Shown: one piece after another, positions 1 to 64,000 of the stretch
Layout of the letters: each line of letters starts with the position of its first letter
Numbering within the stretch: the first letter of the stretch is position 1
Assembly (NCBI RefSeq): GCF_003968755.1
Contig: NZ_RYDL01000004.1
Coordinates: 124,001 to 188,000 of the forward strand
From: Flavobacterium sp. RSP15
GTDB taxonomy: Bacteria > Bacteroidota > Bacteroidia > Flavobacteriales > Flavobacteriaceae
Reading direction: 5' to 3'
DNA: 64,000 nt
The notes under the pieces: generated by a model
Database searches by the model: none
What the model saw: the letters and a program-made list of their open reading frames with translations, nothing else
Told to the model about the DNA's origin: nothing
Translations under genes and position numbers: made by a program

Positions 1-449
1 TTTAAAATTATTAATACAATACCCACTTTTAGTGATATTCGATTTAAATTAAACCACGATAGAAAACTTTCTTCAGATACATTTATATATAAAAACAAAA
101 AAAGACACCTCTCAGCATCTTTCTACCTCTTCCCCTTACTCTTCCAACTATCATTTTTATCATAATTCCTCCTAAACTCAAAAACATTCCATCTCAGGTA
201 AAGACCTAAAAAAACAAACTACAATAAATCAAATTATTCCATACCTCAACTAAGGAACGCATCGAGAATTACTCTTTGATTATGGAATTAAAAAACGATT
301 TACCACTCACTTTTCACTAAAAAACACCTATTCAATTCACGAATTGAACACTATACTTTTAGCAAATAAAAATTACATTCTATAGTTTTGTCTGTCTTTC
401 CAAATACTTGTCTTGATATTCCGCATTCAATTCCTAACTATATAATCTA
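1..449. other. Intergenic region before the AraC-type regulator
   Basis: I see no coding region here on either strand. The stretch is very AT-rich. The one clear element is the palindrome at 331-348, listed separately, which probably belongs to the promoter region of the regulator starting at 450. Nothing identifies the gene to the left of the window. Confidence 0.6.
331..348. promoter_or_regulatory. Palindromic operator candidate upstream of the AraC-type gene
   Basis: Two perfect 8-bp arms, TTCAATTC and GAATTGAA, are separated by 2 bp. The site lies about 100 bp upstream of the regulator start. Close relatives of this palindrome occur at 22357-22374 (before rteC) and 24536-24574 (before the TPR-AraC gene). 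That recurrence makes a regulator-binding site more likely than chance. Confidence 0.5.
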
Positions 450-1355
450 ATGGAAAATCAAAAAACACAACAACGCATAAAGGAGATTTACCAAATGCTT
501 TTTGAAATGGCAACTGGTAATCTCGCTTTTAGAATTATCAAAATAGATCAAGACGACGAAGTCGGCAAGATGTCTGAAATGCTTAATAAACTCGCTGGAG
601 AAATGCATGATATATTACTCCAATCAAGTTACGTTAACCCTCATTACAGTTATCAAAACTTAGTACAAACAACATTTATCTTAGACGATAACTTTCTTAT
701 CAGCAATTTTAATGCACACGTTCTGCAAGCACTATACTATGAATCTGAAGAATTATTTCAGGTAGACTTTGGAAAATTTATCGCGCCACAGTCCTCCAGT
801 ATTTGGAATCAAAAAAAGATAGAAGCTTCACTAGATGACAATTACCATAGCACCGTTCATCTTATTTTTGTAACGGGTAATAATAAATTACTTCCAACTT
901 TTTGCACCATTTCACGGCTGCGCTACAGTGACAAAATAATAGTAAACTCAATTACTACGATATTGCAAGAATTGCTGTCAGACCCGAAGTATGTAATAAA
1001 AATAAATCCGGAAAAACAATCCGAAGCTATCGTCATGCAAAATCTTTATGATTACATATTAAATCACTTGGAGCAACCACTGCCAACCCTTAAAGAATTA
1101 GCTGTGCTTTTTGATTGTAATGAATACAAATTGAAACTTGGATTTCGTGAATTTTTCAAAACAAGTATTTATAATTTTTACCACGATGAAAGATTAAAAA
1201 GAGCACATTTGATGATCCAGCAAACAAAGATTCCACTCAAAGAAATTGCAATAATGAATGGCTTTAATACCTACCTCAACTTTTATAAAGCATTTAAAAA
1301 AAAATTTAAGTATGCACCGAGTGAAGTGGATCGTAGCCCGAATGAAGCTAATTAA
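450..1355 (+). CDS. AraC-family transcriptional regulator with PAS-like sensor region
   Basis: The C-terminal 100 residues (about 200-295) carry the two helix-turn-helix units of the AraC family: a first unit around LPTLKELAVLFDCNEYKLK and a second around PLKEIAIMNGFNTYLNFYKAFKKKF. The N-terminus (residues 10-55) looks like a HAMP-type helical segment (GNLAFRI, DEVGKM, LNKLAGEM) but has no membrane segment. Residues 65-180 look PAS-like. The protein is therefore probably a cytoplasmic sensor-regulator. It lies upstream of, and on the same strand as, the MauE-like gene (101-bp gap). It may control that gene and the convergent SusCD-peptidase operon, but this is inferred from position only. The ligand is unknown. 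Confidence 0.85.
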   Translation: MENQKTQQRIKEIYQMLFEMATGNLAFRIIKIDQDDEVGKMSEMLNKLAGEMHDILLQSSYVNPHYSYQNLVQTTFILDDNFLISNFNAHVLQALYYESEELFQVDFGKFIAPQSSSIWNQKKIEASLDDNYHSTVHLIFVTGNNKLLPTFCTISRLRYSDKIIVNSITTILQELLSDPKYVIKINPEKQSEAIVMQNLYDYILNHLEQPLPTLKELAVLFDCNEYKLKLGFREFFKTSIYNFYHDERLKRAHLMIQQTKIPLKEIAIMNGFNTYLNFYKAFKKKFKYAPSEVDRSPNEAN

Positions 1356-1456
1356 ATACTGAACAGCTTCAACTCTATTTTGGATAACGAAAGTTCTGAT
1401 TTGCATAACATTATACTTTTATATTGTAGAATTTTACAAGACTAAAAAAGCAACTT

Positions 1457-2965
1457 ATGAAAATTTCTGAAAAAATTAAAAGTGTTATAGTAAATTTCAT
1501 AAGTTGGCTCTTTATTTTGCTTTTTACTTATGCAGCGACCAACAAAGTACTTGATTTCGAAAATTTCAAACAGCAACTAGGACAGTCACCGCTGTTGAGT
1601 TCTTTTGCCGAACAAGTAGCATGGGCGGTTCCGTCAGCTGAATTTTTAATTGTTATCTTATTGGTTTTACCAAAGTTTAGGTATCCAGCCTTGGTATCAT
1701 CTTTCGTGTTAATGCTAATGTTTACCGCTTACATCTATATTATTTTAAATCATAGCGTATTTGTTCCTTGTTCTTGTGGAGGTATTTTAGAAAAAATGAA
1801 TTGGCACGAGCATTTGATTTTTAACATAGGATTTGTTTTCTTGGCACTGATTGGATTGTGGTTGCAACCAACACCATCTATCACTATAAAAAGGAAATTA
1901 ATTGTGGTGTCCAGTTCTGCATTGACAGGTATTATTATAGTAATTGCTTTATTTTTAATCTCGGAAAATATCCATAGTTATCACAATAAATTTGTGCGGC
2001 GTTTATCAAGTGCCCCTGCAACCAAAATCAAGGACTATAACCTCAAATTAAGGTCGTACTATTTTGCTGGGGCAGATGGTGATCATGTTTACTTGGGAAA
2101 TACAACCTCGCAGTTATTAATGACCGTTGTAGATACAGCGTTAAATAAAACAACGATACACAATATTACGCTTGACAAAATCGACCTGCCATTTCGTTCA
2201 CTGACAATTAGAGTAAACGGCCCCTATTTTTATATTTATGACGGAACGGTTCCTTGCATATTTAGGGGTAAAATTTCGGACTGGAAGGCTAAGTTATACA
2301 AAAGTGGCTCTGAGTACTTTACCTATGCAGAAGCAATTGACTCAACCTCTTTGGCAGTTCGCGTTCAAAAACGGGGTAGTGGTGAAAGTATATTAGGTAA
2401 AGTTGACTTGCTCTCTACTAAAAAGACAGTGTTAAACCCTAATTTATTGCAAAAACAGATTGATGGCCTGTTCGATACTGATGGCTCATTAATGTATAGT
2501 AATGAAATTAACAGAATAATTTACTTGTATGCCTATCGCAATCAATTTATCGTCGTCGATCCTAAACTAAATTTAGATTATAGAGGTAATACAATAGACA
2601 CGATCGCACATTCAAATATTGAATTGGTAGATTTAGAAAAACGTGGGGAGCGAAAATTTGCAAAAAAGCCGTTGCTAGTAAATAAAGATGCAGCTGTTTA
2701 TGGTAATGTACTCTTTGTAAACAGTAATATCCCCGGTCGATATGAAAGCTTAGAAATGTGGAAACTAGCCAGTATTGTAGATAGCTATGATATCTCTTCA
2801 AATAGCTATCTCGAAAGCTTCTATGTCTACGATGTCGACAAACAAAAGTTACGTGATATAATAGTACATGGTGATAAGCTTTACACCCTAGTGGGAAATC
2901 ACCTTATAAGCTACAAACTACAGCCCATAATTACAGCTAATTATAAAAAACAGAGTCGGTCGTAA
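1457..2965 (+). CDS. MauE/DoxX-like membrane protein with C-terminal propeller-like domain
   Basis: Residues 1-175 contain about five hydrophobic helices with the MauE/DoxX pattern: a first helix ending in YAATNKVLDFENFKQQL and a CSCGG motif after the third. MauE-type proteins are linked to disulfide chemistry at the membrane, and the CSC pair fits a redox-active site. Residues 180-500 form a periplasmic region of repeated beta-rich segments (YLGNTTSQLL, FYIYDGTV, YVYDVDKQKL) that looks like a degenerate beta-propeller. The gene is followed after 89 bp by a cysteine-containing DUF6520-like gene. A role in oxidising or handling that small protein is plausible but unproven. The N-terminal assignment is fairly sure; the C-terminal function is unknown. 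Confidence 0.75.
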   Translation: MKISEKIKSVIVNFISWLFILLFTYAATNKVLDFENFKQQLGQSPLLSSFAEQVAWAVPSAEFLIVILLVLPKFRYPALVSSFVLMLMFTAYIYIILNHSVFVPCSCGGILEKMNWHEHLIFNIGFVFLALIGLWLQPTPSITIKRKLIVVSSSALTGIIIVIALFLISENIHSYHNKFVRRLSSAPATKIKDYNLKLRSYYFAGADGDHVYLGNTTSQLLMTVVDTALNKTTIHNITLDKIDLPFRSLTIRVNGPYFYIYDGTVPCIFRGKISDWKAKLYKSGSEYFTYAEAIDSTSLAVRVQKRGSGESILGKVDLLSTKKTVLNPNLLQKQIDGLFDTDGSLMYSNEINRIIYLYAYRNQFIVVDPKLNLDYRGNTIDTIAHSNIELVDLEKRGERKFAKKPLLVNKDAAVYGNVLFVNSNIPGRYESLEMWKLASIVDSYDISSNSYLESFYVYDVDKQKLRDIIVHGDKLYTLVGNHLISYKLQPIITANYKKQSRS

Positions 2966-3054
2966 ACCCGACTAAGCAATCTATTGGCCAAATAGCAGGA
3001 CAAGATCGAAAACCTGTAAAAAAGAGTAGATCAAAACTTTTAATTTTTACGATT

Positions 3055-3333
3055 ATGAAAACTAAAATTTTAAAATTCGGTATGCCGGTAGCATTTGTTG
3101 CTCTCGGATTAGTTGGTGCTTTATCCTCAAATGCGATGGAAAAAAAGGCAACCGTACTAGTTAGTGAAACGGGTTATAAAAAGGTAATTGGTGCTGCCCA
3201 ACCTTGTCAACCTGTAGAATCGTGTGATAACGTTCAAGGTCAGCTTTGTAAGTCAAGCATTGATAACTCGCAGTTGTATCGTCGCATAAGCGACAACCAA
3301 TGTCCGACCATGTTGTTTAGAAGTAATCCTTAA
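3055..3333 (+). CDS. DUF6520-like small secreted protein
   Basis: This is a 92-residue protein with an N-terminal signal sequence (MKTKILKFGMPVAFVALGLVGALSS) followed by a short mature part with four cysteines (PCQPVESC, QGQLC, DNQC). The start and size match the DUF6520 family that I recognise from Flavobacteriia, whose function is unknown. The paired cysteines suggest disulfides in the periplasm, which would fit the upstream MauE-like protein. The gene ends directly before a strong bidirectional terminator. It could be a secreted peptide or a partner of the neighbouring transport system. No activity can be assigned from sequence. Confidence 0.75.
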   Translation: MKTKILKFGMPVAFVALGLVGALSSNAMEKKATVLVSETGYKKVIGAAQPCQPVESCDNVQGQLCKSSIDNSQLYRRISDNQCPTMLFRSNP

Positions 3334-3342
3334 TTTTTAAAG

Positions 3343-3375
3343 AAAAGCCGCCACAATAAAATGTGACGGCTTTTC
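3343..3375. terminator. Bidirectional terminator between DUF6520-like gene and S9 peptidase
   Basis: The arms AAAAGCCGCCACA and TGTGACGGCTTTT form a long GC-centred hairpin with one G-U pair and a short loop, with A/T tracts on both sides. It sits 10 bp after the + strand stop and 4 bp before the - strand stop, so it can end both convergent transcripts. Confidence 0.85.
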
Positions 3376-3378
3376 AAT

Positions 3379-5979
3379 TTAAGATTTTAAATATTTCGCA
3401 AACCAGGCTTCAATTCGCTTTGTTAGATCTGCTTGATTTTTCTTGTCTATTATTGTGTGAGATTCCTCGGGATAAATAAGTAGAGTATGTTCTTTCTTCA
3501 ACCTTCTCAAAGCAAAATAAAACTCGATGCTTTGAAAATAATGTACCTGTTTGTCTTCATCTCCTGTCCATGCCAATAAAGGTGTCGCTACATTTTGAGC
3601 CAGTAACACCGGTGAATTGTTGAGGTAACTTGACATATCTTCAAATAAAGACATTCCTATACGTTCCTGATCAATTTCATATCGATAAAAATCTGAAGTC
3701 GCATAATTACTGTTATAATAAAGATAACTTGATACCAAATCTGTAATAGCTGCCCCGGCGACTGCCGCGGCAAACCGATTTGTTTTCGTTATGATATAAT
3801 CCGTTTCAAAGCCACCAAAAGAATGCCCTGTTAATCCAATTCTTGCAGGATCTATACTAAAGTTTAAAAGCACCGCATCAACTGCAGCCAATACACATTT
3901 TTTTGCTGATTCACCTGTTTGCCGCATTTCATAGACAATATCAGGCAATAGGATAAAATAACCTTTTGACGACAATACCGAAAAGTTAATCCCATTCTCG
4001 TTCAATAGCGTCGGCTTAACATACCGATGTAAACTACCTCCTTGTCTTTCATAAATGCTAACAATCATAGGATACTTGACCGTAGGATCAAAATCCGCAG
4101 GATAAATTAAAACACCCGATAAGGGTTTTCCATCTACAACATACGAAACCTTCTCAACCTTAGCCCACAAATAGTTGTGGTGCTGAAAATTGCTGCGATA
4201 CAATTCTTTTACTTTCCCAAGAGCATCGACGAACAGCAACTCAGGGGGCGCATCAAAATGTTGCGAGATAAAAGTAAAAGCGTTACTATTTTTAGCCTTT
4301 ACCACACGGTCAGTTCTTTTGTATTCCCAAAAAATTGGACGCGCACCAGTTGTCCAATCGTAACTATAAAATCCACTATACCCTGTCGCAGTATTTTGGG
4401 CAGATAAAATACACTGCGTTGAATAACTGATAATTACAGTCGTCCGATCCATGTAATCGAACTTAGAGAGGAGCCTGCGTTGGGCAGTTGCAAAACGAAA
4501 AGTAGTTTTATTTTCACGTCCTTTGGTCAACCGTTTCTTTGCCTTTCCGTCAGCGCTAATCATCCAAATATCAAACTGGTCATAAATGAAAAGAGAGTTG
4601 TCGTCTATGCTCCACCCTGCAATACCATATAAAGGAACTTGCCCCGCACGATCATAATCGATATCACGAACTGGAACGCCCAAATCTTGAGTAATATTTC
4701 GGTGTTCGTCCTTCTTGAAATCATACACCCACCAGTCACCATTTACTGAATAAGATAAGTAATTGCCCTTGGGAGAAAATGCCGGCTCCATCCCCGTCCC
4801 AGGATATCCTTTGAGCAATAATCGCTTTGTACCCGTTTGAACTGCAGTTACATAAATATCTCTCGATCCTATACCATCAAAATGTGGCTCAGATTCGAAT
4901 TCATTCCAAGTCAACGCATATTCTGCGGTACGCCCAATTAGTGCAGAGGGCTCTTCCCTGTTGCTAATCTGCAAAAACCGACCCGATTCTACGAACCATA
5001 CTGCGACTTTATCCTGTAATGTAAAGTCTCCATACATTTTTAAATTGGGATAGATTTGCTTGTCATTTCCATTCCATACTTGAACAACTTCGGCTGTATC
5101 TTCATTCGGCACATTTTCTTTCAACTTGAAAAAGATCCGATTTCCATCATTTGAAATAGTAATCGAACTAAAACCAGCACCTATGCTCATATCATTAGGA
5201 AAATTGGAACAGCTTTCCGGATCAAATGATAAAAGCTTCCCAGTATCTAACCGATAGGCATACAGCTTGCCTCTCAAGCCATTATTTTGAATAAAGGCAA
5301 TAGTTTGGTTAAGCCAGCTCAGGTTTTTAATCGCGCCATCTGTTAAAACCGGTATCTCTTTTTTTATAAAATTGTCAAAGATTTCAAGTATTTCCACTTT
5401 CTCTTTTCCAGTAACGTAGGCAATCGCATCCTTGCGTATATTCCATATCCATTCGTTGATATTATCAGCATTAGCCACGGTTTGACCAAGCATGTTTTTT
5501 ACAGTTAAGCGTTGGTTGCCACTTTGATCATCACTAATCAGTATTAAGTATTTACCATTGCCCGAAAATGAATAGCTGCTAATTTTCGGAAAGTAATTCA
5601 CTTTTCCTGATGTTAAGTCTTGCAAAACCAATGTATTATTCTGCTTACACGCAAACCAATTTTCACCATTAAACTCCCCATTTGTACCATGAGGAAATGC
5701 GTATTTTTTTCTGCTTTTTGTTGCTATAGCAAATAGCGTATCAGCTGTATCGTATTGCAGGCTGTAACTTGCCCAACCTCCCTTATCAGAAATACTGTGC
5801 GATAGCATATCACTCCATAAATGATAATCTTCTTGCGGTACCGTTTTCTTTTGTAAAACCTGCCCTACTACCGTGCAGCCCACTAGCAAAAAACAATATG
5901 TAGTTAAGCGGAAAAAAAAAGAATGACGAAGTTTTTTCTTTCTCTGAACTATTCTAGTAACCATCATTTTGTGGGGCAA
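3379..5979 (-). CDS. S9-family (prolyl oligopeptidase-like) peptidase
   Basis: This 866-residue protein has the S9 layout. An N-terminal beta-propeller region (about 60-580) with repeats such as SFSGNGKYLILISDD precedes a C-terminal alpha/beta-hydrolase. The catalytic serine is in GHSFGGF (about residue 718), the aspartate in GDEDKQ (about 806) and the histidine in EESHTI (about 840). The hydrophobic N-terminus with LLVGC suggests a lipoprotein or exported enzyme. An alternative start at the next methionines shortens it by four to five residues. The gene overlaps the end of susD by 26 bp, so it is the third gene of the susCD operon. It probably trims peptides imported by, or presented to, the SusCD pair. 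Confidence 0.88.
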   Translation of the reverse strand: MPHKMMVTRIVQRKKKLRHSFFFRLTTYCFLLVGCTVVGQVLQKKTVPQEDYHLWSDMLSHSISDKGGWASYSLQYDTADTLFAIATKSRKKYAFPHGTNGEFNGENWFACKQNNTLVLQDLTSGKVNYFPKISSYSFSGNGKYLILISDDQSGNQRLTVKNMLGQTVANADNINEWIWNIRKDAIAYVTGKEKVEILEIFDNFIKKEIPVLTDGAIKNLSWLNQTIAFIQNNGLRGKLYAYRLDTGKLLSFDPESCSNFPNDMSIGAGFSSITISNDGNRIFFKLKENVPNEDTAEVVQVWNGNDKQIYPNLKMYGDFTLQDKVAVWFVESGRFLQISNREEPSALIGRTAEYALTWNEFESEPHFDGIGSRDIYVTAVQTGTKRLLLKGYPGTGMEPAFSPKGNYLSYSVNGDWWVYDFKKDEHRNITQDLGVPVRDIDYDRAGQVPLYGIAGWSIDDNSLFIYDQFDIWMISADGKAKKRLTKGRENKTTFRFATAQRRLLSKFDYMDRTTVIISYSTQCILSAQNTATGYSGFYSYDWTTGARPIFWEYKRTDRVVKAKNSNAFTFISQHFDAPPELLFVDALGKVKELYRSNFQHHNYLWAKVEKVSYVVDGKPLSGVLIYPADFDPTVKYPMIVSIYERQGGSLHRYVKPTLLNENGINFSVLSSKGYFILLPDIVYEMRQTGESAKKCVLAAVDAVLLNFSIDPARIGLTGHSFGGFETDYIITKTNRFAAAVAGAAITDLVSSYLYYNSNYATSDFYRYEIDQERIGMSLFEDMSSYLNNSPVLLAQNVATPLLAWTGDEDKQVHYFQSIEFYFALRRLKKEHTLLIYPEESHTIIDKKNQADLTKRIEAWFAKYLKS

Positions 5980-7348
5980 GATTTGGGTTTAACAACAATT
6001 CTTTTTGAGGTAGCGGAAGTAATCTATCTGTAGTATTCCAACCCAATTTCACAGGAGACAATGCAGTATCCAATAAGCCATTTCTTTTTAGGTCAAAGAA
6101 GCGGTGTCCAAATTCACAAAAAAGTTCCGTTTGGCGTTCCTTTAGCACGGCAGTGATAATTTCTGCACTAGTTGTTGCTGGTGTATCCCCTAAACCTGCT
6201 GTATTCCTTATCTTATTCAAATCTTCTTTAGCGCCAATCAAATCACCTTGCTGCGCTCTAGCTTCAGCACGAATCAGATACTGCTCAGCAAGTCGGAGCA
6301 CAATCGAGTATTCTACAGAACTCCCCGTATTGGAAGACTCTTTATATTTATAAGCGTGAGACCAACTATTAACACCCGTTGTAATCATTTTTGTCCAGTG
6401 TACTTTTCTTTGATCATTAGCCTCAAACGCAGTAAGAATGGTCGGTGAAAGTGATGATGAAGGTGGCGGTCCGTTAAAAAACACAAATGTTTTAGCTTCC
6501 TTTGTATTGTCTCCCATCATAGCAGGCATCAATTGCCAAATCGTAGTTGTACTTTCTTTAAGGAAAATTTTATCAAGATCATTCTCCCATACATAAACAT
6601 CTGTTTGGTTCAGAACGGCAGAAGCAGCATTGGAAGCCTGATCCCATAAATGGAGATAAAGGTTAACTCTCGCCAGCATGGCATAAGCCGCACAGCGGTT
6701 TGGCCTTACACGTTCTGAACTAATATAGGAGTCGGGCAAAAGTGCAATAGCCTGTTCAAGATCAGATTTAACTAAGAGTAGTGCATCATTTTCAGCAGTA
6801 CGATGCGCAATGCGATTGGCTGCATAATTGGTAGTGCTAATATACGGCACACCACCAAAGGAATTTACCAAATAGAAATGAATCAACGCTCGTACAAAAA
6901 GAGCTTCACCTTTCAATTGGTTACGGTCAGGTTCTGGCAGAGAAACAGAATGATCCACACCCTCAATCACGGCATTGGCAGCATAAATTTGGCTATAGCT
7001 ACTGTTCCATAATTGTGCTATTTCTGTTCCCGATGCTTGCAAAGCATTAGTACCGTAATTAAATGATAAACTACCTGGATTATAATAGGAGGTAAGTTCA
7101 TCACTGTAGAGCCCCAACTGGTTCGAAAACCCTGTAAATAGGCCTGTAAATAGGCCATTATCGCGCATTTTTGTGTAAATATCAGTCATCGCGGCATTAG
7201 CGGTAAGACGGTCTTCAAAAACAGCATCAGCAGTAAGCTGTGAATCTGGAAGGTCAACTTCTGTGAAGCTATCGCAGCTTGTAAACAGTATAGCAATACT
7301 TATAATCAAAATAGGTAACATTGCTTTCTTTGATAGTATATTTTTCAT
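5954..7348 (-). CDS. SusD/RagB-family outer-membrane lipoprotein
   Basis: The 464-residue protein starts with a lipoprotein signal peptide ending ILFTSC, with the lipidated cysteine at residue 25. Internal features match the SusD/RagB fold: the TPR-like segment LKGEALFVRALIHFYLVNSF and the C-terminal motif LRLAEQYLIRAEARAQ followed by ELFCEFGHRFFDLKR. SusD-type lipoproteins form the lid that captures nutrients above a SusC-type channel. The gene lies 8 bp downstream of susC and overlaps the S9 peptidase gene, so all three are probably co-transcribed. A peptidase partner instead of a glycosidase suggests peptide rather than glycan cargo (inference). Confidence 0.93.
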   Translation of the reverse strand: MKNILSKKAMLPILIISIAILFTSCDSFTEVDLPDSQLTADAVFEDRLTANAAMTDIYTKMRDNGLFTGLFTGFSNQLGLYSDELTSYYNPGSLSFNYGTNALQASGTEIAQLWNSSYSQIYAANAVIEGVDHSVSLPEPDRNQLKGEALFVRALIHFYLVNSFGGVPYISTTNYAANRIAHRTAENDALLLVKSDLEQAIALLPDSYISSERVRPNRCAAYAMLARVNLYLHLWDQASNAASAVLNQTDVYVWENDLDKIFLKESTTTIWQLMPAMMGDNTKEAKTFVFFNGPPPSSSLSPTILTAFEANDQRKVHWTKMITTGVNSWSHAYKYKESSNTGSSVEYSIVLRLAEQYLIRAEARAQQGDLIGAKEDLNKIRNTAGLGDTPATTSAEIITAVLKERQTELFCEFGHRFFDLKRNGLLDTALSPVKLGWNTTDRLLPLPQKELLLNPNLAPQNDGY

Positions 7349-7356
7349 GGCTTCAG

Positions 7357-10300
7357 TTAAAAAGTGATTTGTAATGTAGAAGTATAAACGCGTAAAGGAG
7401 GCATGAAACCTGCAGTCTTAAATTCAGGATCCCCTCCCTTATAAGAAGTGAGGACAAGTACATTTTGCCCCTGCACGCTCAGCTTGCAACTAAAGGATTT
7501 TGTCCATTGTTTCGGCAAATCGTAGGTCAGTGAAATATTCTTCAGCCTGATGTAAGAAGCATCCGCTATAACCGCATCACTTTGGGAGTAAAGAGTGTTT
7601 GCACGCTGGGCAGTAGGATTGATTCCTGTACTATAAAGCTGATTAGGACCTCTATCTCCCTGATTTTGCCAGTGAGACACAAATGATGCTGGCTGGTTCG
7701 ACATGGTTCCCGGCAAAAGGGTTCCAAATGCTTCAGTATAGTTTTCCTGCTTAACAAACTGAAACAAAAAGTCCAGTTGCACCGCTCCGTACTTCAACTG
7801 GTTTTGCAATCCCCCATAAAACTTCGGATTCAGTTCTTTTACAAACCCCCTGTCATCATTAGCCGATAGTAGACCATCACCGTTTAAGTCCTCAAACTGA
7901 TAAGTACCAGTCTGCGGGTCAAGACCAATATAATGGAATACCTTAACAATATTCAAAGGTTGACCAATGACAAATTGAGATTGGTAAGACGAACCTTTCA
8001 GATCCGGAAAAGAGAGCAGTTTATTCCTAGCACTAGTAAAATTGAAATTCGTTGTCCAACTCAATTTATCGCCTTGCAGGTTCAACGTACGTAAGGTCAA
8101 TTCATAACCACTATTTTGTACTTCTGCGTCAAGATTTGCCTGTATCGAGTTAAATCCGGTAGTTCCTGGTAAAGGCACACCTAGTAATTGACTGCTCGAA
8201 CGATTTCGGTACCAAGCCGCAGTCAAAAAAATACGGTCTTTCAAAAATCCTGTTTCTAGTGCTACTTCAAGTTTTCGGTTGGTTTCCCATCCAAAGTCCT
8301 TATTGAATAATCTTGTCGGTTGTAAACCGCTTATGCCTTCATAATTGCTACCAGATGTACTGTAGGTATCAAGATACTGATAGTCTCCTATCTGATCATT
8401 TCCAGTGGTACCATAACTGGCTCGTAGCTTTCCAAAACTGAGGAATTCTGCATGTTTTTTTATTATTGGTTCGTCACCGAAAAGCCATGATGCCCCAACA
8501 GCCCCAAAGCTTGCAAACCGGTTAGCAATCCCAAACCGGCTTGATCCATCTCTTCTACCCGTCATATTGATAATATAGCGGCCTTTCCAGTTAAAATTTG
8601 CCCTGCCAAAAAAAGCCTGGTATTTGTACATTGTTGCATCACTGTTCATAATGGAGAATAGGGATGCCGATGCCGGATTTTCAATTAGACCGTTGCTCGA
8701 AAATCCATAGCCCATATGCACAACTTGATTCGACATCTGCTGTTGAAAAGTGCTACCGGCAAGCAGATCTATCTTGACTTGGCCTGCTGTCAACTGGTAG
8801 TTAGCCTGCGGCTCAATAATCCACGAATTACGGCTTGTATTGTTTTCAAAAACCAGCGATGAGGAACTGTCTAAACCGTATGCGGGGTTATACATCGTTG
8901 AAGGCAACAGATTTAATTCTTTGTAACGCAAATCGCTGTAACCAAAACTCGATTTGAGTTCGAATCCTTTAAACAGAATGTAGGAGAGCAGTGAGTTAGC
9001 AATAAGGTCATTAGTTCTCCCTTTAAAGTCCGTCGCAAGTAATTGCAGCGGGTTTTCAAAAGTACCGTTTTCCCAATTCAAATTCCCTAAGACATCATAA
9101 AGCGAAGGCGCGTTGGGTGCTAAGCTTAGAGCTGTTCCCATAAAGTCAGCTGTCGGCATAGTATTGTTTTGTACCACATAACCCGTCGTAAAATTAATCC
9201 TGAACCGTTGGTCTTCCGACTCGTGATTAAGATTCAGGTGAACATTGCCTTTTTCGTACTTATAGTCACCCGGAAACACAGTAGTCTCTTTATTATAAGT
9301 ACCATTTAATACAAATTGCGTTTGCTTTGAACCGCCTGACAATGAGGTTTGCATGGTATTAATACTGGAGTTTCCTCCCAATAATTCTTTTTGCCAGTTC
9401 GTATATCGGTTTTGATCCCATGTTCCGTTAATGTCATAGGCATTAGCCGGATAATCCGTCACGCCATCATTGGCATACGCTTCACGCCTCATTGCAAGGT
9501 ACTCTTCGGTATTCATTAGCTTCATAAAGCGGGTGACATGGCCTGAACCACTAGAGACACTACCCGTGAATTTAGTTTTGCCTGCTTTTCCTCTTTTGGT
9601 GCTGATAAGCACAACACCATTGGCACCGCGCGACCCGTAAATAGCGGTTGCATCGGCATCTTTCAATACTTCTATACTTTCTATATCCCCAGGATTAATG
9701 CTATTTAACGGACTCGTTCTTCGTGGCAAATGTCCAGACGTAAAAAGGCTTCCAATGGGTTCAGAAGCATAAGGCACACCATCCACGATATACATGGGGC
9801 TATTACCATCAAACCGCAGGCTGTTTTGTCCCCGTATCTGGATATCAAATCCCCCACCTGGCATTCCCGTTGTCTGGGTAATATTAACCCCAGCCATCCT
9901 TCCCTGCATCGTAGCAAGCACATTTGTTACTGGTTGTGTTTCAATATCCTTAGCTGTAATACGGGCAATACTTCCGGTGCGCTCCTTTTCTTTGACAGAA
10001 TAATAACCCGCATTGATGTGAACTTCCTGTAGTTGGGTAGCATCTTCTTGTAATTGTACGTTTAGTATTTTACGTCCGTCTATAGGTTCTGTAACGGTTA
10101 CAAATCCCATAAAACTAAAGACTACTATATCGTCTGCTGATGCAGTTAGCCTATAGTTCCCGTTAAAGTCCGAAATAGTTCCCGCTGTAGCTTTTCCTTT
10201 TACGGAAATGGTCACACCGGCTAAAGGGTTTGTACCATCAGTGATAGTACCACTGACTTGCACTTGCTGTTGAGGTATAATTTTTTTTGTTACCGTCGCA

Positions 10301-10407
10301 AAAGCGGAAGGGTTGATTGTTGCGGCATGGGCAGGAAAATCGCATAAGCAAATTCCTAAAAGCAAAGGAATCGCCGGCCATCCCTTGTAAAATGAAAATA
10401 TATTCAT
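7357..10407 (-). CDS. SusC/RagA-family TonB-dependent outer-membrane transporter
   Basis: The 1016-residue protein has a signal peptide, then a carboxypeptidase-regulatory-like domain (about 48-120, QVSGTITDGTNPLAGVTISVKG), then the plug domain. The plug contains the RagA/SusC signature region VLKDADATAIYGSRGANGVVL. A long beta-barrel follows and ends in the aromatic C-terminus LQITF expected for outer-membrane insertion. The usual TonB box is replaced by the family motif around LQEVHINAGYY. It is the first gene of the susC-susD-S9 operon. Its upstream region is unusually long and contains a structured RNA candidate and a terminator, so expression may be controlled by attenuation or by an adjacent small RNA. 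Confidence 0.95.
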   Translation of the reverse strand: MNIFSFYKGWPAIPLLLGICLCDFPAHAATINPSAFATVTKKIIPQQQVQVSGTITDGTNPLAGVTISVKGKATAGTISDFNGNYRLTASADDIVVFSFMGFVTVTEPIDGRKILNVQLQEDATQLQEVHINAGYYSVKEKERTGSIARITAKDIETQPVTNVLATMQGRMAGVNITQTTGMPGGGFDIQIRGQNSLRFDGNSPMYIVDGVPYASEPIGSLFTSGHLPRRTSPLNSINPGDIESIEVLKDADATAIYGSRGANGVVLISTKRGKAGKTKFTGSVSSGSGHVTRFMKLMNTEEYLAMRREAYANDGVTDYPANAYDINGTWDQNRYTNWQKELLGGNSSINTMQTSLSGGSKQTQFVLNGTYNKETTVFPGDYKYEKGNVHLNLNHESEDQRFRINFTTGYVVQNNTMPTADFMGTALSLAPNAPSLYDVLGNLNWENGTFENPLQLLATDFKGRTNDLIANSLLSYILFKGFELKSSFGYSDLRYKELNLLPSTMYNPAYGLDSSSSLVFENNTSRNSWIIEPQANYQLTAGQVKIDLLAGSTFQQQMSNQVVHMGYGFSSNGLIENPASASLFSIMNSDATMYKYQAFFGRANFNWKGRYIINMTGRRDGSSRFGIANRFASFGAVGASWLFGDEPIIKKHAEFLSFGKLRASYGTTGNDQIGDYQYLDTYSTSGSNYEGISGLQPTRLFNKDFGWETNRKLEVALETGFLKDRIFLTAAWYRNRSSSQLLGVPLPGTTGFNSIQANLDAEVQNSGYELTLRTLNLQGDKLSWTTNFNFTSARNKLLSFPDLKGSSYQSQFVIGQPLNIVKVFHYIGLDPQTGTYQFEDLNGDGLLSANDDRGFVKELNPKFYGGLQNQLKYGAVQLDFLFQFVKQENYTEAFGTLLPGTMSNQPASFVSHWQNQGDRGPNQLYSTGINPTAQRANTLYSQSDAVIADASYIRLKNISLTYDLPKQWTKSFSCKLSVQGQNVLVLTSYKGGDPEFKTAGFMPPLRVYTSTLQITF

Positions 10408-10449
10408 AATTTTGGTTTAGTTAAATGAAACGTTAGTTTTGTTAGCATT

Positions 10450-10487
10450 GGTCCTCTATGCAGTTGTCCAGACGGTTGGAGGGCCTT
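10450..10487 (+). terminator. Weak hairpin with T-run upstream of susC
   Basis: GGTCCTC and GAGGGCC can pair (one G-U) around a 22-bp loop and are followed by TTTTTT on the + strand. No + strand gene ends nearby. This would have to end a transcript antisense to the susC leader, or it is fortuitous. Confidence 0.3.
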
Positions 10488-10491
10488 TTTT

Positions 10492-10574
10492 GTCATTGCG
10501 AAGAGTTGCGAGGCACTAAGCAAAGCACTCGAGCGAAGCGTTGCCTCTGTCATTGCGAGGCACGATGCAATCTC
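10492..10574. repeat. REP-like element pair
   Basis: Two copies of GTCATTGCGA... occur close together with the partner GCAATCTC. The same palindromic family recurs at 29028-29069 and, in part, near 58241-58270. These resemble the short interspersed palindromes common between genes in flavobacterial genomes. Confidence 0.6.
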
Positions 10575-10985
10575 AATATTATTATTCTATCATAGGCATA
10601 CTTTTTAATTAGATTTATATTCGATGTTATTGTCTCTATATTCTACGTTCTAAATTCTTTAACCCAATTCAAAATTTAAAATAATTAATAACCTCTATTC
10701 ACCTGACGATGTGAATTTTAACATCAGTTCAGTTCACGCTATTATAACCATAAAACCACATGAACATCGTTGCTATAAAAAGTATAATTATTCCTATTTT
10801 TATTTGTTTGTAGTATTTCATAGTGAAAATTTAGATGTTGTAAATCCAGTTGTATTGCTAGGGTAATTTGGTGTTAGTACGTTATAAAGATTGAAGATAG
10901 ATTTTTAGCATCAGCGTGCTCTTCCCTACAATTCAAAATTTACAATTCAAAATTCAAAATAACAATTCTTGCTTTTTTCTCAATC

Positions 10986-11040
10986 AAAAAAAAAAGAACC
11001 TGCACTGAAACACTAACTCAAAATAAAGAAACAGCACAGG
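10986..11040 (-). terminator. Terminator of a minus-strand leader or small RNA
   Basis: Read on the minus strand, CCTGTGCTG pairs with CAGTGCAGG (nine pairs, two G-U), followed by TTC and a run of ten T. It lies downstream of the structured element at 11206-11292 on the same strand and about 580 bp upstream of the susC start. It would end a transcript before susC unless read through. Confidence 0.6.
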
Positions 11041-11147
11041 CATTAAATAAATAGTATTTTTTTTTATTTCATAGTTATGGTTTTTTTAGCGGTTAAAACT
11101 GCTGCGAGACTATGAAAAAGGATGAAGCGATGCTGAGAAAATTAAGC

Positions 11148-11192
11148 TTAAGTAGTGCCTATTGAAAATAAAAAAGGCATGGAACTCAGCAT
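11148..11192 (-). CDS. Possible 14-residue leader peptide
   Basis: A minus-strand open frame of ATG, 13 further codons and TAA (MLSSMPFLFSIGTT) lies 13 bp after the structured RNA candidate and about 110 bp before the terminator at 10986-11040. The position is that of a leader peptide in an attenuator. It is too short to judge by coding statistics, so this is a low-confidence call. Confidence 0.2.
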   Translation of the reverse strand: MLSSMPFLFSIGTT

Positions 11193-11205
11193 AAACGTCT
11201 CTGGT

Positions 11206-11292
11206 ACTTGGCATACCTACCACGAATAAGTGAGCCCACGCCTATAGACGTGAGCATCTTACTTATCATCTCGTGGTTTTAAACTGCCAAGT
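11206..11292 (-). ncRNA. Structured RNA candidate upstream of susC
   Basis: The element contains nested complementary arms. An outer stem ACTTGGCA/TGCCAAGT encloses ACCACGA/TCGTGGT, then ATAAGT/ACTTAT, then an apical CACG/CGTG hairpin, with unequal internal loops between. It folds equally well on either strand. I assign the minus strand because a terminator and susC follow in that direction. It could be a riboswitch-like leader, a small RNA such as a 6S-type long hairpin, or a conserved flavobacterial motif. I cannot name the family from sequence alone. Confidence 0.5.
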
Positions 11293-11400
11293 TTCGAGCC
11301 GAGATTCAAAGCGAATGCTTCAAATATTTTATATGAAGAGTCGCAAAAATACATTACATATTCGTAATGATAAAACAAATATAACAAAATACTTTGAAAC

Positions 11401-11416
11401 GCGTACTAAAGTACGC
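11401..11416. promoter_or_regulatory. Inverted repeat before the small HTH gene
   Basis: GCGTACT and AGTACGC form perfect 7-bp arms around AA. The site is 35 bp upstream of the start at 11452, in a good place for autoregulation by the encoded HTH protein. Confidence 0.45.
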
Positions 11417-11451
11417 GCTATTTTTTATTGATTGACTTTTCTTTGTTATTA

Positions 11452-11691
11452 ATGACAGAGACTAGCAACATTATTTGTAACTATATTTTCAGTAACTGGA
11501 TTCAGCCTTATAAATCTCAGAGGTCATTTGCATTGGATCATAATATTGAAGAAAGCATCGTTAGAAAAATTAAAAACACTTCGCTTAATATCGAAGGATC
11601 AAATTATAATATTCCTGTTAATACTCTTAAAAAAATTTGCGAATCAAGAAATATCAAGTTGTCGGAATTTTTTAAAATATTAGAATTATAG
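11452..11691 (+). CDS. Small HTH (XRE-like) DNA-binding protein
   Basis: I start this protein at ATG 11452 (79 residues) rather than at 11428, because the nine upstream residues look like leader sequence and the MTETSNIIC start leaves room for the operator-like repeat. The pattern SFALDHNIEESIVRKIKN...YNIPVNTLKKICESRNIKLSEFFKIL is a helix-turn-helix typical of short XRE-like regulators. A terminator follows the stop codon within 20 bp, so the gene is monocistronic. Its targets are unknown; self-regulation is likely from the palindrome upstream. Confidence 0.75.
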   Translation: MTETSNIICNYIFSNWIQPYKSQRSFALDHNIEESIVRKIKNTSLNIEGSNYNIPVNTLKKICESRNIKLSEFFKILEL

Positions 11692-11709
11692 AAAATAATA
11701 AGATTATAT

Positions 11710-11740
11710 AAAAAAGATGCTCAGAGAGGCATCTTTTTTA
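11710..11740 (+). terminator. Terminator of the small HTH gene
   Basis: AAAAAAGATGC pairs with GCATCTTTTTT around an 8-bp loop, with a T-run at the end. It lies 19 bp after the HTH stop codon. Confidence 0.85.
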
Positions 11741-11837
11741 TTTTTTAAAACTCCCAAATTGCATATTGAATTTTCCAAATTGCATATCGTATTAAAAATA
11801 AAAACACATATTTTGAACTTACTTAAAGATTCAAAAT

Positions 11838-11966
11838 ATGGAATGGTACGAAATTATAGGACTAATTATGATATGGATCTTAGGTCTTTATGTGAGAGGT
11901 AAATTTTATAAGCACTCGAAGAATAGGCATTATTATGATATTTGGAAGGATAGACGAAAGAAATGA
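11838..11966 (+). CDS. 42-residue single-pass membrane protein
   Basis: A complete frame from ATG 11838 to TGA 11966 encodes 42 residues. The N-terminal hydrophobic segment WYEIIGLIMIWILGLYVRG is one membrane span, followed by a strongly basic tail (KFYKHSKNR...WKDRRKK). This composition is typical of real small membrane proteins rather than random frames. No clear ribosome-binding site is visible, but such sites are often weak in this phylum. The function is unknown; small basic membrane peptides can be toxins or membrane-stress proteins. Confidence 0.45.
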   Translation: MEWYEIIGLIMIWILGLYVRGKFYKHSKNRHYYDIWKDRRKK

Positions 11967-12239
11967 AAAAAGATGCTGTGGTAAAATTAGCTTTCTATTG
12001 TATTTTCAATTTAAGTCAAAATATCACTAAATGTGGGTATTGTGACAATAGTTAAAAAAAACTTTATTTACGAACTAGAATATATAGCTTACTATATGGT
12101 AAAACTTTAAAAAAAAGCGTTACGATGTTATATACAAGTTGGCGGTCAGTTTAGCGCAGGTTCGGAAGATAAAAAAAGAATTCCAATTCATAAAATAATC
12201 GAAATAAAAAATAATTAAGTTTGCGTAAAAATTTTAAAA

Positions 12240-13367
12240 ATGTATATCCCTAAATATTATTTACTCATATTTTTTTTAGTAATTTTTATAATTATACTAT
12301 TAAAATATAAACTTAAACCTTATCTATCAATTTTAAGTGTTATAAAAAGATTCTTTGTGAATCATACATATATTTTATTATTGTTTTTTCCATTACTTAT
12401 TATCCTTAATAAAAGTTTTATATCACCAAGTGAATATGAAAACAATGAATTTGTGAAGTTTATACTTAATAATGATTTTCTTAAAAATTTATCGTATGCT
12501 TTTGTTATAACAGGGAGTGGTATTGGAGCTGCTAAATATCTTGGAAATTTACATTATTTCAAAAACCAAATAGATAGTGTATTAAGTTCTGAAAAATTTA
12601 AAAATATACTATTTGAGCAAATATCTGAAGCAAATTTTTCTCCAGAATACCTTTCAAATTTAAGTAATATTGATAAAAAATGGAAAGCATTAACCTTGTG
12701 TAAGTATCAGAAAAAATTTCCTGAATTAATGCCTAAAATTGAACCACTTCTAGAAAACGAATTATTTAAAGATAATAACCTTGTTTGTTATTATAACAAT
12801 TTTAGAATATTAATAGATATTGAATTATTAGAAAACAATATTGTAAAAGTTATCGAAAAAAACTTTTTTTACGTCAAGCCAACATCAAACGAAAAAGTAC
12901 CTGTAACCTTCTCAATAAGCTCAATACCGGACGATTCAAATGAAAAAACATATACAAAATTAGATATAGAAAGTACAAAGATTGATAATGTTAGTTTAAA
13001 AGAGTTAAAAGCTTTAGATAATGACTGTTTAAAAGAAATTATTGATAATACAGTAGATAATAACAATCAAAATTACACACTTAATCTGGAAGGTAAAGAT
13101 ATTTATTACATTGAAAGAGTAATTGAAATGAGGCAAGATTTAAGTATAGACCGTCTATCTTCATTTTCAAGTAGTAAAATAATTGACCATTTGAATATTG
13201 AAATAAAAACTTGTAAAAAAACCGATATTTTTTTTAGCGGTGCTGAAAAAAATCAATTTAAAAAAGATAATTTTCAAAATAACAAAAACCATTATATTAA
13301 AGACAGTCCTTCTTTGCCAGGAGATATATATAATATTTTTATATTCAAAAAAGATGAGCGTATTTAA
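12240..13367 (+). CDS. Membrane protein of unknown function
   Basis: The 375-residue protein has two strong N-terminal membrane segments (about 5-23 and 43-58). A weaker hydrophobic stretch near 85-100 (YAFVITGSGIGAAKYLG) may be a third. The remainder (110-375) is a soluble, lysine- and asparagine-rich region with no motif I recognise. The gene stands alone, is followed by a terminator, and sits in a row of nuclease-type genes. The inverted motif GTTGGCGGT / ACCGCCAAC lies on its two sides (12141 region and 13545 region). A membrane-acting defence effector is one possibility suggested by context only. Confidence 0.6.
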   Translation: MYIPKYYLLIFFLVIFIIILLKYKLKPYLSILSVIKRFFVNHTYILLLFFPLLIILNKSFISPSEYENNEFVKFILNNDFLKNLSYAFVITGSGIGAAKYLGNLHYFKNQIDSVLSSEKFKNILFEQISEANFSPEYLSNLSNIDKKWKALTLCKYQKKFPELMPKIEPLLENELFKDNNLVCYYNNFRILIDIELLENNIVKVIEKNFFYVKPTSNEKVPVTFSISSIPDDSNEKTYTKLDIESTKIDNVSLKELKALDNDCLKEIIDNTVDNNNQNYTLNLEGKDIYYIERVIEMRQDLSIDRLSSFSSSKIIDHLNIEIKTCKKTDIFFSGAEKNQFKKDNFQNNKNHYIKDSPSLPGDIYNIFIFKKDERI

Positions 13368-13476
13368 TAAATTATATATATATTTGTCAAATAACTTTTA
13401 AAATAAAACATTATGAAAACAACTAAATCACTTACGCTAGGTAAAACAGGAGTTTAAATTAATTATAAATAAATAA

Positions 13477-13507
13477 AAAATGCCATTCTAAATTAGAGTG
13501 GCATTTT
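13477..13507 (+). terminator. Terminator after the 375-residue membrane protein gene
   Basis: AAAATGCCA and TGGCATTTT form a stem, with extra pairing TCTA/TAGA inside. It lies 110 bp downstream of the stop codon and can work in both directions. Confidence 0.75.
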
Positions 13508-13665
13508 GCTTTATAATTAGGTTCACAGAATATAAAAAATAAAACCGAACCGCCAACAGCCATTTTGAGCTAGCTGGAATTTAGTGGAATTATCGTTTCG
13601 CATCAAGTTTTCGTTAAGCCGAAAACTGAGCATTTAAGAATTCCCCACCATCTCAAAGCAGCAAA

Positions 13666-13791
13666 ACGTCAAACTGTCTAAAAACCTCCATTTTGAGTTT
13701 TTGTTCTCGGACTCCTATCTTTTAAAAATCTCAAATATGTAATTCTAAGAGAAGTATTTAAGGTTTTTAGACAAACTGACGTTAGCAGGCA
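13666..13791. repeat. Long imperfect inverted repeat ahead of the HNH gene
   Basis: The left arm (13666-13687) and right arm (13761-13782) are 22 bp each and differ by a few bases around ACGTCA...GTCTAAAAACCT. The right arm continues into TAGCAGGCA. A near copy of the right arm plus extension occurs at 17487-17515, again just upstream of a gene. The fold potential and position recall recombination sites of gene cassettes, but the boxes do not match the integron attC consensus well. Confidence 0.5.
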
Positions 13792-13817
13792 TTTAATCAC
13801 AGCAACGAAAAATACTG

Positions 13818-14258
13818 ATGAAATCCAATACAATCTTTGAAAAATATCGTGATAATCTAAATCTTCTAATTGATAATTTTCTGATAGATCCCAAATATAA
13901 TGATTTAAAGAACCATTATTTATGTCCTATTTGTCTGAAAAAATACAAAAACATTGAAGGTGAAATTACATTAACATTGGAAGATGCTCCCCAAAAATCA
14001 ATTGGAGGACGAAAAAACACATTAACCTGCAAGAAATGTAATAATGAAGCAGGAATTAAAATCGATCATCATCTGGTAAATAGATTGAATGAATTGGATA
14101 ATTCAAAATTTTCACCAAATACTAATGTCCCTATTAAGACCTATATTGATGGCAAAATTTTTAATGCTTCGTTGAATATTGACGACAATGGCATAATTGA
14201 CTATTCCGATGAAAGTGGACACCCTATTCCGGAGCAAAGTGGACAGTTGTTTTGCTGA
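13818..14258 (+). pseudogene. HNH endonuclease gene, 5' fragment, cut by an IS21-family element
   Basis: Residues 1-126 belong to the original gene. The last 20 codons (from 14198) are read inside the insertion sequence. The fragment shows the zinc-binding pairs CPIC (C36, C39) and CKKC (C71, C74). Between them is LEDAPQKSIGG, the variant HNH core, in which the usual first histidine is not obvious. Joining base 14197 to 16780 removes the element and one copy of the 5-bp duplication. It keeps the frame open to 17335 and gives a 311-residue protein. Before disruption this was probably a stand-alone HNH nuclease in a defence context. Confidence 0.8.
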
Positions 14259-14292
14259 TGATTTCTTGGGTTAAAATTAGATAATTTTTTTA

Positions 14293-15024
14293 CTATTTTT
14301 TCATTTTTTTTCTCATGGATTCTCCTTTGAGTTCAAAGCGTATTGCCGAGTGTATAATTCGATCCAAAATAGCATCGGCAATTGTCTTTTCTTCAATGAG
14401 ATCATACCAGTTTTTCACCGGTAGTTGTGAGCAGAAAATTGTGGCTCTTTTTTGATTTCTATCCTCTACCAAATCCATCAATATCATTTGCTTTTCATTG
14501 CTGATGGCTTGCAATCCAAAGTCATCGATAATTAACAGATCGTGATTCTCAATTTTTATGAGTTCTCTAATGTAGGAACCATCAGCTTTTGCCATCATTA
14601 ATTTTTGGAAGAGTTTGCCCAAATTGTAATAAAGTACTTTATATCCTTTGATGCAGCTTTGGTGTCCCAAGGCCGTTGCCAAAAAACTCTTTCCGGTTCC
14701 AGTACAACCTGTAATAATAACATTTTCATTTCGGTCAATAAAAGAGCAGTCCGATAAACGGCTCAGCAGATTCCGGTCGAGATTCCGGTCATCGGTATAG
14801 CTTATCTCCTCTAAAGATGCCTGATAATGGAACTTTGCATTTTTGAGTAACCGCTCGGTTCGGCTGTTGTTGCGCTGATTGTCCTCGGATTCAATGAGCC
14901 AGGCAATAAATTCATCGTTGCTAAAAGTGTCTTGATTTCTGGTTTCGAATGAGGATTCATACGCTCGTTTCATTCCCTTTAGACGCATTTTCTGCATCTT
15001 TTCGATAGTGGCATTGGTGTTCAT
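14293..15024 (-). CDS. istB: IS21-family helper ATPase IstB
   Basis: The 243-residue protein has the IstB/DnaC-like AAA+ pattern. The Walker A motif is GCTGTGKSFLA (about residue 105), the Walker B motif is DLLIIDDFG (about 165), and sensor and arginine regions follow (CSQLPVKNWYDLI, ADAILDRIIHSA). IstB forms an ATP-dependent oligomer on target DNA and activates the IstA transposase. It begins 21 bp downstream of istA on the same strand, as in other IS21 elements. The length is normal for the family and no damage is visible. Confidence 0.95.
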   Translation of the reverse strand: MNTNATIEKMQKMRLKGMKRAYESSFETRNQDTFSNDEFIAWLIESEDNQRNNSRTERLLKNAKFHYQASLEEISYTDDRNLDRNLLSRLSDCSFIDRNENVIITGCTGTGKSFLATALGHQSCIKGYKVLYYNLGKLFQKLMMAKADGSYIRELIKIENHDLLIIDDFGLQAISNEKQMILMDLVEDRNQKRATIFCSQLPVKNWYDLIEEKTIADAILDRIIHSAIRFELKGESMRKKMKK

Positions 15025-15045
15025 ATTTTGATTTGATTTAAAATG

Positions 15046-16605
15046 TTAAGCATAATATTTTGATCCTCTGATATTGTCATGATTAGAGATCGAGACGTTG
15101 AATAAATCCAGCTGTTCTTCTTCTTTATCAAGGCCTCTCTCTAAAATATTTTTGATAGAATTGTAGCTTACGGCATCGTAGCTCAGGGCGCGTTTGCAGG
15201 CATTGTTCAGGCGTTCTTTTCCTGTTTTGGTAGCCATGGCCAATATGCCCATGCAACTCTTATAACTCTGTTCTGGATACTGTTTTTTATCCAATATTTT
15301 CTCGATGTATTCCTTTGTCGAAGCGCCTATCTTTTGCGCCCAAGAGATAAAATATTCTGAACTCCAATCGGCATTGTAGGTATGATTCACAGGCATGTGC
15401 TCCTTTAGTGTCACATAATGATACCTTTTACGACTGCGCGGATGAAGCGCAATGCGGGATTGATTGTGATAGATTTCCACGACACTTTGAGTAAGGATCA
15501 TTTTTACTTTCTTTCCAATGTAGGCATTGGGAACGCTGTAATAGTTTTTGTCGGATGAATAATAGACATGGCAATTCTTCTGTACCGTTGCCATTTTGTA
15601 GTCTCTGAGTTCATATTTCTCCAAAGGCAATGGCTTTAAAGCATCTTTCTCTATTTCTAAAAAAAGAGCGGTACGACTGTGTTGTTTTTTCTGAAAAGGG
15701 GTTTGATTGTAAATCAAAAGAAGCTCCTTTATAGCCAAATTTAATTCAGCAATACCATAAAATTCTTTATCCCTGAGAACTGCATGGATGCGAGTGTAAG
15801 TGATATTTACGGCACCTTCAACCAAGGATTTGTCCTTGGGTTTCAGGGCTCTGGCCGGCATGATGGAAGTATCATAATGCGAAGCAAAACAGGCGAACTG
15901 TTCGTTTATATGGGGTTCATATTTATTGGATTTTGTTACTGCTGATTTCAGGTTGTTGGGAATAATACAGGCTGGAACACCTCCCAGATAATGCAGACAA
16001 TTTTGAACACTACCTATAAAATCAGGTATTTGTTGAGAAAAAGAGGCTTCTACGTAAGTATATTGGCTTGCGCCAAGGGTGGCAACAAAGACTTCCACGG
16101 GCTTTATTTCTCCTGTTTCCCTGTCAATGATATGGAGTTTCTTACCGGCATAATCAATGAAAAGTTTTTCCCCAGCCTTATGGGTAGTGGGCATATAACC
16201 CTGCGATTTCTGGTTCCATTTTTTGTAATGTTCACAGAATTGGCTGTACATAACCCCTTGTGGATGCTTTGTTTTGTATTCGCCCCAGAGTATATGGCGG
16301 GTAACTCCAACACGTTTTAATTCCTTTTCGAGATAAGGAAAAAAGGAGTATAAATCCTTATGAATCTGCTCTCTATTGGCAGGATTTAACTCATTGGAAA
16401 CTTCAAAAAGTTCCGATAAATAGTTCTCTTTGAGTTCAAGGAGTTCCTTTAAGCAAATCCCAGAAGTTTCAATCACACCAAGATATTTGACGATGGTTGT
16501 TCTTGATTTTCCAATGCTTTTGGAAATTTGACTATTAGAAAGACCATTGGCTTTCATTCTGATGATTTCTCGTATCATAATTGATCCTATTGATTTATTG
16601 GCCAT
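15046..16605 (-). CDS. istA: IS21-family transposase IstA
   Basis: The 519-residue protein starts with a helix-turn-helix region (IREIIRMKANGLSNSQISKSIGKSRTTIVKYL) that binds the element ends. The RNase H-like DDE core follows: first acidic residue in KLFIDYAGKKL, second in CIIPNNLKSAV, and glutamate in KSLVEGAVNITYTRIH. A beta-barrel Mu-C-like region is near 340-400. This is the normal length and order for IstA. It is transcribed from the right end of the element, where five subterminal repeats overlap the likely promoter area. Confidence 0.95.
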   Translation of the reverse strand: MANKSIGSIMIREIIRMKANGLSNSQISKSIGKSRTTIVKYLGVIETSGICLKELLELKENYLSELFEVSNELNPANREQIHKDLYSFFPYLEKELKRVGVTRHILWGEYKTKHPQGVMYSQFCEHYKKWNQKSQGYMPTTHKAGEKLFIDYAGKKLHIIDRETGEIKPVEVFVATLGASQYTYVEASFSQQIPDFIGSVQNCLHYLGGVPACIIPNNLKSAVTKSNKYEPHINEQFACFASHYDTSIMPARALKPKDKSLVEGAVNITYTRIHAVLRDKEFYGIAELNLAIKELLLIYNQTPFQKKQHSRTALFLEIEKDALKPLPLEKYELRDYKMATVQKNCHVYYSSDKNYYSVPNAYIGKKVKMILTQSVVEIYHNQSRIALHPRSRKRYHYVTLKEHMPVNHTYNADWSSEYFISWAQKIGASTKEYIEKILDKKQYPEQSYKSCMGILAMATKTGKERLNNACKRALSYDAVSYNSIKNILERGLDKEEEQLDLFNVSISNHDNIRGSKYYA

Positions 16606-16652
16606 ACTGATGTGATTAGATCACAAAGTAGGATAAAAAATCATCATCAAAA

Positions 16653-16774
16653 CTGTCCAGTTTGAACCGGAATCAGGTGTTCACTTTGCTCCGGAATGGG
16701 GTGTTCACTTTGCTCCGGAATCACCTGTACAGTTTAAACCGGAATGGGGTGTTCAGTTTGACCCGGAATATCCA
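16653..16774. repeat. Five 24-bp subterminal repeats at the right end of the IS21 element
   Basis: Repeat units starting at 16653, 16677, 16701, 16725 and 16749 share the form (C/G)TGT(C/T/A)CA(G/C)TTTG...CCGGAAT with a strict 24-bp period. These are presumably IstA-binding sites. The left end has only two related units (ATTCCG at 14203 and 14226), so the ends are asymmetric. Confidence 0.85.
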
Positions 16775-16777
16775 ATA

Positions 16778-17335
16778 ATGAAAATTACACATTTAAAAAA
16801 GAATAACAATCCAATCATACTTGCGGAAAACATTTCTGAACTTAAAAAAGATAAGATTGTTGATTATAGTTTTGTTACCAAAAATATAATCCCTGATAAT
16901 TTAGATTTTGCAGTATTGAAAACTGCTTATATTATTCTTTTTCAATATATAGGTTATAAAATCATATTGACCGAAGATTACGATATTATTCGAAATCAAA
17001 TTTTAAATCCAGAAGTTAGATTGCTCCCAAAAAACTTTTATTTTTTTTCTCACAAACCTTTTATGAATGATGGAGTTCATTTCATTTGTGAAAAAGGTTT
17101 AGAAATAATTTTAGTAATCTTTACCGCAAAAACCGACAAAAGTTCAAGAAATTTTTGTGTATTTTTACCCATTAAAAATAGGAATTATGGAGAGACTTTA
17201 GAAAAAATATTTAATAAAAAACAAAAAATCGGCGAAATACGTTTAAGTGCATTTCCAGAAAACATCAAAGCTGTAAATTATATTGATGATCTAGACAGAA
17301 TAAAAAGATTAAATAACTGGCTAGAATCTCTATAA
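16778..17335 (+). pseudogene. HNH endonuclease gene, 3' fragment
   Basis: This frame opens with an ATG partly formed by the target duplication, so the start is probably not natural. It continues in frame with the 5' fragment when the IS21 element is removed, and supplies about 185 residues of C-terminal domain. That domain is rich in aromatic and basic residues and shows no motif I recognise. It may still be transcribed from outward promoters in the IS, but as a lone fragment it lacks the HNH motif. Confidence 0.75.
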
Positions 17336-17486
17336 ACATATACAAACAACTAAATTTTTCGTTGCATGTGTAGTACTAATAATGAGAGTTTTGATGAATG
17401 GAACCAGAGGAGTTTAAAAAGAGAAATAGTTAAAGTTTACATCCCTGTATATTTACTTTTTAATTAACAAAACAAAGTTCATTTGG

Positions 17487-17515
17487 AGGTTTTAGACTTA
17501 CTGACGTTACAGGCA
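17487..17515 (+). repeat. Copy of the pre-gene motif found at 13761-13791
   Basis: AGGTTTTAGACTTACTGACG followed by TTACAGGCA matches the right arm and extension at 13761-13791 with a few differences and one-base gaps. It ends two bases before the next gene's ATG at 17518. The same motif ahead of two unrelated nuclease-type genes suggests a shared site of gene acquisition. Confidence 0.5.
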
Positions 17516-17517
17516 AT

Positions 17518-18504
17518 ATGAAAAATATCTTTGAAAATAACGACTATCGATACGGAATTGAGACCTTTCTATTGATGTACTTAAATCAATACCAATTAGT
17601 TTTGGGTGCTGATTTAGAAGATTATGCTAATAATCAAGAGTTATTTAATGACGAAAATCCTTGTAATATTTATTTTGTATTGAGAAGACCAAAAGTAACT
17701 GTTGACCCAACCTCTATTAAAATTGAAAAAAAAAGAGCACGTTTCAAGTTACTGATACACGTTAAAGAACAAATTAGCGAAGTAGATTTGTGTTGTGAAT
17801 TCCCTAAAGCAAAATCAAAAATAGAATATTTCACTAAATATCCATACAATATTCTTGCCTTTCGAGACCAAAAACAAGCACTTATGGTCGCTAGACCAAG
17901 TACACTCTTGGATAGTAATTTAGTAATTGACAATATCAAAACTGAAGATTTGGATTATGAAATTTTATACATAGGTCAAGCTTACGGGAAAGACGGTAAA
18001 AGAACTGCTTTAGATAGATTATCTTCACATGAAACAGTACAAAAAATTTATACACACACTTCAAACCAACATCCAGATTCAGACATATGGATTATGTTAA
18101 CAAATTTCACTCAACAGACTTTGATGGTTGCTGCGGGATTTGATTTAATAAAAGTAAGTGAAGAAGATTCAAAGTTAGAAAATGAAAAAATTGAACATCT
18201 TTTTGAAAATGATGGATTATTACTTTCTGATAAACAAAAAATAAACTTTACGGAAGCTGCGCTAATAAAATACTTTGAACCAAAGTACAACATTGAATTT
18301 AAAGACAATTTTCCTTCCTTAAAGCACAAATCATATTCCGAATGTTATAATTTAGACATTAAAGCACTTATAATAGAATTAGACACTTCAGAAATAATTA
18401 GAAAAATTTATACCGAAAAAACTGGAAGAAAACATCATCATCAAAAAATGTTTGAATTTAATTCTGACAAAGACAGAATGAGTTTATTGAAAATATTTGA
18501 ATAA
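17518..18504 (+). CDS. GIY-YIG-like nuclease-fold protein
   Basis: The 328-residue protein has a central segment, EILYIGQAYGKDGKRTALDRLSSH (148-171). It fits the GIY-YIG pattern of a YIG tripeptide followed by a conserved arginine and histidine. Further on, TEAALIKYFEPKYN supplies the glutamate and asparagine expected late in the domain. The first 140 residues form an unrecognised beta-rich domain. GIY-YIG proteins cut DNA with one metal ion. The first GIY tripeptide is not obvious, so activity is uncertain. It stands alone after the disrupted HNH gene. A host-defence or mobile-gene role is inferred from the neighbourhood. Confidence 0.5.
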   Translation: MKNIFENNDYRYGIETFLLMYLNQYQLVLGADLEDYANNQELFNDENPCNIYFVLRRPKVTVDPTSIKIEKKRARFKLLIHVKEQISEVDLCCEFPKAKSKIEYFTKYPYNILAFRDQKQALMVARPSTLLDSNLVIDNIKTEDLDYEILYIGQAYGKDGKRTALDRLSSHETVQKIYTHTSNQHPDSDIWIMLTNFTQQTLMVAAGFDLIKVSEEDSKLENEKIEHLFENDGLLLSDKQKINFTEAALIKYFEPKYNIEFKDNFPSLKHKSYSECYNLDIKALIIELDTSEIIRKIYTEKTGRKHHHQKMFEFNSDKDRMSLLKIFE

Positions 18505-18995
18505 AATACTGATGGTAGCACACGTTTGTAGCAATTGATTTTTTTGGCTTAATTTAGATTTGATTTTGTATTTGTAAAATTTGTGTTTAACCTAAAAAAA
18601 ACTTAAGTTAATTCCAAACCAGCTGTGGTAAGTGACATTAACTGTAAGTATCAAAGTTTATTGCTAACAATTGGAGTTTAAACAAAAAAGTTTAATCTTT
18701 TGAACTATGAATAAAGCTAGAATTATTCATAATAGTGAAATTGTTTGAGCTGATACTTTACTTGAACTTTATCCAAACTATAGTGAACTTGAGTTTTGTA
18801 TGTATTCATGAGATATGTTTGGTGTGTATCTCCCAGCTCCACAAAATATGTTTTTAAAATGATGCAAAGTACCTCCCGTCTTTGAGTATTACTGTTTATT
18901 CTAATGTGTCTATTAATAGATATTTGATTATATAACAACATAGGGATTTAGTTTACTTATAATTTGCATATATTGTTAATTTTTATAATAATTAA
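18505..18995. other. Intergenic region between convergent genes
   Basis: About 490 bp, AT-rich, between the GIY-YIG-like gene (+) and the 959-residue nuclease gene (-). The segment GTAGCACACGTTTGTAGCAA just after the first gene may be another cassette-boundary motif. I found no convincing gene or strong terminator. Confidence 0.4.
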
Positions 18996-21875
18996 TCACA
19001 ATAAATTTTTATAAAATATCTCTGAAATTTTAGAGTTGAATTCTCTTTTAAGTTCAATGTCCACTGAATTAATTAAAGGTTTAATTCCTTTAAGACTTTT
19101 TAGTATATAGACATTATCGGCAGCTAATATCCATTTCGCATTAAAGTTTGTGTAATCATATTCATTAGGATTTAATAACCATTTTTCATATTCAGAAATA
19201 TGATCGAGCCCCTCTAATAGTTCTGATTTTCTATCAATTTTTAGAATGTTTAATAAAATTATAAAGTTATAAAACCTATATCCTTCAAAAACAGGTTTTC
19301 CTTCTTTAAACTCATTTTCAAAACCTTTTTCTCTGTTAAGTTTTATTATTGCTATATATTTTTTAAAATAATCTTTCTTTCTATAATCATATAATTTCTT
19401 TCTAATCAAATCGTCATAAATTTCATAATGAAATTCTTGATCCAACATTTCTTCAATTTCAGTGTTTAAAATTTGTTTACACTGATCATCAACAATATTC
19501 AATAAAAATGATACGGACCTCCATTTATGAATACCATCAATATTACCAATTACTTTATTTATTAATCGTTTGTTATTAATTTTTGTATTTGGAAAGAACT
19601 TACTTAATGCTAAAGATGTATCTTTAATTAATCCCTCATATTTATTATTATTTGGTTTATCTCTATCAATAGCTATTTCCAATATTTTTATTAATTGTTC
19701 AGGTGAAAAAAAACATCCTTTTTTCTTAATAAAATACCCTAATTCTTGTAGATGATACCACGCTAAATTATCTTCAACACTTAAAAAATCAATAATAACT
19801 TTAGAAAATAAGCTAAACATTTTTTCTGAAATATTTATTTTTGATAAAAGAGTGAATGAATTAGAAACTAAACCTGTGTACCTTTCACTGAACTGTAAAT
19901 CAATTAAATACTCCTCAAATATTCTGTTTTTATGAGGAGAATTTGCAAAAATACCGTTGTCATAGTATGATTTTAATAGGTTTGTTATAGTATTTACTAA
20001 TTTTATTTCGCTGTCTTCATCAATTTTTATTAATTCAATTTTTGAAAATAGTTTTTTAAATTCAGTAGAATCTACATTGACGAGAAACTCTATCAAGGTG
20101 GATGAATTGAAAGAATTTAATCCTTCTCCCTTTGTTAGATAACTTTCTAAAAAGCCTTTAAAAATTTTGCCAATAAGTAATTTATAATCATGGAATACAT
20201 TATAAATAATTCTATTTTTGTTTAGATGTAATTGAAGTCGATTATATTCAATTGCTAATTCATAAATATAATTTGAACCAAAACGACTATGATCGTCCCC
20301 TCTATCATATAATTTTTTTAAATTAACTATCTGCTCTAATAATTTATCAACTTCATTGTTTACAGATAAAAATAACTTATTATCTTTTATGTTATGAAGA
20401 TAATTTCTAACATCATCACTTATACTATATTCTATTTCTTCATAAAGAATTTTATTTAAATCAATATTTCGTATTTCTTCTTTAATTTCAAAACTATCTT
20501 GTAAACTCTCATCTTCCCAAACTAAATTTAGCAAATATTTCATGTTTAGTTTTGCTAAAAAATATTCAACCTCAAAACCCTCTTTTCCTTGGATTTTCTC
20601 ACTCAAAGTCTTATAAATATTAAAAGCATCCTTATAGTTGTTTGCAGAAACAAGATAATTACCATACGCATATTCTAATGTTAAATGCTCTTCTTTATTC
20701 TTTGCAACTTTAAGCTTTCTTAAAAGATGTTTAAAATCAAGGGTGTCAAAATTGCATGAAACACAATCACAAGAAGTATATTTTAATATATCAATACTTT
20801 TGGTATAACCTTCTTCTTTAGAAAAATGAAAATGGTGCTTATGTGAAAAGCCTATTCCATTTGATCTTGATACAATTATTTTTTTGTAATCTTGAATACA
20901 GCTTACTTCTGTTATTTGTGAATGGTTTAGAGTTTTTATAAATTCATTTATTTTACCCTGATAATCAATTACTTTACTATCTTCTAATTCTGTCTTTAAT
21001 TTATCTGAAATAATTACAAAACCATCATTAAAATCTAAACCTTTAAATAATTCGTGAATTTTTGGATTTATGGTAAGTAAATTACCATCTCTATAATGCC
21101 ATATATTCTCATTTAAAATATTAAAAGGTTTTATACTTGCCAAGTAATTAGGATCAATATAATTTAATCCTTTAAACTGAATCAATGAAGAATATATTTC
21201 ATCAAGAATGTGTCTAGGTTTTTCATTCTCTTTTAATTTTTTAAGGCTAATTTCATAAAGTTTATCTGTACTAGACCTTTCTCCTTTAGTAATAAATCGG
21301 TCTTTATGAAATACAAATAAAATTTCTTTAAGCTTCTCTTCATTTATTAAATCTTCAAGAAAAAATACTTGATATTTTCCTTGAAACTTTGAAGAATAAA
21401 ACCTTATTTCCTTAAAATTTGAGACAATTACCCACTTACAATTTTCTCCCATTTTGGTTGCATACTCAAATGCTTGCGCAACGGACGATTTGGATTCGAT
21501 TCTATTTTGTTTTTTATCAAGGTCAATACTAGCATCTTTAATTTCAATTACTGCTCTAACATCATTAAGATCCTTACTTTTAGAAAAAAAACCTAATACA
21601 CCATCTGGTTTAGTTCCGTCTACTATTGTTTTTGCTTCTTCTCTTAAAGTCCAATAGTTTGAGTTTCCGTAATTAAACCCTAAAATATCACCAAAAAATT
21701 CGTTTAAAAATCTTGATTTAAATTCTTCTTCTTTTAAACTTCCTATTTTTCCTGAATTTAGTTCCTTTATTAAACCGTCAATAATATTTCTAGCTAACCT
21801 TATATTAGGCACATTGGATAATTTGAAATTTGGAATGTAATTTGAAAGAAAATCTTGTGTAAATAAAGGTTGCAT
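18996..21875 (-). CDS. PD-(D/E)XK nuclease-domain protein with long helical C-terminus
   Basis: The 959-residue protein begins with a nuclease domain like that of Eco57I-type enzymes. The motif KPDGVLGF (D91) is followed by VIEIKDA (E111, K113), the PD-(D/E)XK triad spacing. It lacks the methylase motif NPPY that Eco57I enzymes carry, so this is not a type IIG enzyme. Near residues 365-376 is a cysteine cluster, SCDCVSCNFD. The rest (380-959) is almost wholly helical, with TPR-like stretches such as EHLTLEYAYGNYLVSANNYKDAFNIYKTL. It is monocistronic, with nothing co-oriented nearby. A single-gene defence nuclease with a sensing solenoid is a reasonable guess. Confidence 0.65.
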   Translation of the reverse strand: MQPLFTQDFLSNYIPNFKLSNVPNIRLARNIIDGLIKELNSGKIGSLKEEEFKSRFLNEFFGDILGFNYGNSNYWTLREEAKTIVDGTKPDGVLGFFSKSKDLNDVRAVIEIKDASIDLDKKQNRIESKSSVAQAFEYATKMGENCKWVIVSNFKEIRFYSSKFQGKYQVFFLEDLINEEKLKEILFVFHKDRFITKGERSSTDKLYEISLKKLKENEKPRHILDEIYSSLIQFKGLNYIDPNYLASIKPFNILNENIWHYRDGNLLTINPKIHELFKGLDFNDGFVIISDKLKTELEDSKVIDYQGKINEFIKTLNHSQITEVSCIQDYKKIIVSRSNGIGFSHKHHFHFSKEEGYTKSIDILKYTSCDCVSCNFDTLDFKHLLRKLKVAKNKEEHLTLEYAYGNYLVSANNYKDAFNIYKTLSEKIQGKEGFEVEYFLAKLNMKYLLNLVWEDESLQDSFEIKEEIRNIDLNKILYEEIEYSISDDVRNYLHNIKDNKLFLSVNNEVDKLLEQIVNLKKLYDRGDDHSRFGSNYIYELAIEYNRLQLHLNKNRIIYNVFHDYKLLIGKIFKGFLESYLTKGEGLNSFNSSTLIEFLVNVDSTEFKKLFSKIELIKIDEDSEIKLVNTITNLLKSYYDNGIFANSPHKNRIFEEYLIDLQFSERYTGLVSNSFTLLSKINISEKMFSLFSKVIIDFLSVEDNLAWYHLQELGYFIKKKGCFFSPEQLIKILEIAIDRDKPNNNKYEGLIKDTSLALSKFFPNTKINNKRLINKVIGNIDGIHKWRSVSFLLNIVDDQCKQILNTEIEEMLDQEFHYEIYDDLIRKKLYDYRKKDYFKKYIAIIKLNREKGFENEFKEGKPVFEGYRFYNFIILLNILKIDRKSELLEGLDHISEYEKWLLNPNEYDYTNFNAKWILAADNVYILKSLKGIKPLINSVDIELKREFNSKISEIFYKNLL

Positions 21876-22252
21876 ATCTATAAAATGTGTTTGAAAAATA
21901 AAGATATTAATTAGTAAGGGGATTTTTTCATATTGTCAATTTTCTTTATATTATTTTTTTATAAAAGTGAGATTCCGATTTAAACTTTTTTTAAAATATC
22001 ATCAATTTATTCAAATCCTGCAGAAATGGTTCGTAAATATATAGATCCCTTGAGAAATAAATTCCTCTGATACCCGTTTCTCCATAGCTCTGCCGCTCGT
22101 TTGCATCGAGTACTATTAGAAGTTAAAAACAGAGCGTTTTTAACGAGGATAACTAAAACGCGATGGCGAAATTACATTCCGTGACCCAGCTCAACGAGTC
22201 TCCCGCCCTCGAACAACTCCCATTTATCCGAAATACAGCAAATAAAAAAAAT

Positions 22253-22287
22253 ATGCGGTGATTATTCCTATTTATCACCGCATTTTT
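22253..22287 (+). terminator. Terminator-like hairpin
   Basis: ATGCGGTGA and TCACCGCAT form a perfect 9-bp stem, followed by TTTTT on the + strand. No + strand gene ends just before it. It may insulate rteC from upstream transcription. Confidence 0.6.
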
Positions 22288-22337
22288 GCGGTAAATATAA
22301 AGCTGGTTTACCGTAGTAGTACAAAAAACAAAGTATG

Positions 22338-22374
22338 CAATTCGGGAATTTCACTATTCAATTCGGGAATCGAA
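22338..22374. promoter_or_regulatory. Double operator candidate upstream of rteC
   Basis: CAATTCGGGAATT (22338-22350) and TTCAATTCGGGAATCGAA (22357-22374) are two imperfect palindromes of the type seen at 331-348 and 24536-24574. The second is about 95 bp before the rteC start. Confidence 0.5.
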
Positions 22375-22468
22375 CACCACACCATTTGCACGCTTAGCGA
22401 CCATCAAATAGATTTACAGCCCTATCCAATTACCAAACAAGTCAATTTGTAAATCTTAAACCGCTTCA

Positions 22469-23314
22469 ATGAAATTATTTTCTGAATCCTTGATGTCTCA
22501 ATTAGAGCAGCAATTAAAAGTAATCCATCTGCAAACAGAAAATCCAATTCAATCGGCCGAATTAGCCATTAAAAGTAGCGTTACTGCCTTAGAGAGACTA
22601 AAATCCTCTTTCATAAAATACAAATCGTTGAACAAGAAAGAAGAAATAGAATTCTTTCGCGATATCAAACCAAAGTTTGCGGCTAAACTGATTTACTATA
22701 GCGAAATCTATACTATAGAAACCAACAAGCCATTGGGTTCCCATAAAACAATAGCTAAATATTATAACTCAGAACTTCTTAAATTAAAAGTTTTCTTCAA
22801 ACAAAACCAGGAATTTTATCGTTACTGTCGCACGGCTAACAGCTGTCTCGATAGCAAATATTATATACGCGAAAAATACGACCTTAAATTAATGATGGAC
22901 AGTGTTTATTTTCAAATAGACCATCGATTCGCGACCTCTCACGACTATAAGATGGCTCGCATAATAGCGAACGAAGAAATAAAAAATTTTCTGGTGGAGC
23001 AAATGGAAAAACTAGAAAGAAAGCCAATAACAACACAATCACCTTCTCAACTCTCTAAAGGCCCAAAATGGACGGGATCAAAAGTAGATCTGATAGAATT
23101 GATTTATGCGCTCCATACAGAAGGCGTTTTTAATAACGGAACCTCAGGACTAAAAGAAGTCACAACCTTTTTCGAGTCATCTTTTAATATTGATTTAGGG
23201 CAATTCCACCGCGTCTTTCTCGAAATCCGAAACAGAAAAACGGAAAGAACTAAATTCCTCAATACCCTCAAAAACAAACTCACAATCCGCATGGATGATG
23301 CAGATGAGAATTAA
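22469..23314 (+). CDS. rteC: RteC-family regulator
   Basis: The 281-residue protein matches the RteC family in length and sequence style. The N-terminus is MKLFSESLMSQLEQQL, a central region reads KPKFAAKLIYYSEIYTIE, and the C-terminal winged-helix region reads KWTGSKVDLIELIYALHTEGVFNNGTSGLKEVTTFFES. RteC of the conjugative transposon CTnDOT activates excision genes, and relatives mark integrative elements across the Bacteroidota. Its presence is the best protein evidence that this part of the window belongs to such an element. The rteA/rteB two-component partners are not nearby. Tandem palindromes upstream suggest it is itself regulated. Confidence 0.85.
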   Translation: MKLFSESLMSQLEQQLKVIHLQTENPIQSAELAIKSSVTALERLKSSFIKYKSLNKKEEIEFFRDIKPKFAAKLIYYSEIYTIETNKPLGSHKTIAKYYNSELLKLKVFFKQNQEFYRYCRTANSCLDSKYYIREKYDLKLMMDSVYFQIDHRFATSHDYKMARIIANEEIKNFLVEQMEKLERKPITTQSPSQLSKGPKWTGSKVDLIELIYALHTEGVFNNGTSGLKEVTTFFESSFNIDLGQFHRVFLEIRNRKTERTKFLNTLKNKLTIRMDDADEN

Positions 23315-23392
23315 ATTTGGGCTTTTAAATCCGCCCTTAAATTAAAAACATCAAAAAACAACGAAAAACGGAATGGCAGTGCTCCGCAAGCT

Positions 23393-23507
23393 GAGCCTGA
23401 AAGGCGAACGGCTAGGGGCGCGGAATGGAGTTTTCAGGTAGTTTTTACGTTTTGAATTTTCAGGCAGTGAAATCGAAGATTATTTCATCCGTTCGCCTTT
23501 CAGGCTC
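23393..23507. repeat. Perfect 19-bp inverted repeat downstream of rteC
   Basis: GAGCCTGAAAGGCGAACGG (23393-23411) is repeated exactly, inverted, at 23489-23507. The 77 bp between them include two copies of TTTTCAGGYAG. The stem is far more GC-rich than its surroundings. It may be a processed RNA structure, a terminator or a recombination or transfer-related site. Confidence 0.6.
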
Positions 23508-23554
23508 GGGTCATGAATACCAAAAAACAATAATAAACCATGAATAGTTTTTTG

Positions 23555-23582
23555 TTACTTTTTTCATCATGTAAAAAAGTAA
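23555..23582. repeat. TTACTTTTTT / AAAAAAGTAA hairpin
   Basis: Perfect 10-bp arms around CATCATGT. The same arms recur at 26751-26778 around CATCAAGG, and a single arm occurs at 24411. It is an A/T-rich symmetrical element that could act as a weak terminator in both directions. Confidence 0.5.
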
Positions 23583-23665
23583 AATCTATAATCAGAGACC
23601 ATTCATTATTGAAAATACAAATCAAAGATCCTGCGAACACCATTTAAAATAAAAATTTGACAAAC

Positions 23666-23693
23666 TAAAAAAAGGCTGCCCATCTGGACAGCC
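23666..23693 (-). terminator. Terminator of the lipoprotein gene
   Basis: On the minus strand GGCTGTCC pairs with GGGCAGCC (one G-U) around AGAT and is followed by TTTTTTT. It lies about 50 bp downstream of the lipoprotein stop codon at 23742. Confidence 0.8.
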
Positions 23694-23741
23694 CTATCAA
23701 CCTAATTATTTAAAAATAAAATTTCTATTACAAATCAACAG

Positions 23742-24383
23742 CTAGTACTTTTTTGATGAACTAACTTCTCTAAAAAGAATAGTCCAATCAGGATCTTTAT
23801 TCTTTGGAGGTGTTATTGACTCCTCATAAGTTTCATACCGAACAACAGATGAATTCGTTAAAACAACCTCTTTATCATTTTCCGTAAACGTCTCATTTAT
23901 CAAAACACTCGCTTCATAAGCAACTATAAAATCATATAGAACTTCATATCGTTCTTCCGTTTTTGAAAGAAGCAGCAAGGAATTAACAAACCGACTAAAA
24001 CTTAATTTGGCTTCTACTGATAAATCCCAATTAGCAACTAATTCAGACAGACTAGCCAAAAGAATAGGCGATACTTTTCCTGATGATAAAGAATTGGTAT
24101 CACTACTCTTCATGCTGCTAATTACACTACCTTTTTGTAGATTTTGAAGAAAGACATAAGCCTTTTGCTTATAAAGTCTTCTTCCTGCCTCATCATAAGG
24201 ATTAGCACTATTAGCTGGAATGATACGACTACTTATTGATTTGTCTTTAGTGTAGTGCGTTCTCTTTTCAAAACTATTGGGTGCATTGTCAATAGTTGAT
24301 TCAGAATCAGTACTACAAGACTGCAGAATAAGCGAAATGGAATAGCACATTAAAATGGCTAGGAATAAAAATACTTTTTTCAT
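23742..24383 (-). CDS. Putative lipoprotein of unknown function
   Basis: The 213-residue protein has a clear lipoprotein signal peptide (KKVFLFLAILMCYSISLILQSC, cysteine near residue 23) followed by a low-complexity polar linker. A mostly helical domain at 80-190 contains LSELVANWDLSVEAKLSFSRFVNSLLLLS. I recognise no family. It is monocistronic, with its own terminator, and is divergent from the TPR-AraC regulator gene. The 370-bp gap between them carries operator-like palindromes, so the regulator may control it (inference). Confidence 0.65.
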   Translation of the reverse strand: MKKVFLFLAILMCYSISLILQSCSTDSESTIDNAPNSFEKRTHYTKDKSISSRIIPANSANPYDEAGRRLYKQKAYVFLQNLQKGSVISSMKSSDTNSLSSGKVSPILLASLSELVANWDLSVEAKLSFSRFVNSLLLLSKTEERYEVLYDFIVAYEASVLINETFTENDKEVVLTNSSVVRYETYEESITPPKNKDPDWTILFREVSSSKKY

Positions 24384-24535
24384 TTTTGTAAATGTTTTAA
24401 ATGTTACTGATTACTTTTTTCATCAGTTCTTTTCACCCGGGGTAATGGGAACAGTGGCGATTTTGCTCATAACAAAACCATTCGAATTCAGGGCAAAACT
24501 AAATGTGTACTCCGTAACACACAACACAACTGCTG

Positions 24536-24588
24536 TTCAATTCGGGAATTTAATAGGTGTAATTCCTGAATTGACAACAGTCAATTCA
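24536..24588. promoter_or_regulatory. Operator candidates between the lipoprotein and TPR-AraC genes
   Basis: TTCAATTCGGGAATTTAA (24536-24553) is followed by an inverted copy AATTCCTGAATTGA (24561-24574) and a half-site GTCAATTCAT near 24579. These are the same motif family as at 331-348 and 22338-22374. Their place in a divergent intergenic region supports a regulatory role. Confidence 0.5.
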
Positions 24589-24755
24589 TAAACAATTAGT
24601 ACATAACCAACAACTTAACATTCAAAAAATACATTTAGGGTCCCTCAGGTTAATTGTCTTAATTATTGAAGTTTTTTAGCTACATTTATTCCTGATAAAT
24701 AGAGACCCAACTCCTCTATTTTGTTTTTAAAACGCTATAATCCCCATTTTAGAAC

Positions 24756-26411
24756 ATGAAAAAAAACTACTTAATCTTACTTTTACTTTGTTTTTTTATC
24801 AGCTTAAACGCTCAAAAAAAGTTTATAATTCCAGATAGTCTCTCAAATAAAGACTGTAACTACTTCAATGAAAAAATAAATTATAAGGAAAGTGATAGTT
24901 TAAAAGAACGCTTATATGCACAGTCTTGGTTAGCTAAAGCCAAATCCGAAAGAAACGATAAGCAAATAGCTCTCGCCTATAAATCCTTAATATATAAATT
25001 CGATAAAAAACTCCGACACCTATATGCTGACAGTTTGGTTATTGCTGCTAAAAGAACAAACAGTGCTGAATTGATTGGATCCGCTTATATGACAAAAGGA
25101 ATAGTATATTATGATGATAAAAAGATGATGAAAGCACTGGACAATTACCTCATTGCCGATGATTATATTTCCAAGACAAACGACGAATATCTTATTTACA
25201 AATTAAAATACTGCAAAGCGCTAACTAAATATTATCTTGGATTTTATCACGAAGCAATAAGTTTATTCAAAGAGTGCGTTACTTATTTTAAAGAGCAAAA
25301 TGATCACGCCTATGTCAATTCATTATATTCATTAGGTCAATGCTACAGCAGAGTTAATAAATACCAATTAAGCAGTCAAATAAATCAAATAGGAATAAAA
25401 GCGGCAATTCAATTTGAAATTTTCAGAATGAAATCATACTTTCTATTTTCTGAAGGTATAAACCAATCTTTTAAACACAACTATGTCGATGCTATAAAAA
25501 AATTATCGTTGGCATTACCGGATATTAAGAGTAATAAAGATTTTGCCAATGAAACTCTTGCTTATTTTTATATCGGTAAAAATTATTGGTCTCAAAATCA
25601 AAAAGAAAAAGCCGTAGCCTATTTCAAAAAAGTAGATATAATTTTCCAACAGCAAAACTATATAAGTCCGGAATTAAGGGAGGCTTATGAACTGCTAATT
25701 GATTATTCTCTAATTAAAAATGATAAAAAAGCACATTTAATTTACGTAGATCAACTCTTAAAAATCGATCAATTATTAGAACACAATTACAAATACCTTT
25801 CAGGAAAAATAACTAAAGTATACGATACTGAAAAACTACTGCAAACGCAACGTAATTTAGAAAACTCCAATAATTCCATAACTATTATTGCCATTAGTAC
25901 CACAGCAGTCTTGATGTCAATAATTTCATTCCTTGTTTACAGACATTTTAGATCTAAAAAATTATTCCAAGAGCTGATGAACCGCCAACCGGCAACATCG
26001 AAATTATTTGTAGCAAACGGAAGTAAGGAACTCGATATCAATCCTGAAGTAGTTGCTGCAATCCTAAAAAAATTGGAAAAATTCGAAATCAGTAAAAAGT
26101 ATCTCGAAAAAGAGATGAATTTATTGAAATTGGCTTCTTTATTGAATACAAATACCAAATATGCTTCAAAAATAATTGCAAAATACCGTAACAAAGGAAT
26201 CATTGAATATATCACTGATCTTAAGATTGATCATATCATAGAATTGCTTAAAAGTGAGAATAAATACCGTATTTACAAAAACAAATCTCTAGCAGAAGAA
26301 GCTGGATTTGGTTCTACTCAAAACTTCACAAGAGCATTTAAATCCCGTACAGGAATATCCCCTAGCTACTTCTGTACGGAATTAAACAAATCAATAGCAG
26401 TAAACAATTAA
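24756..26411 (+). CDS. TPR-containing membrane-bound AraC-family regulator
   Basis: The 551-residue protein has a signal sequence (NYLILLLLCFFISLNAQ), then about six TPR-like repeats in the periplasmic part (50-350; for example AYFYIGKNYWSQNQKEKAVAYFKKV). One membrane span near 370-392 (SITIIAISTTAVLMSIISFLVYR) follows. A cytoplasmic AraC-type DNA-binding domain lies at about 440-545 (LAEEAGFGSTQNFTRAFKSRTGISPSYF). This one-component layout is common in flavobacteria. It is thought to pass a periplasmic signal straight to transcription, although the mechanism is not known. It is monocistronic and divergent from the lipoprotein gene. Confidence 0.85.
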   Translation: MKKNYLILLLLCFFISLNAQKKFIIPDSLSNKDCNYFNEKINYKESDSLKERLYAQSWLAKAKSERNDKQIALAYKSLIYKFDKKLRHLYADSLVIAAKRTNSAELIGSAYMTKGIVYYDDKKMMKALDNYLIADDYISKTNDEYLIYKLKYCKALTKYYLGFYHEAISLFKECVTYFKEQNDHAYVNSLYSLGQCYSRVNKYQLSSQINQIGIKAAIQFEIFRMKSYFLFSEGINQSFKHNYVDAIKKLSLALPDIKSNKDFANETLAYFYIGKNYWSQNQKEKAVAYFKKVDIIFQQQNYISPELREAYELLIDYSLIKNDKKAHLIYVDQLLKIDQLLEHNYKYLSGKITKVYDTEKLLQTQRNLENSNNSITIIAISTTAVLMSIISFLVYRHFRSKKLFQELMNRQPATSKLFVANGSKELDINPEVVAAILKKLEKFEISKKYLEKEMNLLKLASLLNTNTKYASKIIAKYRNKGIIEYITDLKIDHIIELLKSENKYRIYKNKSLAEEAGFGSTQNFTRAFKSRTGISPSYFCTELNKSIAVNN

Positions 26412-26977
26412 AAATATTTTTTTGGTATGATTTTTATACACTCAAAAAACACTAGAAAAAATTAGCTCTACTCACTCATATAACCCGCTGGGTATAATTA
26501 TTCAAAACGTCAGTTCAAGGCATAAATTTTATTTCAAAAAAAGCAATATAAAATGACGTTTAAGATTTTAAATATGTTTAGCCAACTCGCTAATATTTAC
26601 CAGACCCAAACGTCATTAGCATATGCAGTCGAGTGTCAAATGTTTGAAGAATGCGCAAAAAGAAAAGCTGTTTGAGCGCAGCGAGTGCTGCCTCTTTTAG
26701 CACTCGAAAACTAATTTGACCGACAGGGGTAGGCAGGCTTGATTTTTTTGTTACTTTTTTCATCAAGGAAAAAAGTAAAGATTTCTTCAAACAAAAAATC
26801 AGTACTTACGTAAACGTACTTCTTATATCCGCTCTTATATTTTTATTAAAAAAAGTCAATAACCACAACCATTTCAAAATAAATGCTCCTTTTTTCTTTC
26901 ACAACTTGTGAACCACTTGTGATATAAAATCAACCAATACCAACACTTTTGTACCATAACAACCTAAAACATAAGTT
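26412..26977. other. Intergenic region before the excisionase-type gene
   Basis: 566 bp with no convincing gene. It has the second copy of the TTACTTTTTT/AAAAAAGTAA hairpin (26751-26778) and a short GC-rich palindromic patch near 26675-26710 (GAGCGCAGCGAGTGCTG...AGCACTCG). The minus-strand frame at 26590-26790 overlaps these repeats and I do not accept it. Confidence 0.45.
26751..26778. repeat. Second copy of the TTACTTTTTT / AAAAAAGTAA hairpin
   Basis: The arms are identical to those at 23555-23582, with loop CATCAAGG. Both copies follow sequence of the form TTTTTTGTTACT. Confidence 0.5.
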
Positions 26978-27313
26978 ATGGCACTTGAAAGCAACAGCTC
27001 CACCAACGCTACTAAAAACAGAATCTACCGCGAGCAATTAATTACAATGGAAGACTTAAACGAATTTCGAAGTCTTCTTCTCAATGATTTAAAAGGAATC
27101 ATACAATCCAAACCACTCCAGCAGAAACAATGGCTCAAATCCAACGAGGTCCGGAAACTGCTAAATATTTCACCAGGTACTTTACAAAACCTTCGCATTA
27201 ACGGCACACTGACCTATACCAAAATCGGTGGAATTATGTATTACGACCAAACTGATATAGAAAAACTTTTAAACGGAAATAAAGTAAATGCCCTCCCTAC
27301 ACTTTTCAAGTAA
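26978..27313 (+). CDS. Excisionase-type helix-turn-helix protein
   Basis: The 111-residue protein has the MerR/excisionase winged-helix pattern in its C-terminal half: WLKSNEVRKLLNISPGTLQNLRINGTLTYTKIGGIMYYDQTDIEKLL. Such proteins bind DNA at mobile-element ends or regulate their genes, and they usually stand directly upstream of replication and mobilisation genes in Bacteroidota elements, as here. The start ATG follows a typical AT-rich leader. The gene belongs with the replication-type gene and DnaC-like ATPase downstream. Confidence 0.8.
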   Translation: MALESNSSTNATKNRIYREQLITMEDLNEFRSLLLNDLKGIIQSKPLQQKQWLKSNEVRKLLNISPGTLQNLRINGTLTYTKIGGIMYYDQTDIEKLLNGNKVNALPTLFK

Positions 27314-27353
27314 AATAATTGGTAGGAACGAAGCAATCAAATTATCATTTCTC

Positions 27354-27470
27354 GTCATCTCGAGCGCAGTCGAGAGACACTTTTTACTACTCACCACTCA
27401 CTGTCATCCTGAGCTTGTCGAAGGACACTACTCACTTCTCACAGTCATCTCGAGCGCAGTCGAGAGACAC
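27354..27470. repeat. Three REP-like palindromes in tandem
   Basis: GTCATCTCGAGCGCAGTCGA... (27354-27380 and 27444-27470) are identical units with the hairpin TCTCGA/TCGAGA. Between them at 27403-27428 is the related unit GTCATCCTGAGCTTGTCGAA. Frames read through this region give only the familiar REP translations (VISSAVER, CHPELVEG). For that reason I start the downstream gene after the repeats. Confidence 0.8.
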
Positions 27471-27498
27471 TATTCACAACTCACTTTTCACTACAAAA

Positions 27499-28383
27499 AT
27501 GAACTACATCAAACACCTCACCGGATTTTTCAATAAAATTAATTATGAACCCAACCTAAATCCAACACACATTTCGCTCTATTTGGCACTTTTCCAATGT
27601 TGGAACGTAAATCGATTCAAGAATCCAACAGGCATTTCAAGGGAAGAAATAATGAAAGCCAGCAAGATCAATTCAAAAGCAACGTATCATAAATGCATGA
27701 AAGAATTAGAACTTTTAGGGTTTATGGTATACAATCCAACATTCAATCCACACGCTTGCTCCAACATCATTATGACCAATTTTTCTGAAAAAGAAAAAAC
27801 AATTTCAAAAATACCACACTCAACCCATTCAAAAAATGAACCCGTTCACAATTTGACCGAATCAAAAAATGAACATGTCATTGAACAGGTAAATGAACAG
27901 CTCTATATATATAATAAAAAACAAACAGTTAAAAACAATTTAAACAATACAAAAATAGATATAGAAAAAAATTTAATAAATCAACCAGTTCAAAATTTGA
28001 ATCCTATAATAATTCCAAAAGAGATAGAAATAAAAACGAAGACCGGGCAGCAAAAAGAAAAAAGTTGCGCCAAAAAAGAAAAAGTGGTTGAACTCGATTT
28101 ATTTTTTGAAACCACAGTGCCATCACTCGAAATGATACTGGAATACTTCTCTTTCAAGGAAAGCTCCCAAATAGAAGCCAATAAATTTTTCAATTACTAC
28201 TCCAGCATTGGTTGGCTCATAGGCGGAAAAACAAAAATGAAAGATTGGAAAGCTGCAGCAAGAAACTGGATGCTCAACACAGCTAAGTTTGCTGCTAACA
28301 CCCAAAAAACCGATTACAACGCCCAACCAAAACCTATGCACTTGCACACAGCAACCCAGAAAAACTATGACGAACCATTGTAA
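27499..28383 (+). CDS. Replication-type protein of a mobile element
   Basis: I start at ATG 27499 (MNYIKHLTGFFNKINYEPNL, 294 residues). The longer frame from 27319 only translates REP repeats. The first 100 residues look like a winged-helix replication or regulatory domain (LNPTHISLYLALFQCWNVNRF, ISREEIMKASKINSKATYHKCMKELELLGF). A charged, low-complexity middle follows. The C-terminal DnaD-like patch is FFNYYSSIGWLIGGKTKMKDWKAAARNWM, of the kind seen in replication-initiation accessory proteins. The end overlaps the start of the DnaC-like ATPase gene by 17 bp. This is the usual pairing of a DnaD-type protein with a helicase loader. Confidence 0.7.
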   Translation: MNYIKHLTGFFNKINYEPNLNPTHISLYLALFQCWNVNRFKNPTGISREEIMKASKINSKATYHKCMKELELLGFMVYNPTFNPHACSNIIMTNFSEKEKTISKIPHSTHSKNEPVHNLTESKNEHVIEQVNEQLYIYNKKQTVKNNLNNTKIDIEKNLINQPVQNLNPIIIPKEIEIKTKTGQQKEKSCAKKEKVVELDLFFETTVPSLEMILEYFSFKESSQIEANKFFNYYSSIGWLIGGKTKMKDWKAAARNWMLNTAKFAANTQKTDYNAQPKPMHLHTATQKNYDEPL

Positions 28384-29026
28384 ATCAGTCCATGAAACCT
28401 TCTTGGTCCACAAAGGTTTCAAAGTGTATAATTTTCAAAAATGTCTCGAATACCTAGAGAACCAAGGAAAAACAACCTATGGAAGTTCGTTTCAAATCAG
28501 CGAAATGGATCACCCCACCATCTACAAATTGATGATATATATGATAAAAGATGAGAAAGCTGCCATAAACCAAAATATAGACTTAACAAAAGGCATTTTA
28601 GTATCAGGTTCAATAGGTTGCGGAAAAACATCCCTAATGAACTTAGTACGTCCATTTGCCTATCATGCGTCTGAGTACAAAATCAAAACATGTAGGGAAG
28701 TCTCGTTTGAATTTGCCAAAAATGGCTTTGAGGCCATCAACTGCTACACGCTAAAGCAATCCAATCAATCAAAACTAACCGGTTATTGCTTTGACGATTT
28801 GGGTGCCGAACAGCAAATCAAACACTTCGGTAACGACTGCAACGTAATGGCTGAAGTACTCATCAGTCGTTATGAACAGTTTGTTGAAAACAAATCCGTC
28901 ACGCACATCACCACCAACCTTTCCGCCTCCGAAATCGAAAACAACTACGGCAACCGACTCCGCTCCAGAATGCGACAAATGTTCAATTTAATAACATTTG
29001 ATAGTAGAACGAAAGACAAACGCTAA
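28367..29026 (+). CDS. DnaC-like helicase-loader ATPase
   Basis: I start at ATG 28367 (MTNHCKSVHETF, 219 residues), because the upstream 26 codons overlap the previous gene in another frame. The AAA+ motifs are clear: Walker A GSIGCGKTSLMN, Walker B TGYCFDDLGAE, and an arginine region YGNRLRSRMRQMF near the end. This is the DnaC/IstB-type ATPase that usually accompanies replication genes in these elements. It probably loads a replicative helicase at the element's origin. No origin was identified. Confidence 0.82.
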   Translation: MTNHCKSVHETFLVHKGFKVYNFQKCLEYLENQGKTTYGSSFQISEMDHPTIYKLMIYMIKDEKAAINQNIDLTKGILVSGSIGCGKTSLMNLVRPFAYHASEYKIKTCREVSFEFAKNGFEAINCYTLKQSNQSKLTGYCFDDLGAEQQIKHFGNDCNVMAEVLISRYEQFVENKSVTHITTNLSASEIENNYGNRLRSRMRQMFNLITFDSRTKDKR

Positions 29027-29027
29027 A

Positions 29028-29069
29028 GTCATTGCGAGGAGTTGCGAGACACGAAGCAAAGCAATCTTA
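29028..29069. repeat. REP-like element
   Basis: GTCATTGCGAGGAGTTGCGA... ending GCAAAGCAATCTT starts one base after the DnaC-like stop codon. It is the same family as 10492-10574 and may serve as a 3' end. Confidence 0.65.
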
Positions 29070-29142
29070 TCACTTTGCGTAAAAATTGTATCGAGAAGCA
29101 ACTTTTAAACTTTTCAAACCTTAAACTTTAAACTTTTCTATC

Positions 29143-29814
29143 ATGAAAAAAATCAACACCTTCTGGAACTGGTTCCAAGACAACAACAAAACCATCCAAA
29201 ACCTTATAAATGAAATCCCTAAAAATCAAAAACACATATGCTTTTGGATAAACAAAAACCTCAGCTACTATTGCAAGGAAATTGACTTCATAATTGTATT
29301 TCCAAAAAATGGCAATACCAAATCCGAACTCATCATAACTGCCAATGGCAACCCGGAATACTTTAACCCGGTAATTGATTTAATCGATAATGCACCACAA
29401 TTGAAGAACTGGAAATTTACCGCGTTCATACAACCAACCGAAAGAATTGACAAAATTATTGATGGATTTGACGAGCCTTATATCTTTCATGAGATTACAT
29501 TAAAAGCAAGCGAACTCAAATTTTTACCTGTTGAGTATCATGAATTATCGCATAAGGTAGACATTGTAGTTTTTCTAAAAAACTATAATTTGTATTGCGA
29601 TACAAAGACGTTACAGCAAGCAATTTTTATCATCATGCAAGACATTGTAGGAGAAAAATCCCTGTACCAAAACATCAATTTTGTGCAGTTGGCACAAGTA
29701 CCGGATAACAAGGAGGGATTGATTCAATTATACGATTTTCAATTGTTTCTGGACAATCTAAACGGTGTAGATTTAAATAATTATTTTCTCAAAATGTGGG
29801 AAACCGTAAGGTAA
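29143..29814 (+). CDS. Conserved protein of unknown function
   Basis: The 223-residue soluble protein has alternating beta and helix segments (FIIVFPKNGNTKSELIITANGNPEYF, NWKFTAFIQPTERID). No catalytic motif is visible and I do not recognise the family with confidence. It sits between the element's replication genes and the TPR-metalloprotease gene, 162 bp from the latter, on the same strand. The codon use and composition look like the neighbours, so it is a real gene. Confidence 0.6.
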   Translation: MKKINTFWNWFQDNNKTIQNLINEIPKNQKHICFWINKNLSYYCKEIDFIIVFPKNGNTKSELIITANGNPEYFNPVIDLIDNAPQLKNWKFTAFIQPTERIDKIIDGFDEPYIFHEITLKASELKFLPVEYHELSHKVDIVVFLKNYNLYCDTKTLQQAIFIIMQDIVGEKSLYQNINFVQLAQVPDNKEGLIQLYDFQLFLDNLNGVDLNNYFLKMWETVR

Positions 29815-29976
29815 AACAAAACCCAAAGTTTATTTTTGATTTTATTGAGTACAAATGGCTGATTATAAATGTTGAGCTGTCATTTATAAAAAAAACCATA
29901 CGAACCTGTTCATTATTTGAATAGGTTAGTATTATTAAAATTAATAGATTTACGTTTTCATTTTACCACCACAATA

Positions 29977-31944
29977 ATGCAAATAGTCCATAAAATAAAT
30001 GATTTTCTGTTCATCATTTTTCCAGAATTGGAAAATGCCAATGAAATGGAAATCTTCAATGCAATTCAAAAATACTACACGTATGGCCCTTTTGTGCCGA
30101 AAGTTACGATAGATAATGGCAGTGTTACTGTTGAAGTAGATACAGAAATCATTGCCACGCAGGATGCCGATTACAATAAAACAATCGCTTTGTGCGAAAA
30201 AGGAAAGTTTGATGAAGCAAAGATTATCCTGGAGAAACTCATCCTTAAAAACCCTTCAAATTCAGAATACCACAGAATACTTGGGCAAGTACTTTCAGAG
30301 CAAGGGGATCAGGATGAAGCAATAAATGCTTTAATTGATGCCTTGCGCTGGAATTCATTTAACGGTTGGGCGTTAATGATGATGGGAAATATTTTCGCAA
30401 GACATAAAAAAGATAGTGCAACAGCGATGAAATATTATGACCAAGCGATAGTGGCCAATACTGCAGATCACATTACTTTGGCGAATATTGCCTATTTACT
30501 TTTTCAAGAAAACAAATTCGAAGACGCTAAAAAATACGCATATGAAACATTAAAATTAAATGACAAATACCCGAATGCGCATTTTATCCTTTCGTTAATC
30601 GCCCAATCAAAAAACGATTTACATTCTGCTTTCTATAGTGCTTTACAAGCAATTAAATTTTCTAAACAAAAAGACGCATTATACCACAACGCGGTAAAAC
30701 AAGCCTTTGACACAGCAAATAAAATTACAGGAGATCTTGATGGTGAAAAAATATTTTCTGCTTACAGAAGCCAACTGGAAGGTGAAGGTGGAACAGAAAT
30801 AGAAATTTATGCCGATGACGAAATCAAAACAGCTGCCAAAGTAGAAATTGCAGAAAGATACAACCGTAACAAACACATAGTAAAATACAAAAGTACATAT
30901 CCTGCAGTTGAGCATTTAGTGATGCACGAATTGGTGCATTTAGATTTTGTCAACCAAGCCCGAAAAGAAAACCTTAACCAAGTATTCATTTCAACCCAAC
31001 AAAACAAAAACAATTTTATTGAAACCATCCTTCCTGCAATCAATAATTTAAAATCAAAAATACAAGACCAGTCCACAATAGACTTTTTTATAGAAAGTGT
31101 ATTCTCTGGCTTAAACTTGCAAACCTACAATACTCCTATCGATGTATTCATTGAAGATTTTCTGTACAAAGAATATGCAGAACTAAGACCGTTCCAATTC
31201 CTATCCTTATTCGGTTTGCTTCAAGAAGCTATAAAAGCAGTGACTGATGAACGAATCCTAGACATTGCACCACAGAGTGTTATCTCAAAAACAAGAACGT
31301 TCAGCTTAGTTAATGCTATGCAATTCAAGGAATTATTTGGCATCGATACCATTCAAGAATTCAAACCAACTCGGGCGGAACTAGATCTCGCAGATGCATT
31401 TTACAAAGAATTTATCGAATACCGTGAGGATCGCAAACCAGGAGAAGAATACGAATTGATAAAGCACTGGGCACAAGACCTTGGTTTAGACACCTTTTTC
31501 GAACTCGAAAGCGAAGCCAAATTCGAGAATAAAAACAACATCGATGATTTCCTAAACAAATTGCAGCAAGACCCTTTCGGACTGGAGGAAACAGAAGACC
31601 CATTTCAAAAAAGAGAAATGGAAAAATTCCAAAAACACCAAGAAGAGATTGGAACCAATATGGCAATCGTGATGTTTATGGTCGAAGCCCTAAAACATTT
31701 CAAAGAAAAAGATGCTGAACTCATAAAACAAGCCGCTTTCGAATTGGCAATGTTAGGAACACAAGGTATTGATCCCAACAAAAAAGACTATATCATTTCA
31801 AGCATCAAAAACAAACGCTTTTCCGGAAATCAAGTCTTGGCATTTTATTATGTTTCCTGGGCATTAGCAATACCTGAACAAGTACAGCATTTAGGTTTAG
31901 ATTTTCATAAAGAGTTTATAATGGCTAAAAAATTATCTGATTAA
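29977..31944 (+). CDS. TPR protein with HEXXH metallopeptidase motif
   Basis: I prefer ATG 29977 (MQIVHKINDFLF, 655 residues) over 29917, whose extra 20 residues look like leader sequence. Residues 75-250 are TPR repeats (KTIALCEKGKFDEAKIILEKL, YDQAIVANTADHITLANIAYLLF). Near residue 305 is VEHLVMHELVHLDFV, a canonical HEXXH zinc-peptidase motif. The third zinc ligand is not certain. The rest is helical and acidic. No signal peptide is visible, so it is probably cytoplasmic. It lies upstream of the helicase-methylase array and may be a peptidase effector or accessory protein, but the link is positional only. Confidence 0.65.
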   Translation: MQIVHKINDFLFIIFPELENANEMEIFNAIQKYYTYGPFVPKVTIDNGSVTVEVDTEIIATQDADYNKTIALCEKGKFDEAKIILEKLILKNPSNSEYHRILGQVLSEQGDQDEAINALIDALRWNSFNGWALMMMGNIFARHKKDSATAMKYYDQAIVANTADHITLANIAYLLFQENKFEDAKKYAYETLKLNDKYPNAHFILSLIAQSKNDLHSAFYSALQAIKFSKQKDALYHNAVKQAFDTANKITGDLDGEKIFSAYRSQLEGEGGTEIEIYADDEIKTAAKVEIAERYNRNKHIVKYKSTYPAVEHLVMHELVHLDFVNQARKENLNQVFISTQQNKNNFIETILPAINNLKSKIQDQSTIDFFIESVFSGLNLQTYNTPIDVFIEDFLYKEYAELRPFQFLSLFGLLQEAIKAVTDERILDIAPQSVISKTRTFSLVNAMQFKELFGIDTIQEFKPTRAELDLADAFYKEFIEYREDRKPGEEYELIKHWAQDLGLDTFFELESEAKFENKNNIDDFLNKLQQDPFGLEETEDPFQKREMEKFQKHQEEIGTNMAIVMFMVEALKHFKEKDAELIKQAAFELAMLGTQGIDPNKKDYIISSIKNKRFSGNQVLAFYYVSWALAIPEQVQHLGLDFHKEFIMAKKLSD

Positions 31945-31950
31945 TAATTT

Positions 31951-32061
31951 ATGTATTACAATACAGACATAAACATCATTGGAAGTATCCCTGATTATCA
32001 TTTGATATACAAGAGGTTGCCATTGCTTTTAAATGACCCAAAGGAATTAGAAAATATTTAA
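31951..32061 (+). CDS. Possible 36-residue open frame
   Basis: ATG 31951 begins 7 bp after the TPR-peptidase stop and runs to TAA 32061. The composition (MYYNTDINIIGSIPDYHLIY...) is protein-like, but nothing is recognised. It could be a small gene or the remnant of a longer one that has lost its 3' part. Confidence 0.25.
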   Translation: MYYNTDINIIGSIPDYHLIYKRLPLLLNDPKELENI

Positions 32062-32161
32062 GTAACCAATAATGAATTTGATTTTAGAACTGAAAAATCT
32101 TGGATTAGGCTTCAAATCAAATTTTAATTGTATTCAGAAAAAATAAGCAATCTAGCACTAA

Positions 32162-35044
32162 ATGAATTCAGAAAAAACCACTACTCTAAATCATAATCTA
32201 ACCATAGGACAAAGAATATCTACTAGAGGAGAAGATTTTATTGTTACGGGCACTAACACAAATCACGATGGTTCACAATTATTGGAAGCTGAGGGCATTA
32301 GTGAATTGGTGAAAGGAAAACGATTTTCTTTTGATACCAATTTAGATACCGACATAAAACCTATTGACCCCAATTTCACGACACTTATTCCTGATACCGA
32401 CAGTGGTTACAGAAAAACAAAATTATTCCTAGAAACCCAAATCCGGAACTCAGCTATATTTTCAGATAAAATAACGATTGCTACAAAAGCTGCTATAAAT
32501 GCAGCAGAATACCAATTAACTCCTACCCTAAAAGCACTCCAATTACCAAGACCTCGCCTATTAATCGCAGACGGTGTTGGATTAGGAAAAACAATCGAAG
32601 TGGGTATTTTTCTAGCTGAAATGATCAAAAGAGGCAAAGGAAAACGCATTATGGTATTGGCTCCAAAATCAATACTAGCACAATTCCAACAAGAACTGTG
32701 GAACCGTTTTGCTATTCCTTTGGTACGATTAGATTCTGATGGAATTGCGAAAATTAAATCACAATTACCAGCCAACAAGAATCCTTTTGAATACTACGAT
32801 AAAACTATCATTTCAATTGACACCTTGAAGCAAAACGCAAAGTTTCGTCATTATTTAGAAAAATCGAGATGGGATGTTGTGGTTATTGATGAATGTCATA
32901 CAGTGGCTAATGATAGAAGCCAAAAAGGAGATTTGGCACAATTCATTGCGAAAAAATGCGAATCATTGATTCTTACTTCTGCGACACCACACAATGGTAA
33001 AAAAGAAAATTTTGCCAACCTCATCAATATGATTGAACCAACTGCCATTCCAAAAAATGGCGAGTACGATAAAAGTCACGTGGAGCCATACTATGTGCGT
33101 AGATTCAAAAATGATATTGCAGATGAAACAGTTAGAGCCAACTTTCAGGAACGAAAAATTGTCCGTTCCTCTGCTTCCTTAAGTGTTGATGAAAATGATT
33201 TTTTACAATACCAACAAGAACTTAAATTTCTGGCTATTGAGAAAATAAAAGAAGGAAACGAACAAAAATCCAAAAACGATTTTCTGTTTTCTATAGGTTT
33301 ATTCAAGGGGTTTATGTCATCGCCTCTTGCTGCTTTAGAAAGTGTAAAACGAAGATTGGAAAAAGTCAAAGTTAAAAACAATTCTGATGATAGTTTTGAG
33401 GATAACGTAGAAATCTTGGAGACCTTAAAAACCAAAATCGAAAAAATTCTATCTGCAAAATCAGATACAAAATACAAAAAATTAAAAGAAACGCTACTAG
33501 GTTTAGGATGGTCTGGCAAAAAGCAGGACGACCGATACGTTATTTTTGCGGAACGCATCAAAACGCTGGAATATTTGAGAGACAATCTTAAAAATGATTT
33601 CAAAATTACGGATGAGGCTATTGCCTATTTTCACGGTGGTCTTTCGGATAGTGAACAACAAAACATCGTGGAAGATTTTGGAAAACAAGATAGTACAGTA
33701 AAAATTCTATTGTGTTCTGATTCAGGATCTCAGGGGGTTAACTTACATTATTTCTGTAACCGTATGTTCAATTATGACATTCCTTGGTCCTTGATTACTC
33801 TAGAACAACGAAACGGTCGTATTGATCGCTATGGGCAAAAGAAGACTCCTTTTATTCATTACATTATTGCCGAATCCGATATTGATGGATTGAAAACCGA
33901 TTTACACATTGTAGATCGATTGACCAAAAAAGAAGAAGAAGTCTATAAAACATTAGGGGATGCTGGTTCTGTAATGAAGTTATACGATACCGATAAAGAA
34001 GAAAAGTTTATAGAACAGGCATTTTTAAAACAAAATGAAAATTTTCTGGACAGCACCGCCAAAGCAATGGTCGATTTTGACTTCTCCACGCTTTTTAACA
34101 ATGAGGATGATAAAACAGCCGTATTGGTTACTGACAATCCTTATGAACAACCAACCTCTATCTACTCTTCTGATTTTAAATATTACGAGGCTTTGTTCGA
34201 GCAATTAGACTCAGCAAAACAATTACAACACAAGGAAGTTACGGTAGCCGAAGATTATATTGAAATTGTTAACACCAAAGACCTTAACCAAATCTTATTC
34301 GATTTGCCACCAGAATCTAAACCGGCTATTGGCAGTTTATACAAATTATCATTGGATAAAGATTTAGTCCAAAAATCCATTGAAGATGCCCGAAAGAAAA
34401 AAGGAGCTTGGGCTGAATTTCAGGTGCTCTATGATTTACATCCTGTCGTACGGTATTTTATGACCAAATTAGAAGCCAGCGTGGATAAAGATGTGGCATT
34501 AGTTGCCAAATCTAAAATATTTCCCGCTCAAACTTCTTGGTATATTTTTCAAGGACAAATTGCCAATAATCTTGGACAACCGGTATTGTCCGATTTTTAT
34601 GTGGTAGGATTGAATGACGACGGAACTATTCATCGAAAAACACTCGATTTAAATCAGTTCATTTCAGAGTTTAAATTGTCAGAAAAGTTGTTTACGGAAA
34701 CCATAACAGAAGAAGATCTTGCAAACTTGCAAAGCATTTTGCCCGATGCCGTAGAATGGGCACACAGCCGTATGCAGGAAGAACAACAATTGTTGGAAGG
34801 TAATATGGAGACCAAAATGGCCACTTACCAAACCAAGATCGAAAGTTGGCACGCAGCAGCAATAGAACAATTAGAAATTGATTTTACAGATAAATCCTTG
34901 GGTAATTATTGGGCAAAGATGAAAGACAATAAACAGCGGGAAATAGAAACGATTTTAAGCAGTTCCAGCCAATACTTTCAAGACTTAACTTCCTTGCAAG
35001 GACAACCTTATTTAAAAGTAATTGCTGTTTTTTATAATTCATAA
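32162..35044 (+). CDS. SNF2-family helicase (DrmD-like)
   Basis: This 960-residue SF2 helicase has motif I GVGLGKT (138-144), motif II DECH (243-246), motif III LTSATP, motif V SGSQGVNLH and motif VI QRNGRIDRYGQ (about 548-558). That is the SNF2/RapA arrangement. The N-terminal 60 residues are a small beta-barrel-like region (IGQRISTRGEDFIVTG). The C-terminal 400 residues are an extension unlike chromatin remodelers. The gene ends 6 bp before the adenine methylase gene, so the two are translationally linked. This pair is the same combination as drmD and drmMI of class 1 DISARM. It probably translocates on DNA and helps discriminate unmodified phage DNA. Confidence 0.85.
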   Translation: MNSEKTTTLNHNLTIGQRISTRGEDFIVTGTNTNHDGSQLLEAEGISELVKGKRFSFDTNLDTDIKPIDPNFTTLIPDTDSGYRKTKLFLETQIRNSAIFSDKITIATKAAINAAEYQLTPTLKALQLPRPRLLIADGVGLGKTIEVGIFLAEMIKRGKGKRIMVLAPKSILAQFQQELWNRFAIPLVRLDSDGIAKIKSQLPANKNPFEYYDKTIISIDTLKQNAKFRHYLEKSRWDVVVIDECHTVANDRSQKGDLAQFIAKKCESLILTSATPHNGKKENFANLINMIEPTAIPKNGEYDKSHVEPYYVRRFKNDIADETVRANFQERKIVRSSASLSVDENDFLQYQQELKFLAIEKIKEGNEQKSKNDFLFSIGLFKGFMSSPLAALESVKRRLEKVKVKNNSDDSFEDNVEILETLKTKIEKILSAKSDTKYKKLKETLLGLGWSGKKQDDRYVIFAERIKTLEYLRDNLKNDFKITDEAIAYFHGGLSDSEQQNIVEDFGKQDSTVKILLCSDSGSQGVNLHYFCNRMFNYDIPWSLITLEQRNGRIDRYGQKKTPFIHYIIAESDIDGLKTDLHIVDRLTKKEEEVYKTLGDAGSVMKLYDTDKEEKFIEQAFLKQNENFLDSTAKAMVDFDFSTLFNNEDDKTAVLVTDNPYEQPTSIYSSDFKYYEALFEQLDSAKQLQHKEVTVAEDYIEIVNTKDLNQILFDLPPESKPAIGSLYKLSLDKDLVQKSIEDARKKKGAWAEFQVLYDLHPVVRYFMTKLEASVDKDVALVAKSKIFPAQTSWYIFQGQIANNLGQPVLSDFYVVGLNDDGTIHRKTLDLNQFISEFKLSEKLFTETITEEDLANLQSILPDAVEWAHSRMQEEQQLLEGNMETKMATYQTKIESWHAAAIEQLEIDFTDKSLGNYWAKMKDNKQREIETILSSSSQYFQDLTSLQGQPYLKVIAVFYNS

Positions 35045-35050
35045 TCAGAT

Positions 35051-38000
35051 ATGCTTAAATTTCTAAAAAATACCGGAGATTATTTCTCTACCAATTATTT
35101 TGATGAAGATTTCACTTCTAAAGTGTTGTCTAAAACGGGTTATGCGGCAGAGGATATCAAAGAATTCAATAAAAAAATTACGTCTTTAAAAGACCGTTTC
35201 TTCCGATTCAAACAATTGTTTATTGAGGGAAAACTACGTGTCAAAGATAAAATTGAAGAAACCCATAAGTTTCATTCTTTCCTACTAAATGTGTTGGGAT
35301 ATGATGGCGACTATCCGCAATATAAAAATCTGTTCCATCTAACCGAAAAGGATGTGATTCCGGTGCGTCATATTTTGTATCGTGGAGACCAACCACACGT
35401 GATGATAATGGAAATGCAAGCTCTAATCCGTGAAGATGATACCGAACCCGATGGTCTATTCGAACAACAATACAATGTAGCCGAAGAAGAACTGTCCAAT
35501 CCCCCGCAACGCTACCACCGCAGTCAATGGGATAAGGTTTTCACTACGCCAACTGGTGTTAGCATTTCTCCGGTAATTATCAATAAAGCCATTTCTGAAT
35601 TGTTTCTGTTGGAACAACACAACCGCCCGAAATACATTATGCTTTTGGCTGGAAACATAGTTTTTCTTTTAGAGCAGGAAAAATGGTTCCGTGGTAGTTA
35701 TTTAGAAATTGACTTGGAAGAATTATTCACCGAAGCAACTGCAAACCGGAATGCCAATAATTATGCACTGTTTTATTTCCTTTTGGGAAAAGAAACCTTG
35801 GCTCCCGACAGCAATATGGTTTTGCTGGACCAATTGGATGAAGACAGCCACAAAAGCGCCTATGAAGTTACCAAAGATTTAAAAACAGGTATCATCAATG
35901 CGGTCGAAGCTTTGGCTAACGAAGCGATATGGTATCATAATAATATCAAAGCTTTAGAACAAGACCTAGACGAAACAGACGATACCTTCGAACAGGAAAT
36001 CAAGGACGACTGTTTGCGCATTATCTACCGTTTACTCTTTATCTTCTATGCCGAAAGCCGAGAAGAGTTAGACATTCTGCCAAGCAATGACCCTATTTAT
36101 AATAAAGGTTATTCGCTCGAAATGTTGCGTGAACTCGAACAAGTTCCTTTGTATTCCGAAAGTAGTATCAATGGCTATTTTTTTCACGAATCCTTGAGTA
36201 AATTATTCTATGTGTTGAGTTCCGGTTATCGTGAAAGTGAAAACGGCAACAACAAAAGTTTCCGCGTGCGCCACATCGACTCCCCAATTTTTGACGACCG
36301 CAAACTCTATCATTTGCACAAAGTAAAATTCCGTAATAAAACCTGGCAAGATATCATTTGTCAATTGTCACTTTCCAGACAACAAAAAAACAAAACTCGT
36401 GGGCGTATTTCGTATGCCAATCTGGGAATTAACCAGTTGGGTAGCGTGTACGAAAGTTTATTGGCTTTCCGAGGTTTTTATGCCGAACAAGATTATATCG
36501 AAGTTCACAAAGCAGGGAAACCGCATGAAGGAACGTATATGGTGCCACGTTCCCGCAGAGACGATTTCAAAGAAAACGAAATCCTGAAAGACAATAAGGA
36601 TCAAGACATCATTACAAAAAAAGGAACTTTTGTCTATCGCCTGAGTGGTCGTGACCGACAAAAATCAGCTTCCTATTATACACCTGAGGTATTAACCAAG
36701 TGTACCGTAAAATACACCCTAAAACCCATCTTGGAAAAGTTGGAAAAAGGCGAAATGAAAGCCGTTGAATTACTGGAACTAAAACTATTGGAACCGGCAA
36801 TGGGTGCTGCTGCCTTTCACAACGAAATGATCAATCAGGTAGCCGATGCCTATTTGAACTACCGCCAAAAAGAACTCCGTGACAGTGGCAAAAACGAATG
36901 GCGTGTAGCTCCGGACAAATACCTCGAAGAACTGCAACGTGTAAAAGCTTACATCGCTACCAACAATACCTACGGGGTCGATTTAAACCCAACGGCTATT
37001 GAGTTGGGTAAACTCTCTTTGTGGCTCAACGTGATTCATAAAGATATGGAAACGCCTTTCTTTAGCAACCGTTTGGCGGTAGGTAATGCCGTGGTGGGTG
37101 CTTGGTTGAAAGTCTATGATGCTAAAGATTTAATGGTAGATTTAGACAAAAATGGTACTGTAGCTACAAAACAATCCAAAAAAGAATGGTGGGACAAAGC
37201 TCCTCGTCTATTGGAATTCAAACCTTCTACTGATTACGACAAAATAAAACACAACCGCAAGCAGGACGAAATCTATCATTTCTTGTTGCCTGATAAAAAT
37301 ATGTTGGCCTCTGCAGGGATTAAAATGCTGAAAGCGGCCTTTGAAAACGAAAACAAAGCAGTTACCAACTGGAAAAAAGAATGGTGCAAGCCACTCTCCA
37401 AAACCGAAGTAGAAAAACTAAGAACCATTAGCACCAAAATAGACGAACTGCTCACGGAGTATTACAAATTTCAACGCTCCATAAACCAAGCAACTGCTAC
37501 CAAACAACATATTTTTGGCGTGCCCGTAAAACAAATTACGGCCGAAATGCGCAGTTATGACGAAAAAGAACGCCTTGCTGATCAACGCAACCGCCACAAC
37601 GCACCCTATTTCAAACTAAAAATGGTGATGGATTATTGGTGCAGTTTATGGTTTTGGGATGTGCGTGAAGCAGCTGCAATACCCAACCGCAGACAATACT
37701 GGCAAGACATTGAAGAAATCCTGAAGCTTGATGTAAACAAAGCCATTGAGGGTATCGAAGACCGCCGAGGACAACAATCTATGTTTGAAACTGGTGTGCA
37801 AATGAGTATGGTGTTAGAACCTGGAACCTCCGCTGTAGAAAATCAAGCTTTTACCGATGTGGTGGTTGACAGCACCCAACAACAGGATTTGTTTGACAAA
37901 AACCAACGACTAGTTTTGGTAAGCCAACTCGCCAAACAATACTTTTTCTTTCACCCGCAACTGGAGTTTCTGGAAGTGTTTTGGGAACGTGGAGGTTTTG

Positions 38001-39934
38001 ATTTGATTGCCGGAAACCCACCGTGGGTAAATATTGAAATGGATGAAGCAGGTATAATGTCTGAAATTCATCCAGAAATTGATATTCGTAATTTTTCTGC
38101 ACAACAGATTAAAAATAAAGTTGAAACAATTCTAAACGATAATACAAATTTAAAAAGAGATTATATCAATGAAATGATATGGGCAGATTCTACAAAGGGA
38201 TTCTTATGTTCAATTCAAAATTACCCTCTTTTATTAGGACAGAAAAATAATTTGTACAAATGTGTTCTTCAAAATGGGTTTGATTTGATGCGGAAACAAG
38301 GTTTTATGGGTTTAATTCATCCTGAAACAGTTTATGATGATCCAAACGGGCAAGCTTTACGTCAAGAAATCTACCCAAGATTAAAATATCATTTTCAGTT
38401 TCAAAATGCTTTCAACTTATTTGCCGAAGTAGCACATCGCGAAAAATATGGTTCTCATATTTACGGTGGACAAAAAATGGATATTTCATTCTTTTCGATT
38501 AATAATTTATTTCATCCTTCTACCATTGATGGTTGTTTTATTCACGATGGGAAGGGATTATGTGGAGGAATTAAAATAAAAGGAGAAGGAGAAGATGGCT
38601 TTATTTGGAATGTCAAGCCTCATAAAGAACGGATTGTGAATTTCACAGAAAGTCGGTTACAAGTTTTATCCAAAACTTTTGAAAATTCAGAGGAAGGAAA
38701 AACAGCCAAGTTAGTTTCAATTCATTCATCATCGATAATTACTGTTTTGGAGAAATTAAGTGATTTTAAGTCTTCAATTAATAATTTCGAATCAAAAATA
38801 ACAGATGCTTTCAATGAAACAAATGCACCTAGAGATGGAATTTTGTTAAGAGAAACAAAATTTCCTGACATTGCTAAATATGAGATGGTCTATAGTGGTC
38901 CACATATTTTTGTTTCAAACCCATTGTACAAAACACCCAGAGAAATTTGCACACAAAAAGATCATTTTGACACCATATATGGGCATTTAATATCAGAAGA
39001 TTTTATTGCCCGAACTAATTACGTTCCAGACCAACATACTGAGCTTTTTCCAAAATTGATAAAAGGTTTTAAGACAGGTAAAAAGGACGAAGTCGGAAAT
39101 GATGTGTATGACAATTGGATTAATTATTACAAAGTGGGTTTCAGAAAAATGCTAAATCAGGCAGGAGAAAGAACATTAAGTGGGGCAATTCTTCCTCCAA
39201 AAACAAGCCACATACACGGAATAATTACTATAATTTTTAAAGATAATGCCCATTTAATTGAATTAATGGGTTTAACATCGTCTATCACTCTCGATTTTTT
39301 CATTAAAACGGTTGGTGCATCAAACCTTGCAGATAGCAGAATTTCCGCTTTTCCACTAGGTATCGAAGAAAAATACAAATCGCAATTGTTCAATCGTACT
39401 TTGCAACTCAATTGTTTAAACAAATATTACGCTCCTTTATGGCAAGACAACTGGCAGGAGAGTTTTACCCAAGATAGTTGGAGTAAAAACGATACTCGTT
39501 TAAAACCGTTTGCCACCTTAAGCAAAGAATGGCAATGGAGCACACCCTTGCGCAACTGGTTTGAGCGCCGCCAAGCCTTGGTAGAAATAGATGTAATTAC
39601 TGCTATGGCATTGGGTTTAACGCTAGAGGAATTAAGCTTAATTTACAACGTGCAATTCCCGGTACTGCAACAAAACGAAGACGACACTTGGTACGATACC
39701 AAAGGAAATATTGTGTTTACGTGCAGCAAAGGATTAACTGGTGTTGGTCTAGACCGCCCAGTTTGGGACACCATCAAAAACCTAAAATCTGGAGAAACTT
39801 ACGAACACACCATTGAAAAAAGCGAACTGTACAGAGGTCAAAAAATGACGTATTTCGCGCCATTTGATAAGTGTGATAGGGTGGAAGATTATAAACTGGC
39901 TTGGGAGCATTTTGAAGAGGTTTTTGAAGCGTAA
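35051..39934 (+). CDS. Large adenine-specific DNA methylase (Eco57I/PglX/DrmMI type)
   Basis: The 1627-residue protein has the N6-adenine methylase signature. SASYYTPEVLTKC precedes motif I LLEPAMGAAAFHNE (about 577-590). TYGVDLNPTAIELGKLSLWL follows, and motif IV is GNPPWVNIE (about 987-995). The N-terminal 250 residues resemble the restriction part of Eco57I-type enzymes, but the expected E-X-K reads MEMQ, so cleavage activity is doubtful. The C-terminal 600 residues probably contain the target-recognition domain. It is co-transcribed with the SNF2-type helicase. Its likely role is to mark self DNA at a specific sequence; the recognition site cannot be read from sequence. Confidence 0.9.
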   Translation: MLKFLKNTGDYFSTNYFDEDFTSKVLSKTGYAAEDIKEFNKKITSLKDRFFRFKQLFIEGKLRVKDKIEETHKFHSFLLNVLGYDGDYPQYKNLFHLTEKDVIPVRHILYRGDQPHVMIMEMQALIREDDTEPDGLFEQQYNVAEEELSNPPQRYHRSQWDKVFTTPTGVSISPVIINKAISELFLLEQHNRPKYIMLLAGNIVFLLEQEKWFRGSYLEIDLEELFTEATANRNANNYALFYFLLGKETLAPDSNMVLLDQLDEDSHKSAYEVTKDLKTGIINAVEALANEAIWYHNNIKALEQDLDETDDTFEQEIKDDCLRIIYRLLFIFYAESREELDILPSNDPIYNKGYSLEMLRELEQVPLYSESSINGYFFHESLSKLFYVLSSGYRESENGNNKSFRVRHIDSPIFDDRKLYHLHKVKFRNKTWQDIICQLSLSRQQKNKTRGRISYANLGINQLGSVYESLLAFRGFYAEQDYIEVHKAGKPHEGTYMVPRSRRDDFKENEILKDNKDQDIITKKGTFVYRLSGRDRQKSASYYTPEVLTKCTVKYTLKPILEKLEKGEMKAVELLELKLLEPAMGAAAFHNEMINQVADAYLNYRQKELRDSGKNEWRVAPDKYLEELQRVKAYIATNNTYGVDLNPTAIELGKLSLWLNVIHKDMETPFFSNRLAVGNAVVGAWLKVYDAKDLMVDLDKNGTVATKQSKKEWWDKAPRLLEFKPSTDYDKIKHNRKQDEIYHFLLPDKNMLASAGIKMLKAAFENENKAVTNWKKEWCKPLSKTEVEKLRTISTKIDELLTEYYKFQRSINQATATKQHIFGVPVKQITAEMRSYDEKERLADQRNRHNAPYFKLKMVMDYWCSLWFWDVREAAAIPNRRQYWQDIEEILKLDVNKAIEGIEDRRGQQSMFETGVQMSMVLEPGTSAVENQAFTDVVVDSTQQQDLFDKNQRLVLVSQLAKQYFFFHPQLEFLEVFWERGGFDLIAGNPPWVNIEMDEAGIMSEIHPEIDIRNFSAQQIKNKVETILNDNTNLKRDYINEMIWADSTKGFLCSIQNYPLLLGQKNNLYKCVLQNGFDLMRKQGFMGLIHPETVYDDPNGQALRQEIYPRLKYHFQFQNAFNLFAEVAHREKYGSHIYGGQKMDISFFSINNLFHPSTIDGCFIHDGKGLCGGIKIKGEGEDGFIWNVKPHKERIVNFTESRLQVLSKTFENSEEGKTAKLVSIHSSSIITVLEKLSDFKSSINNFESKITDAFNETNAPRDGILLRETKFPDIAKYEMVYSGPHIFVSNPLYKTPREICTQKDHFDTIYGHLISEDFIARTNYVPDQHTELFPKLIKGFKTGKKDEVGNDVYDNWINYYKVGFRKMLNQAGERTLSGAILPPKTSHIHGIITIIFKDNAHLIELMGLTSSITLDFFIKTVGASNLADSRISAFPLGIEEKYKSQLFNRTLQLNCLNKYYAPLWQDNWQESFTQDSWSKNDTRLKPFATLSKEWQWSTPLRNWFERRQALVEIDVITAMALGLTLEELSLIYNVQFPVLQQNEDDTWYDTKGNIVFTCSKGLTGVGLDRPVWDTIKNLKSGETYEHTIEKSELYRGQKMTYFAPFDKCDRVEDYKLAWEHFEEVFEA

Positions 39935-39983
39935 AGTTCGAAAGGTTTTACTACAACCAAACGAAATATAATTTAGCCCAATA

Positions 39984-40020
39984 ACTCCCCTCTCCTTTGG
40001 AGAGGGGCTGGGGGTGAGGA
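39984..40020. repeat. REP-like CCCCTCTCC/GGAGAGGGG hairpin
   Basis: A perfect 9-bp GC-rich stem with loop TTT is followed by CTGGGGGTGAGGA. This element type is common between genes in Bacteroidota. Its position 50 bp after the methylase stop could make it an mRNA 3' end. Confidence 0.6.
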
Positions 40021-40092
40021 TAAATTAGGATAGTATTTGTGTCTAAAATTGCTTTCTAACAAAAACAGTAATTTCAAAAAACGTTTTAATTT

Positions 40093-40123
40093 TTGTCGCA
40101 AATATTGCCTAAATGTGCGACAA
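40093..40123. promoter_or_regulatory. AbiE-type operator, upstream copy
   Basis: TTGTCGCA and TGCGACAA are perfect 8-bp arms, separated by 15 bp. The half-site GTCGCAAATATT resembles the half-site GTCACAAATAT of the second operator 100 bp downstream. AbiEi antitoxins are known to repress their own operon by binding inverted repeats. Confidence 0.6.
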
Positions 40124-40195
40124 TTAATTTAGAGTAAAGCTATATAAAATAAGAGATTGTTCCGTTTGTAATTGTTTATGCTTAAAAAATATTTC

Positions 40196-40222
40196 GTCAC
40201 AAATATTTACTATATTTGTGAC
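40196..40222. promoter_or_regulatory. AbiE-type operator overlapping a promoter element
   Basis: GTCACAAATAT and ATATTTGTGAC are perfect 11-bp arms around TTACT. The right arm contains TATATTTG (40211-40218), a match to the Bacteroidota -7 element TAnnTTTG. A repressor bound here would block transcription of the AbiE genes, which start about 100 bp downstream. Confidence 0.65.
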
Positions 40223-40319
40223 AAGATCATGAAATGAGCATAACCGATAAATTAGTCATAAACACGAATGATTATATGTGAATTACATATGACCGATAAA
40301 AAACAATAAATATCAGCAT

Positions 40320-40934
40320 ATGAAAAAAGAACCACAAAATATAGAACAAAAAGTATTCAATAAAATGAAAAGAACCAAGCCGGGCACTTTGTATTTTATT
40401 GAACAATTTAGCAAATTAGCCGAAAAAACCGCTATTCGTAAGGCGTTACAACGCCTAAAAGAAAACGAAAAAATAGTACGAGTGGCACAAGGTATTTATG
40501 TAATCCCAAAAGAAAGCGAACTCGTGGGTAAAATAATACCCGGTGCCGAAGAAGTAATGGCTGCCATTGCCAAAAAAGACCGATTCCGAATAGTACCTAC
40601 AGGCATACAAGCACAACATTTATTGGGATTGAGCACACAAGTACCTATGAGATTGGTCTATCTTACGGATGGTGCTCCAAGAACAATACATATTGGAAAA
40701 CAAACCATTAACTTAAAAAAAACAATACCCAAAAATCTGATTGCCAAAGGAGAAATTAGTGGTTTGGTAATTCAGGCCTTAAAAACCATAGGAAAAGACA
40801 AACTAGAGGAAAAAAGCGAAACGATTATCTTGGAACAATTAAAAAAAGAAAAACCAGAAAACATCCTTCACGATAGCAAACTAGCACCAGCCTGGATTGC
40901 AACTATTCTGAAAAAAGCAATACCAACCGAATGA
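40320..40934 (+). CDS. AbiEi-type antitoxin (DUF6088-like)
   Basis: The 204-residue protein has an N-terminal winged-helix domain (LYFIEQFSKLAEKTAIRKALQRLKENEKIVRVAQGIYVIP), typical of AbiEi antitoxins and DUF6088 proteins. The C-terminal domain (MRLVYLTDGAPRTIHIGKQTINL) matches the region that counters the toxin in this group. It directly precedes the AbiEii-type nucleotidyltransferase gene. In known AbiE systems the antitoxin represses its promoter through inverted repeats, and two such repeats lie upstream. The 84 bp between antitoxin and toxin genes are longer than usual but contain no obvious gene. Confidence 0.85.
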   Translation: MKKEPQNIEQKVFNKMKRTKPGTLYFIEQFSKLAEKTAIRKALQRLKENEKIVRVAQGIYVIPKESELVGKIIPGAEEVMAAIAKKDRFRIVPTGIQAQHLLGLSTQVPMRLVYLTDGAPRTIHIGKQTINLKKTIPKNLIAKGEISGLVIQALKTIGKDKLEEKSETIILEQLKKEKPENILHDSKLAPAWIATILKKAIPTE

Positions 40935-41018
40935 AACGCCCACGAAAATTATCATTGATACACAGGGATATGATTATAGGTGTTCCATCTTCCAATAAAA
41001 AGCAAATAGTATAATCGG

Positions 41019-42014
41019 ATGAAAACATTTTTACAACTCGATAAAGAAGAGAAAACAGTAATTTTTGAACAAATCAGAACCAAAACAGGACTTCCCATTC
41101 AAGCCATTGAAAAGGATTGGTGGGTAACACAAACATTAGGATTAATTTTTGCAATGGATTGCGCACCGCACATTGTTTTTAAAGGGGGCACTTCATTAAG
41201 CAAAGCTTGGAATGTTATTGAACGTTTCTCCGAAGATATCGACTTGGCACTGGACAGAAGATATTTAGGTTTTGATACCGAAATGAGCAAATCCCAAGTC
41301 AGTAAATTGCGTAAAGCGTCCTTCCAATTCATCTCCACTATTTTCTTCTCCCAACTAAAAGAGCAATTTGAAAAAGCAGGTTTCACCGATTTAAAAATAC
41401 AATTGGCTGCCGTTAAAGATACTGACCAAGACCCGTTAATTATTGAAATCTACTATCCAGAAGTAAGTCCAACATCAGAGTACCTAAAACCACGAATTTT
41501 AGTCGAAATCGGTAGTCGCTCCTTACGAGAGCCCTGTTCACCCAGAGTATTCTCTTCATTGGTAGGAGAACACTATCCCGACCAATCCTTTGCAGACAAA
41601 CCCATTACGGTAGCAACCGTAAATCCGGAACGTACCTTTCTGGAAAAAGTATTTCTTTTACACGAAGAATTTCAAAAAAAGCCAGATAAAATTCGTACGG
41701 ATCGATTGAGCCGACATTTGTATGACCTAGAAAAATTAATGGATACGCCTTATTTTCAAATAGCAATTACAGATAATGTTTTGTATCAAGGAATTGTGGA
41801 TCATAGAAGTACCGTTACTCCCATTAGAGGCATTAATTATGCCAATCATACTCCCTCAAAAATCAGCATTATTCCACCAGCAAGTATCCTAAAGGAATGG
41901 CAAAAAGATTACGAAATAATGCAGCAGAATATGATTTACGGCAACTCGCTTTCATTCGAAAACCTGATGGAAAGAATTACAGAGATTCAACAAAAAATAA
42001 ATGCCAAAAAATAA
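41019..42014 (+). CDS. AbiEii/AbiGii-type nucleotidyltransferase toxin
   Basis: The 331-residue protein has the defining nucleotidyltransferase motif of the AbiEii family, FKGGTSLSKAWNVIERFSEDIDLAL (about 46-70): the GG(T)S and DxDLAL acidic pair. Further family residues are in RTFLEKVFLLHEEF and RLSRHLYDLEKLM. AbiEii toxins transfer nucleotides to tRNA or other targets and stop growth when the antitoxin fails. The gene ends 6 bp before the 2108-residue helicase gene, so toxin and helicase are co-transcribed. This coupling suggests that the toxin is a back-up to the helicase-methylase system. Confidence 0.9.
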   Translation: MKTFLQLDKEEKTVIFEQIRTKTGLPIQAIEKDWWVTQTLGLIFAMDCAPHIVFKGGTSLSKAWNVIERFSEDIDLALDRRYLGFDTEMSKSQVSKLRKASFQFISTIFFSQLKEQFEKAGFTDLKIQLAAVKDTDQDPLIIEIYYPEVSPTSEYLKPRILVEIGSRSLREPCSPRVFSSLVGEHYPDQSFADKPITVATVNPERTFLEKVFLLHEEFQKKPDKIRTDRLSRHLYDLEKLMDTPYFQIAITDNVLYQGIVDHRSTVTPIRGINYANHTPSKISIIPPASILKEWQKDYEIMQQNMIYGNSLSFENLMERITEIQQKINAKK

Positions 42015-42020
42015 TCCTTT

Positions 42021-45000
42021 ATGTTACCACTACAACAAGCTTACGAAGTAAAACATTCTATACTGGAATACCTTAAAGCTACTTTTAGCTTTAAGGACAA
42101 AGTGGTACACAAAGCATTTTATGATTTCATTACACAGGAAGAAGAAGGGATTTTCAAAGGCCCTTATGTGTCCATAAAATTACCTTTTGTAACGGCTAAT
42201 AGTGCCGATATAATGCCATTGGAAATAAAACCTAGTTTTCCGCCTTACGATCATCAATACAAATCGTTTAAAAGGCTGAATACAACAAACAACAATATCC
42301 CAAAATCTACATTAATAACCACGGGAACCTCATCGGGTAAGACGGAATGTTTTTTATATCCTATTCTTGACTTTTGCCATAAAAACAACCACCGTCCCGG
42401 AATAAAAGTGGTTATATTATATCCAATGAATGCCTTGGCAACGGATCAGGCAAAACGTTTGGCAGAAGCCATTTGGAATGAGCCATTATTAAAAGGAAAA
42501 ATAGCCGCAGGTTTATTTATTGGAGAAGGAAAAGACAAAGCCAAATACCCTACAGATATGGGCGAAAACCATATCATCGAAAATAGAGATAGTATCTTGG
42601 ATAGTCCACCGGACATTTTGTTAACCAACTTCAAAATGTTGGATTATGCTTTGATGCGTGCAAAATTTCATAACCTTTGGAGCTATAATTTGGAAGACCC
42701 TTCCTTATTGCAATTCTTGGTATTGGATGAATTACATACTTACGATGGTGCACAAGGAACAGATGTGGCCAATTTAATAAGACGTTTAAAACTAAAATTA
42801 GACATTCCCAAAGGACAAATATGTGCCATTGGGACATCGGCAACAATTGGTTCTGGTGAGGAATCGAAAAAATTACTTTGTGAATATGCCGAGAAAGTTT
42901 TTGGAGAAGAGTTCAAAGAAGAGGCAATTATTACCGAAAACAGACTTACGGTCGACGATTTTTTTGAAGGAGATGAAGAAAATCTGGAACGATTTATACC
43001 AAGACAAATTGGGCTTTTGGAAAGTAGATTACAGGAAAATGAAACCTACGAAAACTACATCAATCGTCAAAAAAGACTATGGCAAATCCCCGAAACTATT
43101 GATACTGTTGCATTAGGAAATGAATTGAAGAAACTCAAAATTGTTAAAGATTTAATAGCACTTACCAGTACGAACATTAAATCTTTACATCAATTATTAT
43201 ACGAACTCTCCGATAGAAATTCAGAATTCAAAACCCTTGCTGAATGGGATGAAGCAAATGAGTTAAACCCTCGCGAAGAAGTGGTGAATTCAATTGTGGC
43301 TTTAATAAGTGCAGCCAAAACAGGAAAAGAAAAGTTTCCCCTCTTGTTTATTCAAATACAAATTTGGATACGAGAACTAAGCGGTGTGTTGAGAGAAATG
43401 AGTGAAACACCTAAATTTACTTGGAAAGATAAAGTAGCTGGCGAGAATGACCCAAGAGCATTACCCGCTTACTTCTGTAGGGATTGTGGCTCCAGTGGAT
43501 GGTTAGGAATTAAGGATGATAATAAAAATCATTTTGATACCGATCCTCAAAAAGTGTACGAATACTATTTTGAGAACCATAAAAACATCTATTTCATCAA
43601 TACAACCAATCACAAACACATTGAGGAATACGAACCAACCAATACCATAAACGATTATATTGGAACAAAAACATTACAACTGCAAGAAAAAGAAGGAACC
43701 AATACCTTCAAAATTCAAGCAGTTAGAAAATTAAACGAAACAAGAGCAAAACACATTTGTCCGGAGTGCAATTCTGAAAATACATTAAGCATTATTGGAA
43801 CTAAGATAGCCACATTATCATCCATTACTGTAAGCCAAGTACTGTCATCAGATCTTGACCCAAGAGAGGACAAGTACCGTAAAATATTAGCGTTTACCAA
43901 TAGTGTGCAAGATGCTGCACACCAAGCTGGTTTCGTGGAAGCAAGGAACTATCGTTTTACTTTTCGTTCCTCACTTCAAAAAGTGATAAATAAACTGGAC
44001 AGACCGGTAACTTTAGAAGAACTTCAAAAGGAATTTATTGGCTATTGGAAAATGAATTCCGATGAAACTAAACAAAATAATGAACTGGCTTATTATTATC
44101 GATTTTTTCCGGAGGACTACAAAGGCAAAATCGAATTGGATAAAGATTATCGAATTGGAAGCCAGTTTACAGAGGATTTCAAAAAAGAATTTGATGAACG
44201 AATACGTTGGGAAATTGTTTCCGAGTACGGATACAATGCCCTAATTGGACGAACTCTTGAAAAATCGGGTGCTTCAGCAGTAAAATTTGATGAAGAAAAA
44301 ATCAAATCTATTTTTCCAATACTCCAAGATTGGTTAAGCCAAAACAATTTAATCTCCATAACCGAAACCGACTTACTGCCGTTTATCAATGGAATTTTGC
44401 ATCGTATAAGAATTCGTGGTGGAGTGAATCACGAATATTTAAATAAATCCAGAACGGGAAGATTAACTAGATTTGATCTGAACTGGTACAAAGACAACAG
44501 ACATTTCTTGAATAAAATGTTTGGAAGTAGATCGAGATTTCCAAAAGTAATAAGTGCAAGTAAACAATCAGGAGAAATTATTGATACTACTTTTACCAAT
44601 ACAAACAATTGGTACAGAAGTTATTTTATAAAATCCTTCCCAATGGCATCAGCTCATCAAGCTATCATTAATGACTTCTACAGCCGATTATTGGAAAGCT
44701 TGGAAGAAGTGAAAATCTTGGATAAAGTGGTATTAGAAGGCAATAATAACTATGCTATTCTTGCCAACGCCATCATAATAGAGAACAAAGTTAAAAAACA
44801 CGTATGCAACAACTGTGGCTCCTTTTTAAATGTAGCCGCTTCGGATACTTCAACTAGGAATACCAGATGCTTAGATTACACCTGTGTAAATGGTGTTTAT
44901 GAACCGGATACAAAGCAAAAACCAAATTATTATCAGTTAGTTTACAATCGAAATCGGTCTCCTAGAATTTATGCAGCCGAGCATACAGGAATTTTAGAAC

Positions 45001-48000
45001 GAAAAGACCGAGAGAACAAAGAAATTGATTTCAAAGAACGACCTAATTTCAACTCCTTAAATACTATTGTAGCCACCTCCACTTTGGAGATGGGTATTGA
45101 TATTGGAACATTGAATACTGCTATCAATAATTCCGTACCACCACTAACATCTAATTTTCTGCAAAGAGTGGGACGTGCTGGGCGTTCTTCTGGAACGGCT
45201 ATGATAGCTACATTTGCCCAAAGCAAAGCACACGATCTTTTTTATTTTGAAGAGCCCTCTGATATGATGGAAGGTGAAATAGCGACACCCGGTTGTTATC
45301 TTGAAGCCAAAGAAATTTTATACAGACACTTTTTGGCTTATTGTTTGGACAATTGGGCTACAGCAGACCCTAAAAACAATACCATCCCCGGAAAAATTAT
45401 TGCATTACGGTTGTCTAATACTGATCTTAACGCTGCCGAATTTATTGTCAACCGAATTATTTCATACATCAAATCAAATGAACTGATATTAGTAAATCGA
45501 TTTATCGATTTTTATAAACCAGACCTCAATAACGAAAGCAGAGTATTAGAAGAACTGAAATTATTTTTAGCAGAAGATGTGTTTTACGAAAGAATAAAAA
45601 GAGTATTCAAAAAAGTAAAAGAAGAATTGATCAGCATTCAAAAGAAGAGAAAAGAGATTGATGAAATCATCAAGAAAAACAATTTACCTGAAACTGATGA
45701 GGAGAGAAAAAATTTAGAAGGAGATAAAAAAGCACTATCAGGATTACGAAAAATAATAGAAAAAAGGGCAATATTAGAACATTTAACTAATGTTGGTTTA
45801 TTGCCTAACTATGCTTTTCCAGAAACAGGAGTTACATTAAATGCTTGGGTAAATGCTAACAAACCTAAAGCAAGTACTGGTTTACCAACAAACAAACAAT
45901 TTGAGATAATCAGGTCTTCCAATGTAGCTATAAGAGAATTAGCACCTGACAATGTATTTTATTCACAGGGTTATAAATTAGCCATTTCAGGATTAAATAC
46001 TTTCGATTGGAAAGATGCTGATGTTTTAATTAAAAAACGTTTTTGTTCCAATTGTGACCACATAGAAAATAATGCGACCACTACGGAGACGAATTGTCCC
46101 AAATGTGGTGACAACTCTTGGTCTTCAGCAAAAAATCAACACACTTTTGTGAAAATAAGTGGCGTAAAATCAATCAATACCCGAGAAAATGCAACATTAG
46201 ACGATAGTAGTGATGATAGAGATGTAATTACATATAGAATTTCAAAACATATAAAATTCGATTACAATACCTTTCAAGGTGCTTGGGGGATGAAAAATAT
46301 TCCATTCGGTATAGAATATGTGAAAAATGTAGATATAACAGAAGTTAATTTAGGATTATCATCAGTTACGGATGCAAATAAAATTACTATCAATAATTTA
46401 GAAGACATTCCAAATCACGGCTTTGTAACCTGCAAACATTGTGGAAAAAGCAGCTCAACACCACACAAAGCAAAAAATAAAGAGAATAATAATTTCAAAT
46501 TCCATTACGGCTATTGCAAAAATAAAGACTATGATTACCAGGGTAAAACCGATGCCGTTTTTGAAGAAGTTTTCTTATTTCGAGAAATAAAAACAGAAGC
46601 GCTCAAAGTATTGTTACCTGTTCAAGATTTGGAAAGCGAAGCCCAAGTAAATATGTTTAAAGCGGGTTTAGAACTGGGATTAAAAAAATATTACAAAGGA
46701 AATCCGCAACACCTCAATATTGTAAACTATTCCGAATTCAATAAGCAAAACAGCCGATTTGATAAATACTTGGTAATACTCGATAACATTCCGGGCGGTA
46801 CAGGATATTTAGAAAAACTTTTCAATCCATCTGAATTTACCGAAGTAATTAAAAAAGCTTATGAAGCAATCAAAGAATGTAATTGCCAGCACAACGGAAA
46901 AGATGGTTGTTATCGTTGCATTTATACCTACTCCAATCAATACATTCAAGAAGATTTAAGCAGAAATAAAGCAGAAATTTTATTCAAAAAAATTGTAGAT
47001 AATTCAAGTGGATGGGAACCCTATTCCTCAGGTTTAGGTTCATTGTCAGGTAACGGTCAAATTGAAGAAAGTGAACTGGAAGATCGCTTTATCAGGAGCC
47101 TACGGAATTATTGTGCTAAAAACGCAGAACAAGGATTCATTTTCGAAAGTTATGTAGAAGATGCTATCATTAATTATAAATTAAAAACAGTTAACGGGGA
47201 TTATACTTTTTACTATGTAATAAGACCCCAATTGGAACTAGGACCTGCGGAAAACGTGAAATACAAAACACGTTCAGACTTTTACATTTCATTAACAAGC
47301 GCTGAGAAAGAAGGCGTTACCTTAAGCGATGACAAAATTACAAGCGTAAAGAATATTGCAGTATATCTCGATGGATATACCTACCACGCTACTAAAGAAA
47401 ATTGCCGTTTTTATAATGATTTGCAAAAACGAAATGCAATAGTAGAATCGGGTGATAAAATTACCTGGTCACTTTCGTGGTCAGATATTGAAAAATTCGA
47501 TGCTATTGAAAAAGAAAGCGATCAGGTTTCAAAACAATTTAAAAAAGATGCCTTAGCAGTGGATAGCATCAAATACAAAACAACGATTGAGTTTTTCAAA
47601 AAAATACCTTATTGGAATAATTACAATAGTGATTTTATGCAAACAAAAAACGCAATGGATCGATTATGCTGGCTGTTGTCTAATCCACTGCAAGAGCAAT
47701 TTCCAAAACAAAAAATAGGGTTAGCATTAGCAATACAACAAACCAAATTTGCAATTCCATCTATGGAAGCTATCGAATTAATTGAAGTTTTAAATAAGCC
47801 TTCGATTGTTATTAACCCAACAGTACAGGCTACAAATAAAAACCAAGGGAATTTTTATAACCTTCCTGACAACCAGTTAAAATATGATTTTGCAAGTCTA
47901 GTTTTTGGTATTCGATTAAATGATTTATCAATAAAAGCAGCCTGTAGCGTAACCGAATTGCAAGAAAATCTTGAAAAACAAAATTGGGAGCTGTTTTGGC

Positions 48001-48347
48001 AACTTTACAATTTAATTCAAGAGGATTGCGTATTGGTAAATGAAACTATTGATACTACTATTTTACCAACTAATACGGATGAAACAATAGATAAATACAA
48101 TTGTCTAAAATACCACGAAAAGGAATTGCATCAAATTGTGATACAATTGATAGACAACAATATTCCATTTAATGAAGAAGGCGGATTTTATATAGAATAT
48201 GAAGGCATTTATGCCGAAGCAATGCTCGGCTTTGAAAATATAAAAATAGTAATACAACCACTTTCCGATGAAGACAGAAAAATTTTTAAAAAGGCTGGTT
48301 ACCAAGAAATAAATACTAATGAATTTAATATAAATCAAATAATATGA
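42021..48347 (+). CDS. Giant DEAD/DEAH helicase with DUF1998-type region and nuclease-like C-terminus (DruE-like)
   Basis: This 2108-residue SF2 helicase has motif I TGTSSGKTE (about 100-108), motif II DELH (about 236-239), GTSATIG, and motifs V-VI in TSTLEMGIDIG and QRVGRAGRSSG (about 1047). It carries several CxxC pairs (CRDCGSSGW, CPECNSEN, CNNCGSF, CSNCDH, CPKCGD, CKHCGK). The DUF1998/MZB-like cluster CNCQHNGKDGCYRCIYTYSN is near 1620-1640, after DNIPGGTGYLEKLF. Residues 1685-1830 look like a Vsr/DUF559-type PD-(D/E)XK fold: TRSDFYISL, then VYLDGYTYHA and DLQKRNAIVESG. Size and order recall DruE of Druantia and the DrmA/DrmB functions of DISARM combined. The next gene overlaps by 4 bp. 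Confidence 0.85.
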   Translation: MLPLQQAYEVKHSILEYLKATFSFKDKVVHKAFYDFITQEEEGIFKGPYVSIKLPFVTANSADIMPLEIKPSFPPYDHQYKSFKRLNTTNNNIPKSTLITTGTSSGKTECFLYPILDFCHKNNHRPGIKVVILYPMNALATDQAKRLAEAIWNEPLLKGKIAAGLFIGEGKDKAKYPTDMGENHIIENRDSILDSPPDILLTNFKMLDYALMRAKFHNLWSYNLEDPSLLQFLVLDELHTYDGAQGTDVANLIRRLKLKLDIPKGQICAIGTSATIGSGEESKKLLCEYAEKVFGEEFKEEAIITENRLTVDDFFEGDEENLERFIPRQIGLLESRLQENETYENYINRQKRLWQIPETIDTVALGNELKKLKIVKDLIALTSTNIKSLHQLLYELSDRNSEFKTLAEWDEANELNPREEVVNSIVALISAAKTGKEKFPLLFIQIQIWIRELSGVLREMSETPKFTWKDKVAGENDPRALPAYFCRDCGSSGWLGIKDDNKNHFDTDPQKVYEYYFENHKNIYFINTTNHKHIEEYEPTNTINDYIGTKTLQLQEKEGTNTFKIQAVRKLNETRAKHICPECNSENTLSIIGTKIATLSSITVSQVLSSDLDPREDKYRKILAFTNSVQDAAHQAGFVEARNYRFTFRSSLQKVINKLDRPVTLEELQKEFIGYWKMNSDETKQNNELAYYYRFFPEDYKGKIELDKDYRIGSQFTEDFKKEFDERIRWEIVSEYGYNALIGRTLEKSGASAVKFDEEKIKSIFPILQDWLSQNNLISITETDLLPFINGILHRIRIRGGVNHEYLNKSRTGRLTRFDLNWYKDNRHFLNKMFGSRSRFPKVISASKQSGEIIDTTFTNTNNWYRSYFIKSFPMASAHQAIINDFYSRLLESLEEVKILDKVVLEGNNNYAILANAIIIENKVKKHVCNNCGSFLNVAASDTSTRNTRCLDYTCVNGVYEPDTKQKPNYYQLVYNRNRSPRIYAAEHTGILERKDRENKEIDFKERPNFNSLNTIVATSTLEMGIDIGTLNTAINNSVPPLTSNFLQRVGRAGRSSGTAMIATFAQSKAHDLFYFEEPSDMMEGEIATPGCYLEAKEILYRHFLAYCLDNWATADPKNNTIPGKIIALRLSNTDLNAAEFIVNRIISYIKSNELILVNRFIDFYKPDLNNESRVLEELKLFLAEDVFYERIKRVFKKVKEELISIQKKRKEIDEIIKKNNLPETDEERKNLEGDKKALSGLRKIIEKRAILEHLTNVGLLPNYAFPETGVTLNAWVNANKPKASTGLPTNKQFEIIRSSNVAIRELAPDNVFYSQGYKLAISGLNTFDWKDADVLIKKRFCSNCDHIENNATTTETNCPKCGDNSWSSAKNQHTFVKISGVKSINTRENATLDDSSDDRDVITYRISKHIKFDYNTFQGAWGMKNIPFGIEYVKNVDITEVNLGLSSVTDANKITINNLEDIPNHGFVTCKHCGKSSSTPHKAKNKENNNFKFHYGYCKNKDYDYQGKTDAVFEEVFLFREIKTEALKVLLPVQDLESEAQVNMFKAGLELGLKKYYKGNPQHLNIVNYSEFNKQNSRFDKYLVILDNIPGGTGYLEKLFNPSEFTEVIKKAYEAIKECNCQHNGKDGCYRCIYTYSNQYIQEDLSRNKAEILFKKIVDNSSGWEPYSSGLGSLSGNGQIEESELEDRFIRSLRNYCAKNAEQGFIFESYVEDAIINYKLKTVNGDYTFYYVIRPQLELGPAENVKYKTRSDFYISLTSAEKEGVTLSDDKITSVKNIAVYLDGYTYHATKENCRFYNDLQKRNAIVESGDKITWSLSWSDIEKFDAIEKESDQVSKQFKKDALAVDSIKYKTTIEFFKKIPYWNNYNSDFMQTKNAMDRLCWLLSNPLQEQFPKQKIGLALAIQQTKFAIPSMEAIELIEVLNKPSIVINPTVQATNKNQGNFYNLPDNQLKYDFASLVFGIRLNDLSIKAACSVTELQENLEKQNWELFWQLYNLIQEDCVLVNETIDTTILPTNTDETIDKYNCLKYHEKELHQIVIQLIDNNIPFNEEGGFYIEYEGIYAEAMLGFENIKIVIQPLSDEDRKIFKKAGYQEINTNEFNINQII

Positions 48348-50437
48348 TGAAGCTTTTCATTCACGATAAATGTATGGAGCAATTATTTGAATTGCCAAAA
48401 TCCACCCAAAAAAAGGTGCTTGAATTTCAAAGAAAATTTAGAGAAAACTCAAAATCAAGTGCTATTAATTTCGAGTCCATTTCTACTTTCAAGGACCAAC
48501 AATTAAGAACGGCAAGAATTGATGATAAGTACAGAGCAATCGTAAAAGCTCCGGTATCAGGAGATAATTACTATTTGCTATGGGTTGACAATCACGACGA
48601 AGCAATGGATTGGGCTAAAAACAAAGTCTTTCATTGGAATGACAATACCGATACAGCTCAAATATTTACGGCTCCTGAAGCAGAAATTACAATTAACACA
48701 CTAACTGATGCTTTACAAACACCACGTTTATTTGATGGTTTTTCAAACGAACAGCTAGTACAAATTGGTGTGCCATCCCTAACATTAAGTTTAGTTCGTA
48801 GTCTAAAAGACCTTAATGAATTAGGTGATAGTGAAAAATATATCCCAACAGATGCTTTTGAAAATCTATTTTACCTAACCGAAGGACTCAACATTGAACT
48901 GCTAATTGCTGAAATTAACGAAGGGAAATCAAAAGCTACGGAACAAGAGGCAAAAGCAAACAGCATCAACAACAAACGAAGTTTTGTTGAGGTAGATGAT
49001 GATTTAATGTCTGAAATCATAAACGGGGATTTAAGCAAATGGCAAATTTACCTTCACCCATCACAACGTAAATTAGTCGAACCTGATTTCAAAGGTTCTG
49101 TAAGAGTTACGGGCGGTGCTGGTACAGGAAAAACAGTAGTAGCTCTGCACAGATTGAAAAAGTTAACTTCAATTTTAATTGATGGAGATGACAGAAAAAT
49201 AGTATTTACGACTTTTACCAATGCATTAACACAAAACTTGACGGTGCTGGCAGATAAATTAAATATTGATAAAAGCAAAATAGTCATCACTAATATTGAT
49301 ACCCTTTTACGTGATTTAGCGAAAGAATACAATTTGGTAGATAATAATGTTAGAATTTTAGATTTCTACAATTCAAAATCAAGTTACGAGCTTTGGGACG
49401 ATTTCTTGGAACAAAATTTAACCGAATTTGACACCTTGTTTCTAACTGCTGAATATCAGAACGTAATTCTTTTTAATGACCTTAAAAATATAGAAGATTA
49501 TCTAAAAGTTAGCCGAATAGGTCGTGGAAAACCCATTTCCCGTAAAGTAAAAATGGACGTTTGGGAATTGGTCGAAAAATACAACAAGAAAAAGAAAGAA
49601 GAGGATTATGTTGACAGGGCAGAATTATTTAACGTGGTGACAAACCACTTGAAAACGCTTCCACTTAGACCTTTCAAAAATGTAATTACAGACGAAGTGC
49701 AGGATTTATCCAATGTTGAACTTAGGTTCCTTAGAGCTTTAGTGGAAGAAAAAGTAAATGATTTATTTTTGGTTGGTGATCCTTATCAGAAGATTTATGC
49801 AAGAAAAATTAATTTCACTGCTGCAGGAATTTCAATAAGAGGAAACCGTAGTAAACAGTTGAAAATAAATTATAGAACTTCAGAAGAAATAAAACGTTTG
49901 GCAGTTACTGCCGTTCAGGGTATCAACTATGATGATTTTGATGGAGAAACTGAAAAATTAAACGGCTATTTATCCTTATTTCACGGAGAATTACCAACCT
50001 ACCAAGTCTTTAAAACAAAATCGGATGAAATAAATGCTATCCTCATTCATATTGAAGAATTAAAAGAAAGAGGATTTAAGCTCAATGATATTGCATTGGC
50101 TTTTAGAACCAAAGAGGCATTAAAAGAAGTAAAAACGGCATTACATAAAAATAAAATTCCTTTTTCTGATAATGCAACCGTTGGGAAAAGTAATTCAGGA
50201 GTTACACTTTCAACATTCCACGGTTTAAAAGGATTGGAATTTAAGGCGGTAATGCTTTGCGATGTAAACAAAAGAACAGTACCCTTGATGATCCAAAAAA
50301 TGGACACAATGGAACAACAAGAAAAAGAAGACTATTTAAATAGTGAAAAATCACTTTTATATGTTGCAATGACCAGAGCCATCAGTGTTTTGAAAATAGT
50401 GGGAACAGGGATAAAATCGGAATTAATAAACATTTAA
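48344..50437 (+). CDS. UvrD-family helicase with RelE/ParE-like N-terminal domain
   Basis: The 697-residue protein begins with about 95 residues resembling RelE/ParE toxins: KLFIHDKCMEQLFELPKSTQ, then RTARIDDKYRAIVKAP and YYLLWVDNHDEAMDWA. A UvrD-like SF1 helicase follows, with Walker A GGAGTGKTVVALHR (about 257-270), Walker B ITDEVQDLSN (about 447-456), LVGDPYQKIYARK, and late motifs STFHGLKGLEFKAVML and LLYVAMTRA. The start overlaps the end of the giant helicase gene (ATGA), so the two products are made together. It is the last gene of the array; the next gene is 95 bp away and separately spaced. Confidence 0.87.
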   Translation: MMKLFIHDKCMEQLFELPKSTQKKVLEFQRKFRENSKSSAINFESISTFKDQQLRTARIDDKYRAIVKAPVSGDNYYLLWVDNHDEAMDWAKNKVFHWNDNTDTAQIFTAPEAEITINTLTDALQTPRLFDGFSNEQLVQIGVPSLTLSLVRSLKDLNELGDSEKYIPTDAFENLFYLTEGLNIELLIAEINEGKSKATEQEAKANSINNKRSFVEVDDDLMSEIINGDLSKWQIYLHPSQRKLVEPDFKGSVRVTGGAGTGKTVVALHRLKKLTSILIDGDDRKIVFTTFTNALTQNLTVLADKLNIDKSKIVITNIDTLLRDLAKEYNLVDNNVRILDFYNSKSSYELWDDFLEQNLTEFDTLFLTAEYQNVILFNDLKNIEDYLKVSRIGRGKPISRKVKMDVWELVEKYNKKKKEEDYVDRAELFNVVTNHLKTLPLRPFKNVITDEVQDLSNVELRFLRALVEEKVNDLFLVGDPYQKIYARKINFTAAGISIRGNRSKQLKINYRTSEEIKRLAVTAVQGINYDDFDGETEKLNGYLSLFHGELPTYQVFKTKSDEINAILIHIEELKERGFKLNDIALAFRTKEALKEVKTALHKNKIPFSDNATVGKSNSGVTLSTFHGLKGLEFKAVMLCDVNKRTVPLMIQKMDTMEQQEKEDYLNSEKSLLYVAMTRAISVLKIVGTGIKSELINI

Positions 50438-50532
50438 TTTTACAAATTAAGGGTAATTTAACCCCTTAAAGTTGAGGGTATATAAGAATTATACCCAATT
50501 TGAGGATGATAAAAACAGGACGATAACAAACT

Positions 50533-51366
50533 ATGATAAAGAGAAACTATTATTCAGTTAGGACAGGAAAAATATCGCCAGACCAACAAGTTAATTTTGA
50601 GGTTCTGAAAAAGTTGTTTTCGGTGACATACAACAAATTAAATACTGACGGATATTTTCAAAAATATTTCGGAATTAACTGTGAAGACGGATACATTCCT
50701 GGAGAATTGGGCGAGGAAATTGAAGCAATGATATTTGTGAATTTAAGAAAAGACAACCTATATCCAATTTACCAAAACTTACCCAATTATACCGAAGACG
50801 ATTTCTTTGACATAATTGAGTTTCTTTACGACCACTGCTCAAAAGGACTTAATGGACATTACCACAACTGGAACAACTGTGGGTATCATTATGAAGAATT
50901 TAATGACATTGAAGGTCAGAAACAATACAGAGAACTACTGAACCCTATCTTACGAGAATACAAAGACGGTTTTGAAATTTCGGAAAGTGGCGAAATTTTG
51001 ATCTTATCAGACAATGGTCTTTCAAACTTATTTGAAGCGGACATTCCAACAAATGAAAAGGAAAACGTTTCTAATAAAATAAACTCTGCAATTTTAAAAT
51101 TCAGACGATACAAATCCACGCTTGACGACAGAAGAGAAGCAATTAGGGAACTTGCAGATGTTTTGGAATTTATTAGGCCAGCAATTAAGGAACATTTAAA
51201 CAAAAAAGACGAGAATGATATTTTTAATATCGCTAATAATTTCGGTATTAGACACCATAACAAAGACCAGCAGACAGAGTATGACAAAGCAATATGGTAT
51301 AGTTGGATTTTCTATTACTACTTGGCAACATTACACGCAGTTTTACGAATGACAAATAAGAAATGA
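50533..51366 (+). CDS. Unknown protein with possible HEPN-like C-terminus
   Basis: The 277-residue protein has an N-terminal region with GELGEEIEAMIFVNLR. A helical C-terminal part reads DRREAIRELADVLEFIRPAIKEHL, then NNFGIRHHNKDQQTEYDKAIWYSWIFYYYLATLHAVLR. The tail resembles the helical repeats of abortive-infection C-terminal or HEPN-like domains, where an arginine and histidine near RHH could be catalytic. The match is by eye and weak. It follows the helicase array on the same strand, with a 95-bp gap that suggests a separate or internal promoter. It may be an accessory or independent defence gene. Confidence 0.5.
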   Translation: MIKRNYYSVRTGKISPDQQVNFEVLKKLFSVTYNKLNTDGYFQKYFGINCEDGYIPGELGEEIEAMIFVNLRKDNLYPIYQNLPNYTEDDFFDIIEFLYDHCSKGLNGHYHNWNNCGYHYEEFNDIEGQKQYRELLNPILREYKDGFEISESGEILILSDNGLSNLFEADIPTNEKENVSNKINSAILKFRRYKSTLDDRREAIRELADVLEFIRPAIKEHLNKKDENDIFNIANNFGIRHHNKDQQTEYDKAIWYSWIFYYYLATLHAVLRMTNKK

Positions 51367-51536
51367 ATATAAAAACTGGGGATAACCGCGCGTTTACAAT
51401 AGTCATAATTGATTGCTCTACAGACAGTTTTGTTGTTACAGTTAGTTCAATTCTACGAAATAGCATTTGTGGAAAAAGCCTGCCCATCGCAAATCTGCAA
51501 AATGTTTTGTTTAACCCTGTGATTATGGGAAATTAA
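51363..51536 (+). CDS. Possible 57-residue open frame overlapping the previous stop
   Basis: ATG 51363 overlaps the preceding stop codon (ATGA) and the frame runs to TAA 51536. It contains IANLQN, encoded by the 15-bp repeat ATCGCAAATCTGCAA. The same repeat is read in the same frame as IANLQY in the remnant at 55974-56099. It may be a real coupled small gene or the relic of a gene that was split. Low confidence. Confidence 0.25.
   Translation: MNIKTGDNRAFTIVIIDCSTDSFVVTVSSILRNSICGKSLPIANLQNVLFNPVIMGN
51486..51500 (+). repeat. 15-bp direct repeat, left of the Mrr-STAND gene
   Basis: ATCGCAAATCTGCAA is identical to 56046-56060. The two copies are 4,560 bp apart and bracket exactly one gene, the 1426-residue NTPase. 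Confidence 0.6.
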
Positions 51537-51664
51537 TAATTTGATTGGGTTTGAAAAAAATATTGAAGATAAAAGGATTTAATAACTTCTTTAACAAATC
51601 AAAACATGTAAAACCAAATCATCTAGTAATATTAATTAATTTGCAAACGAAATAGTGTGTTATT

Positions 51665-54600
51665 ATGATTGATTTGATTAATTGGGAAAATTTAAGACCG
51701 TATAGTTCTACACAAAACAAAAGTTTTGAAGAATTATGCTTTCAAATATGTATAGAAGAGTATCAATCAATGGGTACTTTCGTCCGAATTGATGATAGTG
51801 GCGGCGGTGATGGTGTAGAATATTATTTGGAGTTTCCAAATGGTGATATATGGGGTTGGCAATGTAAATTTTTTGGAAGATTTGATGAAAGTGGTAGAAA
51901 AGAGCAAATTAAAAAATCATTACAAACTGCTTATATTAGACACAATTCTAAATTAAAAAAATGGGTTTTATGTTCTAAAAACTCAATGACAAATGATGAA
52001 AAAAAATGGTTAGATGGTATTGGAAGTTTAGTACATAAAGGAAATAATGTATTACCAGTTGATGCAGATATCATAATAGATCATTGGGGTGATAGTATTT
52101 TATTAAACTATTCAAGAAAATATCCAAGTATCCATAAATTCTTTTTTACGGATAAAATTTTAGATGAAAATTGGTTTCAAGAAAAGTTTGATTTGGTATA
52201 TAATTCAAATGTTATTAAAACAAAATATTTAGATAATCTTCACACAAAGGGCGATGTTGATGATTTTGTTATAAGACATATTGGAGGAAAAGAGTTAGTT
52301 GCCATAATTGAAAAACAAGAGAGTGATATTGATATTGAACATTTTCTAAAAGAGTATAATGCGAATATTAAAAGCATAAAAGATAATAAAAACAAATTTG
52401 AGTTTAATGAAATCTATGATGAAATAAAAGGATTTTTATTTTCAAATAATTATGATCTTATAGTTCAAGACGGTGTAAATTTAATTAATGAAATTAAGGA
52501 TTATTTAATACTTGACAACCATAAATTATCGACTGCACTTAATTTGAAAATTGATAATTATAAAAATAGATTTAGAGATTTTTATGAATTATATGTTGAG
52601 TATAAAAATGTAGAAAAACTAAAATCTATTCATTGGGATAATGAAGAATTAGAGACAAATAAAGAAGCAAAAATTAAGATAAAGGAATGCAGAGAAACCC
52701 TACTTGGCCCATATTTTACTATTCGTAATTACGATTATTATTTGACGATTTTTGAAGAACTTCGTTCTTTGAAAAATAATGAAATTCATATATCTGGCGA
52801 TGCTTCAAAAGGTAAAACTCATATTTCAGTCAATATTGTTAAAGAACATTTAGAACGAAAAAAACCAGCCATATTTATTTTTGGTAAAAATTTAAAAACG
52901 GAATTACCGTTAAAAGTACAATTAAGAGATATTCTAGATTTACCTACAGATTGGAGTTTTAGTGATTTTTTGAGTGTTTTGAATATATCTGGAAGAATAA
53001 ATAATACAAAAGCAATTTTGTTAATAGATGGCTTGAATGAAGCAATATATTGGAAAAGTGTTTGGGGTGATAATTTAGAAGAACTCATTAATGAAATAAG
53101 AACAAAATTCCCAAACATTCTAATAATTACCACTTTTAGAACATCTTATAAAAGAGAATTATTTTCTAAAGGTTATTTTAATTATTCAGAGTATTATAAT
53201 TCAAAAGAAATACAAGTTAATGGATTTAGTCATTATAATATAAATGAAGCAATTGATAAGTATTTTAAGCATTACAATATAAAACTTGAAAATCATTCTG
53301 GAGCATTAAATAGTTTTTCTGAACCACTTTATTTAAAAATATTTTGCGAAACAAAAAAAGGACAAACAGTATCTTTTCAAAATGAAGATTTATTCGATGT
53401 TTTTGATGAATATCTAATAAAATGCAATCAAAATATTACTCTAAAATTAAATTATGAGTTAAAATTCAATAAGAAATTTTCAATAAATATTCTTGAAAAA
53501 ATTTCTAAACTATTATGGGATAATAGTAGTAGAGAAATAAATTTTGACTTTGCGACTAATAATATAATTACTCAAGAACAGCTGTTGGTTTTTGAAAAAG
53601 AAGATCTTCTAATTTTTAGAGATTGGAACAATGTTGAGGTAATTACTTTTACATACGATTTGTTAAGTGGGTATTTAATAGCTAAAACTATAATTGATGA
53701 AATAAAGACCGTTGATGATATCAAAGTGTTAATAGTTTCAGAAAAATTTAAAAATGAACTTTTAATTAGAGAAACATTTCATCCATTATTTAATGATATT
53801 TTAAGATGTTTCTGTGTTTTAGCAATAAAAAGATTTGGCTTAGATTTCTATAAACTTGGTGAAAATAAAATAGTTGACGAATATATTTTAAATTCAGTTT
53901 TTGAGGTTAATAGAAGTACGATTATAGAAAACAAAGATTTTGTAATTAATATAATACACGAAAATTTCAAAAACATAAATAAACATAAACTGATATATGG
54001 ATTATTTCAAAGCACATATTTAGATAATCAACATCCGTTAAATATTCATTTACTTTCTGATTTACTTTTTGCTATGAAAGTTTCTGATAGAGATTTAAGT
54101 TGGTCAGAATACAATAGAATGAATAATGGAAATTATGATAGAGGATATAAAGATTTCATAGAAGGTTTTCAGATTGCTTGTGAAAGTAAGAAAGTATTAA
54201 AAACAGATAAAGTCCATTTGGCAGCTAAAAAAATTATGTGGTTTCTTACTTCAACCAATAGGGAATTAAGAGATTTATCAACACGAGCATTGTATTATTA
54301 TGGTAGAAAATGCCCAAATCAATTCCTTGAATTAGTTGAATATTCATTATCTATAAATGATCCGTATGTATGGGAAAGAACTCTTGCATCGTTATATGGT
54401 GTTGTATTAGCAAAGTACAATGATTTGAATGATACTAATTTTAAAGAGATTGTTCTTCCATTAATTGTAAATAGATTATATGAGTTAATTTTTAAGAAAG
54501 ACGCTCCATTTTCAACTACTCACATTTTAGCCAGAGATTATGCTTCAAAATGTATTGAAATTGGAATTAAACACAAAAAAGGATCATTAACGCTTATAGA

Positions 54601-55945
54601 AATTAAAAACACAAAAGCACCTTATAAATTTGGAGGGAATCGTAGTCCTAAAGAATTTAATTCTTCAAAAGAAGAAGGCATTTCATCCGAGCCTATCAGT
54701 ATGGATTTTAGTAATTATACAATTGGTAGAATAGTTAAAAATGGTCATTCTTACTCAAATCCTCCAGAGAAGAAAAAAGTACGCAGACAAATTTATTGGC
54801 GTGTTTTTAATCTTGGTTGGAACAAAGCACAATTTGATAAAGTGGATAATCGAATTAGAGAAGATAACTACCGTAGTTCACGCAGTGAACAACCAAATAT
54901 CGAGAGATATGGTAAGAAGTATTCTTGGATTGCTTATTTTGAAATTGCAGGATTGCAAAGTGATAAAAACTTACTTGATAATGACTTGGAAAGATTTAGA
55001 CTATCTGATGCAGATATTGACCCAACTTTTCCAATAAAACAAAAAAACAAAAAGTTTGTTGTGAAAGATTATCTTGGAGATAGAAACTTATCATTAATTG
55101 ACTGGTACAAAGATGGAGGGAAACCTGATGTAAATGAATATTTAAAAATTGAAACCCTACAAAAAAACAACGGCAATTGGATTTGTTTAGATGGTTTTAT
55201 AGTTCAAGAAGGCAAAAAAATCCATAGAGAAATTTTCTCGTTTATTAGAGGTTTGTTGATAAAAAATGATGATTACTACGAAGTTGTTGAACATCTTAAA
55301 AATATAGATTTAGGTGGAAGATTTTTACCCGATGTAAGATCAAATTATTATTCTTTTGCCGGAGAATTATATAGTATTGAAGATTCAACGGTAGAAAACT
55401 TATGTGAATTAAGATTTGAGATTAGTAGAAAAAAAGTAAAAGTTAAAAAAGGCGAACCAGGTTATTTTCATAATGTGTTTTTTGAAGATAATGAAATCAA
55501 ACATTCATTTCCAAAGTTTGTAGAAACGGATAGAATAATTTCAAAAGAATACGAAGTTTTATTACCAGTAATGTCATACAATTGGGAAGGATACCATAGT
55601 AAGTTAAATGATGCTGGGCACGAAACTATTGTTGCAAGAGAATTAGCAAATTATTTAAAATTGATTGACAAACCCCAAACATTTAATCTTTGTGATGAAA
55701 ATGGTAATTTAGCATCACAAAACATTAGGTATCATAAAGATTACAATAACAACCATCATTTTGTTTATTTAAGAGAAGATTTATTAGATAAATTCCTTTT
55801 AGAAAATAATTATAAACTAATTTGGGCAATATGGGGAGAACGACAAGTAAACTTTAAGGATTGGGATGGACGCAGAAAATTTCATTCCGATAATGATATT
55901 TCCGATTTACAAATTTTTAGTGAAGTTATCGAATACAACAGCTAA
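51665..55945 (+). CDS. Mrr-like nuclease fused to STAND/NACHT-type NTPase (Avs-like)
   Basis: The 1426-residue protein has three parts. Residues 15-160 are an Mrr-like restriction domain with SGGGDGVEYYLEF and WGWQCKFFG (D49 and the QxK at 66-68 as probable active-site residues). Residues 350-650 are a STAND/NACHT NTPase with Walker A GDASKGKTH (about 378) and Walker B AILLIDGLNEA (about 450). The remaining 750 residues are a long, partly repetitive sensor region. This order (nuclease effector, STAND core, large sensor) is that of Avs antiphage proteins, which detect conserved phage proteins and degrade DNA. It is a single-gene unit bracketed by 15-bp direct repeats. The specific sensor target is unknown. 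Confidence 0.75.
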   Translation: MIDLINWENLRPYSSTQNKSFEELCFQICIEEYQSMGTFVRIDDSGGGDGVEYYLEFPNGDIWGWQCKFFGRFDESGRKEQIKKSLQTAYIRHNSKLKKWVLCSKNSMTNDEKKWLDGIGSLVHKGNNVLPVDADIIIDHWGDSILLNYSRKYPSIHKFFFTDKILDENWFQEKFDLVYNSNVIKTKYLDNLHTKGDVDDFVIRHIGGKELVAIIEKQESDIDIEHFLKEYNANIKSIKDNKNKFEFNEIYDEIKGFLFSNNYDLIVQDGVNLINEIKDYLILDNHKLSTALNLKIDNYKNRFRDFYELYVEYKNVEKLKSIHWDNEELETNKEAKIKIKECRETLLGPYFTIRNYDYYLTIFEELRSLKNNEIHISGDASKGKTHISVNIVKEHLERKKPAIFIFGKNLKTELPLKVQLRDILDLPTDWSFSDFLSVLNISGRINNTKAILLIDGLNEAIYWKSVWGDNLEELINEIRTKFPNILIITTFRTSYKRELFSKGYFNYSEYYNSKEIQVNGFSHYNINEAIDKYFKHYNIKLENHSGALNSFSEPLYLKIFCETKKGQTVSFQNEDLFDVFDEYLIKCNQNITLKLNYELKFNKKFSINILEKISKLLWDNSSREINFDFATNNIITQEQLLVFEKEDLLIFRDWNNVEVITFTYDLLSGYLIAKTIIDEIKTVDDIKVLIVSEKFKNELLIRETFHPLFNDILRCFCVLAIKRFGLDFYKLGENKIVDEYILNSVFEVNRSTIIENKDFVINIIHENFKNINKHKLIYGLFQSTYLDNQHPLNIHLLSDLLFAMKVSDRDLSWSEYNRMNNGNYDRGYKDFIEGFQIACESKKVLKTDKVHLAAKKIMWFLTSTNRELRDLSTRALYYYGRKCPNQFLELVEYSLSINDPYVWERTLASLYGVVLAKYNDLNDTNFKEIVLPLIVNRLYELIFKKDAPFSTTHILARDYASKCIEIGIKHKKGSLTLIEIKNTKAPYKFGGNRSPKEFNSSKEEGISSEPISMDFSNYTIGRIVKNGHSYSNPPEKKKVRRQIYWRVFNLGWNKAQFDKVDNRIREDNYRSSRSEQPNIERYGKKYSWIAYFEIAGLQSDKNLLDNDLERFRLSDADIDPTFPIKQKNKKFVVKDYLGDRNLSLIDWYKDGGKPDVNEYLKIETLQKNNGNWICLDGFIVQEGKKIHREIFSFIRGLLIKNDDYYEVVEHLKNIDLGGRFLPDVRSNYYSFAGELYSIEDSTVENLCELRFEISRKKVKVKKGEPGYFHNVFFEDNEIKHSFPKFVETDRIISKEYEVLLPVMSYNWEGYHSKLNDAGHETIVARELANYLKLIDKPQTFNLCDENGNLASQNIRYHKDYNNNHHFVYLREDLLDKFLLENNYKLIWAIWGERQVNFKDWDGRRKFHSDNDISDLQIFSEVIEYNS

Positions 55946-55973
55946 TAATTCATTACTGTATTATTACATTTGA

Positions 55974-56099
55974 AAAACTAAAAATAGAATAAATACGATA
56001 ACCTTTCTCCCCCACGAAATAAAATTCGACGAAGTCAACCCGAAAATCGCAAATCTGCAATACATTATGGACAAACTTAAACAAACTAATTATGTATAG
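55974..56099 (+). pseudogene. Remnant of the C-terminus of an unknown protein
   Basis: An open frame of 41 codons without a proper start reads like a natural protein end (FLPHEIKFDEVNPKIANLQ). It includes the right copy of the 15-bp repeat. It ends 8 bp inside the next gene's start. It probably belonged to a longer gene whose front part was lost when the neighbouring module arrived. Confidence 0.35.
56046..56060 (+). repeat. 15-bp direct repeat, right of the Mrr-STAND gene
   Basis: ATCGCAAATCTGCAA is identical to 51486-51500. See the left copy. Confidence 0.6.
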
Positions 56100-56880
56100 A
56101 GACACCTGGAATAATTGCCATTCCTCAATTTGTTCTATTAGCTTTTTAAATCAGCAAGGAATTAGGATTGCTTCTGGCACTGGGTTCAAAGTATCCAGCT
56201 ATCTGGTAACAAATAATCACGTATTCAATGCGCCAGGAGCTATAAATGTTGAATTGAAATTCGTAAATGAAGATGGACACACTGCACTAGCATCTAAAGT
56301 TATTTCATATTTAGAATTTCAAAACAGACTTCAAATAGGAATGCCTGAAAATAGTTGGGACTATGCAATTCTAAATCTTAATGATAATGAATTTAGAACA
56401 ATTCCCTCGTTAACTCTTGCTGACAGCAATACGATTCGAATCGGTCAAAGAGTCGCAGTTTTAGGCTATCAATTTGACCAAAACAATCTATCAATTAAGC
56501 AAGGAATATTATCATCACGGCATACAAGAGCAGAAGTCAAATATCTGCAGATTGATGCAAGCGTAAATCAAGGGAATTCGGGTGGACCATTAATCAATAT
56601 AGATAACAATAGAGTAGTTGGAATTGTTACTAGAAAACATACTGGATTAACAAATGCATTTGATGATTTACTTAAAAGCTTTGCAACAAATATTAAGGCA
56701 TTAGAAGTTTCTAATCAAGGTGGAAGTGTAAGAATTTCTGGTATTGACCCAGTGGAAGTTTTAATAATTAGTCAAAATCAAATGAAATCAACAGCTGAAG
56801 AATTAAGGCGTTCTGCAAATGTTGGTATTGGCTATGCCTTCGAATTAGACGAGATAAAAAGCTTTTTTGACAACCAATGA
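56092..56880 (+). CDS. Trypsin-like serine protease
   Basis: The 262-residue protein has a complete S1/HtrA-type triad. H43 is in LVTNNHVF, D90 in NSWDYAILNL and S163 in VNQGNSGGPLINI. There is no signal peptide, so it acts in the cytoplasm, and there is no PDZ domain. After the protease fold (to about 200), a 60-residue tail reads GSVRISGIDPVEVLIISQNQMKSTAEEL. Cytoplasmic trypsin-like proteases often accompany STAND NTPases or other defence proteins as effectors. Here it follows the Mrr-STAND gene by 146 bp on the same strand, so it may be activated by that system. The partner is not proven. Confidence 0.85.
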   Translation: MYRDTWNNCHSSICSISFLNQQGIRIASGTGFKVSSYLVTNNHVFNAPGAINVELKFVNEDGHTALASKVISYLEFQNRLQIGMPENSWDYAILNLNDNEFRTIPSLTLADSNTIRIGQRVAVLGYQFDQNNLSIKQGILSSRHTRAEVKYLQIDASVNQGNSGGPLINIDNNRVVGIVTRKHTGLTNAFDDLLKSFATNIKALEVSNQGGSVRISGIDPVEVLIISQNQMKSTAEELRRSANVGIGYAFELDEIKSFFDNQ

Positions 56881-56991
56881 TAGCCATATAAATGACTGAA
56901 TTTATTTAATTCTCATAATCATCACAGCAATCTTTATATTTACTCCTTTTAAAATTTAAAATTAAACCATTCCAAAAGTTCAAAGAAAACT

Positions 56992-57447
56992 ATGAGTAGA
57001 ATACTTAAATTCAAAGAAAAGATTAAATCGTATTTAGGAGAAAATGAATAAGATGCTGACCTGATAAGTTGGATAAATACTCAACCGGAGCTTGATCAGC
57101 CAGATATTTTAACAGCTCTAAATTCTCTGCTTTTAGAAAATTTCGACATCAAACCTGATGTAGATAGAGAGGAAGTATTAGCAATAATAGATGAAAAAAT
57201 TGAAGAATTTGTAGAATCCATACTTGACAAAAAACTCCACGAATCTTTATTTAAGATGGAAATGGAGGAAAGGATTACTGACGAAGAAACTTTCGGATAT
57301 TATTTAGACTTTACCAGACAAGAAGTCATAACTAGAATTGTTTCCAATCCCGAAAACCAAGAAAATTGGGATCTTGCTCAAAAAATTATTAATATGGAAA
57401 AAGATTCAGGATTTTACAACCCTGACAATTGGAAAGCTATTATTTAA
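56992..57447 (+). pseudogene. Small gene broken by an in-frame stop codon
   Basis: From ATG 56992 the frame runs 19 codons (MSRILKFKEKIKSYLGENE) to TAA 57049-57051. It then continues open in the same frame for 131 more codons to the stop at 57447, with protein-like composition throughout (DADLISWINTQPELDQPDIL, DEEVLAIIDEKIEEFVES-type acidic helices). The simplest reading is one 151-residue acidic helical protein inactivated by a nonsense mutation. The last 63 residues could still be made from an internal ATG at 57256. The family is not recognised. Confidence 0.6.
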
Positions 57448-58486
57448 AAATTTTAACAAACGGTTATGTTTCTACCTTAAAACAATCGACAAATCTTGAA
57501 ACTAAAGTCCCAGAAAGATTATAGTTTTTTTGCTTCCAAAATAATCAAAAACCAATATAAAAATTATTCAAAAAGCATTTTTTTCAAAAGAAAATCTCGT
57601 GCAAAATCACGGGCAATCAAGCGGTCTCTCTGCGGTCGTTCTCTTTGTTCCGTTCGGCAGCTCCAGTCGGTCAACCTTACAGTTTTATAAGAACATTTTT
57701 TTGAAATAAGCAATTATTATTTCAATTCATTAGTTAGGTTTCCCTCCATTCCGCAGACACTTCACAGCACTAAAAAAACAGCAGTCCCGCTACAAGAAAA
57801 GGCGGGACAACTGTTTTTTTTGCACTGTTACGTTCCTCATCTTCACACGTTCTCTACCCTACGTTCGGCAGGGCTAGTACATCCACAATACCGCTTCATT
57901 CCGTTACACTCCGCAGGCTCCGTTTCACTGCATTCCAGCAGTATCATGTCTGTCGCCCTTTATTTTTTCAGCGGTTGCTCCTTCGCACAGCCATCGGGGT
58001 TGGCGCCGTTCCGTGAAAAACGTCACGTTGCCCTAAATCAAGGAACACCTGCGGCTGTCTTCTATTTTTTTCCCGCCGTTTCACGCTCTTCTCCCTTCAT
58101 TTTGCGTCTCGTTCCTCGCCAGCTGCAATTCTCGGCTTCAGGCGGCTGTTCGATTGCCGCAACCCCGCCACTGCGCTCCTCGATAAATAATGATTTCCAC
58201 TATCGCTACAATCATCATTTTCTGCGGTGCTTGGGGGTGTTTGATTGCCTTGCGAGAGAAACGAAGCAATCACAACAACGTCCCCAGAAAAACCTCAACA
58301 AGACGATAGTGCAATTTCTTGAAAAGAAAAAGAAAAAAATCCAGTAAACATAGCATCCATTCCTCACTTTCAGTCGGTCGTTCCTCCCTCCATTTTCGTT
58401 CGTCATTTCTGCTGTTTTAGTGGCTTTCTTTTTTTCTCTTTTTTCTTTTCAAAAAATTAAGGTCGAATTTTTAAAACCAACACGCC
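57448..58486. other. Non-coding spacer with GC-rich palindromic stretches
   Basis: About 1 kb with no gene that I accept. It contains the hairpin at 57773-57819 and a stretch at 57830-58200 that is richer in C and G than its surroundings. A partial REP-like unit, TTGCGAGAGAAACGAAGCAA, is near 58250, and a pyrimidine-rich tract lies before the next gene. The 175-codon frame at 57820-58347 has an unnatural composition (many S, R, P, H). It is more likely a by-product of the GC-rich repeats. Confidence 0.5.
57773..57819. terminator. Strong symmetrical hairpin with A and T runs
   Basis: AACAG.AGTCCCGC pairs with GGCGGGAC.ACTGTT, flanked by AAAAAAA and TTTTTTTT. It can terminate transcription in both directions. 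It lies 325 bp after the broken small gene and may end the defence region's transcripts. Confidence 0.75.
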
Positions 58487-58906
58487 ATGCCGAATTTCAT
58501 TATTAAAACACACCAAAAAAATACAGTTTATAAAGGAAACCAAATCTTTATTCTCAACAAAGGGATGAATAGTGGTAAGCCTCAAAAAGAACCATTCCCC
58601 AATAGTTTTGTAATACTATTTCAAAATGAAGGAGATACCGAAACAGTATACTGGTTGGCTTACAGTTTATGGAAAGCAAGATTCTGGCACCAATCTCTGG
58701 TTGGGTCCGCAATTCCTTTTTTACGAATTGACGATTTCAAAAAAAATTTTAACTCAAAAGTAAATGAAATGCTGCAGGAACACGAGCAGCACAAAAAAAT
58801 TATTCAAGCTTTAAAAATACTGAAATTTAATGAAGAACAATTTCACAAAAACATAAAATTGATTAATGATCTAAGAAAAGCTATGTTGCGCAATTATTGC
58901 AAATAG
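58487..58906 (+). CDS. Conserved small protein, probably DUF6943-like
   Basis: The 139-residue protein (MPNFIIKTHQKNTVYKGNQIFILNKG...) has an N-terminal beta-rich half with KPQKEPFPNSFVILFQ and YWLAYSLWKARFWHQSLVGSAIPFLRIDDF. A helical C-terminus follows. It resembles the DUF6943 proteins found in Bacteroidota mobile elements, but I make that assignment from memory and with modest certainty. It stands alone after a long spacer and just before the secreted nuclease gene region. The function is unknown. Confidence 0.6.
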   Translation: MPNFIIKTHQKNTVYKGNQIFILNKGMNSGKPQKEPFPNSFVILFQNEGDTETVYWLAYSLWKARFWHQSLVGSAIPFLRIDDFKKNFNSKVNEMLQEHEQHKKIIQALKILKFNEEQFHKNIKLINDLRKAMLRNYCK

Positions 58907-59244
58907 TCTGACCAAACTTGTCACGCTTTTAAATACACTATAAGTCCTATTTGATTTCACATTATAGATAAATTGATCAAAATATTATAAGCACTTATCT
59001 GTAATTGAAAAAAATCACGAATTTTTATTAAAAAGGTGTTCCATAAATAGAATACTAATACGGTATTTGTTTTACTCAAATCAATGCAAGCACAAAATAG
59101 TAACTATCGGAATGTTTTTTTATTTACCTGTTCAATTAGAAACCTGGTTAAGTTTAAAAACGTTTAGGATAAGTTAACGTTTAGATAATCCTGTTGCGTT
59201 ACTGTTGATATATTTTTGGCCCGATAAAAACCACTTAAAAAATT
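58907..59244. other. Intergenic region before the secreted nuclease gene
   Basis: 338 bp, AT-rich. I see no gene and no strong hairpin. The short repeated pieces AAACGTTTAGGATAAG and TTAACGTTTAGATAA lie about 80 bp upstream of the nuclease start and could be part of its promoter region. Confidence 0.4.
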
Positions 59245-61053
59245 ATGAAAAAAATTAAATTATTATTTAGCATTGTCCTTTTTGGGCTTATAGCTAATTC
59301 TTGTGCAACCGAGGAACTCGTTTATTCCATTCCCAAAACTAAAAATTCAAACCAACTTTCAAAAATTTACACCGGCTTTCCTGAAACATTTGAATCAGGA
59401 AGCAAAACTTCTTATGTTGCGGCAGATGTAACTTTACCAACAGGTATCTGGAATTTGAACGATGCGTTAATAGGTACCCTTTCTGGCGACAGAAAAAACG
59501 GTGCTAAGTCAATTCGTATTCGAAACACGGGAACTGTTACAATGAAGTTTAATAGTATTAACGGTGCTTCAAGTGTTTCTGTTTTACATGCAAAGTATGG
59601 AACTGATGCTTCAAGTTCATGGGAACTTTGGTATTCCATTAACAGCGGAAGTAGTTGGACTAAAACAGGAGGTACGATTACTACATCTTCTTCCACATTG
59701 CAAACTGCAACATTTCCAATGATGATAAATGGAAATGTTCGTTTTGAAATCAGAAAAATATCAGGCGGCACTAACCGTATCAACATTGATGATATCACTA
59801 TTGACGATAATAATGTTTCTGTTGGTGGTGTTTTTCCTGAAACATACGAATCAGGAAGTAAAACCTCTTATACTCCTGCTGCTGTAACGCTTTCTACAGG
59901 GAGCTGGTATTTTGACAATGCATTAATAGGAACATCTGCAAGCGATGCGAAAAGTGGTACTCAATCAGCAAGGATAATCGACACCGGTAAAATTACGATG
60001 CAGTTTGATGTTACAACCGGTGCTTCAAGTGTAGATATTAAACATGCTACATACGGAACTGATGATTCCAGCACATGGGAACTTTGGTATTCCAACAATA
60101 GCGGCAGTAGCTGGACTCAGACAGGAAGTAGCATTACTACTTCTTCTACTACATTGCAAACTGCAACTTTTCCAATGATTGTTCAGGGAAATATTCGTTT
60201 TGAAATCCGTAAAATTACTGGAACAGCTATTCGTATTAACATTGACGATTTTTCGATTACAGCTTACAATGGTACAGGAGGAAGTGGTACTGGTGGTGTT
60301 GATGGAGACCACATAGCTATGGGTAACCCTAGTGGTGCAACTACTGATATAACCAATGAAAATAATTATTTAATGGAGAAAGTGCAGTATAAACTTTCAT
60401 ACAATCGTTCGAAAGCAACTGCTAACTGGGTAAGCTGGCATTTAGATCCGTCATGGACAGGAGCTGCACCACGCCAGGATGATTTCAGAGCTGACACTAC
60501 CTTGCCTTCAAGTTGGTATCAGGTAGGTTCTACAAGCTACTCTGGTAGCGGTTTCGACAGAGGTCATGATTGCCCTTCGGCTGACAGAACTTCTTCTGTT
60601 GCTGATAACTCTGAGACCTTCCTAATGACGAACATGATTCCTCAGGCACCTGTTAATAACCGACAAACCTGGGCTAACCTCGAAGCTTATGGCAGAACAC
60701 TTGTAAGCCAAGGTAATGAAGTCTATATAATTATGGGATGTTATGGTGTTGGTGGAACAGGTTCTGCCGGCAGTGCAAACACAATTAATAATGGCAATAT
60801 AACTGTTCCAAGCAATATTTGGAAGGTACTTGTTGTACTTACTCAGGGTACCAATGATGTTGACAGAGTAACTACAAGCACTCGTGTAATTGCAGTTAAT
60901 ACTCCTAATATAAACACTACAGGAGCATGGGGAACCTACCGTACAAGTGTAGATGCAATTGAAGCCGCAACAGGATATGATTTATTGAGTAATTTGTCTA
61001 CTTCAATTCAGTCAACTATTGAAGCAACGGTTGATAACGGACCAACAAAATAA
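59245..61053 (+). CDS. Secreted DNA/RNA non-specific endonuclease (DRGH type) with duplicated N-terminal domain
   Basis: The 602-residue protein has a lipoprotein-like signal (LLFSIVLFGLIANSC, cysteine 20). Two tandem domains of about 140 residues follow (about 47-190 and 197-337). Each runs from PET(F/Y)ESGSKTSY to RINIDD and is of jelly-roll style. The C-terminal nuclease (345-590) contains GFDRGHDCPSADR (about 437), the DRGH catalytic motif of NucA-type enzymes, with the metal-binding asparagine in MIPQAPVNNRQTW. The enzyme degrades extracellular DNA and RNA, and the paired domains probably bind a surface or polymer. A terminator follows. It is monocistronic and probably a nutrient-scavenging enzyme. 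Confidence 0.88.
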   Translation: MKKIKLLFSIVLFGLIANSCATEELVYSIPKTKNSNQLSKIYTGFPETFESGSKTSYVAADVTLPTGIWNLNDALIGTLSGDRKNGAKSIRIRNTGTVTMKFNSINGASSVSVLHAKYGTDASSSWELWYSINSGSSWTKTGGTITTSSSTLQTATFPMMINGNVRFEIRKISGGTNRINIDDITIDDNNVSVGGVFPETYESGSKTSYTPAAVTLSTGSWYFDNALIGTSASDAKSGTQSARIIDTGKITMQFDVTTGASSVDIKHATYGTDDSSTWELWYSNNSGSSWTQTGSSITTSSTTLQTATFPMIVQGNIRFEIRKITGTAIRINIDDFSITAYNGTGGSGTGGVDGDHIAMGNPSGATTDITNENNYLMEKVQYKLSYNRSKATANWVSWHLDPSWTGAAPRQDDFRADTTLPSSWYQVGSTSYSGSGFDRGHDCPSADRTSSVADNSETFLMTNMIPQAPVNNRQTWANLEAYGRTLVSQGNEVYIIMGCYGVGGTGSAGSANTINNGNITVPSNIWKVLVVLTQGTNDVDRVTTSTRVIAVNTPNINTTGAWGTYRTSVDAIEAATGYDLLSNLSTSIQSTIEATVDNGPTK

Positions 61054-61142
61054 TTTTTATTGAAATCAGGGTATTAAAAATCCTCGTAAGTTTTTAAGGC
61101 TTCTGAAAAACATACCTTATTACAATAAAGAGTTGCTTTTAG

Positions 61143-61190
61143 AAAAAACGCTTGTTACGGATCTTTAAGATCCTATTACAAGCGTTTTTC
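61143..61190 (+). terminator. Terminator of the secreted nuclease gene
   Basis: AAAAAACGCTTGT and ACAAGCGTTTTT pair around a loop that itself contains GGATCTTTAAGATCC, giving a branched or extended hairpin, followed by a T-rich tract. Confidence 0.85.
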
Positions 61191-61361
61191 TTTTTGTAGC
61201 TATTTTTATTGTAAAATTTATTTCGCAACATTTCTTCAAGTGGCTAATTCTCGTTGCTATTTTTTTTAAAAATTGGTTGTCTCTTTTAATTAACATCTTC
61301 TGTAACAATTAAAAATAATCTTTTTATTTTTCGCCACGATAATTAACTGCAAAAAATAAAC

Positions 61362-61391
61362 TAAAAAAAAGCCTGATCTCACGACCAGACT
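61362..61391 (-). terminator. Terminator of the DUF5675-type operon
   Basis: On the minus strand GTCTGGTC pairs with GATCAGGC (two G-U pairs) around GTGA, followed by a run of T. It lies about 40 bp after the 58-residue gene. Confidence 0.75.
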
Positions 61392-61432
61392 TTCAAATAA
61401 ATTCGAGAAAAGGTTACCAAGCCAAACTCCAA

Positions 61433-61609
61433 TTATTTCTTTTTAATTTTTGTCAATCCTTTTAAAAGGAGCGAAATTAGGAAACTAATAATAGCTCCAA
61501 TTACCGCTAAGATAATCGTTTTTAGAATATCTTCAGAAACAATATTTGGCATCACACTCAATAAAGTTCCGGACGCGGTTCCAATTGATAAAGTGTTATT
61601 TGATTCCAT
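61433..61609 (-). CDS. 58-residue single-pass membrane protein
   Basis: The frame from ATG 61609 to TAA 61433 encodes 58 residues. A polar N-terminus (MESNNTLSIGTASG) precedes a strong membrane span, TIILAVIGAIISFLISLLLK, and a basic tail (GLTKIKKK). The start overlaps the end of the DUF5675-like gene by 14 bp and a terminator follows. This is therefore the last gene of a three-gene operon. The size and shape resemble small holin-like proteins, which is consistent with, but does not prove, a phage- or secretion-derived unit. Confidence 0.65.
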   Translation of the reverse strand: MESNNTLSIGTASGTLLSVMPNIVSEDILKTIILAVIGAIISFLISLLLKGLTKIKKK

Positions 61610-62318
61610 CTCGCGGTAAATTTTGATTGTCTTTTTTCAATCGATTGGTAATGGCCTGCTCTCGGTTCGCTGTATCATCAACCGTGATTTGGCTGATTAT
61701 TGAAATGACTCCTCCCGCCAGGGCTGCATATCCGGCAATACTGACAACGGCTACAGGTAAAACTACCGGAGCTGCAATAATACTACCACTGATAGCCAAT
61801 AGAGCCATTCCAATACTTCTCAAAACCCGGAAGAACTTCGGGGTAGGTGCTTTTGCACGTTCAACTATATTCATAATTTCTTTACTTGTTTTAAGCCTTA
61901 TCATCCTGAGCGGAGTCGAAGGATTAGATTGGATTAATATTTTCGCTTCTTCATTATTGGCCAAAGCTGTATTAACTATAGCTTTCAGCTTTTCTAACGC
62001 TTTTCGGGAAGAACTTCCTCTTCCTATTCCAGTGTGCAGTGTTACAGTTGCGATACAGCCCAATAACTCTTTCTTGGCGTCATTGGCGGGATGGATTAAT
62101 ATCAAATCTCTTCCCGGAACATTTTTCAAATGCAAGTGCCATTGGAACTTGGGGCTAAATCGTTTCTGCAAAACATATTCTCCTTCGGGAATACAAGAAA
62201 TACGCTTTTGGTTTCCCAACCAGGGCAATTCGATGGTATAACAAACTATTGTGCCGTTCCATTCTAAAACCCCTTGCGTTCCCTTGGGAAAATACGTTCT
62301 ATTCAACACAAAAACCAT
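61596..62318 (-). CDS. DUF5675-like protein with C-terminal membrane segments
   Basis: The 240-residue protein begins with the compact beta-rich DUF5675 pattern: VLNRTYFPKGTQGVLEW, CYTIELPWLGNQKR, CIPEGEYVLQKRFSPKF and LIHPANDAKKELLGCI, with HTGIGRGSSSRKALEKL. Residues 165-205 contain two hydrophobic segments (RVLRSIGMALLAISGSIIAAPVVLPVAVVSIAGYAALAG), so the protein is membrane-anchored. Between them and the core, residues near NPSTPLRMIRLK are the translation of a REP-like palindrome (61900-61930) inserted in frame. It is the middle gene of a three-gene operon near the presumed att site. DUF5675 has no assigned activity that I can rely on. Confidence 0.75.
   Translation of the reverse strand: MVFVLNRTYFPKGTQGVLEWNGTIVCYTIELPWLGNQKRISCIPEGEYVLQKRFSPKFQWHLHLKNVPGRDLILIHPANDAKKELLGCIATVTLHTGIGRGSSSRKALEKLKAIVNTALANNEEAKILIQSNPSTPLRMIRLKTSKEIMNIVERAKAPTPKFFRVLRSIGMALLAISGSIIAAPVVLPVAVVSIAGYAALAGGVISIISQITVDDTANREQAITNRLKKDNQNLPRDGIK
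61900..61930. repeat. REP-like unit inside a coding region
   Basis: ATCATCCTGAGCGGAGTCGA followed by AGGATTAGATT is a variant of the repeat family at 27354-27470. It is read in frame as NPSTPLRMIRLK in the DUF5675-like protein, between its two domains. Confidence 0.7.
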
Positions 62319-62319
62319 C

Positions 62320-63075
62320 TTACAGCCCGCTTACCTGAACCAATGCCAATGGATTGAAAGAGCCATTTTTCAAAGGATACATTCTACCATTTACCTCTTG
62401 AAAGAATTCAAGGCCTAAAGCCAAAAACAATGGTTTTGTGCTGCCCGGAGTAACCGGATTGACATGATTGATAGCAACAGTTTGATTCGAATCCCAAGGT
62501 AGAATATCCGTTTCTGAAGTGGCAACTACAAAGGTTTCTGCTTCAAAATCAATTTCCGCACCTGCAGATATGATTTTGAAATGCGTTGTTCCACTTGCAG
62601 CCGCAATCATGTTCGCAGGAACAAACGGCAACAAATCAACCATAATATCACCCGAAGCACGATCAATAGTACCCACAAAAGGAGCAAATAAAGCAGTGCC
62701 CAGCTTTCCTCTAATGTTGAATTCGAAACCGGCAAGTAATTCTGCCTCACCATCAATTACATTTCGCAATCCACGCTCACTTACCATGTCCGCCTGAATG
62801 ACTTTAATCATAGATTGAGTCAATCGACTTACCATTCTGCTATCAGCAGAATTAATCAGCAAAGTTCGCATTGCCGTTCTCAAAACTTTGCCTGCCTTTC
62901 CTGCTCTTCCAAATTCGGCTCCATTCTCGCGCGTTCTCTGGAACGCAGGATCGCTCGCAATTCTGCTTGCATCAATGCCGCCTTTTTCACGTGCTAAATG
63001 CCCATCTTTGGTTTTGTAAAAAGTAATATCGCCGATAGTACCTTTCAACTTAATTATGCCTTTTTGCCTTGCCAT
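62320..63075 (-). CDS. Conserved protein of unknown function, first gene of the DUF5675 operon
   Basis: The 251-residue protein starts MARQKGIIKLKGTIGDITFYKTKDGHLAREKGG. A helical segment follows (FGRAGKAGKVLRTAMRTLLINS), then beta-rich sequence to the end (AGAEIDFEAETFVVATSETDILPW, LFLALGLEFFQEVNGRMYPL). It has no signal peptide. I know this type of protein only as a conserved hypothetical that travels with DUF5675 genes. The next gene starts 1 bp after its stop codon, so the operon is tightly packed. A structural or adhesin-like role is possible but unsupported. Confidence 0.6.
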   Translation of the reverse strand: MARQKGIIKLKGTIGDITFYKTKDGHLAREKGGIDASRIASDPAFQRTRENGAEFGRAGKAGKVLRTAMRTLLINSADSRMVSRLTQSMIKVIQADMVSERGLRNVIDGEAELLAGFEFNIRGKLGTALFAPFVGTIDRASGDIMVDLLPFVPANMIAAASGTTHFKIISAGAEIDFEAETFVVATSETDILPWDSNQTVAINHVNPVTPGSTKPLFLALGLEFFQEVNGRMYPLKNGSFNPLALVQVSGL

Positions 63076-63385
63076 AATTTCTAAAATTTTAAATTAATAA
63101 TTGTTTCAAATTCCCTCAATCATTATCCTGTTGCAACATCTTTCGATTGATTTCTAAACAAATTTTAAGCTATTAAGTGAGATAAAAAAGAGGTTCCTAT
63201 TCCGTATGTCACTTTGTGACACAAATGGCAGAAATAGACATAAATATCCATTCACAACCACCATTGACAGGAGTAAATTTCCGCTTCTAAACCAAAGGAA
63301 TTATTTACTATTTTTATGGAGTGCCAGAAGTTGAACCACAAAGGTATCAAGTTAGGCAAAGCCCAATCAAAGCTATAGATAGAGT
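63076..63385. other. Intergenic region with a short palindrome
   Basis: 310 bp between the divergent operon and the small HTH gene. The only clear element is TGTCACTTTGTGACA at 63207-63221, listed separately. Confidence 0.45.
63207..63221. promoter_or_regulatory. Short palindrome TGTCAC-TTT-GTGACA
   Basis: Perfect 6-bp arms lie in a divergent intergenic region, 130 bp from one start and 165 bp from the other. It may be an operator. The half-site GTGACA also resembles the AbiE operator half-sites, which is probably coincidence. Confidence 0.35.
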
Positions 63386-63589
63386 ATGAGATCCAAAAAC
63401 AAGAGACTATGTATCTACCCTAAGGACATACAACGCATAACAGGAAAGAGTTATCGCCAAAGCATTAGACTACTTCAAAAAATGAGAATTAAGTTAAACA
63501 AACTAGAGGATGAGTTCGTGTCCATTGAAGAATTTTGCCAATTTACGAGCCTAAAAATTGAACAAGTTGAACCTTTGATAATTGGGTAG
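63386..63589 (+). CDS. Small helix-turn-helix protein near the att site
   Basis: The 67-residue basic protein (MRSKNKRLCIYPKDIQRITGKSYRQSIRLLQKMRIKL...) has the pattern DIQRITGKSYRQSIRLLQKM, a short MerR/excisionase-like helix-turn-helix, followed by a wing-like EFVSIEEFCQFTSL. It is one of the last genes before the presumed integration site. Excisionase-type proteins are often found there, so it may regulate excision. It stands alone, and no integrase follows in the window. Confidence 0.6.
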   Translation: MRSKNKRLCIYPKDIQRITGKSYRQSIRLLQKMRIKLNKLEDEFVSIEEFCQFTSLKIEQVEPLIIG

Positions 63590-63761
63590 AATTTATACTT
63601 TAGGCAACTAAATTTTGAACTTTACCAGTTCAAAAAATATTGTCTAACCAGTTCAAATTATTATAATTAATCATTAATTCCAGCAAAAAAATTCTTATAT
63701 TTGAGTAATTGAAATTTAGAACAATTTGCTAACATATTGAGAGGTGTCAGTTGAGGTGTCA

Positions 63762-63796
63762 CTTAAAATAAAAGCTTTGCAAAGCCTTATTTTAAG
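63762..63796. repeat. 35-bp palindrome next to the tRNA-like end
   Basis: CTTAAAATAA/TTATTTTAAG outer arms and GCTTTGCAAAGC core arms form a nearly continuous hairpin. It lies 22 bp left of the tRNA-Ser-like fragment and may be a terminator or a recombinase site. Confidence 0.5.
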
Positions 63797-63817
63797 GCAC
63801 TTTATAAAAATAAACAA

Positions 63818-63833
63818 CTCCCTCTTTCTCCGC
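63818..63833 (+). other. Attachment-site candidate: duplicated tRNA-Ser 3' end
   Basis: CTCCCTCTTTCTCCGC looks like the final bases of a bacterial tRNA-Ser (end of the T-arm, acceptor strand, discriminator side) but has no tRNA body upstream. The expected GGTTCGAAT is missing to its left. A natural terminator follows at once, as after a tRNA gene. This is what integration into the 3' end of a tRNA gene leaves at one edge of an element. The intact tRNA should lie to the left, beyond the window. Confidence 0.5.
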
Positions 63834-63837
63834 TTTT

Positions 63838-63880
63838 TAAAAACCCTAACGGCTGATTATCACTTAGTTAGGGTTTTTTA
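63838..63880 (+). terminator. Terminator after the tRNA-like end
   Basis: AACCCTAAC (63842-63850) and GTTAGGGTT (63867-63875) form a perfect stem, followed by TTTTTA. It probably belonged to the original tRNA transcript. Confidence 0.8.
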
Positions 63881-63930
63881 TTGATGCTAAATCCCCACAA
63901 TATCCCCACAAACATCAGAATTATAAGCAT

Positions 63931-63960
63931 AAAAAAACCGCCTTTTTCAAAGCGGTTCTT
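63931..63960 (-). terminator. Terminator at the right edge
   Basis: AACCGC and GCGGTT pair, with an A-run to the left that reads as TTTTTTT on the minus strand. It directly follows a probable minus-strand stop codon at 63980-63982. Confidence 0.7.
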
Positions 63961-63979
63961 TAAAAAGTATCTATAAAAT

Positions 63980-64000
63980 TTATGAAGCCGTACCAGAGCC
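63980..64000 (-). CDS. C-terminal end of a minus-strand gene (partial)
   Basis: The last 21 bases read on the minus strand as GSGTAS followed by TAA, and a terminator stands right behind. This looks like the end of a chromosomal gene to the right of the island. Only six residues are visible, so no product can be named. Confidence 0.35.
   Translation of the reverse strand, partial: GSGTAS

Follow-up and report, generated by a model that had tools for sequence, protein, structure and literature searches.

ARMADA was described by Bell et al. in a 2025 preprint (PMC12458937), the main text of which calls the gene order of type II systems strict and does not contain the word AbiE. The word ARMADA occurs 103 times in the text of that preprint, twice in PMC13192584 and once in PMC12904381. 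The insertion of additional defence genes is known from other systems: auxiliary effectors are embedded in BREX and BREX-related loci (Rakesh and Krishnan 2026, PMC12839542), and BrxU, a second defence enzyme of the GmrSD family in the BREX locus of pEFER, was shown to widen protection (PMC8565348). For AbiE, a type IV toxin-antitoxin system, it was reported that AbiEi of Streptococcus binds two 23-bp inverted repeats, which are 3 bp apart, and represses its own promoter (PMC7319586).

The window analysed here, a stretch of 64,000 nucleotides from Flavobacterium sp. RSP15, contains an array of six genes (Table 1), which an earlier note, made without database searches, had regarded as a composite defence locus. 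All six reading frames were open on the + strand, and the gaps of 6, 385, 84 and 6 bp and the 4-bp overlap between them were verified. Domain scans recovered the functions proposed for the genes: an SNF2 helicase in armA (PF00176/PF00271), an adenine methylase of the Eco57I type in armB (PF07669, with the NPPW motif), the AbiE pair (AbiEi = DUF6088, PADLOC AbiEi E = 1e-64; AbiEii = PF08843, PADLOC E = 1e-103), in armC, a giant DEAD helicase carrying the zinc-binding domain of MrfA (PF09369; PADLOC DruE, E = 4e-107) and a UvrD helicase in the last gene. The absence of a PLD nuclease was also confirmed: none of the eight proteins scanned with Pfam had such a domain. A GC-rich hairpin at 39987-40019 was considered as a mobile repeat; at up to 1 mismatch it has a single copy in the genome, and no repeat family was found at that stringency. 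PADLOC also recognized an Avs2 gene just downstream in the window.

Table 1. Features of the locus, with positions numbered from the first nucleotide of the window.
Feature	Position	Strand	Basis
armA: BrxHII/RapA-like SNF2 helicase, 960 aa	32162..35044	+	ORF, PADLOC and Pfam scans
armB: PglX-like N6-adenine methyltransferase, 1627 aa	35051..39934	+	ORF, PADLOC and Pfam scans
Left part of the armB/armC cargo slot: 385-bp leader with predicted abiE promoter/operator region	39935..40319	+	Junction compared across loci
Palindrome copy 1 (upstream), predicted AbiEi operator	40091..40123	+	Sequence, palindrome scan
Palindrome copy 2 (downstream), predicted AbiEi operator, 79% identical to copy 1, contains TATATTTG	40192..40224	+	
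abiEi: DUF6088 antitoxin/repressor, 204 aa, cargo	40320..40934	+	Domain scans
abiEii: AbiEii-family nucleotidyltransferase toxin, 331 aa, cargo; stop 6 bp upstream of armC	41019..42014	+	
armC: YprA-family helicase, 2108 aa, C-terminal Vsr-like PD-(D/E)xK domain	42021..48347	+	Pfam, PADLOC, residue alignment
armD: GajB-like UvrD helicase, 697 aa, N-terminal RelE-fold domain (residues 1-about 97)	48344..50437	+	

Judged by gene order and conserved residues, the core of the locus (armA, armB, armC, armD) is an already described system, ARMADA type II (PMC12458937). With ArmC of the window as query, an E. coli plasmid locus (L024) with these four genes was found; the eight residues mutated in the preprint are present in its proteins at the printed numbers (K136, D236; G605, N971; K110, D234; K266, D454). 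The Arm proteins of the window are 31-39% identical to those of L024, and all eight residues are conserved in the alignment: in ArmA, K143 of Walker A and D243 of Walker B correspond to K136/D236 of E. coli; in ArmB, G585 of the SAM motif and NPPW at 989 correspond to G605/N971; ArmC has K107 (Walker A) and D236 (Walker B), and ArmD has the helicase residues K263 and D450. The zinc-binding domain of ArmC lies at residues 1549-1634 and is followed by the motif of a Vsr-like nuclease (E1687, D1753, D1784-G-x-x-x-H1789, D1800, R1804); these PD-(D/E)xK-type residues are invariant in 20 of 20 aligned rows, and it is the motif residues that were matched here, the assignment to Vsr being that of the preprint (PMC12458937). 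ArmD residues 1-230, modelled with 26 relatives, gave a mean pLDDT of 90.9, and the model resembles RelE/YoeB/YafQ toxins over residues 1-about 97 (VIA-align Z as high as 10.3; Foldseek probability 1.00, with no E below 1e-3, the best being 1.9e-3). A profile search of this N-terminus against PDB sequences returned 4 rows and no RelE relative, the best (E = 0.016) being a Dot/Icm substrate; the likeness to RelE is thus one of fold comparison.

The four-gene order, the eight tested residues, the RelE-UvrD fusion and the Vsr-like motif on ArmC are therefore shared with ARMADA type II as given in the preprint, whereas the host belongs to the Bacteroidota and an AbiE pair sits between armB and armC, so that the order armA-armB-armC-armD is kept and its contiguity is interrupted. 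The suggestion that the array might be a DISARM-related one of a described but different type was borne out to this extent, and the order armA-armB-armC-armD recurs in unrelated phyla, beyond chance. The operon is common in E. coli, with at least 80% of the 16.2 kb present in 513 of 5426 genomes. The proposal of five functions forming one system did not hold; the recurring unit consists of the four arm genes, with AbiE as an exchangeable insert, and a match of the exact order to a named system exists for these four genes and fails for the six-gene arrangement.

Repeated insertion is seen at a single junction, armB/armC, and the genes of armA-armB and of armC-armD remain closely spaced. Loci for this comparison were obtained from plasmids (3 of 97 matching records, hand-picked), genome contigs (the best 80 from a larger scan), 17 viral contigs (6 with a strong ArmC) and relatives of the host; a search of 60 genomes yielded G016, and 4 of 395 genomes in an order sample and 10 of 395 in a phylum sample matched at E <= 1e-100, with G000 and G150 contained in either count. 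Intergenic distances of more than 300 bp were taken as inserts. Such an insert was present at armB/armC in 29 of 71 readable ARMADA II loci, a proportion which is not a population frequency because the contigs were the best 80 of a scan, at armA/armB in 1 of 58 and at armC/armD in 2 of 90. Fisher's test gave p = 1e-13 for the difference between junctions, if the rows were independent; they are partly dependent, e.g., L052 and G674 share an identical ArmC. Where all three junctions could be read (n = 50), the insert was at armB/armC alone in 15 loci, at both armA/armB and armB/armC in 1 (L086), and at armC/armD in 0. Gaps elsewhere were those of L086 at armA/armB and of L040 and L090 at armC/armD; the median gaps were 6 bp at armA/armB and 9 bp at armC/armD.

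Of 89 loci with strong ArmC, 27 had no readable armB/armC junction. In five of these (L040, L070, L072, L075, L098), the roughly 10 kb of sequence upstream of armC gave no match to ArmB of more than 50 bits, and they fall under none of the counts; the other 22 have less upstream sequence, and several of them (e.g., L031, L033, L038, L068) contain 2-4 kb of other ORFs before armC and may be occupied, although they were not counted as such. Pieces of G016 (L002, L021, L022), the near-copy of the window (G150), a locus with an ArmC match only (G727) and those viral loci in which ArmC matched weakly (L113-L123; 11 of 17) were left out. Four loci were counted in part: L026 (split armC; armB/armC only), L088 (split armB; armA/armB only), G612 (split armC; without armC/armD) and G619 (contig ending before armB; armC/armD only). 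The slot is empty in E. coli: of a 1200-bp query spanning the junction, at least 80% was recovered at a single place in 514 of 518 genomes with a match, and all but one of the 60 rows listed were single unbroken matches over at least 97% of the query; the cargo is thus not needed.

Pfam and PADLOC scans, applied to the main ORFs of the occupied slots, suggest that the slot holds different extra defence genes in different bacteria. A recognized domain was present in at least one ORF of 24 of the 29 occupied slots (by a hand-made list), mostly of kinds known from defence; the scanned ORFs of the other five (L078, L086, L090, L092, L110) had none. The full AbiE pair lies directly before armC in three unrelated lineages, i.e., in the window and G150, in L084, and in L068, the last being outside the 29 as its contig falls short of armB; an AbiEi-like ORF next to an AAA_21 gene occurs in L063. 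Other cargo consisted of Tiamat TmtA (G389, E = 1e-272) or a TmtA-like protein (G016, E = 4e-108), TmtA being presumably a Tiamat component; sacsin or NOV_C proteins (G016, L027, L107, L032); Schlafen-AlbA with HATPase (L028, L032, L034, L109, and L097 by similarity); GmrSD (L039, and its N-domain in L096); a Gabija-like combination of OLD-TOPRIM and UvrD (L097); SIR2 (L066); dynamin-like proteins (L103 and L053, in the latter within a multi-gene block with OmpA, patatin and a MotA_ExbB match just below the cut-off); a NERD-kinase-helicase (L056); a type III restriction-type helicase (L036); DprA (L067); an M78 peptidase match (L069); a pAgo-like protein (G330); SMEK and DUF2326 proteins (L106); and a NucA/NucB-like match (L095). 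Greedy selection of cargo ORFs of at least 100 aa in 25 occupied loci gave 75 ORFs, 63 of them on the same strand as armC; in 20 of the 25 loci the end of the final cargo ORF was within 100 bp of armC. Some contigs without armB carry suggestive ORFs before armC, which were not counted: PIN (L033), DUF2357-PDDEXK (L031), PDDEXK (L038) and, below the cut-off, JAB (L055).

Exchange of the cargo can be followed between related loci, and close relatives often carry different cargo. The copy in G150, from the same genus, is nearly identical and includes AbiE (ArmA 100%, ArmB 90%, AbiEi 100%, AbiEii 99.4%, ArmC 99.7%, ArmD 100%). G016, also from this genus, has ArmA, ArmB and ArmC which are 73%, 69% and 68% identical to those of the window, and where the window has AbiE it contains a 12.3-kb insert with four other genes; no armD follows its armC. 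In the close pairs L034/L112, L110/L112, L034/L110, L036/L034 and L092/L111, DNA homology ends 4-22 bp from the armB stop and restarts 0-15 bp ahead of the armC start, with no matching cargo in between; in L066/L078 the homology already ends some 40 bp ahead of the armB stop, and part of the cargo is shared by L095 and L096.

A tree of 99 ArmC proteins (fast alignment and FastTree, without a Druantia or DISARM outgroup) comprised 31 occupied, 42 empty and 26 unclassed loci, including G150 and also L068, which was labelled as occupied by hand from its AbiE before armC, armB being off the contig; L067, and L089 with L079, carry a long-branch warning. Occupied and empty loci were mixed, with 18 state changes, at least 17 of them forced by well-supported branches. 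Shuffled labels required a mean of 24 changes, and at most 6 of 500 shuffles were as low as 18, so that occupancy appears to be partly inherited. All eight classed rows of the clade containing ArmC of the window were occupied, the window and its near-copy included; the cargo there is AbiE (window and G150), TmtA (G389), a pAgo-like protein (G330) and Schlafen genes (L028 and L032). G016 and L027, of the same clade, have a related helicase (46%) and a TmtA/sacsin-type protein (32%) in common. As read from tree and cargo together, occupancy is partly inherited and the content changes. AbiEi of the window is up to 53% identical to AbiEi proteins of the same genus which have no ArmC beside them, and 31-33% to the ARMADA-embedded AbiEi of L063 and L068, which points to separate recruitment.

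By these comparisons the AbiE pair is cargo of the armB/armC junction and not a core part of ARMADA. With adjacent genes for an AbiEi antitoxin and an AbiEii-family nucleotidyltransferase, it has the composition of an AbiE type IV toxin-antitoxin system (PMC7319586; PMC3985639), and palindromic repeats lie in the abiEi promoter region as in Streptococcus (PMC7319586); the differences are the size and spacing of the palindromes, which in the window are about 31 bp long with starts 101 bp apart, and the continuation of the gene string into armC-armD. The two palindromes precede abiEi and are predicted AbiEi operators. The sequence TATATTTG in copy 2 resembles the Bacteroidota -7 box. AbiEi relatives were found in 20 of 150 sampled genomes (19 from the genus, 1 from the order), giving 24 loci including the window. 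A palindrome resembling TTGTCACAAAT-N9-ATTTGTGACAA, with agreement at 16 or more of the 22 arm positions, was located upstream of abiEi in 22 of the 24, and in each of the 22 none of 200 shuffles matched its score; the pattern had been picked after the matches of a first scan, and some loci are near-copies (e.g., L162-L164). It was situated 34-38 bp before the projected abiEi start in 15 of the 22 loci; in the remaining two of the 24 loci, L168 and L174, the spacer of the palindrome is shortened by one base. The arms covary (GTCAC/GTGAC, GTCGC/GCGAC, GTCCC/GGGAC, GTAAC/GTTAC), as would be expected for the binding site of a dimer. Since armC starts 6 bp after abiEii, armC-armD is probably the tail of the AbiE transcript, i.e., predicted to be transcribed in part from an AbiEi-controlled promoter, and may in this manner have come under AbiEi control. 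The AbiEi genes of the 23 other loci had no ArmC match within 1.5-kb flanks, and 19 of them were accompanied by an AbiEii match; AbiE thus does not need ARMADA.

We consider it quite likely that this locus represents an ARMADA type II operon in which a type IV toxin-antitoxin pair, AbiE, occupies a dedicated armB/armC slot with exchangeable cargo. From homology to the tested ARMADA of E. coli, ArmB and ArmA would mark host DNA, and ArmC (a helicase with a fused nuclease domain) and ArmD (a RelE fold with a UvrD helicase) would join them in a direct action on invading DNA, one in which the cell is not killed. The slot would then provide a second layer of defence, which in this lineage would be AbiE, causing growth arrest when the first layer fails or when a phage upsets the balance of AbiEi and AbiEii. 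The probable transcription of armC-armD in part from the AbiEi-controlled promoter would couple the effector half of ARMADA to the feedback loop of the toxin-antitoxin pair.

The armB/armC slot may simply be the lone insertion-tolerant junction. Insertion there would spare the co-translation of the pairs armA-armB and armC-armD, whose short median gaps agree with this, and the cargo would represent unrelated drift within a defence island; defence genes are abundant in islands, Avs2 being an example in the window itself, and the block in L053 (MotA-like, OmpA, dynamin, patatin) fits this as well. Random drift should, however, also yield housekeeping cargo and genes on opposite strands, and the cargo was mostly co-directional with armC and mostly of defence kinds wherever a domain was recognized. 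We hold this explanation to fall somewhat short of an even chance. It appears rather unlikely that the embedded toxin is a guard which senses the loss of ARMADA, through a phage inhibitor or a lost subunit, and then kills the cell, in the way of PrrC with its type I restriction enzyme; PrrC is kept silent by the linked enzyme and is activated by an anti-restriction factor of the phage (PMC2610378). Toxin-like or abortive action is commonly ascribed to several of the cargo types (AbiE, Schlafen, SIR2), and the common strand and the closeness to armC (63 of 75 ORFs; 20 of 25 loci) would suit a guard, but AbiEi has no ArmC match in its flanks in the 23 loci mentioned above, and GmrSD or Gabija-like cargo attacks DNA and need not guard anything. 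Doubtful, too, is a role in addiction only, with AbiE stabilizing the operon or a mobile carrier and taking no part in defence: AbiE helps to stabilize an integrative element in Streptococcus suis (PMC11062541), but in other lineages the slot is mostly filled by genes other than classic addiction modules.

A DISARM class 1 or Druantia set with rearranged genes is highly improbable, for although the best PADLOC matches of ArmA and ArmC were DrmD (325 bits) and DruE (358 bits) and ArmB also matched DrmMI (168 bits), the best match of ArmB was a type IIG enzyme model with 1736 bits, far above DrmMI, the NCBIfam scores for DrmD (352.4 bits, cut-off 610) and DrmA (28.5 bits, cut-off 999) were too low, DrmB, DrmC, DruA-D and DruH were absent from the PADLOC matches listed (up to 25 per protein) for 11 window proteins, and residues and gene order fit ARMADA II. 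The earlier note had paired the first two genes with DrmD and DrmMI; the match of ArmA to DrmD is real, but lies under the curated DISARM cut-off (352 against 610 bits). Its view that the set is neither canonical DISARM nor canonical Druantia was correct. DISARM class 1 was rejected from the scores of DrmD and DrmA, the lack of DrmB and DrmC among those matches and the absence of a PLD domain from the eight proteins scanned; Druantia was rejected since ArmC alone had a DruE-type match, with none listed for DruH and DruA-D.

Within the preferred reading, of an ARMADA type II operon with AbiE in an exchangeable slot, a further step can be put forward tentatively, and is on balance unlikely: ARMADA type II could be a two-part platform, with armA-armB as the modification half, armC-armD as the effector half and, joining them, a dedicated plug-in site at which lineages swap modules for backup defence; in the lineage of the window, AbiE would have captured the effector half into its autoregulated operon. 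If this were true, disturbance of AbiEi by a phage would free the toxin and at the same time raise the expression of ArmC and ArmD, which would amount to a regulated two-stage alarm.

The ARMADA type II core is ordinary; the less ordinary feature is the preferred junction for exchangeable cargo, which is filled here by AbiE. No report of the armB/armC slot was found in the literature searched, which comprised articles without their supplements and bioRxiv preprints as far as present in PMC, and this is weak evidence of absence. The embedded effectors of BREX follow the same principle with a similar repertoire, as GmrSD, OLD-TOPRIM, Schlafen with histidine kinase and wHTH, PIN and PD-(D/E)XK proteins occur within or beside the core loci, whereas a single preferred junction appears not to be described in that article, and ARMADA and AbiE have 0 occurrences in its main text (PMC12839542). 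BrxU likewise is a complete second defence enzyme inserted beside a methyltransferase gene, but it is one enzyme, between brxC and pglX (PMC8565348), whereas the window has a toxin-antitoxin pair, and GmrSD was found only in L039 and L096. The idea of embedded effectors, known from BREX, is thus extended to ARMADA, with one preferred junction. The armB/armC slot is a place to seek unknown defence genes, as 5 of 29 occupied slots had no recognized domain in their scanned ORFs, and it allows a direct test of whether embedded modules serve as backup, guards or regulators of their host system.

Between the window and G150, a genome of the same genus with a near-identical copy of the ARMADA and AbiE genes, a short stretch of armB (38026–38236) could not be aligned, while the rest of the copy was 97–99.9% identical. 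Homology was also lost in the middle of armB in close pairs of ARMADA loci, for example, between L034 and L112 at 6315–7791. Such a pattern would be expected if a target-recognition region had been exchanged.

Features flanking or lying within the ARMADA block of the window
Feature	Position	Remark
GC-rich hairpin sequence	39987–40019	between armB and abiEi
277-aa ORF	50533–51366	starts 95 bp 3' of armD
Avs2-type gene	51665–55945	PADLOC, E = 5e-138

The hairpin sequence was present in one copy in the genome (search with up to 1 mismatch). The 277-aa ORF was identical in G150. It matched PDC-S32 and, weakly, a PtuB-like HNH model, with a score of 20.8 bits against a cut-off of 150, and was the best match of no ORF in the 103 loci compared (E ≤ 1e-4). 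The Avs2-type gene follows the ARMADA block immediately on its 3' side; this gene is outside the block common to the window and G150, which align as far as 51622.

No ArmB match was present within about 10 kb upstream of armC(-armD) in L040, L070, L072, L075 and L098, which suggests either very long inserts or another arrangement. L040 also carries a rare insert in the armC/armD junction (16381–18164), with two ORFs on the opposite strand. In G016 (L021/L022), of the same genus, the ARMADA locus contains a 12.3-kb cargo and lacks armD behind armC; this system may be broken, or ArmD may be dispensable there.
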